A DNA stretch of 38,036 nt from Pararhodobacter oceanensis (lineage in GTDB: Bacteria; Pseudomonadota; Alphaproteobacteria; Rhodobacterales; Rhodobacteraceae). Where the stretch lies: positions 1-38,036 of the forward strand of contig NZ_QDKM01000016.1 in assembly GCF_003076755.1 (NCBI RefSeq). The letters are read 5' to 3'. Positions 1 to 38,036 of this stretch are shown here, piece after piece. The notes under the pieces were generated by a model. The model had not been told where the DNA came from. It was given only the letters and a program-made list of their open reading frames with translations, and did no database searches. The stretch's first letter is position 1. Every line of letters begins with the position of its first letter. The position numbers and the translations under genes are program-made.

Positions 1-202
1 AGCTACTAGGCGTAGATATAGGCGTAGAACTGGTCGTCGACATAGAACCCCGGCGCTTGCATGAACGCTCGAAAGCTAGCTCGGACACGCCGACCCGTTA
101 ACCCACGGGGTTCCCTTGTCGCTTACGTTGAACGGGCAAGCCACGGCTTTGGCCAAGACGCAGCCCGGGTCATCTGAGATGATCCAGCATCTGAAGGTTG
201 CA
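1..202. other. Non-coding or decayed edge, no intact gene
   Basis: No complete gene is visible. On the minus strand a short open frame ends at a TAG at 6-8 and reads a protein-like tail (…FMQAPGFYVDDQFYAYIYA) for about 35 codons before meeting an in-frame stop upstream. It could be the remnant C-terminus of a lost gene, but I do not recognise a family. Confidence 0.3.
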
Positions 203-475
203 CTAGACGGTGCGGTAAACGAAAACGTTGATTGTAAATGCGCCAGCAGATTTCCGAGAAACGCTTGATGGGATTTGAGGAAGGATCACCTTGCCGTGCT
301 CAGCAACAAAACAATGCAACAACCCTTGTTCTTCGGGCGTGATCGCGTCTTGATCGACAAGCCGACAGTTGCGCTCGTAGAGTGCCAGCGCCGATTCACC
401 GTCCACAACCTCATTATCGGGACGGTTCCAGCAAAGCTGGCGTAACTGCAGGTATTTGCTCACTCTGACGTCCAT
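203..475 (-). CDS. Small hypothetical protein next to antitoxin gene
   Basis: A 90-residue protein starting at the ATG at 475, chosen because AAGG lies just upstream; the frame stays open to a TTG at 541. Residues about 5-65 look like a compact helical domain (YLQLRQLCWNRP, then ALALYERN, then ITPEEQGLL, ending HGKVIL). The pattern feels familiar from unnamed proteobacterial proteins, but I cannot assign a function. The last 25 residues look less protein-like, so the tail may be frameshifted. It lies downstream of, and on the same strand as, the Xre/MbcA/ParS-type antitoxin gene at 638-1162, where a toxin would be expected, but it shows no RES-domain motif. Lack of function is as likely as any role. 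Confidence 0.45.
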   Translation of the reverse strand: MDVRVSKYLQLRQLCWNRPDNEVVDGESALALYERNCRLVDQDAITPEEQGLLHCFVAEHGKVILPQIPSSVSRKSAGAFTINVFVYRTV

Positions 476-637
476 TGCATCCTTGGATGGCCCATGGCTG
501 TCCGTGCATACTAAACACAGGCAGCCTTGCGGAAGTTGCAATGGTCCTACAGGTCAACACAGTAGAGGCGGCTATCAATGAATACCATAAGGGGATCAGG
601 CGTGTGGTTCCTGCAGGTGTCGCCGCCACATCGCAAG

Positions 638-1162
638 CTAAAGCTCCCATGCAAATACGAGATCGGCTTCGGTGATAGGCTCGAAGCTACCCTCCGGAGC
701 GCCGCTGCCCATATCGCCACCGCGCCAAGCGTCAAGGTGGCGGCGCACAGTCATCAACCCGTCATGCCCGCCCGCCAGCATATAGGCCATCGGCGAGGCG
801 CCGGCGAAAAGGGTGCCTTCGTGAGCCTCTTTCAGCCAGACCAGCGCTTGCGCTTCATCCTCGAACAGGATGGCCAGCCCTCTGTAAATTCCAAGTATCG
901 TCGAAATTCGAAGCAGTGTATCGAGAGGCAGTGTCAGCGGTTGATTCTCACGCGCCTTTTTCATCCACCGATGATAAATGGAGCGCGCCGGATCGCCGAG
1001 AATAGCTATACGTTCCGCCTCGCTCAGACCGAACCGGTCAGCAATCCTGCGAAAGGCCCGCAGGCCCGGAGCGCTTGTCCGGGCGCGGTCTTCTCTGGAG
1101 ATTTTATGGAATCTTATAGCACCGGGCGGACCCGGAGCAGTCGAAAAATCGGCGATTTGCAT
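638..1162 (-). CDS. Xre/MbcA/ParS-type (DUF2384) antitoxin
   Basis: The 174-residue protein has the layout of antitoxins paired with RES-domain NAD-degrading toxins: a basic N-terminal helical DNA-binding part (RAFRRIADRFGLSEAERIA, about 35-55), a linker of the IYHRW type, and the C-terminal ParS/MbcA-like domain with FAGASPMAYMLAGG followed by VRRHLDAWRGG (about 115-150). The start at 1162 is supported by a strong GGAGG six bases upstream. Members of this family bind their toxin and repress the shared promoter. Here no intact toxin follows: the next complete frame is the unrelated small ORF at 203-475. The gene appears intact, so it may be an orphan antitoxin or may act on a toxin elsewhere. 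Confidence 0.7.
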   Translation of the reverse strand: MQIADFSTAPGPPGAIRFHKISREDRARTSAPGLRAFRRIADRFGLSEAERIAILGDPARSIYHRWMKKARENQPLTLPLDTLLRISTILGIYRGLAILFEDEAQALVWLKEAHEGTLFAGASPMAYMLAGGHDGLMTVRRHLDAWRGGDMGSGAPEGSFEPITEADLVFAWEL

Positions 1163-1571
1163 CTTCCACCTCCTTAGTCACATCATAGCTAACTGCGTTA
1201 CCTATGGACAGGTCAATGGTGAGGCGCGCCTGCTGCACCACGAAGACCGAAGCACTGGCATGCAGCGCAAGATAACCGGCGTTTGATGCGAAGATATGTT
1301 CGGGAAATTTGGGGAGGCGGCTCGCCATGACGATCAGATACGCACCGATTTCGGTCGCGGCGTTTTGCAAGATATCATCCAGATCAACCGAGAGATCATG
1401 GCTGGTTTTGGCATGCGCTGTGAATGTGATGCCGGTAGCTGCCGTGCATTTATCCGCACAGGCGGCAATCGAGGCGCAGAGCACAGGGGGGGCACACACT
1501 TGACATAGCCGTGTAAGAGAAAGCGCATCTAAATCATTGTAACTAAACGTTTTGGTAATCCAAGTGGCCAT
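1104..1571 (-). pseudogene. Degraded universal stress protein (UspA family)
   Basis: The start (MATWITKTF) and the C-terminal half (SHDLSVDLDDIL, LIVMAS, FASNAGYLALHASASVFVVQ) match a Rhodobacteraceae UspA-type protein. The stretch between residues about 10 and 40 does not, and it is too short to hold the usual N-terminal beta-alpha-beta fold, so roughly 50 residues seem deleted or frameshifted. The natural end after VVQ is also lost: translation runs on about 36 codons and overlaps the start of the antitoxin gene at 1162. Intact UspA proteins bind ATP or respond to stress. This one is probably non-functional. Confidence 0.6.
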
Positions 1572-1728
1572 CTGCTACACCCGATTACCAATTGCAGCGT
1601 TTTCAAACGGTTCCGCGCTTCTGGCCACCGAAGCTTCCCTTATTTTGAGAACGACAAATTTCGGGCTGTGTTCCAGGTCAGATTTGCAGGTCCAGGTCCG
1701 ACGAAATCCGACCTCTGACAGTGACGAA
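1572..1728. other. Intergenic, nothing recognised
   Basis: Between the degraded usp gene and the IS3-family element I see no plausible coding frame and no clear promoter. The element's left inverted repeat begins at about 1729. Confidence 0.4.
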
Positions 1729-1780
1729 TGCTCCGACCCCCAACTTTCTACCGCCCTTGGCGAGAGTTTTCCGGCTTCGA

Positions 1781-2764
1781 TCAGGGTGACAGGCTGGTGA
1801 TGTCCCCCGATTTCGTCAGCGTGATCGGGGCCTTGTTGCCGATCGCGCTGTGAGGCCGTTCTTCGTTGTAGTATCTACGCCAAGTCTCCAACTTTTCGGC
1901 CGCATCCGCAAGCGTCAGGAACCAATGCGCGTTCAGGCACTCGGCCCGGAACCGTCCATTGAAGGCTTCGATGAATGCGTTGTCTGTTGGTTTTCCGGGG
2001 CGTGAGAAGTCCAGAATGACGCCGCGCTGATAGGCCCAGAGGTCCATGTCACGCGAGATGAACTCGCTGCCTTGATCGACCCGGATCGTCTTGGGATAGC
2101 CCGTTTGCCGACAGACGCGATCCAGTGTTGCCACCACATCCTCCCCGCGATAGCTGAACCGCGCGTCGAGCACCGGCACATATCGCGAGAAGGTATCGAC
2201 GACTGTCAGAACCCGCAGCTTCTTGCCCGTCGCCAGCTGGTCATGCACAAAATCCATCGCCCAGACATCGTTCGGGCCGACGGCTTCGGCACGGTCATCG
2301 CGCAGCTTCGCCTTCACCCGCCGCTTCGGTGTCTTGTTCCTCAACTGCATGCCCAACTCCCTGTAAATACGATAGACTTTCTTGATATTGACGCCCCAGC
2401 CCTCGCGGTCCAGAAGCACATGAACCCGGCGATAGCCGTAGCGCACCCGCGTTGCACAGATCTCCTTGATCCGCTTCTCGACAGCAGCCTGATCGGAGCG
2501 GCGGGATTTGTAGTGAAACGTCGAGCGATCAAATCCGATGGCCCCACACGCCGTCCGGATCGAGACCGCCCAATCGCTGCACATTCCGCGAACCAGCTCG
2601 CGCATCCGATCAGGCTTCAGAGCTTTCGCCGGATGACGTCCTGCAACATCTCGCGGTCCAGGGTCAGGTCGGCCACGATCTTCTTCAGCCGCCCGTTCTC
2701 GTCCTCGAGCTGCTTCAACCGCTTCATCTCGCTCGGCAGCAGTCCCGCATACTTCTTCTTCCAA
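1781..2764 (-). CDS. IS3-family transposase OrfB (DDE integrase)
   Basis: This frame encodes the catalytic part of an IS3-family transposase: an HTH_21-type segment (YGYRRVHVLLDREG), then an RNase H-like integrase core with the DDE triad at VWAMDFVHD, IRVDQGSEF and FIEAFNGRFRAEC, and the typical tail YYNEERPHSAIGN. It lacks its own good start. In this family it is normally made as an OrfAB fusion by -1 frameshifting near the end of orfA. The two frames overlap there and a GCGAAAGC run just before the orfA stop could serve as the slip site. No internal stop is visible, so the transposase may be active. Confidence 0.85.
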   Translation of the reverse strand: MEEEVCGTAAERDEAVEAARGRERAAEEDRGRPDPGPRDVAGRHPAKALKPDRMRELVRGMCSDWAVSIRTACGAIGFDRSTFHYKSRRSDQAAVEKRIKEICATRVRYGYRRVHVLLDREGWGVNIKKVYRIYRELGMQLRNKTPKRRVKAKLRDDRAEAVGPNDVWAMDFVHDQLATGKKLRVLTVVDTFSRYVPVLDARFSYRGEDVVATLDRVCRQTGYPKTIRVDQGSEFISRDMDLWAYQRGVILDFSRPGKPTDNAFIEAFNGRFRAECLNAHWFLTLADAAEKLETWRRYYNEERPHSAIGNKAPITLTKSGDITSLSP

Positions 2765-2883
2765 TTAAAGTAGGTCGCCTGGCTGATCCCCGCCTTGCGG
2801 CAGATCTCCGAAACCGGCGTGCCTTCCTCGCCCTGCTTGATAATGAACGCCTTCTGCGCGTCCGAAAACTTCGATGCCTTCAT
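2617..2883 (-). CDS. IS3-family transposase OrfA (helix-turn-helix)
   Basis: An 88-residue protein with the N-terminal transposase_8 helix-turn-helix (FSDAQKAFIIKQGEEG, then EICRKAGISQATYFNWKKKY) and a C-terminal leucine-zipper-like helix (MKRLKQLEDENGRLKKIVAD) that mediates oligomerisation in this family. It recognises the inverted repeats and is the first half of the OrfAB fusion transposase. The sequence is closest by eye to the IS407 group. The ATG at 2883 lies about 120 bp inside the right inverted repeat, as usual. Confidence 0.85.
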   Translation of the reverse strand: MKASKFSDAQKAFIIKQGEEGTPVSEICRKAGISQATYFNWKKKYAGLLPSEMKRLKQLEDENGRLKKIVADLTLDREMLQDVIRRKL

Positions 2884-3166
2884 GTGATTCCGCTTCGTCG
2901 GGGAAACAGTCCCCCGGACTGTTTCCTGATCCGCCTCAGTCTCCCAGCCAGGAAATCGTAGCGGAAAACTCCAGCTTCAGGTGGTCCAGTTTGCGGGGAT
3001 CAGATCACGAAGGTGTCGGTAAGGTCATCCTGCAGATGGGTGACAATGTCGCTTCTGCCGGGGGGCTGGATCTGATCTCGCTCAGCTTTGCAGCTGCCGG
3101 TCGTTGCGACAGGATGACGAAATGGCGGCAAAGAACGGCAGCTTGACATGCGTGCCTGCGGAGCTG

Positions 3167-4066
3167 CTATTCCGTCTCGAAGGTCACAAGGTTTCCTTGA
3201 CGCAGGTCTTCCTCGCCACGCCAGCGGTAGGCGCAGGAGGTGTTTGGGTAATCGAGGCATAGCGCCCGCGGGGCTTCGATGCGGGGCGCGCCGGACATCT
3301 TGTAGTGGCCGGTGAAAACGGGGGGAGCGTCGGCGGGGTAAAGCGACACGTCGCTCGCCGGCGGGAAGGCGGCGTCGGGGAGTTCGGTGAGGTCTTTCAC
3401 CGAGAGTGCCGCCTCTCGCCAAGTTGCGGCATGCGAGCGCCACCATGCAATGCGAACGTGCTCGCGCGGATAGCCCTTGAAGTCATGGAACCGGACCCCC
3501 TCGGGCAGTTTCACCTCCGGTCCGTTGGTGAGGCTTTTGACCGCCCGCGCGAATGGCGTTTGATCGGCGGCGATCTCGGGCAGATCCTCGGGTTCAAGTC
3601 GCCCGGACGGGCGCCGCTGCGCGATCACGTTGATGTAGGTCTGGTTCCAGCAGGCGTGAACGAGGCGTATCCCGCCCAGATCGAGCCAGAGCGACAGGGT
3701 GATAAACCAGTCGAGCCACAGCTGCGCCTCGGGGGTTGCAATGCCGAATTGCGCGATGAAGCTGCGGTGTTGGTCGGTGTTCTTATCGTTATGCGCGCGC
3801 AGGGGCGCACCGTCGGGGCCGATGGTGTGAAAGAGCATGGCGTTAAGTTCATGGTTGCCCATGACGGCGACCGCCTTATTGCTCGCGACGAGATCGCGAA
3901 CGGCGGTCAACACAGCGGCATCGTTAGCATTGGACTGGTTGTGGCCTGCGTCAATAAAGTCGCCGAGAAAGGCAAAGGGCGCGTCATCGCCGAGCCCGTC
4001 GAGGGTTGCCTGTAACCGCCCAATGTCTGCGTGAATATCCGGAATGATGTTCCAAGCCTGCGTCAT
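3167..4066 (-). CDS. Calcineurin-like metallophosphoesterase
   Basis: A 299-residue protein with the metallophosphoesterase signature in order: PDIHAD (Asp10, His12), FLGDFIDAG (Asp36, Asp39), MGNHE (Asn71, His72), RLVHACW, and a C-terminal FTGHYK. These bind two metal ions and hydrolyse phosphoesters. The substrate cannot be told; the family includes bis(5'-nucleosyl)-tetraphosphatase and protein phosphatase types. The start at 4066 is preferred over upstream in-frame starts because AAGGA precedes it. The gene is intact, and its 3' third is duplicated, diverged and truncated at 26573-26896. It ends about 165 bp from the IS3-family element. Confidence 0.8.
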   Translation of the reverse strand: MTQAWNIIPDIHADIGRLQATLDGLGDDAPFAFLGDFIDAGHNQSNANDAAVLTAVRDLVASNKAVAVMGNHELNAMLFHTIGPDGAPLRAHNDKNTDQHRSFIAQFGIATPEAQLWLDWFITLSLWLDLGGIRLVHACWNQTYINVIAQRRPSGRLEPEDLPEIAADQTPFARAVKSLTNGPEVKLPEGVRFHDFKGYPREHVRIAWWRSHAATWREAALSVKDLTELPDAAFPPASDVSLYPADAPPVFTGHYKMSGAPRIEAPRALCLDYPNTSCAYRWRGEEDLRQGNLVTFETE

Positions 4067-4478
4067 GATTGTCCTTATAACGATTGCTGGATGGTTTGAG
4101 TTGGGCAAACGCCAATGGCCGCGAGATCGGGCCTGCGGCAGGTGCAACTTGGCAAGGCGCATAATGATAGTTGGCTTTGATAAACGTCTGCGCCAGTAAG
4201 GGGCGTGCCAATGTAGAATACAGGCGCGGTTACTTTTACTATCGTAGAACGCCTAAATTTCGCCGAGTTTCGCCGGATTTTACGTATAATCAATCTTTTT
4301 GCGCAAGAGGTTCCGGCTACGGTTTGAGGGGCGGAGACAACAGCTGTCTTATGTAATGGGTGCGGCAGACACCCGAACGGCGACCAAGGCTTTGCCCCGT
4401 TTCGGTAAGCATGAACGCGAAAACCTGTGCCGGTGGGGCGTGCAACCCCCTGCATAAAATCTTCAGTAGGAGGCCACA
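4067..4478. promoter_or_regulatory. Upstream region of first substrate-binding protein gene
   Basis: About 410 bp without a gene. The block at 4258-4290 is conspicuous: TTTCGCCG occurs at 4258-4265 and again at 4268-4275, one helical turn apart, and a TATAAT box follows at 4285-4290. No convincing -35 box lies at the standard distance. This could be the promoter with an activator site (the AsnC/Lrp or LysR regulator nearby is a candidate), but that is inference. A strong AGGAGG precedes the TTG start at 4479. Confidence 0.4.
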
Positions 4479-5327
4479 TTGACAATCAAATCACTCGCAA
4501 CTCTCATTTCTGCAGGCACTGTGCTTGCTGTTTCGACGGTCTCGGCGCTGGCCGGTCCTCTGGCCGACCGGATTGAGGCCGGCGAGCCGATCCGTATCGG
4601 CTTCTCGAATATTCCTGTGTTCGGCTATCCTGACGAAAACGGCGAACCCAAAGGCTTTGCCAATGAGATTGCGCTCGGCATCCTGGCGGAAATGGGGCTG
4701 ACCAATGTGGAAGGCATCGTCACCGATTGGGGTGGCCTGATCCCCGGGCTGATGGCCAACCGCTATGATATTATCACCGGTGGGCAGTATATTTTGGGCG
4801 CGCGCTGTGAGAACGTCTCGTTTTCCGAGCCGATCGCGCAGACCGGCGATGCGTTTCTGGTGCCGGCGGGTAACCCACAGAATTTAACCAATTACCAAGA
4901 TATCCTGAACAACCCCGAAACCATTCTGGCGATGTATGCAGGCGGCAACCATGTAGACGCGGCGCGCCGCGAAGGGCTGGGCGACGCGCAGATGATGCAG
5001 TTGCCGGGACCATCCGAAGCTTTGGCCGCGCTGCGTGCCGGACGCGCAGATGCCGCGGCGCTGACGTCCTTCGAGGCCTTCTATATGGCCGACCGATCGG
5101 ATGGGCTGTTCGTCGCTACCGATCCCGCGGCACTGCCCGAGTGGACCTTGAACTGGGTTGGCATTGGGTTTCGCGACGCGGATGCCGATTTCCTCGCGCA
5201 GTTTAATGCTGCACACGCGCGCTACATGGGCTCGGATGAGATGATGGCGGCGATGCAGCAATATGGCTATGTCGATGCCAATCTGCCGGGCGACACCACC
5301 ACGGAATGGGCTTGCGCTAACCGATAA
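4479..5327 (+). CDS. ehuB: Ehu-type ABC transporter substrate-binding protein, copy 1
   Basis: A 282-residue periplasmic solute-binding protein of family 3 (amino-acid/ectoine type). Residues 1-25 form a Sec signal peptide ending VSALA before GP. The core shows the EhuB-like pattern: IRIGFSNIPVFGY near 38-50, VTDWGGLIPGLMANRYDII near 81-99, then ARC and FSEPIAQTGDAFLVPAGNP. In Sinorhizobium EhuB, aromatic residues cage ectoine or hydroxyectoine; whether this one binds ectoine is inferred from similarity only. The start is TTG with AGGAGG six bases upstream. A stem-loop follows the stop, and an asnC gene on the other strand separates it from its near-identical paralogue at 6116. It is set apart from the permease genes, so it may be regulated separately. 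Confidence 0.7.
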   Translation: MTIKSLATLISAGTVLAVSTVSALAGPLADRIEAGEPIRIGFSNIPVFGYPDENGEPKGFANEIALGILAEMGLTNVEGIVTDWGGLIPGLMANRYDIITGGQYILGARCENVSFSEPIAQTGDAFLVPAGNPQNLTNYQDILNNPETILAMYAGGNHVDAARREGLGDAQMMQLPGPSEALAALRAGRADAAALTSFEAFYMADRSDGLFVATDPAALPEWTLNWVGIGFRDADADFLAQFNAAHARYMGSDEMMAAMQQYGYVDANLPGDTTTEWACANR

Positions 5328-5335
5328 GCAAAGCG

Positions 5336-5361
5336 GCAACGGTCGGGGAACCGGCCGTTGC
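5336..5361 (+). terminator. Stem-loop after first binding-protein gene
   Basis: An 11-bp stem (GCAACGG extended by a wobble and TCGG/CCGG) closes a GGAA loop just after the ehuB copy-1 stop. No T-run follows, so it may stabilise the mRNA end or act as a weak terminator between the convergent ehuB and asnC genes. Confidence 0.55.
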
Positions 5362-5407
5362 TCGAGGCGTGATGGCTGCCCGAAGGACTCGGCATCGCGT
5401 TTTCCAC

Positions 5408-5857
5408 TTACAAAATATCAAGCGAGACTTTGACGCGGTCCATAACAATGTTCGAGGTAAACTTGCTGACATTGGATTCGTCGAAGAAATACTCCTGCGT
5501 GAAGCGCTCGTATTCGGCGATATCCGCGACCACAACGACCAGCACAAAATCTGCTTCGCCGGTGGTGTAGTAGCATTGTTGCACCTGCGGCGCGTTGCGC
5601 ATCTTTCGCTTGAAATTCTCGAGGTGCAGGCGGTTCTCGCGCTCAAGCATGACCTGCACGATCACTGTCAGGCTCCGGCCAAGCTGCGACGAGGAGAGCA
5701 CCGCGATCTCCTTCTCAATCACCTTGGTATCGCGCAGCTTTTTGAGCCGCTTTTGCACTGCCGGCGGCGACAATCCGATTTCGGCGGCCAAAGCCTCGGC
5801 AGTGAGCCGAGAGTTCGACTGAATCAGTTTGAGAAGTTCACGATCTTTGCGGTCCAT
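5408..5857 (-). CDS. Lrp/AsnC-family transcriptional regulator
   Basis: A 149-residue regulator with an N-terminal helix-turn-helix (LIQSNSRLTAEALAAEIGLS, then AVQKRLKKL, about residues 10-42) and a C-terminal RAM/AsnC ligand-binding domain (VMLERENRLH; YYTTGEADFVLVVVV; SNIVMDRVKVSLDIL). Such proteins assemble into octamers and sense amino acids or their degradation products. Ectoine catabolic clusters often carry an asnC gene. Lying between the two binding-protein genes on the opposite strand, it probably controls the adjacent ehu genes. An inverted repeat at 6013-6052, just upstream of ehuB copy 2, is a candidate site. The start codon has only a weak GGAA before it. Confidence 0.85.
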   Translation of the reverse strand: MDRKDRELLKLIQSNSRLTAEALAAEIGLSPPAVQKRLKKLRDTKVIEKEIAVLSSSQLGRSLTVIVQVMLERENRLHLENFKRKMRNAPQVQQCYYTTGEADFVLVVVVADIAEYERFTQEYFFDESNVSKFTSNIVMDRVKVSLDIL

Positions 5858-6012
5858 GTTCCGAAATTAGTCGAGGATGGGTGGTTGGTCAATGAATTTC
5901 GTCTCGAAACCCGCAAGATTGATCCCTTTCCCTGTAGTTGCTTGGCTATACCGGATGGACGTCATAGTAGGGGCTGGAGCGCGCTGAACACAACATCCGC
6001 TGGTGAGGTCCT

Positions 6013-6052
6013 TCAGTCTCTGTTTCATATTCTGACAAAAACTGAAACCTGA
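6013..6052. promoter_or_regulatory. Nested inverted repeat upstream of second ehuB
   Basis: GTTTCA at 6022-6027 is mirrored by TGAAAC at 6043-6048. Outside it TCAG (6013-6016) is mirrored by CTGA (6049-6052). The repeat lies between asnC and ehuB copy 2, a fitting place for an AsnC/Lrp operator. No direct evidence of binding exists. Confidence 0.4.
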
Positions 6053-6115
6053 TTGCCGCGCAGGGAGGGAGAGATGTTCCCCGCCGGTGTTAACTATAGT
6101 GAGGAGGAAAACACT

Positions 6116-6964
6116 ATGTCCAAAAAGATCACGAAAACGCTGGTGGCTGCCGGTCTGGTGCTGGCAACAACGGCGCTGACGGCGGTGGCCGGGCCGTTGA
6201 ACGACCGGATCGCAGCGGGCGAGCCGATCCGCATTGGCTTCGCCAATATTCCGGTATTTGGCTACCCGGATGACAATGGCGACCCCAAGGGATTCGCCAA
6301 TGAGATCACGCTCGGCATTCTGAACGAGATGGGGCTGACGGATATCGAAGCCGTGGTCACCGATTGGGGCGGATTGATCCCGGGGCTGATGGCGAACCGC
6401 TACGACATCATCACCGGTGGGCAGTATATTCTGGGGGCACGCTGCGAGAATATCTCGTTCTCGGAGCCGATTGCGCAGACCGGGGATTCGTTTCTGGTGC
6501 CGGCCGGCAACCCCTTGGGCTTGACCAATTATCAAGATATTCTCAACAATCCAGACACGATGCTGGCGCTATATTCCGGTGCCAACACCGTCGGCGCCGC
6601 GCGCCAAGAGGGGCTGACCGACGCGCAGTTGATGCAGTTGCCTGGTCCGACCGAAGTCCTCGCCGCCCTGCGTGCGGGCCGCGCCGATGCCGCGGCGCTG
6701 ACCTCCTTCGAATCGTTCTACCTTGCGGCGGAATCGGATGGCGCATTTGAAGCGCAGGATCCCTCGGCGCTGCCGGATTGGACGTTGAACTGGGTGGGTA
6801 TCGGGTTTCGCGATGAAGACGTCGATTTCCGCGCCGAGTTCAATGAGGCCCACGCGCGCTACATGGGCTCGGACGAGATGATGGCCGCGATGGAGCAATA
6901 CGGTTACGTCGAGAGCAACCTGCCGGGCGCAACCACGACCGAATGGGCCTGTGCCAACCGTTAA
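6116..6964 (+). CDS. ehuB: Ehu-type ABC transporter substrate-binding protein, copy 2
   Basis: This 282-residue paralogue has the same length as the copy at 4479 and most residues identical, including IRIGF-NIPVFGYP, VTDWGGLIPGLMANRYDII and the C-terminal TTEWACANR. Differences cluster in the signal peptide and in the 155-215 region. The signal peptide (MSKKITKTLVAAGLVLATTA) is cleaved near AVA-GP. The start at 6116 follows GAGGAGG; an upstream in-frame ATG at 6074 lacks support. It heads the importer operon with ehuC, ehuD and ehuA and is followed by a stem-loop. The pair is a recent tandem duplication with asnC between copies; the two proteins may differ in substrate range or expression. 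Confidence 0.72.
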   Translation: MSKKITKTLVAAGLVLATTALTAVAGPLNDRIAAGEPIRIGFANIPVFGYPDDNGDPKGFANEITLGILNEMGLTDIEAVVTDWGGLIPGLMANRYDIITGGQYILGARCENISFSEPIAQTGDSFLVPAGNPLGLTNYQDILNNPDTMLALYSGANTVGAARQEGLTDAQLMQLPGPTEVLAALRAGRADAAALTSFESFYLAAESDGAFEAQDPSALPDWTLNWVGIGFRDEDVDFRAEFNEAHARYMGSDEMMAAMEQYGYVESNLPGATTTEWACANR

Positions 6965-6974
6965 GGTGGCTTCT

Positions 6975-7001
6975 GCAGCGGTCAGAGATTCTGGCCGCTG
7001 C
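6975..7001 (+). terminator. Stem-loop between ehuB copy 2 and ehuC
   Basis: GCAGCGG pairs with CCGCTGC and the inner TCAGA with TCTGG, giving a 12-bp stem with a GAT loop and no T-run. Stem-loops in this place commonly allow more binding protein than permease to be made by partial termination or mRNA protection. Confidence 0.6.
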
Positions 7002-7030
7002 CTCCTTTCCAATCTGGCAGGGGCATTTTC

Positions 7031-7696
7031 ATGACGATTGTCGAATTTCTCAGCACATACTGGCCGCGTCTGTTGACCGGCACCGGTGTGACCATAGTTC
7101 AGTTTTTTCTCGCCGCCTTTCTGGGCGTGGCGATATCCCTTGTAATGGGTTTGCTCAAGCTGTCGCCGAACCGGATGTTGCGCGGCTTCGCGATCAGCTA
7201 CATCGAGTTTTTCCGTGGCACATCTTTGCTTGTGCAGCTTTTCTGGATTTTCTATGTGCTGCCGCTATTCGGCGTGTCGATTGACAAATTCACCGCTGGC
7301 TATGTCGCGGTGGGAATGAATATCGGCGGCTACGGGGCCGAATTGGTGCGCGGTGGCATCTTGTCGGTGCGCAAGGGCCAATGGGAGGCCGCGCTGGCGA
7401 TTAATCTGAGCCCGGCAAAGCGCATGTGGCGCATCATCCTGCCGCAGGCGCTGGTCAACATGCTGCCCGCGTGGGGTAATCTGATGATCGAGCTCCTTAA
7501 AGCAACGGCACTGGTGGCGCTGATCTCGGTGCCAGATTTGATGTTCGAAGCGCGCCAAATCAACGGTTCCACCTTCCTGTCGGCGCAAGTCTTCGGCACG
7601 GCGCTGGTGATTTATTACCTCCTCGCACGATTTATGATCACGCCGTTCATGCGGTGGCTGGAACGCTTCATGGCCCGAAAACTGGGAATGGTTTGA
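7031..7696 (+). CDS. ehuC: Ehu-type ABC transporter permease EhuC
   Basis: A 221-residue inner-membrane permease of the His/Glu/Gln/Arg/opine type. Hydrophobic spans cover about residues 12-40, 55-80, 90-110, 150-165 and 190-210. The cytoplasmic EAA loop that contacts the ATPase is WEAALAINLSPAKRMW with IILPQALVNMLPAWGN. Within Ehu systems the permease after the binding protein is EhuC and pairs with EhuD. The start ATG at 7031 has AGGGG upstream. It sits 30 bp after the stem-loop and 3 bp before ehuD, clearly in one operon. Confidence 0.75.
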   Translation: MTIVEFLSTYWPRLLTGTGVTIVQFFLAAFLGVAISLVMGLLKLSPNRMLRGFAISYIEFFRGTSLLVQLFWIFYVLPLFGVSIDKFTAGYVAVGMNIGGYGAELVRGGILSVRKGQWEAALAINLSPAKRMWRIILPQALVNMLPAWGNLMIELLKATALVALISVPDLMFEARQINGSTFLSAQVFGTALVIYYLLARFMITPFMRWLERFMARKLGMV

Positions 7697-7699
7697 GCA

Positions 7700-8365
7700 A
7701 TGTTTGATTGGAAATGGGATTTCGTCTGGGAGATCATGCCGCGGTTGCTGGTCGCCACAGGCAATACATTACTTGCCGCCGGAGCCGGTTACGCCATCGC
7801 CATCGTGCTGGGGCTGGTGTTTGCACTCGCGCAACGCGGCCCGTCGCGGCTGCTGGCGTTTGTGGTGCGCGAGTTGGTCGAGTTCATCCGCTCGACACCG
7901 CTGTTGTTGCAGGTGTTTTTCGTGTTCTTCGTCGGGCCTCAATTCGGCATACGGTTGAGCCCCTGGACCTCGGGCATGATCGCGATCGGCCTGCATTACG
8001 CCTGCTACCTGTCCGAAGTGTACCGCGGCGGGATTGAGAGCGTGCCACGGGGACAATGGGAGGCGTCGACGGCGCTGAACATGTCGACGATCCAAACTTA
8101 TCGCCGGGTGATCATTCCGCAGGCGATCCCGTCGTCGCTGACCGGGATGGGCAACTATCTGGTGGGGATCTTCAAGGATACGCCGATGCTCTCGGTGATC
8201 GGGGTGGCCGAGTTGGTCCATACGGCGAATGCGATCGGCTCGGAACACTACCGCTTTCTTGAACCTCTGACCTTAGTGGGGCTGATTTTCTTGGCAATCT
8301 CGCTACCTGCCGCTGGTTTGATCCGCCTCCTCGAAGGCTATGTGCGCCGCAAATTGGGAATGTGA
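7700..8365 (+). CDS. ehuD: Ehu-type ABC transporter permease EhuD
   Basis: A 221-residue permease, second half of the membrane channel. It has the FIRSTPLLLQVFFVFF segment (near 56-72) common to polar-amino-acid permeases and the EAA loop QWEASTALNMSTIQTYRR with VIIPQAIPSS. Five hydrophobic spans are evident. Its start lies 3 bp after ehuC and its stop overlaps the ehuA start, so translation is likely coupled. Confidence 0.75.
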   Translation: MFDWKWDFVWEIMPRLLVATGNTLLAAGAGYAIAIVLGLVFALAQRGPSRLLAFVVRELVEFIRSTPLLLQVFFVFFVGPQFGIRLSPWTSGMIAIGLHYACYLSEVYRGGIESVPRGQWEASTALNMSTIQTYRRVIIPQAIPSSLTGMGNYLVGIFKDTPMLSVIGVAELVHTANAIGSEHYRFLEPLTLVGLIFLAISLPAAGLIRLLEGYVRRKLGM

Positions 8366-8367
8366 AT

Positions 8368-9183
8368 ATGACGCAATCTTTTGATCATCCGCTGGAAATT
8401 ACTGGCACGCCGCCACCGATGGTAAGCTTTCGCAACGTCTGCAAAGCCTATGGCTCGCTGGTGGTTCTGGACAATCTGAACCTCGATATCAACGCCGGTG
8501 AAATGGTTTCGATTATCGGGCCCTCGGGGTCGGGGAAGACCACCGTGCTGCGCATGTTGATGACGCTTGAGCAAATCAACGGGGGGGTGATTTACGTCGA
8601 CGGTAAACCTCTGACGCATATGCCAAAACACGGCAAACTGGTTCCTGCGAACCAGCGCCATCTGCGCCAGCGGCGGGTGGATATCGGGATGTGTTTCCAG
8701 CATTTCAACCTGTTCCCGCATATGACCGCACTTGAAAACTGCATGGAAGGCCCGGTGCAGGTGCTCGGCATGCGCAAACCCGAGGCGCGCGCGCGCTGCG
8801 AAGAGTTGCTGGAAATGGTGGGCATGATCGACAAGAAGGACCAGCATCCGTCGCGCCTCTCGGGCGGTCAGCAACAGCGGGTGGCAATTGCCCGCGCGCT
8901 GGCGATGCGGCCCAAAGTGATGTTGTTTGACGAGGTGACATCGGCGCTCGATCCCGAAGTGATCGGCGAGGTGACCGAGGTGATCCGCAAGTTGGTCTCG
9001 GAGCATAATCTGACGATGCTGATGGTCACCCACCAGATGGGCTTTGCGCGCGATATTTCGGATCGGGTGTGCTTTTTCTACGGTGGAAAGATCGAAGAGC
9101 AGGGGCCGCCGTCGCAGATTTTCGGCAACCCCGAGCGCGAGCGCACGCAGCAGTTCCTAAGCGCGGTGCGGGAAGCGATTTAA
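8368..9183 (+). CDS. ehuA: Ehu-type ABC transporter ATP-binding protein EhuA
   Basis: A 271-residue ATPase with Walker A GPSGSGKTT (51-59), Q-loop in GMCFQHFNLFPHMT, signature LSGGQQQRVAIARALA, Walker B VMLFDEVTSALD and switch His in VTHQMGFARD. The insertion after the Walker A region, with PKHGKLVPANQRHLRQRR, is a feature I associate with EhuA rather than general GlnQ-type ATPases. The ATG at 8368 could be replaced by a GTG at 8362, which overlaps the ehuD stop as GTGA. It energises import through EhuC/EhuD and ends in a bidirectional stem-loop shared with the convergent lysR gene. Confidence 0.8.
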   Translation: MTQSFDHPLEITGTPPPMVSFRNVCKAYGSLVVLDNLNLDINAGEMVSIIGPSGSGKTTVLRMLMTLEQINGGVIYVDGKPLTHMPKHGKLVPANQRHLRQRRVDIGMCFQHFNLFPHMTALENCMEGPVQVLGMRKPEARARCEELLEMVGMIDKKDQHPSRLSGGQQQRVAIARALAMRPKVMLFDEVTSALDPEVIGEVTEVIRKLVSEHNLTMLMVTHQMGFARDISDRVCFFYGGKIEEQGPPSQIFGNPERERTQQFLSAVREAI

Positions 9184-9201
9184 TCGTAACAACATCTCTG
9201 G

Positions 9202-9222
9202 GCGGCCCACTTAGATGGCCGC
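9202..9222. terminator. Stem-loop between convergent ehuA and lysR
   Basis: GCGGCC (9202-9207) pairs with GGCCGC (9217-9222) across a 9-base loop, between two convergent stop codons. The place suggests a bidirectional terminator, though no strong T-run flanks it. Confidence 0.5.
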
Positions 9223-10098
9223 TCAGATCGGATATCCGAATATCTGGGTGAAAAGCGCCCGTATACGTGGTGTCAAAGTGCTGTTGCGGGTCAGCAGGAA
9301 GTAACTGCGTCCGGTATCTAGCGCATAAGCATCGAGCGGCAGCAATTGGCCGGTTTCGATCTGTTTGTGCAACACTTCCGGAGAGCCGAGCGCCGCCCCT
9401 TCGCCACGCAGAGCGGCATCGAGCGTTGCGCCATACGACCGCAGGTTGACCCGCTCCGCGCCATCGAGAAAGGTCTCGCCTTTTAGCGTCGCGAAATTGG
9501 ACCAATTGATCCATTTGAGCGTCAGCTTGTCGAAATCCAGCAACGCCAGCTCGTGCAAATCGTGGTATTTCAGGCTCGGCGCAACGAGCGGCATCCAGCG
9601 CTCCTTGAACAGCAGCGTGGCGTCCCAACCCGGTGGTATTTCGTCGCCGTAATAGATGCAGGCATCGGTTTCGGTGGTCAGAAGGTCGGCGTCATTGTCC
9701 GAGACGGTCAGTGTCAGCGGCGCGGGGTCCGGGGTCAGAAGATAGGCGTTCACCCGCGGCGTTAACCAAAACTGGCTGACTGCAAGATTGGCCGCAAGCG
9801 TCAGTTTGGTGCTCGCCGCCGCATCGCGGATCTGCATCAGCCCGGCATTGAGAAAATCCAAGGATTCTGACGCAATGGTGGCCAGTTTGCTGCCGCTTGG
9901 TGTCAGGGAAATCCGCCGTCCATCGCGCAGCACCAGAGCGCATCCCAACATTGTTTCAAGGTTCTTAATCCGTTTGCTGACGGCAGCTTGGCTGACGCTG
10001 AGCTCTTCCGCCGCGCGGGTGAAGCTGCCGGTGCGCGCGACAGCCTCATAAAACAATATGTAATCCAGCGGCGGGAGTGAGCGGCGATATTTCTTCAT
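9223..10098 (-). CDS. LysR-family transcriptional regulator
   Basis: A 291-residue LysR-type regulator: N-terminal winged helix-turn-helix (FYEAVARTGSFTRAAEELSV, then SQAAVSKRIKNLE, about 16-50) followed by the two-lobed co-inducer-binding domain to the C-terminus. The HTH resembles GcvA/AmpR-like members. It is divergent from the catabolic operon starting at 10252, the standard arrangement for a LysR protein controlling its neighbour. A perfect palindrome with a T-N11-A core covers its own start codon, fitting autorepression. The inducer cannot be told; an intermediate of the substrate imported by Ehu is a fair guess. Confidence 0.85.
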   Translation of the reverse strand: MKKYRRSLPPLDYILFYEAVARTGSFTRAAEELSVSQAAVSKRIKNLETMLGCALVLRDGRRISLTPSGSKLATIASESLDFLNAGLMQIRDAAASTKLTLAANLAVSQFWLTPRVNAYLLTPDPAPLTLTVSDNDADLLTTETDACIYYGDEIPPGWDATLLFKERWMPLVAPSLKYHDLHELALLDFDKLTLKWINWSNFATLKGETFLDGAERVNLRSYGATLDAALRGEGAALGSPEVLHKQIETGQLLPLDAYALDTGRSYFLLTRNSTLTPRIRALFTQIFGYPI

Positions 10099-10111
10099 AA
10101 CCAGTGGTTAT
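10097..10111. promoter_or_regulatory. Perfect LysR-type palindrome (T-N11-A) over the lysR start
   Basis: ATAACCAGTGGTTAT is a perfect 15-bp palindrome with 7-bp arms and includes the T-N11-A pattern known for LysR-type boxes (T at 10098, A at 10110). It overlaps the ATG of lysR and lies about 140 bp upstream of the divergent M24 gene. Likely autoregulatory site; the activation site for the operon may be nearer 10140-10200. Confidence 0.6.
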
Positions 10112-10251
10112 CATTACCTTCGACCAAATGTCACTATGTAAAGCGGTATCTCGCTGCTAGCATTTCCTTCAGAGGCAGGGTGTTTTCATCGCACTCACGG
10201 CTCGAAGACACCCCGCACTCATGCATTTCGCCCTTCCAAATAGGAACTGTG

Positions 10252-11397
10252 ATGTTCACGCAAAGACTGTCCGAATTTCAAGCGCGGTTGGCCAAAGCCA
10301 ATATCGACGTCGCCCTGATCACTGATGATGACAATGTCTATTACCTAACCGGGTATTATGACTATCTGCATATGGAGTTCGGGCGGCCGACGATTCTTGT
10401 GGTCACCAGTGACGGCAAAAGCCTGTTGATCACGCCGACGATTGACCTGAATTCGGCGCAGGCTGCGGCGCGTGTCGACCGGATCGCGGCGTGGAATGAT
10501 GGTATGGGCGCGGAATGGCGCGCGGAGCTTCCGGCAGCGGTTGAGGGCAAAGCGCGAGTGGCGATTGAGCCCAACCACATGCCGCCCCTTGTGCGCGCCT
10601 ATGTCAACGATCTGGTCGAGCCCTCAAGGATGACCAGCGCGACGCCGATCCTGGCGGATATGCGGATGATCAAATCGCCCGAAGAGCTGCAGATGGCTCG
10701 CCACGCGGGTCAGGTGGCGACGGCAATGATGTATGCCGGACGCGCCGCAATTGCCGATAATGTGGCCGAGTTTGAGGTGGCGATTGCCACCAATCAAGCG
10801 GGCACGCGCAAAGCAGCTGAACTCTTGTCGGCGCATTACAACGATGCGGATATGTCACCGAGCACGCATTTCCTGCAGATCATGGCCTCGGGTCGGGACA
10901 TCATCAAAACCCACCGCCGCGCCTCGACGCGGGTGATGCGCCACGGAGAACCGGTGTTCCTGTGCTTTTGCGGGATGACGAATTTTCACCGCTTCAAGCT
11001 GGGCTTTGATCGCACGTTCTGGATTGGCGAGATTGCGGATAAATCGCAGGCCGATGTCTATCAGGTGGCGGTGGCAAGCCAGCAAGCGGCTCTGGCGGCG
11101 CTGCGTCCCGGCGTGACCGCGGAAAGCGTGCATGCCGCCTATGCCGAAGTGATCCAGGAGGCCGGTTTCGAATATCCGTTCCGCTGCGGGCGCGCCACTG
11201 GCTTCAGCTTTCTTGAGGCGCCGCAACTGGTCACCGGCGACACCACAATCTTGCGGCCCGGCATGGTGCTGGCGGTGGACGGGTCGGTCTCGGTCGAGAC
11301 CTTCCGCGCGCAGGTTGGCGACAGCTTTATCATCACCGACACCGGCTATGAGCCGCTGACCGATCACCCGAAATCCCTTGAAGAGGTTATCATCTGA
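10252..11397 (+). CDS. Creatinase-like M24-family hydrolase without metal ligands
   Basis: A 381-residue protein with the creatinase/prolidase fold: N-terminal domain with YYLTGYYDY and FGRPTILVV (30-52), then ADMRMIKSPEEL and the pita-bread domain. The five M24 metal ligands are not kept: VFLCFCG replaces the first Asp motif, GRATGF replaces the GHG-His motif, and the Glu positions read AVDGS and QVGDSF. In creatinase, which also lacks metal, a histidine is the base; His221 in IKTHRRASTR lies in the corresponding place. Ectoine hydrolase (EutD/DoeA) is another M24 relative. So it likely hydrolyses a C-N bond of the imported substrate; creatine itself is possible but unproven. The start follows AGGAA, and its stop overlaps the next gene (TGATG). 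Confidence 0.7.
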   Translation: MFTQRLSEFQARLAKANIDVALITDDDNVYYLTGYYDYLHMEFGRPTILVVTSDGKSLLITPTIDLNSAQAAARVDRIAAWNDGMGAEWRAELPAAVEGKARVAIEPNHMPPLVRAYVNDLVEPSRMTSATPILADMRMIKSPEELQMARHAGQVATAMMYAGRAAIADNVAEFEVAIATNQAGTRKAAELLSAHYNDADMSPSTHFLQIMASGRDIIKTHRRASTRVMRHGEPVFLCFCGMTNFHRFKLGFDRTFWIGEIADKSQADVYQVAVASQQAALAALRPGVTAESVHAAYAEVIQEAGFEYPFRCGRATGFSFLEAPQLVTGDTTILRPGMVLAVDGSVSVETFRAQVGDSFIITDTGYEPLTDHPKSLEEVII

Positions 11398-12209
11398 TGT
11401 TCCAGTCTGGCCAAACCATCACTTCGACCCCGCGCACCCCGGAGATGGGCGAGGGCCGCCATCACCGCGCCCGCTTGGGGTTCATTTTGATGTCCACGGA
11501 TCTCGCTGCCGAGGCGGATTTCAGTGACATGGCGCCCGAGGGTGTCGGGGTTCATATCACGCGGTTGAAAACCGAGGACCTTACCACCACCGAGACGCTG
11601 GCGCGCCACATCGATCACATGGCCGATGCCGCCTCGCGGATCCAGCCCGACACCCGCCCTGCGGTGGTCAGCTATAGCTGCACCAGCGGCTCGATCGTAA
11701 TCGGCGAAGAGCGGATCTATGAGGAAATCCGCAAGGGCGCGCCCTGGGCACAGCCGATGTGTCTGGTCACCGGGGTGATGGATGCGCTGCGTGAATTGGG
11801 CGCCAAAAAACTGGTGGTCGGCACCCCCTATCTCGACGAGGTGAACACCGCAGAGGCCGAATTCTTGCTGAACAAGGGGTTTGATGTGTTGGATATTCAG
11901 GGGCTTAACCTGAACACCGGCACCGAAATGGGGCAAGTGACGCCCGCCTATTGGAAGCAATTCGCGCTCGAAATCGACCGTCCCGATGCGGATGCGATTT
12001 TCCTGTCCTGTGGCGGGGTGCGCTCGCTCGAGGTTGTCGAAGAGATCGAACAGCTCGTCGGCAAGCCGGTGATCACCTCGAACCAGGCCCAGTTCTGGAG
12101 CTGCTTGCGCCGTGCCGGCATCACCGATCAACTCACCGGATTTGGTCAGATTTTCTCGCGTCCGGGCACTTCGCTGTTGCCCAAAGGCGCACTTGAAACG
12201 GCAGGCTAA
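11397..12209 (+). CDS. Asp/Glu racemase / maleate isomerase family protein (EutA-like), copy 1
   Basis: A 270-residue member of the arylmalonate-decarboxylase/maleate cis-trans isomerase/EutA group. It keeps two cysteines of the active site, Cys95 in SYSCTSGSIVIGEE and Cys205 in FLSCGGVRSLEV, typical for enzymes that shift a proton or double bond through a cysteine pair. The C-terminal PVITSNQAQFW is also family-typical. EutA acts in hydroxyectoine use, where it is thought to adjust stereochemistry; maleate isomerase acts in pyridine degradation. Here it sits between the M24 hydrolase and sarcosine oxidase genes, overlapping both by one base, so it must act in the same route. A diverged second copy is at 23103. 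Confidence 0.72.
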   Translation: MFQSGQTITSTPRTPEMGEGRHHRARLGFILMSTDLAAEADFSDMAPEGVGVHITRLKTEDLTTTETLARHIDHMADAASRIQPDTRPAVVSYSCTSGSIVIGEERIYEEIRKGAPWAQPMCLVTGVMDALRELGAKKLVVGTPYLDEVNTAEAEFLLNKGFDVLDIQGLNLNTGTEMGQVTPAYWKQFALEIDRPDADAIFLSCGGVRSLEVVEEIEQLVGKPVITSNQAQFWSCLRRAGITDQLTGFGQIFSRPGTSLLPKGALETAG

Positions 12210-13480
12210 TGACGAAGTTCTCGGCATGGAATGTGTTCTGGAACGGGTTGACCGGCCAGAAGGGGTGGGGTCGCCAATGGCGCGACCCCGCGCCCAAATC
12301 ACATTATGACGTAGTGATCATCGGTGGCGGGATACACGGGCTTGCGACGGCGTATTATCTGGCCAAAAATCACGGCATCACCAATGTCGCGGTGCTGGAA
12401 AAAGGCTGGATCGGCGGCGGCAATGCCGGGCGCAACACCACGATTGTGCGCTCGAATTACGCGCGCCCCGGCAACCGCGAGTTCTACGAGCATTCACTAA
12501 AGCTCTGGGAGAACCTGAGCCACGAGCTGAACTATAACGTGATGTTCTCGCAGCGCTCGCATATCTCGCTGCTGCATTCGCCGGGTGCGATTGACGCCGC
12601 GGCGCGCAATTACAACACGCTGCGCCGGACCGGCACGCCGGATGCGGAAATCTGGAGCCTCGAGCGGCTCAAACAGGTGGTGCCGCATCTGAATTACGCC
12701 GCAGACGCGCGCTTTCCGATCATGGGCGCGGCGGTGCAAAAACGCGCGGGCACGGCGCGTCATGACGCGGTGGTCTGGGGCTACGCGCGCGCGGCGGACC
12801 AGTTCGGCGTTGATATCATCCAGAACTGCGAAGTCATCGGACTGACCCGCGACAACGGCCGCGTGACCCGGATCGAGACCTCTCGGGGCCCGATCACCGC
12901 CGGCAAAGTGGCGCTATCGGTGGCGGGTTCGACCTCGCGCCTGTGGTCGATGGCGGGGCTCGGCGGGTTGCCGATTGAAACGCATAAACTGCAGGCCTTC
13001 GTCAGCGAGCCGATCAAACCGTTGCTCGATCAAGTGGTGGTCTTCGGCATCGGCGGCGCGCATTTCTACATCTCGCAGTCCGACAAGGGCGGCATGGTGT
13101 TTGGTGGCGATCTGGATTGGTATAAATCCTATGCCCAGCAAGGCAATCTGCCGATTGTGCAAGATGTCTCTGAGGCGGCGATGTCGGTGCTGCCATGTTT
13201 GGGCCGCGTCAAGCTGCTGCGGCATTGGGCCGGGGTGGTCGATATGTCGATGGATGGCTCGCATTTCCTTTGCAAGACCCCGCTCGACAACCTCTACCTG
13301 AACGCCGGTTGGAACTATGGCGGGTTCAAAGCCAGCCCGGCGGCGGGGTGGTATCTGGCCGATCTGGTGGCCAATGATCGCCCGCATGAGACCATCGCCT
13401 GTTTTGATCTCAAACGCTTTGAACGCGGTTTGCAGATCGACGAGCGCGGCGCCGGGCCCGACCCGAAACTGCACGGATAA
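12209..13480 (+). CDS. soxB: Sarcosine oxidase subunit beta-type flavoprotein
   Basis: A 423-residue flavoprotein with an N-terminal Rossmann FAD site (YDVVIIGGGIHGLATAYYLA, 33-52), VLEKGWIGGGNAGRN, and TARHDAVVWGYARAA with His185, which matches the histidine that binds FMN covalently in heterotetrameric sarcosine oxidase. The beta subunit holds the site that oxidises the N-methyl group. It starts at the TAATG overlap with the EutA-like gene and is followed by soxD, soxA, soxG in the standard order. The sequence differs in many places from what I recall of canonical SoxB, so the substrate may be another N-methylated amino acid rather than sarcosine. Confidence 0.85.
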   Translation: MTKFSAWNVFWNGLTGQKGWGRQWRDPAPKSHYDVVIIGGGIHGLATAYYLAKNHGITNVAVLEKGWIGGGNAGRNTTIVRSNYARPGNREFYEHSLKLWENLSHELNYNVMFSQRSHISLLHSPGAIDAAARNYNTLRRTGTPDAEIWSLERLKQVVPHLNYAADARFPIMGAAVQKRAGTARHDAVVWGYARAADQFGVDIIQNCEVIGLTRDNGRVTRIETSRGPITAGKVALSVAGSTSRLWSMAGLGGLPIETHKLQAFVSEPIKPLLDQVVVFGIGGAHFYISQSDKGGMVFGGDLDWYKSYAQQGNLPIVQDVSEAAMSVLPCLGRVKLLRHWAGVVDMSMDGSHFLCKTPLDNLYLNAGWNYGGFKASPAAGWYLADLVANDRPHETIACFDLKRFERGLQIDERGAGPDPKLHG

Positions 13481-13490
13481 AAGAGCGGAT

Positions 13491-13775
13491 ATGATCATAT
13501 TAAACTGCCCCTTTTGCGGGCCCCGCGATCACAGCGAATTCGACTACGGCGGCGATGGCTCGATCACGTATCCTTCGCTCGATGCACCGGTTGAAGACTG
13601 GCACGCAGCGGTGTTCCTGCGCGATAACATCTGCGGCGTGCAGACCGAAACTTGGCAGCACACGCAGGGCTGCCGCATGTGGCTTTTGGTCGAGCGCGAC
13701 ACGATGAGCCACGAGGTTCACAGCATCCGCCCGGCGCATCCGGGCCATGCAGCGGTGCTGGAGGGCAAAGTATGA
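13491..13775 (+). CDS. soxD: Sarcosine oxidase subunit delta
   Basis: A 94-residue protein with the zinc site of the delta subunit: CPFCG (Cys6, Cys9) plus His57 and Cys61 in WQHTQGCRMW. It helps hold the heterotetramer together. The ATG at 13491 is preferred because MIILNCPFCG is the expected N-terminus; the frame is open further upstream inside soxB. Its stop overlaps the soxA start (ATGA), so translation is probably coupled. Confidence 0.88.
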   Translation: MIILNCPFCGPRDHSEFDYGGDGSITYPSLDAPVEDWHAAVFLRDNICGVQTETWQHTQGCRMWLLVERDTMSHEVHSIRPAHPGHAAVLEGKV

Positions 13776-16729
13776 CCGCGCGGAGATTGAGCAGCGGCGG
13801 TCGCATCGACCGCAGCCAGACAGTGACGTTCAGATGGGACGGCAAGAGGTTGCAGGGCTTTGCGGGCGACACTTTGGCCTCGGCGCTACTGGCCAATAAC
13901 CAAAGGATCATCGGCCGGAGCTTTAAATACCACCGCCCGCGCGGGGTGATGTCCGCTGGCGTCGAGGAGTCCGGGGCGATTGTCACTACCGGCCGCGGCG
14001 CGCGCAGCGAACCCAACGTCAAAGCCACGCAGCAAGAGCTGTTCGAGGGGCTGGTGGCCTCGGGACAGAACGCTTGGCCCTCGGTCCGGCATGATGTCGG
14101 CGCGGTCTCGGGGTTGTTCTCGCGGTTCTTTGCGGCCGGATTTTACTACAAGACATTCATGGGGTTGCCACCCTTCGAGACCGGGCGCGGCACCGGCATC
14201 TGGATGCAATACGAGAAACTTATCCGTAAGGCCGCTGGGATGGGCAGCGCCTCACGGTTGCCCGACCCCGATGTCTATGATCACGCGCACGGGTTTTGCG
14301 ATGTTCTGGTGGTGGGCGCGGGGCCGGCGGGTCTGGCGGCGGCTCTGGAGCTGGCACAACAGGGCCGCGATGTGGTGCTCGTCGAGCAAGATTTCGAGCT
14401 CGGTGGCGATTATCTGGCGCAGAGCGATCCGCAGGCAATCACGCGGCGCGATACGCAGGTCGCGGCGCTGCGGGCTGCGGGTGTGCGGATCATGACCCGC
14501 ACCACCGCTTTCGGGCTTTACGACAACGGTGTTGCCGGTTTGCTCGAGCGGGTCACCGACCATCTCGCGTCGCCGGATGCCTCCCTGCCGCGCCAACGCT
14601 TCTGGACCATGCGGGCGGGGCGCACGGTGCTGGCCACCGGCGCGCTGGAGCGCTTTATCTCCTTTGGTAACAACGATTTGCCGGGGGTGATGACGCCCAA
14701 TGCGGCGCGCAGCTACCTGAACCGTTTCGGCGTTTTACCGGGGCAGCGGATCGTGGTCGCAACCAATAACGACAGCGCATATGCAGTGGCTGGTGAATTG
14801 GCCGCGGCAGGGGCGCAGGTGATCTTGGCCGACGCCCGAAGCGATGCGGCGCTGGTCGCGCCCAAGGGCGTGGAATTGCGCCAAGGTCTCGCGCCCTTTA
14901 ACGCAAGTGGAGGGCGCGGCGTCTCGGGAATCGAGTTTGCCAGCCAGCAGGGCGGCGCATGGCGCGTCGCGGGCCGCGAAGCCTGTGACCTGTTGCTGGT
15001 CTCGGGGGGCTGGTCGCCGGTGATCAACCTCGCCTCGCATCTGGGCGCGCGCCCGATCTGGGATTCCGCTCTGGCGTGTTTCCTGCCCGGCAAGACGCGC
15101 AGCGATATCCATATGGCCGGATCTGCCGCCGGTGTCTGGCAGACCGAAGCCTGTGAAGCCTCGGGCACCGCGGTGGCGCGGCAGGTGATCGGCGCGGACA
15201 CCGCGCTGCCCGCCGCCGGTGGTTGGCAGACACCGATTGCGCCGCTTTACGAGGTGCGGGTGCCGGGGCGCAGAACCAAGGCCTTTGTCGATCCGCAGCA
15301 TGATGTGACCGGCGATGATGTGCGGCTGGCACATCAGGAGGGGTTTGTCTCGGTCGAGCATCTCAAGCGCTATACGACGCTGGGAATGGCCACCGATCAG
15401 GGGAAGATGGGCAATATCATCGGCCTCGCTATGATGGCCGAGGCCTTGGGGCGCGAAATCCCGCAGGTCGGCACCACGCGGTTCCGCCCGCCCTATACAC
15501 CGGTCGCGATTGGCGCGCTGGCGGGCCGCCACACCGGGCCGCATGCCAAGCCGTTGCGCCGCACGCCGTTGCACGATTGGAACCTGCGCCAGGGCGCGGT
15601 GATGACCGATGCCGGCCTTTGGCACCGGCCGTGGTATTTCCCACACGCCGGCGAAGGCATGGCCGAAGCTTATGTGCGCGAAGCCACCGCGGTGCGCGAG
15701 ACGGTCGGGATCTGCGATGTCAGCTCCTTGGGCAAGATCGCGATCCAAGGGCCGGATGCGACCGAGTTCCTGAACCGGATCTACACCAACCCTTTCGCCA
15801 AATTGCCGATCGGGCGCGCGCGCTACGGGATCATGTTGCGCGATGACGGCATCGTTATGGATGACGGCACCACATGGCGGCTCGGCGAGAGCGACTATCT
15901 GATGACCACCACAACCACCAATGCCGGCAAGGTGATGGTGTTTTTGGAAGAGCTTTTGCACACCCGCTGGCAGGATCTGCGCGTGCATGTGACCTCGGTA
16001 TCGGACCATTGGGCGGGCGTGTCGATTGCCGGACCCAAGTCGCGCGAGGTGATTGCCCCCTGTCTCGAAGATGGGGAGGCTGTAACCAACGACAATCTGC
16101 CGTTCCTCGGCGTGCGTCCGGTGCGGCTGAAGGGCGGCATTGAGGGGTTGATCGCGCGGATCAGCTTCTCGGGTGAACTGGCCTATGAGATTTATGTCCC
16201 CTCGGGCTACGGCGAGGCGATGATGGCGCTGTTGTGGCCGCAAGCGCAGGCGCAAAATGGCGTGCTTTACGGGCTTGAGGCGCTGGGTGCGCTGCGCATT
16301 GAAAAGGGCCATGTGACCGGCGCCGAGTTGGACGGTCGGATGACCATCGACGACGCCGGATTGGGCAAAATGGCGTCGCCGAAAAAAACCTTTATCGGCG
16401 ACGCCCTGCGCAGGCGTCCCGAGTTGACCGATCCGAACCGGCCGCAACTGGTGGGCGTGTTCCCCAAGATCCGCAGCGATACTTTTAACGCTGGTGCGCT
16501 GTTAACGGCGCCGGGCGAGGATAGCGGCTTTGGCGACGGGTGGCTCACCGCGGTGACCCACTCACCGGCTTTGGGCCATTGGATCGGCATTGGCTATATC
16601 GCCGGCGGTGTCGCCGCTTGGGAAGGACGCCGTGTCCTGGCTTCCGATCCGACGCGGCGCGGTCCGGTCGAGGTGGAGATCGTGCCACCGATCATGTTTG
16701 ATCCAAAAGGAGACCGGATGCATGGCTAA
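13772..16729 (+). CDS. soxA: Sarcosine oxidase subunit alpha
   Basis: A 985-residue subunit. Residues about 15-100 form the ferredoxin-like domain (FAGDTLASALLANN, RSFKYHRPRG), 177-195 begin the NAD-binding domain (VLVVGAGPAGLAAALELA), and the C-terminal 370 or so residues are a GcvT-like domain with the folate-binding type sequence, including IEKGHVTGAELDGRMT. In the complex it carries NAD and tetrahydrofolate, which catches the formaldehyde released by the beta subunit as 5,10-methylene-THF. The real start is at 13772, overlapping the soxD stop; an upstream in-frame ATG at 13652 lies inside soxD. It overlaps soxG by 8 bp. Confidence 0.88.
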   Translation: MTARRLSSGGRIDRSQTVTFRWDGKRLQGFAGDTLASALLANNQRIIGRSFKYHRPRGVMSAGVEESGAIVTTGRGARSEPNVKATQQELFEGLVASGQNAWPSVRHDVGAVSGLFSRFFAAGFYYKTFMGLPPFETGRGTGIWMQYEKLIRKAAGMGSASRLPDPDVYDHAHGFCDVLVVGAGPAGLAAALELAQQGRDVVLVEQDFELGGDYLAQSDPQAITRRDTQVAALRAAGVRIMTRTTAFGLYDNGVAGLLERVTDHLASPDASLPRQRFWTMRAGRTVLATGALERFISFGNNDLPGVMTPNAARSYLNRFGVLPGQRIVVATNNDSAYAVAGELAAAGAQVILADARSDAALVAPKGVELRQGLAPFNASGGRGVSGIEFASQQGGAWRVAGREACDLLLVSGGWSPVINLASHLGARPIWDSALACFLPGKTRSDIHMAGSAAGVWQTEACEASGTAVARQVIGADTALPAAGGWQTPIAPLYEVRVPGRRTKAFVDPQHDVTGDDVRLAHQEGFVSVEHLKRYTTLGMATDQGKMGNIIGLAMMAEALGREIPQVGTTRFRPPYTPVAIGALAGRHTGPHAKPLRRTPLHDWNLRQGAVMTDAGLWHRPWYFPHAGEGMAEAYVREATAVRETVGICDVSSLGKIAIQGPDATEFLNRIYTNPFAKLPIGRARYGIMLRDDGIVMDDGTTWRLGESDYLMTTTTTNAGKVMVFLEELLHTRWQDLRVHVTSVSDHWAGVSIAGPKSREVIAPCLEDGEAVTNDNLPFLGVRPVRLKGGIEGLIARISFSGELAYEIYVPSGYGEAMMALLWPQAQAQNGVLYGLEALGALRIEKGHVTGAELDGRMTIDDAGLGKMASPKKTFIGDALRRRPELTDPNRPQLVGVFPKIRSDTFNAGALLTAPGEDSGFGDGWLTAVTHSPALGHWIGIGYIAGGVAAWEGRRVLASDPTRRGPVEVEIVPPIMFDPKGDRMHG

Positions 16730-17294
16730 TCCCATTTCCGCGTTGCACGAGATATTGCGCAAGGTCCCGTCCGCGGGCGAGACCGCCGGGGTGACGCTGC
16801 GCGAAATCCCGTCGTTTCACCTGACCCAAATTGCCGCCTGGCCCGAGACTTTGGCCGAGGTTAGCGCGCGCGTTGCGCAGGGGCTGCAGGAGGGCGGCCG
16901 CGCGCCTGCTCCGGGGCGGGTGATGGCGCTTGGCGATGCGCTGATGCTGCGCGTCGAGCCGTTAAAATACTGGCTGCTCTCAACGGACCAGCCGCTTCAG
17001 CTCCCCAAGATCTCGGCGGAGGAGGGCGCAACGCTGGATATCTCGCACGCGCGCACCCTGCTCAGCGTTAGCGGACCGCGGGCCGCGGACCTGTTGATGC
17101 ACTATCTGCCGCTGGATCTGCGCGAAGCCGCCTTCGCGGAGGGCGCGCTGGCGTCGAGCGCGATGCACCATGTTGGCGTCACGCTGTGGCGCTCAGGGAC
17201 GGAATTTCACATGGCGTTGCCGCGCAGCTTTGCGGCGACTCTGACGGACCTGCTGTGTCAAAGCGCACAGCAGTATGGGCTGCGGCTCGGCTAA
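16722..17294 (+). CDS. soxG: Sarcosine oxidase subunit gamma
   Basis: A 190-residue protein related to the GcvT fold, last of the four sox subunits. Recognisable parts are VTLREIPSFHLTQIAAWP near the start, LLSVSGPRAADLLMHYLPLDL (divided around residue 120) and the C-terminal WRSGTEFHMALPRSFA. The start (MANPIS) overlaps the soxA end by 8 bp. It is present and uninterrupted, so the complex looks complete. Confidence 0.85.
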   Translation: MANPISALHEILRKVPSAGETAGVTLREIPSFHLTQIAAWPETLAEVSARVAQGLQEGGRAPAPGRVMALGDALMLRVEPLKYWLLSTDQPLQLPKISAEEGATLDISHARTLLSVSGPRAADLLMHYLPLDLREAAFAEGALASSAMHHVGVTLWRSGTEFHMALPRSFAATLTDLLCQSAQQYGLRLG

Positions 17295-17329
17295 CCGACC
17301 GCCGTTTTTTATGTTTTAGGGAGACCACA

Positions 17330-18484
17330 ATGGAACCGAATATGCCATTGGACGCGCTGCTAGATGCGGTCGCGCGCAACGCCACTTTGCCAGATGAACT
17401 AGCCGAGGCAACGCCGCCGCAGGTCTATACCTCGCCCGAGTTTCTTGAACGCGAGCTTGATCTGATCTTCAACCATGAGTGGTTTTTGGTTGGGCGCGAA
17501 GACGAACTCGCTCAGCAAGGCGACTATCTCACGATGAAGATCGGCCGCGATCCGGTGATCATTCTGCGCGACCGCGACGGGGTGTTGCGGGCGATGTCAA
17601 ACATCTGCCGCCACCGGATGGTGACTCTGCTCAAGGGCAAAGGCAATCTCAAAGGGCGGATCACCTGTCCCTATCACGCTTGGACCTATAATCTGGACGG
17701 TCAACTGATCGGCGCGGCGCATATGCGCGACAATTTTGATCGCAGCAAAGTCTGCTTGCCACAGTTCCAAGTCGAGGTCTGGCAGGGCTGGGTCTATGTC
17801 TCACTCGATCCCAAAGCGGCGCCACTGGCGCCACGTCTGAAACCCTTAGCCGACCGCTACGCCAACTACCGAATGTCAGAATACGAGACCCTGTTCCGGG
17901 TCGAAGAGGTCTGGAACACGAACTGGAAAATTCTTGCCCAGAACTTCATGGAGGGATACCATCTGTTCGTCGCCCACGCGAAAACCATCGAGCCGGCGAT
18001 GCCCACCAAACTGGCCAATGCGATGCACGGCGGCGAAGCCTATAGTCTCTACGAGCAGGGCCGGGTTCCGGGTAAGAACTACGAGCGCAGCTCGGATGTC
18101 GCGGTCGGCAACGATCAGGTGACCGAAGAAGAGAAGAACAAAGCGGTGCTGTTCTCGGTGTTTCCCGCGCATGTGATGTCGGTGACCGCCGAACGCACGT
18201 TCTGGCTATCCTTGCAGCCCGAGGGCACCGACAAGGTGCGGGTGCTCTGGGGCGCGGATGTCTTTCCCGGCTCGGCCCCCTCTGATCCCGCCGAGCGTGA
18301 GGCCTATGCCGCCGAGCTCAAGGCCGGTTTCGATGCGATCAACAATGAGGACAAGCCGATCGTCGGCGCGATTGTCGGGAATGCCGCGGCATTGGCCGCG
18401 CAGCCGGGACGGTTGTCGCCCAAAGAGCGCACAATCTGGTATTTCCAGCAGTATCTGGCGCGGATGATCGCCAACAACCGGTAA
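17330..18484 (+). CDS. Rieske non-heme iron oxygenase, alpha subunit
   Basis: A 384-residue oxygenase. The Rieske cluster is bound by Cys93-x-His95 (ICRHRM) and Cys113-x2-His116 (CPYHAW). The mononuclear iron site is NFMEGYHLFVAH with His211 and His216. The type is that of choline/glycine-betaine/carnitine/stachydrine oxygenases, several of which remove N-methyl groups. No reductase gene is next to it, so a partner elsewhere must supply electrons. Following soxG by 35 bp and ending before a strong terminator, it is the last gene of the operon and probably makes the first demethylation step upstream of the Sox complex. Real start ATG at 17330 with AGGGAG before it; the open frame upstream overlaps soxG. 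Confidence 0.82.
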   Translation: MEPNMPLDALLDAVARNATLPDELAEATPPQVYTSPEFLERELDLIFNHEWFLVGREDELAQQGDYLTMKIGRDPVIILRDRDGVLRAMSNICRHRMVTLLKGKGNLKGRITCPYHAWTYNLDGQLIGAAHMRDNFDRSKVCLPQFQVEVWQGWVYVSLDPKAAPLAPRLKPLADRYANYRMSEYETLFRVEEVWNTNWKILAQNFMEGYHLFVAHAKTIEPAMPTKLANAMHGGEAYSLYEQGRVPGKNYERSSDVAVGNDQVTEEEKNKAVLFSVFPAHVMSVTAERTFWLSLQPEGTDKVRVLWGADVFPGSAPSDPAEREAYAAELKAGFDAINNEDKPIVGAIVGNAAALAAQPGRLSPKERTIWYFQQYLARMIANNR

Positions 18485-18491
18485 GAACAGA

Positions 18492-18519
18492 AACGGCCCG
18501 TGCGTTGCGGGCCGTTTTT
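18492..18519 (+). terminator. Rho-independent terminator after Rieske gene
   Basis: AACGGCCCG pairs with CGGGCCGTT across a TGCGTTG loop and is followed directly by a T-run (18515-18519). It is the strongest terminator in the window and closes the plus-strand operon; the convergent M24 gene ends just beyond. Confidence 0.9.
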
Positions 18520-18550
18520 ATGTATGCGGTGTCGGTCTGTGACGCGCGGT

Positions 18551-19723
18551 TCAGATCACCGGCAGCTCAGGCGCGGCGCGTGTGCTCAACAGCACTCCGC
18601 CGTCAGGCCCGACGATGATGTTTTCTTCATGCACCATCATCAGCCCCTCGCCGTAGCTCAGGCAGGGCTCCAAAGTCAGCACCATGTTCTCACGCAGCAC
18701 CGTGGTGTCGCTCTCCATATGCGAGGGTTGCTCGGTCAATTGCAGGCCCAAGCCGTGCCCCATGCGGCCGATGTCGCCGCCACTGGTGTCGAGCTCGGCG
18801 ATCACCTGCGACATCGCCCGAAACAGCTCGCGGCAGGTGTTGCCGGGGCGGGCGGCGGCGAGACCGGCTTCGGTGGCGCGCCAGAGCACGTCATAGGCGC
18901 GTTTGGCGGCGTCGCTGGCGGTGCCGATGGCCCAATTGCGGTCGAAATCGCAGTAATAGCCGTCCCAGGTGCAGCCAGTGTCGATCATCAACACATCGCC
19001 GCGCGCCAGCGGCGTGATCCCCGGCGGCGAGATGCAATCGGCATAGCCGCCCTCCGCCGCGGCGCCGACCACATAGGGCGCGTCATCGGCCCCTTGGCTG
19101 AGCGCTTCACGGCGGAACTCGCGAAACACCGCGTCAAGCGGCATGCCCTCGGCGACGATCTCGGGGACGCGCGCGAAGGTGGCCGAACCGATGCCGCAGA
19201 TATAGGCCAGCTTCTCGATCTCGGCGGCGGATTTGGTCATCCGCAACCCTTGCACCAGACCGGTGGCATCGGCGATCTGCAACCCGGGGAGGGCGGCGCG
19301 CAAACGCTCCCAATCGCCCAGTGGCATGCGCAGCATGGTTTCATGGCCCTTGAGCACGCCGAGCCGGGCCTTGGCGCCGTTGAGCGGCGACAGGAGCTCG
19401 GTCAACAGGCTGATGCCGTCGTCTGCGGGGGTGGGCGCGGCCCAAGTGCGGATGTCCTCGACCCAGGTGCGGCGCATCAGCTCGGCGCCGATTTCGGGGA
19501 TCACCGCCACGGGTTTGCCAGCAGCCGGCACAAAGACAAACCACGGCCGCGTCGGGCTTTGCCAGAACAGGCTGCGAAAGCCGGTGAAGTAATAGACCTC
19601 GGCCTCGGTCATCAACAGCAGCCCGGCGAGCCCGGCCTCGGCCATCAGGGCCTGTGCCTTGGCGGTGCGGGTCTCGAATTCCGACCGCGCAAAGCCGCGG
19701 GCGGGCGTGGGGTTAGGCGACAT
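18551..19723 (-). CDS. M24-family metallopeptidase (Xaa-Pro-type), metal site intact
   Basis: A 390-residue pita-bread hydrolase. In contrast to the M24 protein at 10252 it keeps all five metal ligands: Asp248 (LMIDTG), Asp259 (YYCDFDRN), His323 (GRMGHGLGLQ), Glu352 (LTLEPCLS) and Glu366 or Glu367 (VHEEN). It should bind two metal ions and cleave an X-Pro or similar amide bond; a dipeptidase or ectoine-hydrolase-like role is possible. It overlaps dpaL by 11 bp with GGAG before the start, and is the last gene of the three-gene minus-strand operon. Confidence 0.8.
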   Translation of the reverse strand: MSPNPTPARGFARSEFETRTAKAQALMAEAGLAGLLLMTEAEVYYFTGFRSLFWQSPTRPWFVFVPAAGKPVAVIPEIGAELMRRTWVEDIRTWAAPTPADDGISLLTELLSPLNGAKARLGVLKGHETMLRMPLGDWERLRAALPGLQIADATGLVQGLRMTKSAAEIEKLAYICGIGSATFARVPEIVAEGMPLDAVFREFRREALSQGADDAPYVVGAAAEGGYADCISPPGITPLARGDVLMIDTGCTWDGYYCDFDRNWAIGTASDAAKRAYDVLWRATEAGLAAARPGNTCRELFRAMSQVIAELDTSGGDIGRMGHGLGLQLTEQPSHMESDTTVLRENMVLTLEPCLSYGEGLMMVHEENIIVGPDGGVLLSTRAAPELPVI

Positions 19724-20906
19724 TCTGGGGCTCCATGATGCGGTTGAAGATCGCCGGATCGGTGACCCCTTCGGAGCCGATCAACAGCACCCTTGCCTCG
19801 GCACCGAGTCCGAGCTTTGCCGCCAGCCCCGCATCTTGGCGCGCAGCGATCAGTGCGGCAAGCCCTGCGACAGCACTTTCCCCTGCCTCAACCGCGGTGT
19901 CACCGGCCAGCGGGCGCGCGAGCAGCCGGATTGCAGGCGCGACCATGGCCTCGGGCAGGGTGATGAAATCGCTGCTTTCTTCGACCAATATCTCCCACGC
20001 CAGTGGCGAGGGTTCGGCGCAGGACAGTCCCGCCATCAGGGTTTCGCTTTCAATGTTGAAGGCGACCGGCGCGCCGGCTTTGCCGCTTTCAAACAGACAG
20101 GCGGCGAGTTCGGGTTCGACAATGATCACGCGTGGAGAGCCGTCCCCATAATGCTGGCGCAGCGCTGCCGCGACCCCGGCGGCGAGGCCGCCGACGCCGC
20201 CTTGCAAGAACACATGGCTTGGCGCTTCGGGCAGCGCGTCGCAGATTTCCTGCACCATCACTCCGTAGCCGGCTTTGACATCAAGGGGCGGCAGCGAATA
20301 GCCCTCCCATGAGGTGTCGGAGACCACGAACCAGCCGTTGGCCGCGGCTTCGGTTTTGGCCAGATCGACGGAATCGTCATAGTCGCCTTTGATCCGGATC
20401 ACCTCGGCACCAAGCGCCCGCATCGCCTCGGCACGGCCGTCCGAAACCAGCGCATGGATGTAGATTTTGCACGGCGCGCCAAAGCGTTGGCAGCCCCAGG
20501 CCAGCGAGCGCCCATGGTTGCCAGCGGTGGCCGAGACCAGCGTGATCTGAGCGGCCTCGTCTTTATACTTGCCGTTGCGAATGTCGGCGAGCGCCACCTC
20601 GCGGCCCAATTTGCGGCCGATCTCGCGTTGCAACACCCGTAGCGCCGCATAAGCGCCGCCAAGCGCCTTGAAACTGCCCAGACCAAAGCGCGGCCCTTCG
20701 TGTTTATAGAGAATTTCCCCGATACCGATGTCCCTAGCCAGCGCTTCCAGCGAGATCAACGGAGTCGGCGCATAGCCGTCCCACTGCGAAATCTCCGCTG
20801 CGGCGGTGGCGTAGTCCTCCTTGCTGATCACGCGGTGCGCGGCGTCGCCCTGGCGGCGTTCAAAGGAGATATGGCGCAGGCCGGTGGCGGGGAACCGGTG
20901 TTGCAT
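19713..20906 (-). CDS. dpaL: Diaminopropionate ammonia-lyase (PLP enzyme)
   Basis: A 397-residue fold-type II PLP enzyme. The PLP lysine is Lys80 in RFGLGSFKALGGAYA; SATAGNHGRSLAWG and the glycine-rich FLQGGVGGLAAGV hold the cofactor. The DTSWEGY segment corresponds to a catalytic Asp in diaminopropionate ammonia-lyases, separating it from threonine dehydratase. The known reaction turns 2,3-diaminopropionate into pyruvate and two ammonia. EutB, a related PLP lyase, has a comparable place in ectoine clusters. Its start lies 3 bp after the M20 gene, with AAAGGA upstream. A diaminopropionate-like piece of the imported substrate is the natural guess. Confidence 0.8.
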   Translation of the reverse strand: MQHRFPATGLRHISFERRQGDAAHRVISKEDYATAAAEISQWDGYAPTPLISLEALARDIGIGEILYKHEGPRFGLGSFKALGGAYAALRVLQREIGRKLGREVALADIRNGKYKDEAAQITLVSATAGNHGRSLAWGCQRFGAPCKIYIHALVSDGRAEAMRALGAEVIRIKGDYDDSVDLAKTEAAANGWFVVSDTSWEGYSLPPLDVKAGYGVMVQEICDALPEAPSHVFLQGGVGGLAAGVAAALRQHYGDGSPRVIIVEPELAACLFESGKAGAPVAFNIESETLMAGLSCAEPSPLAWEILVEESSDFITLPEAMVAPAIRLLARPLAGDTAVEAGESAVAGLAALIAARQDAGLAAKLGLGAEARVLLIGSEGVTDPAIFNRIMEPQNVA

Positions 20907-20909
20907 GGG

Positions 20910-22055
20910 TTAATCCTTTCGGGGGGCTAGGCGTTCTCGCACCAGATCGGCCCAGAAATGGGCGCCGATGGGCAGGACCGCGTCGTTGAAATCATAGGTG
21001 TCGGAATGGAGCGGCTGGCCGTGGGGGCCGGTCTCGCCGTTGCCGATCAGCAGGAAGGCGCCCGGCACGGCGGCGCAGAAATGGGCGAAGTCCTCAGAAA
21101 AGCTCATCGCCGGGCGGTCGTCGATGGTCTCAAGCCCCGAGGCGCGGGCGGTGCGGGCGGCGGCTGCCGTGGGCTCGGGCGCGTTGATCGTCTCGATGAA
21201 CACGGTGTCAAAGGACATTTCCGCGCTAACCCCATGCGCCGCGGCAACGCCGTCAACGATCTGGCGCATGAAACGCGCGACCGCTTGGCGGTCCTCGGGC
21301 TGGCGGGCGCGCACATCGCCCTTCAGCGTCGCGCGGCCCGGCAGGACGTTGCGCTGGCCATCGGTGAGAAACTCGGTCACCGAGACCACCGCCCCGGCGC
21401 CGGGCGCGAGTTTGCGCGCGACAATGGTTTGCAGCGCGGTCACTAGTTCGGCACCAACGGTGATCGCATCCACGCCGACATGGGGCATCGAGGCGTGGCC
21501 GCCCTGGCCGGTGATCTCGATTTCAAACAGGCTTTCGCTGGTGCAAATCTGCCCCACCCGCGTCGAGATCTGCCCTACCGGAGCGCCGGGGAGGTTGTGG
21601 AACGCATAGACCTCCTGAAGCGGGAAACGCTCGAGCACGCCCTCATTGATCATCGCCAAAGCGCCTTCGCCGTGCTCCTCATTGGGCTGGAACAGAAACA
21701 CCACAGTGCCGTCGAAATCGCGTGACTTTGCAAGGAGTTCGGCAGCGCCAAGCAGCATTGTCATGTGGCCATCATGGCCGCAGGCGTGCATCTTGCCCGG
21801 GTTTTGCGAGGCGTAGTCATGGGTGCTTGCCTCGGTAATCGGCAGCGCGTCCATATCCGCGCGCAGCCCGATGGCGCGGTTGCCGGAGCCGATCTTCAAC
21901 AGACCGACAACGCCGGCGCCCTCATGCACCTCGATACCCAACGCGCGCAGATGCTCTGCAACGCGGGATTTGGTGCGGATCTCGTCAAAACCGAGCTCGG
22001 GATCGCGGTGAAGCGCGCGCCGCAGATCGGTCAATCGGGAGTGGAATTCGGTCAT
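20910..22055 (-). CDS. M20-family amidohydrolase (hippurate/N-acyl-amino-acid type)
   Basis: A 381-residue metal-dependent amidohydrolase: GLRADMDALPI (near 63-73), MHACGHDGHM (89-98), the catalytic PNEEHGEGA, AFHNLPG and the C-terminal HSDTYDFND. These match the M20D group that removes acyl groups from amino acids or cleaves indole-acetyl or hippurate conjugates. In Eut-type routes the deacetylation of N-acetyl-diaminobutyrate is done by EutE/DoeB, so this enzyme may play that part for an N-acyl-diaminopropionate-like intermediate (inference). GAGGG precedes the ATG. It heads the operon M20-dpaL-M24. Confidence 0.82.
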   Translation of the reverse strand: MTEFHSRLTDLRRALHRDPELGFDEIRTKSRVAEHLRALGIEVHEGAGVVGLLKIGSGNRAIGLRADMDALPITEASTHDYASQNPGKMHACGHDGHMTMLLGAAELLAKSRDFDGTVVFLFQPNEEHGEGALAMINEGVLERFPLQEVYAFHNLPGAPVGQISTRVGQICTSESLFEIEITGQGGHASMPHVGVDAITVGAELVTALQTIVARKLAPGAGAVVSVTEFLTDGQRNVLPGRATLKGDVRARQPEDRQAVARFMRQIVDGVAAAHGVSAEMSFDTVFIETINAPEPTAAAARTARASGLETIDDRPAMSFSEDFAHFCAAVPGAFLLIGNGETGPHGQPLHSDTYDFNDAVLPIGAHFWADLVRERLAPRKD

Positions 22056-22129
22056 AATAAGCCCTCAACCGTTTGGAGGTAAGTTAGCCAAGTGAAAGGG
22101 GTGGGAGACGTCAAATAGTGGGGACATTG

Positions 22130-22141
22130 GTATGATTATAC
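22130..22141. promoter_or_regulatory. Inverted repeat upstream of M20 operon
   Basis: GTAT-GATT-ATAC is a 12-bp inverted repeat in the promoter region of the minus-strand M20-dpaL-M24 operon, flanked by TTG and ACAACCAA. It resembles a spread form of the GTnTAnAC sites at 23044 and 23067 and may be bound by the same GntR protein, but the spacing differs. Confidence 0.35.
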
Positions 22142-22213
22142 AACCAACTGTTGCATTTTGTGATAAAGTTCAGAGCTTCATACCGTCGGGGGCGAAAATC
22201 TTGATCTATGCGC

Positions 22214-22258
22214 CTAGTTCCGCGTCCGGTCCCGCGTCTAGTCCCGCGACTGGCCCTG
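22214..22258. repeat. 12-bp tandem repeat over the gntR stop codon
   Basis: Units CTAGTTCCGCGT, CCGGTCCCGCGT, CTAGTCCCGCGA and a partial CTGGCCCTG lie head to tail. On the minus strand they encode the last residues SRD and the stop of the GntR gene, then repeat the same pattern after it, including another in-frame stop. Slippage here would lengthen or shorten the tail. Confidence 0.6.
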
Positions 22259-23005
22259 TGGTGGCGCTGAGACAATCGCGCGGGCGGTGAATTCGGCCAA
22301 TTCCCCGCGCCAGATTTGGGTGCCGAAACAAAAGGCTACACCCGAGGCATCGCGGGTGATTTGTTGCAACTCGATGCCCGCGTGATAGGGCTCGACGCCC
22401 AGCTGGTCGGCCTCGGCGGGTTGCATCGCGCGCATGCGAATGGTGATGTCGCCGGTATGCGCCTCGGTGGCATAGTGGCGCTCCAAGATGCGGGTGGTCG
22501 ACTGGCTTAGATCATAGTCGAGCAGGTCCGGAAACCGCTGTGCGACGACGCTCTCGACCTCTAGAAACGCCGCATGCCCGTCGATCAGGAAGAGGCGCGT
22601 ATAGCTGTGCAGGGGCGCGCCCTCGGCCACCGAGAGGGCGCGGGCGAGTTCGGGTGTTGCGGGCTGCGTGATCTTGTCGAGCACCTCGATATGCAGGCTG
22701 CCGGTAGTGGATTGCGCCTCGGCGGCGAGGCTCAGCTTGTGGGTGATGTCATAGCTCAGGCGGCGCGGCGAGACGAAACGCCCTTTGCGACCGGTGCGGT
22801 AGCTCACCCCTTCGGTGTCCAACACTTCAAGCGCCCGGCGCGCGGTCATCCGGCTCACGCCTTCTTCCTCGGCCAAGCTGCGCTCGGATGGCAGCGCCTG
22901 ATGGGGCGCAAGTCTGCCCGACTGGATCGATGCGCGCAGGGTATCGGCGATCTGGCGAAAACGGCGCGGCGCGGTGTTTTCGGATGAGAGCGGGCGGTCC
23001 GGCAT
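22238..23005 (-). CDS. GntR/HutC-family transcriptional regulator
   Basis: A 255-residue regulator: N-terminal winged helix (RRFRQIADTLRASIQSGRL, PSERSLAEEEGVSRMTARRA, about 14-65) and a C-terminal UTRA ligand domain, the HutC subfamily. The ATG at 23005 is chosen over one at 23026 because GAAAGG stands six bases upstream. HutC-type repressors bind GTnTAnAC palindromes, and two perfect ones lie in the 97-bp gap to the divergent eutA-like gene. So it most likely represses itself and the eutA-like/DMGDH operon until an intermediate binds. Its tail contains a tandem repeat. Confidence 0.87.
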   Translation of the reverse strand: MPDRPLSSENTAPRRFRQIADTLRASIQSGRLAPHQALPSERSLAEEEGVSRMTARRALEVLDTEGVSYRTGRKGRFVSPRRLSYDITHKLSLAAEAQSTTGSLHIEVLDKITQPATPELARALSVAEGAPLHSYTRLFLIDGHAAFLEVESVVAQRFPDLLDYDLSQSTTRILERHYATEAHTGDITIRMRAMQPAEADQLGVEPYHAGIELQQITRDASGVAFCFGTQIWRGELAEFTARAIVSAPPQGQSRD

Positions 23006-23040
23006 GTGATGCCTTTCAAGTTTCATTTGACGAGGTGTCT

Positions 23041-23056
23041 TCTGGTATATACCAGA
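23041..23056. promoter_or_regulatory. HutC-type operator 1
   Basis: TCTGGTATATACCAGA is a perfect 16-bp palindrome with the GTnTAnAC core (GTATATAC) of HutC-subfamily GntR sites, lying between the divergent gntR and eutA-like genes. Confidence 0.75.
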
Positions 23057-23064
23057 TAGCTATG

Positions 23065-23076
23065 TGGTCTAGACCA
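23065..23076. promoter_or_regulatory. HutC-type operator 2
   Basis: TGGTCTAGACCA is a perfect 12-bp palindrome with core GTCTAGAC (GTnTAnAC). Its centre is 22 bp from that of operator 1, about two turns of DNA, so two dimers could sit on one face. Confidence 0.75.
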
Positions 23077-23102
23077 GTTGCAATTTAGGTTGGAGCATTA
23101 TC

Positions 23103-23882
23103 ATGCATGGAACCCAGCAGTCACCCCATCAATATATTGAATCATTTGCGTTCGAGACCGACGCAGGGCTAGGGGCCGGCGCGCGACTCGGCCTGATCGT
23201 GTTGCAGACCGACCAGACCATCGAACATGAGGTGGGCGCTCTGCTACGGGGTGACGGGCGCGCGCTATATCACGCGCGAATTGCCAACCAGACCGAGGTG
23301 ACGCCGGAGACCCTGCGCCAGATGGAGGCCGATCTGCCCGCTGCCGCAGCGCTTTTGCCTGCGGACTTTGCGTTCGATGTTATCGGGTATGGTTGCACGT
23401 CGGGCGCGACAATAATTGGCGAGTCGCGGGTGGCGAAAATCATCCGGCAGGTGCATCCAGAAGTGAAGGTCACAGATCCTGTGAGCGCGCTCAAAGCCGC
23501 GCTAGCCGCGATGGGGATAACCCGCATGGCGTTAGTCACGCCCTATGCGCCGTCTGTGACACAGGCCCTGCAGGACAATCTGCAAGCCGCCGGTATCCAG
23601 ATCAATGCCGTCGCGTCATTCAACCAAATCGATGATTTCACGGTTGCACGGATCACCAGTGACAGTATCGCGACGGGACTTCGTGCGATCGGTAAACGCG
23701 AAGATTGCGAAGCGATTTTCGTGTCCTGCACAAGTTTGCGAACGCTTCCGGTGATCGCGGCCGCCGAAGCGGAATTGGGCAAGCCGGTGTTGTCCAGCAA
23801 TCAGGTTCTAAGCTGGCATATGTTGCGGCTCGCTGGTCAGACTAGCTCGCCATCCGGTGCTGGCTGCCTGTTCGATCATTAA
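23103..23882 (+). CDS. Asp/Glu racemase / maleate isomerase family protein (EutA-like), copy 2
   Basis: A 259-residue protein of the same family as the one at 11397, but well diverged. It keeps both active-site cysteines, Cys98 in GYGCTSGATIIGES and Cys209 in FVSCTSLRTLPV, and ends in PVLSSNQVLSWHML. Such enzymes catalyse racemisation, decarboxylation or cis-trans isomerisation without a cofactor. It is the first gene under the HutC operators and precedes the DMGDH-type gene by 40 bp. Two EutA-like enzymes in one cluster suggest two steps or two stereoisomers. TTGGAG supports the ATG at 23103. Confidence 0.72.
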   Translation: MHGTQQSPHQYIESFAFETDAGLGAGARLGLIVLQTDQTIEHEVGALLRGDGRALYHARIANQTEVTPETLRQMEADLPAAAALLPADFAFDVIGYGCTSGATIIGESRVAKIIRQVHPEVKVTDPVSALKAALAAMGITRMALVTPYAPSVTQALQDNLQAAGIQINAVASFNQIDDFTVARITSDSIATGLRAIGKREDCEAIFVSCTSLRTLPVIAAAEAELGKPVLSSNQVLSWHMLRLAGQTSSPSGAGCLFDH

Positions 23883-23922
23883 TCCAACACCTCACATATA
23901 GTTGCATTCAAGGGCTTCTCTC

Positions 23923-26373
23923 ATGGCAAAACCTCTCCCCTCCCATGCCCAGGTCGTCATCATCGGCGGCGGCATTCACGGCTGCTCGGTCGCTTATCAT
24001 CTGGCGCGCGAGGGCTGGAAGGATGTGATCCTGCTGGAACGCAAGCAATTGACCAGCGGCACGACTTGGCACGCCGCCGGTCTCGTGGGCCAGTTGCAGG
24101 GCAGCCACGCCACCACCGCCTTTGCCAAATACGGGATCGAGCTGCTCGAGAGCATCGAGGCCGAGACCGGGCAGAATCCGGGATATCGCCGCTCGGGCTC
24201 AATCTCGATTGCGACCAATACTGAGCGCTTTGCCGAACTCAAACGCAAGGCGGACTTCGCCAAACTCTTTGGCATCGAAGCGCATCACATGTCCACCGCC
24301 GAGATCAGCGAGCGCTGGCCTCTGGTGAACCCCGACGGCGTGCTCGGCGGCATCCATATGCCCTCGGACGGCTCGGCTAACCCGATTGACCTGACCAACG
24401 CTTTGGTCAAAGGCGCACGGATGCACGGCGCGACGATCCGCGAGCATGTCAAGGTCGAAGAGGTGTTGGTCGAGGGCGGAAAAACGCGCGGCGTGCGCAC
24501 CGATCAAGGCACGATCTTTGCGGATATCGTTGTCAACTGCGGCGGCATGTGGGCGCGCGAGCTGGGGCAGAAAAACAACGTCGGGGTCCCGCTTCACGCC
24601 TGTGAGCACTACTATTTGGTGACCGAGGCGATCCCCGATCTACCCGCCGATCTGCCAGTGCTGCGCTCCTATTGTGACGGCACCTATTGGAAGGAGGACG
24701 CCGGCAAGCTGCTGTTCGGCTTTGCGCATTTCCACGCCAAAGCTTGGGCCGCCAAGGGCATCCCTGAAGAGTTCTGTTTCGACAGCCTCCCGTTCATCGA
24801 GGATGACGTAATGGAGGTCTTGGAATTGGCGATGAACCGCGTGCCCCTGTTGCAAGAGACCGGTATCCGCACCTTCTTTAACGGGCCGGAAAGCTATTCC
24901 TATGACGGGCGTTTCACCTTGGGACCGGCGCCGGATCTCGAGGGCTATTATGTTCTCGCGGGTGTGAACTCGACCGGCATCCAGTCCGGTCCGGGGGCCG
25001 GAAAGGCTTTGGCCGACTGGATCATCAAGGGCCACGCGCCGATGGACCTCGCCGAGATGGACCCCGCGCGCGTCGAAGAGTTCCAGACCCGCGATCCCTA
25101 TCTGCAAGAGCGCTGCCCCGAGACTTTGGTGCTGACCTACGCAATGCATTGGCCGAACCGGCAGCGCGAAACTGCGCGTAATCTGCGCCGCTCGCCCTTC
25201 TACCACCCGATGAAAGCACGCGGCGCGTGTTTTGCCGAGGTGCAGGGCTGGGAGCGTCCGGCTTGGTTTGCCACCGAGGGGATGGCGCCCGAATTCGAAT
25301 ACAGTTTTGGGCGACAGAACTGGTTTGACTGCGCGCAGGCCGAGCAGAAGGCGGCGCGCGAAGCGGTGGCGATGATCGATTATTCGATGCTTGGCAAATT
25401 GATGATCGAGGGACGCGACGCCGAGGCCTTCTTGCAGCGCCTCTGCACCAACAACATGGGGATGCGCCCGGGCCGTGTGGCCTATACGCTGATGCTGAAC
25501 CCACGCGGCGGGATCGAAAGCGATGTCACCGTGGCGCGCCATGGCCCCGAATCCTTCATGATGATGTGTTCGATCTCGCACACCCGTCGCGACCTGCTGC
25601 ATCTTCAGCGCAATATCGCAGAGGGCGAGGATGTGCGGCTGCGCGATGTGACCACCGCCTACGGGGTGCTGGGGCTGATGGGGCCGTCAAGCCGCGCCGT
25701 GCTCGCCGAGGTGTCCGGCATTGATGTCTCCAACGAAGCCTTCCGGTTCAACAGCTTGCAGCGTTTCCACATCGGCCATGCGCCGGTGTTCGCACAGCGG
25801 CTGTCCTATTCTGGCGAGCTGGGTTGGGAAATATTCGCAACGCCGGATTTCGCTGAACATGTGTTCGAGGTGCTCGAAGCCGCTGGCCAAAACCACGGGC
25901 TGCGCTTGATCGGCGGCGAGGCGTTGAACGCGCTGCGCATTGAGAAGGGCTTTGTGCATTGGGGCCACGACATGTCCTATACCGAATCGCCGCATCAGAT
26001 CGGAATGGATTTCGTGTGCAAGCCGGACAAGCCGGTCCCCTTCATCGGGCGCGACGCCTATCTGGCCCGCAAGGCCGAGAACAAGGGGCCTTTCCTTTGT
26101 GCGATCAAATTGGCCGATCCCGAGCCGCTTTTGCACCACAACGAACCGGTGCTTAGGGATGGCAAAGTGGTGGGCTATGTCACCGCCGGCGCCTATGGCT
26201 ATAGCAGCGGGGCGGCCGTCGGACTGTGTCTGTTGTCCCCCCCCGAGGGCACCTCCGGGCGCGAAGCCTTGGCGGCCGGCGCCTATAGCGTCTTGGTCGA
26301 GGGCAAAGCGATCGCCGCCGATATCAGCTTGACGCCATTCCACGATCCCCAAAGCCGGCGGATGCTGGGATGA
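23923..26373 (+). CDS. Dimethylglycine/sarcosine dehydrogenase-type flavoprotein with GcvT domain
   Basis: An 816-residue enzyme. The N-terminal half is an FAD oxidoreductase (VVIIGGGIHGCSVAYHLA, 11-28; ERKQLTSGTTWHAAGL with His50 in the position that binds FAD covalently in DMGDH and sarcosine dehydrogenase). After an FAO_M linker the C-terminal half is a GcvT-like folate domain with C-terminal barrel (LSYSGELGWEIF, EALNALRIEKGFVHWGHD). The known reaction oxidises an N-methyl group and passes the carbon to tetrahydrofolate. The exact substrate is unknown. The ATG at 23923 with AGG upstream is preferred to a TTG at 23902. It ends before a stem-loop. Confidence 0.82.
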   Translation: MAKPLPSHAQVVIIGGGIHGCSVAYHLAREGWKDVILLERKQLTSGTTWHAAGLVGQLQGSHATTAFAKYGIELLESIEAETGQNPGYRRSGSISIATNTERFAELKRKADFAKLFGIEAHHMSTAEISERWPLVNPDGVLGGIHMPSDGSANPIDLTNALVKGARMHGATIREHVKVEEVLVEGGKTRGVRTDQGTIFADIVVNCGGMWARELGQKNNVGVPLHACEHYYLVTEAIPDLPADLPVLRSYCDGTYWKEDAGKLLFGFAHFHAKAWAAKGIPEEFCFDSLPFIEDDVMEVLELAMNRVPLLQETGIRTFFNGPESYSYDGRFTLGPAPDLEGYYVLAGVNSTGIQSGPGAGKALADWIIKGHAPMDLAEMDPARVEEFQTRDPYLQERCPETLVLTYAMHWPNRQRETARNLRRSPFYHPMKARGACFAEVQGWERPAWFATEGMAPEFEYSFGRQNWFDCAQAEQKAAREAVAMIDYSMLGKLMIEGRDAEAFLQRLCTNNMGMRPGRVAYTLMLNPRGGIESDVTVARHGPESFMMMCSISHTRRDLLHLQRNIAEGEDVRLRDVTTAYGVLGLMGPSSRAVLAEVSGIDVSNEAFRFNSLQRFHIGHAPVFAQRLSYSGELGWEIFATPDFAEHVFEVLEAAGQNHGLRLIGGEALNALRIEKGFVHWGHDMSYTESPHQIGMDFVCKPDKPVPFIGRDAYLARKAENKGPFLCAIKLADPEPLLHHNEPVLRDGKVVGYVTAGAYGYSSGAAVGLCLLSPPEGTSGREALAAGAYSVLVEGKAIAADISLTPFHDPQSRRMLG

Positions 26374-26398
26374 CTTGGTTTGAATGACGTAAGAAATT

Positions 26399-26423
26399 CC
26401 CGCTCGACATTTTCTCGAGCGGG
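26399..26423 (+). terminator. Stem-loop after the DMGDH-type gene
   Basis: CCCGCTCGA pairs perfectly with TCGAGCGGG over a CATTTTC loop, 25 bp after the stop. The T-run is missing, so it may be a weak or Rho-assisted terminator; it marks the right end of the catabolic island. Confidence 0.65.
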
Positions 26424-26572
26424 CAACTGGATCGCCCCCTCATGAGCGCGGGAGAATCCTATCGTAATTCGTCGGCCGGGTTAGAACGGGTATTCCAACG
26501 GCACTCCATATTTGCTCATCTGGTGGCCAAGGCAGGGCAGGGGGAACAAGACACCTTTTACATTTTCGGCTT

Positions 26573-26896
26573 TGACATGCGCGCTTGTGGCGCTGTTATT
26601 TCGTTTCAAATATCACGAGATTTTCGTGACATAGGTCTTGCTCGCCGCGACAGCGGTAGGCGCAGGGGGTGTTCGGGTAATCGAGGCATAGCGCCCGCAG
26701 TGCCTCGACGCGAGGTTCGCCGGATATCTTGTAGTGGCCGGTGAATGCGGGTGGTGCGTCTGCGGGGTAAAGCGACACTTCGCTGGCCGGCGGGAAGGGG
26801 GCATCGGGGAGTTCGGCGAGGTTCTTTACCGACAGCGCCGCGTCCCGCCAAGTTTCGGTATGCGAGCGCCATCAGGCAAAGCGAACATGCTCGCGC
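26573..26896 (-). pseudogene. Truncated diverged copy of metallophosphoesterase 3' end
   Basis: This stretch aligns with 3146-3467 at roughly 80 percent identity by eye and covers the last 85 or so codons of the metallophosphoesterase gene plus some bases after its stop. Conserved pieces include MSLYPADAPP, FTGHYK, ALCLDYPNT and CAYR. The catalytic N-terminal motifs are absent, so it cannot be active. At its right edge it joins the 3' end of the ABC ATPase gene directly. Both copies lie on the minus strand, so they are direct repeats about 23.4 kb apart that bracket the catabolic island. Confidence 0.8.
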
Positions 26897-28526
26897 CTAC
26901 GCTTCCAATCTTGCGGTGGGCGATCACCTGCTCCAGCCATCCGAGCTTCATCTCCGGCACGGAACTCAGCAGCAGTTCCGTGTAATCGTCGAACGGCGGG
27001 CTTAGCACTTCGGACTTTCTACCGTAGCGCTGCACCTTGCCTTGATGCATCACCGCTATCGTGTCGGAGATCGCGCGCACCGTGGCCAGGTCGTGGGTAA
27101 TAAACAGATAAGCCACGCCTTCGATCTTCTGCAGGTCCAAAAGAAGTTTCAGAATGCCGTCGGCCACCAGTGGGTCCAGCGCCGAGGTGATTTCGTCGCA
27201 TATGATCATCTTGGGCTTAGCTGCCAACGCGCGGGCAATACAGAGGCGCTGCTTCTGGCCGCCCGACAATTCCGCCGGATACCGGTCGAAGAACTTCTCG
27301 CCAAGTTCAATCTCGTCCAGCAGTTCGATTATCCGCTTTTTCTGCTCTGCGCCGCGCATGCCAAAGTAGAACTCCAAGGGACGACCGATGATGGTGCCGA
27401 CGGTATGGCGCGGGTTCATTGCTACATCTGCCATCTGGTAGATCATCTGCAGCTCGCGCAGGTCCTCGCAGGTGCGAGCCTTGAGGTCGGGAGAGAGTTT
27501 GCGCCCGGCAAATTGGATCTCGCCTTCGCGCGGCGGCAACAGCCCTGTGATCACGCGCGCGAGGGTAGATTTTCCTGAGCCGGATTCCCCGACGACCGCG
27601 AGCGTCTGGCCGGGGTAGAGGTCCATGCTCACCCCATGCAAAACATCAAACTTAGTGCCCTTGTAGCGCGTGGTTAGGTCGCGCACGCTAAGCACTGCTT
27701 CGCCGGCTGCGGGCTGTTCCTGATGCGCGATGGAACGGATCGAGACCAGTGCCTTCGTATACTCCTCCTGCGGGTTGTTGATGATCTTGTCGACGCTGCC
27801 GTATTCCACCAGGCTGCCCGTTTTTAACACCATGATGTAATCGCTCACCTGTGCCACGACTGCGAGATCATGCGTGATGTAAAGTGCGGCAACTCCAGTG
27901 TCGCGGATCGCTTCCTTGATCGCCATCAACACCTCAATCTGAGTGGTTACGTCCAGCGCGGTGGTCGGCTCGTCAAAAATCACCAGATCCGGCTCCGGGC
28001 AAAGCGCGAGCGCGGTCATGCAGCGCTGAAGTTGGCCGCCGGACACCTGATGTGGATAGCGTTCGCCGATAGTGTCCGGATCCGGCAGCCCCAGCTTGGC
28101 GAATAAGCAGCGGGCGCGCTGTTCGGCGTCCTTGCGGGAGAATTTCTTCTGCGCCACCGCCGCTTCAATCACTTGCGCCATGATCTTCTTGGCAGGGTTG
28201 AAGGAAGCCGCCGCCGATTGCGATACATAGGACACCTCGCCGCCGCGTAGGGCGCGCACCTCCCGCTGGTCGCTTTTCAGAATGTCGCGGCCATTGACCC
28301 AGACCTCCCCGCCGGTGATCTTTACGCCGCCGCGGCCATAGGCCATGGAGGCCAGGCCGATGGTCGATTTGCCGGCACCGGATTCCCCGATTAGCCCCAG
28401 AACCTTGCCGCGCTGTAGGTCAAAGCTCACACCATGCACAATCTCGAGTTCGCGCGGCTTTTCCCCGGGAGGGAAGACGACGGCGCCGATCTTCAGGTCA
28501 CGCACTTTTAATAGGGCGTCGCTCAT
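26826..28526 (-). CDS. Dipeptide/oligopeptide-type ABC transporter, fused ATPase (DppD-DppF-like)
   Basis: A 566-residue protein with two ATPase domains. First: Walker A GESGAGKST, signature VSGGQLQR, Walker B LVIFDEPTTALD. Second: GESGSGKST, LSGGQKQR, MIICDEITSALD. It powers the membrane channel made by the next two genes upstream. The start at 28526 overlaps the DppC-like stop (ATGA); an open frame before it is spurious. The last 20 residues or so (FALPDGARIPKLGGTRRCR) are encoded by the metallophosphoesterase remnant in another frame, so the native C-terminus was replaced. All motifs for ATP hydrolysis lie well before this. Confidence 0.85.
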   Translation of the reverse strand: MSDALLKVRDLKIGAVVFPPGEKPRELEIVHGVSFDLQRGKVLGLIGESGAGKSTIGLASMAYGRGGVKITGGEVWVNGRDILKSDQREVRALRGGEVSYVSQSAAASFNPAKKIMAQVIEAAVAQKKFSRKDAEQRARCLFAKLGLPDPDTIGERYPHQVSGGQLQRCMTALALCPEPDLVIFDEPTTALDVTTQIEVLMAIKEAIRDTGVAALYITHDLAVVAQVSDYIMVLKTGSLVEYGSVDKIINNPQEEYTKALVSIRSIAHQEQPAAGEAVLSVRDLTTRYKGTKFDVLHGVSMDLYPGQTLAVVGESGSGKSTLARVITGLLPPREGEIQFAGRKLSPDLKARTCEDLRELQMIYQMADVAMNPRHTVGTIIGRPLEFYFGMRGAEQKKRIIELLDEIELGEKFFDRYPAELSGGQKQRLCIARALAAKPKMIICDEITSALDPLVADGILKLLLDLQKIEGVAYLFITHDLATVRAISDTIAVMHQGKVQRYGRKSEVLSPPFDDYTELLLSSVPEMKLGWLEQVIAHRKIGSVGASMFALPDGARIPKLGGTRRCR

Positions 28527-29338
28527 CCTCGGCCTCCTTTTAGCGAGGTTGTCCGGTTGAGCACCCAATCAGCCACAAGGTTGACCGAGATTGCTAGGGT
28601 GGCGATAGCAAAGGCTGGGATCAGGGCTGCAGGAATGCCATAGACGATGCCTTCCTTGTTCTCTTTCACGATGCCGCCCCAGTCCGCTTCTGGCGGCTGC
28701 ACGCCTAGGCCTAAAAAAGACAAGGTGGAGACAAACAACACCGCGAATATGAAACGCAAACCCATCTCGGCAACCAGCGGAGACAGCGCGTTGGGCAAGA
28801 TCTCGTGGAAGATTATCCAAGTAGTTCTCTCGCCGCGCAGGCGGGCAGACTCGATATAATCCATCGCCACGATATCGACAGCAACCGCACGGGATAGACG
28901 GTAGACGCGGGTAGAATCCAACAATCCCATAACGAGGATGAGCACCGGCACCGTCGCTGGGGTTACCGATAAGACGACCAACGCGAAGATCAACGTCGGA
29001 ATCGACATCACCAGATCAATAAGGCGAGACAGTAGCTGGTCTATCCACCCCCCCTTCACCGCGGCAAAGAACCCCAAGACAGAGCCTAGGGTGAAGGACA
29101 GGAAGGTGGCAGCGGTGGCGATGAAAATGGTTGTGCGGCCGCCATAGATCATACGGCTCAAAAGGTCGCGACCGATGTTGTCAGTGCCCAACAAAAACTC
29201 AGCACTGGAAGGTTCCCAGGACTCGCCGACGATCTCAGCCATGCCATATGGAGCAACCACCGGAGCCAGGATCGCTATCAGAAAGTAGAGCGAGGTAAAG
29301 AACAGACCGATGAGGGCAGAAATGGGGATAATCTTCAT
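28523..29338 (-). CDS. Dipeptide-type ABC transporter permease (DppC-like)
   Basis: A 271-residue inner-membrane permease with an N-terminal span (ALIGLFFTSLYFLIAILAP), the DppC-type LGTDNIGRDLLSRMIYGGRT loop after the first span, and further spans to the C-terminus. The EAA-like loop DYIESARLRGERTTWII precedes FHEILPNALSPL. Its start overlaps the DppB-like stop by four bases and its stop overlaps the ATPase start, showing tight operon coupling. Confidence 0.85.
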   Translation of the reverse strand: MKIIPISALIGLFFTSLYFLIAILAPVVAPYGMAEIVGESWEPSSAEFLLGTDNIGRDLLSRMIYGGRTTIFIATAATFLSFTLGSVLGFFAAVKGGWIDQLLSRLIDLVMSIPTLIFALVVLSVTPATVPVLILVMGLLDSTRVYRLSRAVAVDIVAMDYIESARLRGERTTWIIFHEILPNALSPLVAEMGLRFIFAVLFVSTLSFLGLGVQPPEADWGGIVKENKEGIVYGIPAALIPAFAIATLAISVNLVADWVLNRTTSLKGGRG

Positions 29339-30294
29339 TTCGGATGCCTCAAGCGAGGGTTGGCCAATAAGGCGACGATATCGGCGATCATGTTGAGGCC
29401 AATGTAGACCGCGGCAAAGATCAGGCCGCAGGCCTGGACCACAGGCACGTCACGCTTGGACACGTGGTCAACCAGATACTGCCCCATTCCGGGATAAACA
29501 AAGACGACTTCGATCACCACGACGCCGACGACCAGATAGGCGAGGTTCAGCATCACAACGTTCACGATCGGCGCAATCGCGTTCGGGAAGGCATGGCCGT
29601 AAATCACTTGAAGAGCGTTGAGGCCCTTGAGTTCCGCGGTTTCGATATAAGCCGACTGCATCACGTTAAGGATCGCGGCGCGGGTCATCCGCATCATATG
29701 CGCCAGCACCACAAGGGCCAGCACGGCTATCGGAAGTGCGATAGCGTTGAGTTTTTCAAACAAGCTCATGTTGTCGTTGATCATGGCTACAGACGGAAAC
29801 CACTGCAATTTCACCGCGACGAAATAAATGAGAACGTAGCCGATCAAAAATTCTGGGATCGAGATCGAGGCCAGAGAGACCGCGGAGATCAGCTTGTCAG
29901 GCCAAAGATCTTTGAAGCGGACGGCAAGAATACCAAGAAAGAGCGCCAGAGGCACCGCTACCACAGCGGCCCAGAAGGCAAGAAACACTGTGTTCCGAAG
30001 GCGAGTGCCAAGGGCCTGGGCGATGTCTTGGCCGCTGGTAAGTGCGGTTCCGAAATCACCTTGAACCGCCGCTAGGAGCCAGGAAACATAACGCTGCATC
30101 GGCGGGTCGTTCAGGGACAACTCGGCGCGCAGGTTGGCCAGCGCTTCGGGGGTTGCCGACTGGCCCAGAATCGACTGGGCAACGTCGCCCGGCAACAGGA
30201 TGGTGCCGGCGAAAATAACAACTGAGATGATAAGAAGGAGGAGGAGACCCAGCGCGATGCGCTGAGCCAAAAGTCTGATGAGCATGTTATTCAT
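29335..30294 (-). CDS. Dipeptide-type ABC transporter permease (DppB-like)
   Basis: A 319-residue permease. The N-terminal span (IALGLLLLLIISVVIFAG) is followed by the periplasmic loop typical of DppB (LPGDVAQSILGQSATPEAL, LNDPPMQRYVSWL), then the channel domain with the loop SAYIETAELKGLNALQVIY and HAFPNAIAPIVN. The ATG at 30294 begins 10 bp after the binding-protein gene; a longer open frame overlaps that gene and is rejected. Confidence 0.85.
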   Translation of the reverse strand: MNNMLIRLLAQRIALGLLLLLIISVVIFAGTILLPGDVAQSILGQSATPEALANLRAELSLNDPPMQRYVSWLLAAVQGDFGTALTSGQDIAQALGTRLRNTVFLAFWAAVVAVPLALFLGILAVRFKDLWPDKLISAVSLASISIPEFLIGYVLIYFVAVKLQWFPSVAMINDNMSLFEKLNAIALPIAVLALVVLAHMMRMTRAAILNVMQSAYIETAELKGLNALQVIYGHAFPNAIAPIVNVVMLNLAYLVVGVVVIEVVFVYPGMGQYLVDHVSKRDVPVVQACGLIFAAVYIGLNMIADIVALLANPRLRHPK

Positions 30295-30304
30295 GTGCCG
30301 GCCG

Positions 30305-31879
30305 TCAGGAGAACCAGCACTTATGAGGGGCAAGGCCGTCCATAAGTTCGGAATTGCCGTTCTCCTCCCAGCCGGAGATGTTGTCGCGAACGCCGACGAC
30401 AAAATTGTTAAACATCGGGCAAATCAACCCGCCTTCGTCGCGCAGAATATCGGCCATTGACGCGTATAATGCGGTCCGACGTTCAGTATTCGTTTCCGCG
30501 CGCGCATCATAGAGAAGCGCGTCGAACTCTTCGTTCTGAAAGCGGGTGTCATTCCATTCAGCATCCGACAGATAGGCCGTCGAATACATTTGGTCTTGCA
30601 CAGGCCGGCCGCCCCATCGTGAGATACAGAACGGCTTTCTGTTCCATACTTCCGAAAAGTAACCGTCGCTTGGCTCTCGCTGAATTCGAATGTCGATTCC
30701 GGCGGCCATCGCCGTCTGCTGATAGAGTTGCGCGGCATCCAAAGCGCCGGGAAATGCGGCGTCAGAGGCGTGCAGGACAATTGGCGATCCGTCGTGGCCT
30801 GATCTCTCATAGTGTTCTCTGGCGAGCTCAGGGTCGAAAGTGCGCTGTGACAGGCTGCCATCAAAGAGAGGGTAGGCATTGTTGATTGGCGTGTCGTTTC
30901 CGACGGCGCCGTGACCGTGAAGTATTTTTTCGACCAGTTCTTCTCTGTTCACGGCGAGTTTGAGCGCCATTCGGAGATCGTAATTGTCGAAAGGTGCCGT
31001 GTCGCACTGCATGACAAAGGTGTAGTGTGCGCGACTGGTCGTGCTCTTTACCGAAACCCCGTTTGAACGTCCGAGGAAACGGGCGATAGATGGATTCACC
31101 TGATTAGTAACGTGAACTTGGCCCGCCTGCAGAGCGGAGTTGCGGGCCGTCGAGTCGTTGATAACTAGGATCTCGACTTGATCAAAATGACCGCGGCTAT
31201 CATCCCAGTAGTCATCAATTTTTTCAAAGGCATAGCTGATGCCGGGCATCGCCTCGACCAACCGATATGGACCAGTGCCGATGCCGTCTGCTGGTGCCTC
31301 GCGTCCGCCGCCCGGCTGAATGACCAGATGATAGTCGGTCAACAAATACGGGAAATCAGCGTTACCGGTGTCCAGCTCAACGATGACGTCGCTTCCTTCC
31401 GTGCGTATGTCTTGAATATTGCTCAGAATGCCAAGAGCTCCCGACTGGGAAGCTCGGTCAGAGTGGCGCCGGAGCGTTTCGGCAACATCCTGTGGCTGTA
31501 AGGGCCGGCCATCATGGAACGAAATGCCTTGGCGGATTTTGAAGCGCCACGTTATGGCCGCACTATCACTGCTGAGGTCTTCCGCAAGCCGCATGTCGAG
31601 GCTTCCGCTTGCGTTGACTTCAAAAAGCTTCTCGCCAAAGATCTGGACAATTTGGATGGTGACAAGACTAGATGCGAAGGCAGGGTCAAGCGAATCCGTG
31701 CTTTCCCCGCCGCCAAGCCCCATGACAAACTTGCCACCTCTTTGTGGCAAGTCGGCAAACGCTCGCGTTGCAGTGCCCATCGCCGGAAGCAGAAGGCTCG
31801 CACCTGCAGCGCTGGCTTTTCGAAGAAACTGCCGTCGGTTTGGGTTCGACGGTGAGGCGATCGTGTTCTCTTTTTCCAT
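30305..31879 (-). CDS. ABC transporter substrate-binding protein, family 5 (peptide-type), Tat signal
   Basis: A 524-residue binding protein. The N-terminus holds a twin-arginine signal (NRRQFLRK followed by ASAAGASLLLPAMGTA), so it is probably exported folded through Tat. Mature domain features of family 5 proteins: ESTDSLDPAFAS, EDLSSDSAAITWRFKIRQG, FHDGRPLQPQDVAETL. The ligand (peptide, opine, sugar derivative or another) cannot be told. An ATG at 31879 is preferred to one at 31909. It follows the class II aldolase gene by 100 bp, so the aldolase substrate or a precursor may be what is imported. Confidence 0.82.
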   Translation of the reverse strand: MEKENTIASPSNPNRRQFLRKASAAGASLLLPAMGTATRAFADLPQRGGKFVMGLGGGESTDSLDPAFASSLVTIQIVQIFGEKLFEVNASGSLDMRLAEDLSSDSAAITWRFKIRQGISFHDGRPLQPQDVAETLRRHSDRASQSGALGILSNIQDIRTEGSDVIVELDTGNADFPYLLTDYHLVIQPGGGREAPADGIGTGPYRLVEAMPGISYAFEKIDDYWDDSRGHFDQVEILVINDSTARNSALQAGQVHVTNQVNPSIARFLGRSNGVSVKSTTSRAHYTFVMQCDTAPFDNYDLRMALKLAVNREELVEKILHGHGAVGNDTPINNAYPLFDGSLSQRTFDPELAREHYERSGHDGSPIVLHASDAAFPGALDAAQLYQQTAMAAGIDIRIQREPSDGYFSEVWNRKPFCISRWGGRPVQDQMYSTAYLSDAEWNDTRFQNEEFDALLYDARAETNTERRTALYASMADILRDEGGLICPMFNNFVVGVRDNISGWEENGNSELMDGLAPHKCWFS

Positions 31880-31979
31880 TTTGGCCCTATTGGATTGTCG
31901 TTGCGGCATCCCAAGTGTCGCTGAATTGCCCGTGTCGCTTTGTTGTCTCTAACTCCCCATTCTTCGCGAGGTGAAGCAG

Positions 31980-32771
31980 TTAGGCCTTGTAGTGGGCTGC
32001 CTCGACATCCAACCGGCGGCGAATGGCATGCCATTCAAGTTCGCCCTCGTATCCATACCAGTCGCTGGCAGCCATATCGCGCAAGTGTCTCTGCTGCTCG
32101 GATTCGGGGATGGTGCGAATCTCGACACCTGGGCAGGCTGCTGCTTTTTGAACTTCCAGTTGAACTGCGCAGGCCTGATCCAGATAGAATGAGCGAAAGA
32201 AAGCTTCGCCAGCAGTTCGGCCGAACACAAATGCACCATGCCAAGCCTCAACCACGGCCTTCTTGCCGCGACCGGCTGCCAGCAGTCCCATTAGGAAATC
32301 ATCAGTGCATTCGAATTCATAATCCGTATAGCCCAACACATCACCCCCGCCGATCATCAGATAGGCCTGACTGTATGGACCGACGCCGTCAGCCTGGGCG
32401 GATACACCCATGATTGCCTTGGTGTGGATGTGCATAATGCAGTTCATCTCGGGCTCAGCCTCAAAAAAAAGCTTGCCGATCTCGGTTGCCGAAGGATTGG
32501 GTTCGCCGTTTTCCGGATTGTGGTTGGTGCGATCAAAGCCAACTTTAATCAGATTCGAGGCGGTGACCTCTTCGTGCATCCATCCATAATGGTGTGTCAG
32601 AAGGGCGTCTTCTCCGGGCACCCGTATTGCATGCCATTGGTTCGTCTGATCCGTCAGCCGGTATTTCACCAGCGCGTTATAGATTGCCGCCAACTCGCAG
32701 CGGGCCTCCCATTCCGCATCCGAGCATGCTGCCGGGCGACCGACTAGCGGGGTTGGGGTCATGATAGTCAT
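31980..32771 (-). CDS. Class II aldolase/adducin family protein
   Basis: A 263-residue protein of the zinc-dependent class II aldolase/adducin fold. Visible metal-binding parts are MHIHT (two histidines) and WHGAFVFG (third histidine), with TDQTNQWHAIRVPG earlier in the substrate region. Family members include fuculose-phosphate aldolases and many decarboxylase or lyase-like enzymes of unknown substrate. It is the first gene of the minus-strand unit with the peptide-type ABC transporter and is divergent from the GlxA-type regulator. GGAG stands six bases before the ATG at 32771. Confidence 0.78.
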   Translation of the reverse strand: MTIMTPTPLVGRPAACSDAEWEARCELAAIYNALVKYRLTDQTNQWHAIRVPGEDALLTHHYGWMHEEVTASNLIKVGFDRTNHNPENGEPNPSATEIGKLFFEAEPEMNCIMHIHTKAIMGVSAQADGVGPYSQAYLMIGGGDVLGYTDYEFECTDDFLMGLLAAGRGKKAVVEAWHGAFVFGRTAGEAFFRSFYLDQACAVQLEVQKAAACPGVEIRTIPESEQQRHLRDMAASDWYGYEGELEWHAIRRRLDVEAAHYKA

Positions 32772-32869
32772 TGCGTGCTCCTACGAGTTGCTTGTCGACA
32801 GAACGCTAGCTTTGTCTTGGCCAAAAGGTTTATATAAAAGTGCCTTTTTCTTGCCTTAAGGTGCCACAA
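32772..32869. promoter_or_regulatory. Divergent promoter region between aldolase and glxA-type genes
   Basis: A 98-bp gap with A/T-rich centre. It holds the inverted pair AAAAGG (32823-32828) and CCTTTT (32843-32848) around TTTATATAAAAG, and the perfect palindrome CCTTAAGG at 32854-32861. Either could bind the AraC-type regulator. Promoter boxes are not clear enough to assign. Confidence 0.45.
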
Positions 32870-33814
32870 ATGAAGAAAGTGTCTCTAGTTCTGTTTCCCG
32901 GGTTTCAAATGCTTGCCTATGTTCTTGCAACCGAAACCATGCGAATTGCCAATAAATGCGCGGCGCAGCAGATGTTCAGCTGGCAAACCCTGACGGTGAC
33001 ACAATCCGGGGTGGCCGCGTCGAATGGGGCCACGGTGCTGCCCGACAAGCAGCGGTGGCCCAACAATGAAGATTCTGATTTGGTGTTGCTTTGTGCGGGC
33101 TACGATCCGTTGAACTGTCTGCCGTCCGCTTTCCGTGCATGGCTGAGTCGTTTGGAAAAAGGGGATACTGTGCTGGGTGGCCTTGATACCGGCACGGTTG
33201 TTCTTGCTGCGCTGGGGCTTCTTGATGGCCATGAAGCTGTGCTCCACCATGAAGCGGAGCCGAGTTTTCGAGAGTATTGGCCCAACATCGAAGTCCGTGA
33301 TCAAATCTATTGCCTGACACGCAAGCGTTTGACTGCTGCTGGCGGGATCGCCACTGGCGACGCCATGCTGGCATGGATTGAATCAGTCGCAGGGAGCGAA
33401 TTGGCTGCCGCAACGTCCGATGCTATGGCACATGGTGAAATTCGTTCGGCCGGCACACAGCAGCGAGTCACCGTGACTTCCGATCCTGTCTTACGAAAAA
33501 TGCACGCGAAAATGGTTGAGAACTTCTCGGAGCCCCGCTCTCTGACGCAATTAGCCGTTGAGCTGGGTTTGAGTTTAAAAGCTCTGCGAAAGCGAAGTCA
33601 GCACGGTTTGGGTCTTAATCCGCAAGAATACTACATGAAGCTGCGGCTATCTCAGGCGATGCAGTTGTTGCGAAGCTCAGAAATGAGCGCAACGGAGGTT
33701 GCCTTTGCCACTGGATTCTCATCGCTGCCGGCCTTCTCAAGGCAGTTCAAGGCGGTATTTGCGCGCAATCCCAGCGAAATCAGCGCCGCGAAAAGAAAAC
33801 CAAATTCTCTCTAG
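32870..33814 (+). CDS. GlxA-family transcriptional regulator (DJ-1/PfpI plus AraC HTH)
   Basis: A 314-residue regulator starting at MKKVSLVLFPGF (ATG at 32870; a further ATG at 32840 is less likely). The N-terminal 190 residues are a GATase-1/DJ-1-like domain (LVLLCAGYDP, GGLDTGTVVLAALGLLDG). The C-terminal 100 residues hold two AraC-type helix-turn-helices (LTQLAVELGLSLKALRKRSQ; SATEVAFATGFSSLPAFSRQF). Such regulators control carnitine, arginine, glycine-betaine or dimethylglycine genes in other bacteria. Divergent from the aldolase-ABC unit, it is probably its activator. Confidence 0.85.
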   Translation: MKKVSLVLFPGFQMLAYVLATETMRIANKCAAQQMFSWQTLTVTQSGVAASNGATVLPDKQRWPNNEDSDLVLLCAGYDPLNCLPSAFRAWLSRLEKGDTVLGGLDTGTVVLAALGLLDGHEAVLHHEAEPSFREYWPNIEVRDQIYCLTRKRLTAAGGIATGDAMLAWIESVAGSELAAATSDAMAHGEIRSAGTQQRVTVTSDPVLRKMHAKMVENFSEPRSLTQLAVELGLSLKALRKRSQHGLGLNPQEYYMKLRLSQAMQLLRSSEMSATEVAFATGFSSLPAFSRQFKAVFARNPSEISAAKRKPNSL

Positions 33815-34320
33815 ACGGCGACAGCATTTAGGGCGTGCCGTGGCGAACGCGTGGTAGGGGAACAAATTTGATCTGACGGACGTCGATGTTGTTTCCTCGA
33901 CGACATCTGTATGCCTCCGTGGATCTTTGGGAACCACAAAGGAAGAGGGGCGATCTTGGGATTATTACGATCGGATTCGACCTCGGGGGATTCAGAGCCT
34001 CGTGATCGATCCGAGTAAGAGCCGTCTTGAGACGTTGCGACAGCGGGAATTGATCGGTGGATGAATTCTAAGGTCCACTGCTCCACATTCGATGGGCGCT
34101 AAGAGTTCAGCCGCGTGTCGCGTTTTCTTACAGCTTTCCACTTGAAACTTGGATGCAGAACCAGCGAAGATTTGCGGGCGCGCGCGAATAGTCGCGATGG
34201 CGTAGATGCGTCAAGGATATTTTAAGCCAGAAGCGAAAATTGTTTTCTTGCAAGATTCTGGCCAATCTATTTATAGTTCGCCCCATGACATACAGACCCT
34301 CACATATCTCGCTTCGGCTA
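33815..34320. other. Gene-free stretch after the GlxA-type regulator
   Basis: About 500 bp with several short open frames on both strands but none with a family-like sequence or good start. It may hold decayed mobile-element DNA. Nothing specific is recognised. Confidence 0.35.
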
Positions 34321-34324
34321 ATAC

Positions 34325-34343
34325 GGCTCATATAAGATGAGCC
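34325..34343. repeat. Hairpin, 7-bp perfect arms
   Basis: GGCTCAT and ATGAGCC flank ATAAG, a perfect hairpin followed 10 bp on by the first of five TGCGAAAA copies. Confidence 0.5.
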
Positions 34344-34353
34344 TGTTCGGCCG

Positions 34354-34918
34354 TGCGAAAACGGCTGAAACCGAAAACTGAGAATGAAGAGCGTATCGAT
34401 GACTGTCGACCTCCCTACATGTCCGTCTACCGTGCCTGTGCATGACAAAAGCGCATGTGCCGTGATGCTGCTGTCAGCGAATCGCTGTGCAGCTTTTGGC
34501 GGAATCTCCTGGAAAAATATTTCGTGATTCGCCGCTGTTAGTGGGCATCAAAGGGGCAAGACGCTCCCTTAACCCCCTGACAGCGACGCGCCGCCCGGTG
34601 CAAACGAATCTGAATCTGGCCCTGCGAAAATGTCGCGGAAAAACATGCCAGATTTTGAGCTTGGGTAATAGGCACGGGGTCCAGCCCATGGGGAAGGGTC
34701 AAATCATGCAATGCGAAAAATGTCGTGAGTTAAACTTTTTCGCAAATCCCCGACTGCATGGGAAACTACCTGATTGTCAGGAAATGAAAAGGCCTTTTGA
34801 TCGCTAAGATACACCGTTAAAAAACACGTGCTGATACGGCACTGAAGGATGAATGAAGGAGAGCGACAACAGGTGGCGTGAGGAGCCCGATCTATGCCCG
34901 AAGGCCGACTTTTTCGCA
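34354..34918. repeat. Cluster of five TGCGAAAA octamers
   Basis: TGCGAAAA occurs directly at 34354-34361, 34623-34630 and 34712-34719, and inverted (TTTTCGCA) at 34737-34744 and 34911-34918. Two direct copies extend to TGCGAAAA(A)TGTCG, and the pair 34712/34744 forms a 33-bp inverted repeat with 9-bp arms. By chance an octamer should appear about 0.02 times on both strands in this length. No gene covers the region. Lying upstream of the TnsA/TnsB-like genes, these may be transposase-binding repeats of a transposon end, or sites for another DNA-binding protein. Confidence 0.55.
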
Positions 34919-34944
34919 TGAAGGCTGATGTCGTGTGTTTTTCT

Positions 34945-34959
34945 ACGATCATAGATCGT
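34945..34959. repeat. Hairpin, 6-bp perfect arms
   Basis: ACGATC-ATA-GATCGT, a perfect short hairpin in the gene-free stretch before the Tn7-like genes. Confidence 0.4.
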
Positions 34960-35107
34960 GAGGGGTAACTCGGGCGGGAGCGAAGGCTCGCCGATCGTCA
35001 GCGCGACAGCATTTGCGGATACCTTTGGTTTCAAGGGTTTTCGCGTGACATTGATACGCGGGAATATTGCGTCGTTCGCGGGGCAATGTGACCGGTATCT
35101 TTCACCG

Positions 35108-35124
35108 CGGCCGATCTTCGGCCG
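35108..35124. repeat. Hairpin, 7-bp GC-rich arms
   Basis: CGGCCGA-TCT-TCGGCCG, a strong hairpin in the same gene-free stretch. No T-run follows on either strand, so it is not a standard terminator. Confidence 0.45.
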
Positions 35125-35197
35125 AATGAACATAACGGCTGCCCATGGGGTGGCGCAAAGACACGGAGAATACAAATGAAGTGCTAGAACCAGAAAA

Positions 35198-35237
35198 GAT
35201 AAACACCCGAACCGCTGCAACGGAACGAGTGTTTATC
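35198..35237. repeat. 40-bp inverted repeat with 9-bp arms
   Basis: GATAAACAC at 35198-35206 is mirrored by GTGTTTATC at 35229-35237 around a 22-bp centre. Could be an operator or a recombinase site for the downstream transposition genes; no direct evidence. Confidence 0.45.
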
Positions 35238-35285
35238 GGTAATGAGGCAGATCTAAATCTACCGTGTCGATACGGTTTTCCTAGC

Positions 35286-35303
35286 AAATCTGGAAACAGA
35301 TTT
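35286..35303. repeat. Hairpin with GAAA tetraloop
   Basis: AAATCTG-GAAA-CAGATTT is a perfect 7-bp stem with a GNRA-type loop, stable if transcribed. A smaller hairpin GGAAC-AGACC-GTTCC follows at 35392-35406. Confidence 0.45.
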
Positions 35304-35516
35304 CAAGGATGATGTCTGTCCTCACAATACTGCTCGATCCTAAACGGCCTCTGCATTTGCGCAGCTGAGCCGTCCGGAAAGAGTCTTCCACGGAACAGAC
35401 CGTTCCCCATCACCTGCGCTTCAGCAGGGTGGCGGAGCCATGTCTGAATTCCCCGTGATGCATCGCTTCCGTCGCCCAGTTCCGGGCGAGGGTCAACTCA
35501 AGCGTGAGAACAGACA

Positions 35517-35684
35517 ATGTCTAACGAAACCGAACTTCGCCTCGATCTCGAGAAAGCCTGGAAACCTGCAAGCGTCCGTTTCGACTGGTCGCAAGGGCTG
35601 CACGCTGACCGCGGGTTGGTCGAGCGCTTTTTCAACGAGCTTTCCTCGGATTTTCTGCAGAGGGTGGGTGAGCAAAATGACTAA
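35517..35684 (+). CDS. Small ORF coupled to tnsA-like gene
   Basis: A 55-residue ORF (MSNETELRLDLEKAWKP at the start, GLVERFFNELSSDFLQRV near the end), not in an obvious known family. It looks acidic and helical. Its stop overlaps the TnsA-like start (ATGACTAA), which suggests translational coupling and favours a real gene over chance. Another open frame through the same bases, in frame with tnsA from 35440, has an unlikely composition. No function is proposed. Confidence 0.45.
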   Translation: MSNETELRLDLEKAWKPASVRFDWSQGLHADRGLVERFFNELSSDFLQRVGEQND

Positions 35685-36447
35685 TCCGAACGACGCGATC
35701 AAAAAGGTCGCCCAAGCGACAACTCGGCGCGAGAAAGCCACGAAAGAGAAGCGGAAGCGCAAGGCCGCGATTCAGATCGGGCCTATCCCGGGGGTGATCC
35801 CCTTCGATGGGCTGCGCAATCCGCTGAGCCGGAGCGATAAGGCATATAAATCCGGAATGCTGATCCGCACCAAGGCGAATGGCTTTATGCCATCTGTGGC
35901 GCTCAATGACTCGGAAGCGGAAGAAGCCGTCAAAATCGAGGCTCTTTTGCAGCCCAACGTCTATGACGTGAAGTGCCAGCCATACAAGGTCAAGCTCCCG
36001 GGCGAGAAAACCAGGGCCAAATCCCACTGCTTCGATGTCGGCATTCGGCTCGAATGCGGGACCTACAAGTTGGTGTATGTCCGTGGCGAAGTCAGTCTGC
36101 AGTCTCGCACGACAAACACCGAGATTGCGGAAATCGTGCGGCGCACCCCGAAAGACGCCGCCGACGAAATCGTGGTGATTTCGGACTTGTCGTTTTCTCG
36201 GGTCTACCGGGACAACAATCGCCGCATCATGATGTGTCACTTGATGCCTGATGCGGATGCGGATCAGGCAGTGGTCGAGCTGACACGTCATGCGGCAAAA
36301 AGGGTCCGGCTCGAGAACATCGTCCACGAATCCGGACTGCCTGAAAGCACCGCATGGCAAGCCATCATGCGCATGATTGGCGCGGGACGCATCGGAACCG
36401 AGCGCGACGCCGTCATCGACTATCCCTCTTATATCTGGAGCACTTAA
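35677..36447 (+). CDS. TnsA-like endonuclease of a Tn7-like element
   Basis: A 256-residue protein close to Tn7 TnsA (273) in length. The N-terminal nuclease part has acidic residues at 80-83 (DSEAEEAV) and Asp120 in SHCFDVGIRL. The Lys expected about 17 residues on appears as Arg136 in YVRGEV, so the nuclease signature is not perfect. The C-terminal part (LENIVHESGLPESTAWQAI) is a winged-helix-like domain typical for TnsA. TnsA cuts the 5' ends of the transposon, paired with TnsB. The start at 35677 lies within the overlap with the small ORF; the stop is 2 bp from the next gene. Confidence 0.65.
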   Translation: MTNPNDAIKKVAQATTRREKATKEKRKRKAAIQIGPIPGVIPFDGLRNPLSRSDKAYKSGMLIRTKANGFMPSVALNDSEAEEAVKIEALLQPNVYDVKCQPYKVKLPGEKTRAKSHCFDVGIRLECGTYKLVYVRGEVSLQSRTTNTEIAEIVRRTPKDAADEIVVISDLSFSRVYRDNNRRIMMCHLMPDADADQAVVELTRHAAKRVRLENIVHESGLPESTAWQAIMRMIGAGRIGTERDAVIDYPSYIWST

Positions 36448-36449
36448 TC

Positions 36450-37895
36450 ATGAAACTGAACGTCAATCCCGAGTTCCCTGTCGGTTGCCTGATTGTTGAC
36501 GGCACCAAGGCTTCGAAAGTGGTCGCTATCGTCAAAGACTCTGCGGTCCTTCGCCCCGTCTCCGCTGATGCCAATGCTATGCAGGACTTCCTTATGTCCA
36601 CCGCAGAAATCCGCGAGCATGCCAAGCGGGTTGACTTCGAGATCAAGTTCTCGACCTCTGCCTACATGCAGGGTTCGGGGCTTGTGGATCCGAAGGACGT
36701 GCCGTTCGTTGCGTTCGACGAAGAAGAGAAGATGCGGGCTATCTTTGGTGCCGCTTGCTGCATGGCACTTGAAGAACTCCGTAACGAGGGGCTCATCAGG
36801 ATCACAGCGCCGTCAATCGACGAAAACCATGATCTCGTCAGCAAGCGGACACAGGAAGTTTTTCGGCGGTTCCTTGGGGTGACACGACGTGGCAATCGCA
36901 AACACGTCGGATTTGACGTGCCGTATGGCCAGACGCTGGTGAAGCAATACAACGCTTATACCCACGAGGCCTTTGATCCCTCCGATTTTTGGACGAAGCA
37001 CTCCAAAGCGGGACGCAAGAAGAAAACCTTTGATCAGTGGGTTATGGACCTGATGGCGGAGGCGTATTCGCCCTATCGTGACCAGCGTGAACCCAAACTT
37101 ATTCGCTGTTACGAGAGGCTTCAGGGTATGCTTCTTGACGCGAACAGGGAGCGTCTGGCGACGGTTCCTGGTTTTGAGCCAGTCAAGGTTTCTGAGCGTA
37201 AGTTCCGAGAGTATGCGGCCAATCAGAAACCGACCGCTGTTAAAGTCAGTCGCAAGGGTCAGCATGAGAGCGCGCGGCTTAATCGGTGTGGGATCGGAGA
37301 AATCGCCGCGAGGATGATCGGCGAATCCGTAGAGATCGATGAATGCGAGCTTCCGCTCTGGGTTTTTCTTGAGAAAACCGGCATGCATAAAGTCTTTGGC
37401 CCCGAGACCATGCGCCAGCTGAAACTGGAAGCCCAAGACCCCAAAAAGGGGAAGGTATGGGTGCTGGTCGCTGTCGATGTGGCGACAGGAATGCCTTTGG
37501 CGTTTCATCTGGCAAAGTCACAAAACGCGGACGATTCCATCGAGCTCCTGCGTCGTCTTGTGAGCGACAAAACGAAACTGGCGCAGGACGCCGGTTGCAA
37601 AAACCCGCCACCACCCCCTGTGCGCCCGTATATGGTCACGATGGATACCGGTTCGGGCCTTTGGAACAACAGTGTGCCGCGCGCGATTTTGAGTTTGGGC
37701 GGTTGGTTCCGGTATGGGCGGACGAAATCGGCAACGGATAAGGCGTTCGTGGAGCGGTTCTTTGCAACACTTGGGTCAGATATCGTAAAGGCGCTTCACG
37801 GATACAACGGCCAGGGGCCTGGCACCAAGACCGAGTATGACGGTCAGGACATGACGGTGATGATGACCTGCCCCCCATGGGTCCCTCACTCATAA
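36450..37895 (+). pseudogene. TnsB/TniA-like DDE transposase, truncated by an IS element
   Basis: The first 471 or so codons belong to a Mu/TnsB/TniA-type integrase. The core has Asp297 (SVEIDECEL), Asp399 (VTMDTGSG) and Glu435 (KAFVERFF), with 35 residues between the last two as in DD(35)E enzymes. Upstream lie a helix-rich DNA-binding part and a KKTFDQWVMDL segment. Intact relatives are about 600-700 residues, so the C-terminal domain that contacts TnsC/TniB is gone: the frame enters an IS3-family inverted repeat near 37864 and stops at 37895. Without an intact copy elsewhere the element cannot move by itself. TGGAG precedes the ATG at 36450. Confidence 0.75.
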
Positions 37896-38036
37896 CGAGA
37901 GTTTGCAGTTTTGGTTTTGATAGTTTGGGGTTCCGGATTGGGCAAGCGCGGTGGGCGCGGAGCCCTCAAATTGCTCAAGCGCCTGCCGCGCTTGCTTTGG
38001 CGTTTGGTTTCCGAGCGATGAGTGTGGCCTGATGGT
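37864..38036 (-). mobile_element. IS3-family element, left part only (window edge)
   Basis: The sequence from about 37864 (tgacctgccccccatggg, or from 37861) looks like a TG-starting inverted-repeat end and leads into an orfB tail on the minus strand. It interrupts the TnsB-like gene. The element differs from the one at 1729-3002 in both its end and its OrfB tail. The other end lies outside the window. Confidence 0.7.
37890..38036 (-). CDS. IS3-family transposase OrfB, C-terminal part
   Basis: The last 48 residues of an IS3-family OrfB, cut by the window edge: TIRPHSSLGNQTPKQARQA at the start of the visible part, then the tail ending NYQNQNCKLSL. The RPHSSLGNQTP motif follows the catalytic Glu region in IS3 OrfB proteins. 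The stop (TGA) lies at 37890-37892. Confidence 0.8.
   Translation of the reverse strand, partial: TIRPHSSLGNQTPKQARQALEQFEGSAPTALAQSGTPNYQNQNCKLSL

Follow-up and report, generated by a model that had tools for sequence, protein, structure and literature searches.

A conserved island in Pararhodobacter oceanensis combining an ectoine-type transporter, three N-demethylation systems and a hydrolase-lyase module

The window analysed here is a 38,036-nucleotide stretch of Pararhodobacter oceanensis DNA (assembly GCF_003076755.1, contig NZ_QDKM01000016.1, positions 1 to 38,036, forward strand). The GTDB lineage is Bacteria; Pseudomonadota; Alphaproteobacteria; Rhodobacterales; Rhodobacteraceae. Within the window, the island spans positions 4479-26373 (Table 1). 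An initial annotation had listed Ehu-type import, two EutA-like proteins, two M24 hydrolases, a PLP lyase, an amidohydrolase and three N-demethylating systems. Pfam and NCBIfam searches, the latter covering 20 window proteins, recovered every gene named. The individual parts are familiar but their combination looks undescribed. In line with the annotation, our search of open PubMed Central papers found no description of a pathway with this exact gene set.

Table 1. Features of the island, with positions in the window and the evidence for each assignment.
Feature	Position	Strand	Basis
EhuB1, substrate-binding protein, ectoine-receptor type	4479..5327	+	TIGR02995
Lrp/AsnC regulator	5408..5857	-	Pfam AsnC_trans_reg 1.1e-19
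EhuB2, substrate-binding protein	6116..6964	+	TIGR02995; PDB 2q88; cage residues
EhuC permease	7031..7696	+	TIGR03004 236.9 bits, over cut-off 196.95
EhuD permease	7700..8365	+	TIGR03003 279.3 bits, over cut-off 205.2
EhuA ATPase	8362..9183	+	TIGR03005 399.1 bits, over cut-off 345.4
LysR regulator, GcvA-like	9223..10098	-	same place in 12 long loci
M24a, predicted metal-free hydrolase, creatinase/EutD fold	10252..11397	+	family, alignment, tree
EutAa, two-cysteine EutA/maleate-isomerase superfamily protein	11397..12209	+	family search, alignment
SoxB, sarcosine oxidase beta subunit family	12209..13480	+	TIGR01373 605.4 bits, cut-off 529.45
SoxD, delta subunit	13489..13775, start approximate	+	Pfam SoxD 4e-27
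SoxA, alpha subunit	13772..16729	+	TIGR01372 1200.6 bits, cut-off 1164
SoxG, gamma subunit	16722..17294	+	operon position; TIGR01375 60.4 bits, below cut-off 143.95
Rieske oxygenase, group V type	17330..18484	+	family search, residues
10-pair hairpin between convergent Rieske and M24b genes	18491..18517		consensus match only
M24b, M24 hydrolase	18551..19723	-	five metal ligands
DAL, diaminopropionate ammonia-lyase family PLP enzyme	19713..20906	-	Ala at Asp120 position
M20 amidohydrolase/deacylase	20910..22055	-	family search
GntR-UTRA regulator	22238..23026	-	Pfam/NCBIfam
EutAb, second two-cysteine EutA-like protein	23103..23882	+	family search, alignment
DMGDH-type folate-linked N-demethylase	23902..26373	+	477 bits to solved dimethylglycine dehydrogenase 4pab

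The transporter belongs to the Ehu family. The two ehuB genes flank asnC on either side and their products are 79% identical. Both score slightly under the NCBIfam TIGR02995 cut-off of 190.9 bits (EhuB1, 184.7; EhuB2, 190.0), and the top PDB match of EhuB2 is EhuB (2q88). Like the ectoine receptor, EhuB keeps an aromatic cage and a carboxylate arginine. Conversely, Glu21 is replaced by Ile in all 15 roseobacter rows of the alignment, which represent 14 distinct loci. The Aminobacter EhuBs have Glu and Gln at this position.

Heterotetrameric sarcosine oxidase is recognisable from SoxB and SoxA, which exceed subfamily cut-offs, together with SoxD and SoxG. The DMGDH-type protein has the DAO, FAO_M and GCV_T architecture and keeps the His of the TWHAAGL motif. 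The same genome holds three further SoxB (48-59% identity) and seven further DMGDH-like genes (32-49%). Hence, the island copies are distinct paralogs.

The Rieske protein has Phe at the position of CntA Tyr203 (Phe203 equivalent), the aromatic residue of group V enzymes. The bridging glutamate (Glu205 equivalent) is kept by the window protein and by 15 of the 16 other homologs of at least 55% identity; the exception, a 57% homolog (locus L023), has Asp at the bridging position. These residues are criteria for group V in the sections of PMC7948474 consulted and, as in CntA, lie in an N-F-x-E-G-Y-H motif. Unlike CntA, the island enzyme lacks the Cys-X-X-Cys pair, which an excerpt of PMC10952381 ascribes to "some Group V" members, and has Gly and Leu instead. 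In a further difference from CntA, none of the window genes searched could be recognised as a ferredoxin or reductase partner. By its residues, the enzyme fits the quaternary-ammonium (group V) oxygenase type. The initial annotation was correct that three N-demethylating systems are present. Because the Rieske protein carries group V residues, we modify that statement: the three are best read as demethylating in turn a substrate that begins as a quaternary ammonium, and their predicted activities fit stepwise removal of three N-methyl groups.

The same enzymes could also mean ordinary glycine betaine use, with the Rieske protein acting as GbcA ahead of DMGDH and Sox. Part of PMC3691474 sets out the conversion of glycine betaine to dimethylglycine, sarcosine and glycine, which the trio matches. 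As in the route through GbcAB, DMGDH/DgcAB and SoxBDAG, a Rieske protein, a dimethylglycine-type demethylase and heterotetrameric sarcosine oxidase are found in series. However, the Rieske protein reaches only 134 bits against the GbcA model NF058607 (cut-off 670) and no GbcB was recognised. Beside the window sox genes there is no glyA or purU, unlike the Colwellia operon described in that part of PMC3691474. The island also adds hydrolases, a lyase and a transporter of ectoine type.

A related proposal assigns M24a as a creatinase, releasing sarcosine and urea. The M24a start at 10252 was taken from the sequence; the listed open reading frame starts at 10180. Like creatinase, which belongs to the same fold family, M24a in alignments lacks the M24 metal ligands and has the FGRP motif and His. 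Its best PDB match is creatinase 1chm, and Ruegeria haliotis has a true creatinase gene in the company of transporter, EutA-like and M24b genes. Conversely, M24a is about 24% identical to creatinase, and its match to 1chm is 86 bits, compared with 539 for the R. haliotis creatinase. Creatinase active-site residues are changed, and M24a occupies its own clade. M24a is neither creatinase nor EutD, and we predict that it is a metal-free hydrolase. Its structural model, built from a 10-row alignment, was poor (pLDDT 48.2). Taken together, and with an ectoine-type transporter at the locus, ordinary use of glycine betaine or creatine is improbable.

M24a (at least 66% identity) also occurs in 17 other family genomes, with orthologues of the island demethylases absent on the stretches read. 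Hence, M24a is not specific to N-methyl substrates, and its substrate may be unmethylated. M24b differs in keeping all five M24 metal ligands (D-D-H-E-E). Both EutA-like proteins have two Cys, which all 57 rows of each alignment share.

The DAL protein exceeds the PRK08206 cut-off (459.7 against 276 bits), but not those of TIGR03528 (299 against 532) or the EutB model (71.7 against 413). Like the E. coli diaminopropionate ammonia-lyase (4d9g), it keeps the Lys77 and Asp189 equivalents. Unlike that enzyme, it has Ala in place of Asp120, a residue kept in 45 of 48 relatives. Lys77 and Asp120 are named as potential catalytic residues of diaminopropionate ammonia-lyase in the portion of PMC4000059 seen. 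The M20 protein scores 321 bits against the DoeB2 model (cut-off 550), and the NCBIfam match lists for window proteins contain no EutE deacetylase. The M20-DAL-M24b genes are separable: in other bacteria, all or some of them occur where the demethylation module is absent. There they often have their own AsnC, with TRAP transporters in Photobacterium and ABC transporters in Agrobacterium; the Agrobacterium locus has an annotated Zn-dependent hydrolase and no M20. The suggestion that a diaminopropionate lyase replaces EutB is an oversimplification, because M20-DAL-M24b forms a separate module and the window DAL is atypical.

We also considered a variant ectoine or 5-hydroxyectoine pathway. The eut clusters, ehuABCD-eutABCDE with enuR and asnC, are reviewed in PMC5924519. 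To judge from the part of that review seen, the island resembles them in its Ehu-family transporter, AsnC, and EutA-like, M24, deacylase and PLP lyase proteins of related superfamilies. In one genome (G036), an EutD over the cut-off lies on the same fetched stretch as EutAb-M24b-DAL-M20. However, none of the 20 window proteins passed the EutA, EutB, EutC, EutD or EnuR cut-offs, which bears out the annotated absence of EutC. For EutA (TIGR02990, cut-off 318) the two EutA-like proteins reach 183.8 and 173.1 bits; for EutD (TIGR02993, cut-off 613) M24a and M24b reach 83.4 and 55.8. Neither M24 protein groups with EutD in the tree, both lying in other clades, and EhuB has lost Glu21. The single EutD match of the genome at E<=1e-100 stands alone and, at 573 bits, is below the cut-off. 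Moreover, unlike ectoine clusters, the island has three N-demethylases, which would lack a role because ectoine has no N-methyl group. A variant ectoine pathway is therefore very unlikely. In their canonical forms, the ectoine, glycine betaine and creatine readings were rejected on profile scores and clades.

The unit, or large parts of it, was found in 11 other roseobacter-type genomes (12 loci), on two plasmids and in one further genome. The conserved co-occurrence that the initial annotation proposed to look for was thus observed, and its refuting condition, that the units never travel together, is contradicted. Thirteen loci have Rieske proteins of 74-78% identity. Twelve of these, from 11 genomes, are long loci with the order ehu-lysR-M24a-EutAa-sox-Rieske; one stretch (L015) begins at EhuA, and another (L022) yielded no soxB, D or A. 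The remaining locus (L019), a contig of 5 kb, carries SoxA-SoxG-Rieske. Proteins of the long loci are 69-91% identical to those of the island, except LysR (53-59%), SoxG (43-53%) and EhuB (63% where seen). DMGDH (79-83%) is upstream of ehu in all 12; each of these loci also has EutAb and GntR, and 11 of the 12 have an M24b-type gene. Given this recurrence in the same order and the 69-91% identities, the gene set is a conserved island and not a chance juxtaposition. More distant Rieske genes lack this context: the 11.7 kb of L023 show no further island gene, and the unit is missing from 19 loci of lower Rieske identity (32-41%).

The main competing explanation is that the island holds two independent neighbours. 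An Ehu-fed N-demethylation pathway (Rieske, DMGDH, Sox, M24a, EutAa and EutAb) would stand beside an unrelated M20-DAL-M24b pathway for acylated diaminopropionate-like compounds. The separate AsnC and transporters of M20-DAL-M24b in other bacteria favour this, as does its lack of linkage in 8 of 9 module genomes for which an M20 locus was read. For eight module genomes a separate M20 locus was fetched; there, M20 and M24b are not linked to the ehu-Rieske unit, and in six of the eight DAL (68-76%) is their neighbour. Conversely, linkage of the two modules is seen in the window and in two Roseovarius strains: all parts are contiguous, with one EhuB, on the Roseovarius pelagicus plasmid and in Roseovarius ZX-A-9. 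They are partly joined in two further cases. An Aminobacter plasmid has M20 and a 38% DAL-like gene joined to the ehu-to-Rieske unit, with no DMGDH seen on the Aminobacter stretches. Genome G193 has Ehu-DMGDH-M24b-EutAb-GntR-M20-DAL-AsnC and lacks the M24a-to-Rieske part. The two modules also co-occur far above background, although the genomes compared are related and the module and background sets were drawn in different ways. M20 (at least 70%) was found in all 11 module genomes, compared with 26 of 247 background genomes at a threshold of 59%; for DAL the figures are 9 of the 11 module genomes (at least 69%) and 18 of the 247 background genomes (at least 60%). M20 also adjoins M24a or lies close to it in 11 of the 17 other family genomes mentioned above. 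Counting against a single unit, a search of 12 genomes at E<=1e-80 gave no DAL in G251, G257 and G259, although a 36% homologue occurs in G251. Two unrelated pathways are possible but, in our judgement, unlikely.

Four regulators had been proposed. AsnC, LysR and GntR were confirmed. The fourth, described as GlxA type, is an AraC/GbdR-like regulator (32840-33814; 206 bits, cut-off 480) that adjoins genes for an Opp-type transporter and an aldolase. This Opp/aldolase/AraC unit (26826-33814) was not found beside the island in relatives. Hence, its genes were rejected as island members, and the regulator is probably not part of the island. At locus L010, one ABC gene of 83% identity lies ~8 kb beyond the Rieske gene.

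We give roughly even weight to the island being, or not being, one catabolic unit, in which a demethylation front end feeds an EutD/EutE-like hydrolase-deacylase-lyase core. The demethylation genes and M20-DAL-M24b likely serve a single pathway. Counting against this reading are the separate M20 loci, the Ala at the Asp120 position of the window DAL, the occurrence of M24a apart from the island demethylases and the lack of a recognised electron-transfer partner for the Rieske protein, as well as the Glu and Gln at position 21 of the Aminobacter EhuBs. We infer each reaction, the reaction order and the substrate from what was observed: which genes are present, how they are linked and co-occur across genomes, and which active-site residues their products keep. 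EhuB1/B2-CDA would take up a small zwitterion with a methylated cation. The Rieske oxygenase, with electron donors encoded elsewhere, would remove the first methyl from the quaternary nitrogen as formaldehyde. The second would be taken by the DMGDH-type enzyme and the third by SoxBDAG, with C1 units passing to tetrahydrofolate. The two-cysteine EutA-like proteins may invert a stereocentre. Hydrolysis of an amidine, an amide or a ring C-N bond would fall to M24a, of creatinase/EutD type, and M24b, which keeps metal ligands; M20 would remove an acyl group. Lastly, the DAL-family enzyme would eliminate ammonia from the resulting diamino acid to leave an oxo acid.

The N-methylated, cyclic or acylated diamino acid suggested originally is still the best fit. 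The best substrate class would be trimethylated zwitterions whose diamino-acid core is acylated or cyclised. Our search of the homarine literature found no gene set matching the island. BMAA was rejected as a substrate, since nothing links the island to it; passages of a BMAA review state that DAL acts on diaminopropionate and that BMAA occurs in diatoms. We consider it doubtful, though worth stating, that the island encodes the first route to be recognised for the trimethylated (betaine) form of a 2,3-diaminopropionate-type compound that is acylated or cyclised. Such a route would use an Ehu receptor re-tuned to methylated cations, triple demethylation, ring or acyl hydrolysis and a DAL split.

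Roseobacters rank among the main consumers of dissolved organic nitrogen from algae. For many of the methylated zwitterions that they consume we know of no catabolic genes. The conserved island, plasmid-borne in two relatives, points to a substrate outside the ectoine and glycine betaine pathways compared. If the 2,3-diaminopropionate-type route is correct, there would be an N-methylated, ectoine-like marine osmolyte or metabolite, so far unrecognised, from which DAL would yield an oxo acid and ammonia. The island offers single genes for deletion and a receptor for screening, so the question of its substrate is directly testable.

The window spans the whole of contig C16 (38,036 bases), one of 32 contigs in a 4.08 Mb genome. 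Open reading frame (ORF) and family searches bore out the gene list of the initial annotation (see the table). Because the gaps from M24a, a predicted M24-family hydrolase, to the Rieske gene are only −8 to +35 bases, this run reads as an operon. No tRNA was found in the window and no Rfam model matched at gathering scores.

Features of the window and of related loci
Sequence	Position	Strand	Content
Window	641-1162	minus	Antitoxin-like protein, Xre/MbcA/ParS type
Window	1781-2764		IS3-type transposase ORF near one contig end
Window			Island, left part: EhuB1, AsnC (minus), EhuB2-C-D-A, LysR (minus)
Window			Island, middle run: M24a-EutAa-SoxB-D-A-G-Rieske
Window	10252-11397	plus	M24a
Window		minus	Island, block after Rieske: M24b-DAL-M20-GntR
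Window	18551-19723	minus	M24b, second M24 protein
Window	19713-20906	minus	DAL, diaminopropionate ammonia-lyase family
Window			Island, right end: EutAb-DMGDH
Window	26826-33814		Separate unit: Opp-type ABC transporter, class II aldolase, GbdR-like AraC regulator
Window	36354-37895		ORF with weak integrase-core match (20.3 bits, below cut-off), near other contig end
Own genome, C5	223215-224402		Second DAL copy (82%)
Own genome, C5 (L172)	about 232000-250000		Second eut-like cluster: LysR-type gene, DAL-like (38%), M24b-like (52%), EutA-like (44%), ornithine cyclodeaminase/EutC-like, ArgE/DapE deacylase
L024 (Ruegeria haliotis)	972-12266		True creatinase (539 bits to 1chm) with ABC transporter, EutA-like and M24b genes, adjoining two tandem Rieske genes; possible creatine route with EutA-like protein
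L150 (G036)	1460-11778		EutD over cut-off (650 bits), ABC transporter genes, EutAb-M24b-DAL-M20, in a single stretch

Relatives were sought with the Rieske protein as query against a collection holding one genome per species (84,980 species). Of the 33 loci returned, 13 fall at 74-78% identity and 19 at 32-41%, with L023 between them at 57%. By this protein, the nearest relatives of the window genome are roseobacters and one Aminobacter plasmid. Twelve of the 13, in 11 genomes, were long enough to read. These carry ehu-lysR-M24a-EutAa-sox-Rieske in the window order, apart from gaps at L015, where the stretch begins at EhuA, and L022, whose stretch yielded no soxB, soxD or soxA. A 5-kb contig with SoxA-SoxG-Rieske represents the thirteenth locus (L019). 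All 12 readable loci have DMGDH, the dimethylglycine-dehydrogenase-type N-demethylase (79-83%), upstream of ehu, and EutAb with a divergent GntR gene; an M24b-type gene is present in 11 (54-56% identity, or 78% in ZX-A-9). On its stretch, L023 has the Rieske gene and no other island gene, and the 19 loci at 32-41% are without the unit.

On a Roseovarius pelagicus plasmid all parts are contiguous, with a single EhuB, in the order M24b-DAL-M20-GntR-EutAb-DMGDH-AsnC-EhuBCDA-LysR-M24a-EutAa-SoxBDAG-Rieske; Roseovarius ZX-A-9 is arranged likewise. The window order is a rotation of this Roseovarius order (L044/L048, L224) with a second ehuB added at the left end, which suggests a circular or tandem intermediate. 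The Aminobacter plasmid, from another alphaproteobacterial order, carries M20 (an amidohydrolase/deacylase), a 38% DAL-like gene, AsnC, two EhuBs, EhuCDA, LysR, M24a, EutAa, Sox and Rieske, along with genes annotated as 2Fe-2S protein and FAD oxidoreductase; no DMGDH was found on the stretches read. In genome G193 the order is Ehu-DMGDH-M24b-EutAb-GntR-M20-DAL-AsnC, and the run from M24a to Rieske is absent. On a Parasedimentitalea marina plasmid (L056) the EhuB-to-EutAa stretch is fragmentary, and the match to M24a is broken into five pieces. When 248 evenly sampled genomes of the family were searched at E ≤ 1e-90, this Rieske turned up in the window's own genome alone. Hence, the unit is rare but scattered.

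A separate M20 locus was read in eight genomes with the demethylation unit. M20, DAL and M24b stand together in six of these (DAL at 68-76%). In G257, M24b and M20 occur with no DAL beside them; in G251, M20-M24b is accompanied by a DAL-like gene at 36%. The three genes are joined to the ehu-Rieske unit in ZX-A-9. M20 at 70% or above occurs in 11/11 unit-bearing genomes, and DAL at 69% or above in 9/11, compared with 26/247 (M20, at least 59%) and 18/247 (DAL, at least 60%) background genomes. Fisher p values (1e-10 and 2e-8; 3e-7 and 3e-6 with relatives collapsed to seven lineages of our own grouping) are guides only, since unit-bearing and background genomes were sampled in different ways. 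In G259, which carries L023, M20 is at 49%. Aliiroseovarius, Phaeobacter, Agrobacterium, Photobacterium and Ruegeria also have the three-gene module, whole or partial, with no demethylation module.

Nearly full-length M24a at 66% or above is present in 17 further genomes of the family. In the stretches read, M20 adjoins it or lies nearby in 11 of them, and orthologues of the island Rieske, Sox and DMGDH were found in none of the 17. A DMGDH-like gene (31%) lies a few kb from M24a in G190, as do two genes of Rieske type (31 and 37%) in G223; in G038, LysR (56%) and EutAa (64%) adjoin M24a at a contig end. This pattern would tie M24a to M20 as EutD is to EutE, demethylation being an addition.

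All five metal ligands are present in M24b. M24a has none of the five and may be metal-free; this is only a prediction because Asp occupies both Glu ligand places. M24a also carries the creatinase FGRP motif and the creatinase His. In a 32-row tree, M24a, M24b and EutD form three separate groups with full support, and creatinase groups with M24a only weakly (82/67), its branch being long. Curated cut-offs exclude the island from the ectoine and glycine betaine clusters, and M24a is not a creatinase. EutAa and EutAb have both cysteines, as does every one of the 57 rows in each EutA alignment. We take two cysteines to mark a racemase or isomerase, and one a decarboxylase; by sequence, the former fits these proteins better. 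The window DAL keeps the equivalents of Lys77 and Asp189 and has Ala at the place of E. coli DAL Asp120, described as a potential catalytic residue (PMC4000059). Asp120 is kept in 45/48 non-window DAL rows, the remaining three being 36-38% paralogs, and the second copy in the genome has Asp here. The window copy may have altered specificity or be in decay.

The Rieske motif NFMEGYH places Phe at Tyr203 of carnitine monooxygenase (CntA) and Glu at bridging Glu205, positions used as a criterion for quaternary-ammonium oxygenases (PMC7948474). Both are kept in 15/16 non-window homologs of at least 55% identity; L023 has Asp. The window Rieske lacks the Cys pair seen in CntA and Stc2; according to PMC10952381, this pair is restricted to a subset of group V. 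In the binding proteins EhuB1 and EhuB2, the positions of Phe24, Tyr60 and Phe80 stay aromatic and Arg85 is conserved. These, with Glu21, are presumably functional receptor positions. The Glu21 place is Ile in both proteins and in 15/15 further roseobacter rows, which represent 14 distinct loci. Of the two Aminobacter EhuBs, one has Glu here and the other Gln; one of this pair also has Ser in place of Phe24. Loss of the hydrogen-bond acceptor at Glu21 would fit a methylated cation.

A search of open PubMed Central papers listed none that appears to describe this gene set. Most likely, the Ehu transporter would import a substrate that undergoes three successive N-demethylations, in the putative order Rieske (on a quaternary nitrogen), DMGDH-type enzyme and SoxBDAG. 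The EutA-like proteins would invert a stereocentre, M24a and M24b hydrolyse a C-N bond, M20 deacylate and DAL eliminate ammonia. In PMC5924519, too, an inverting racemase role for EutA and a PLP dehydratase role for EutB are put forward as proposals. The hydrolase-deacylase-lyase part resembles the eut (ectoine catabolic) route, and the demethylation series placed ahead of it resembles the glycine betaine route. By analogy, the island would work as a eut-type route fronted by a glycine-betaine-like demethylation series.
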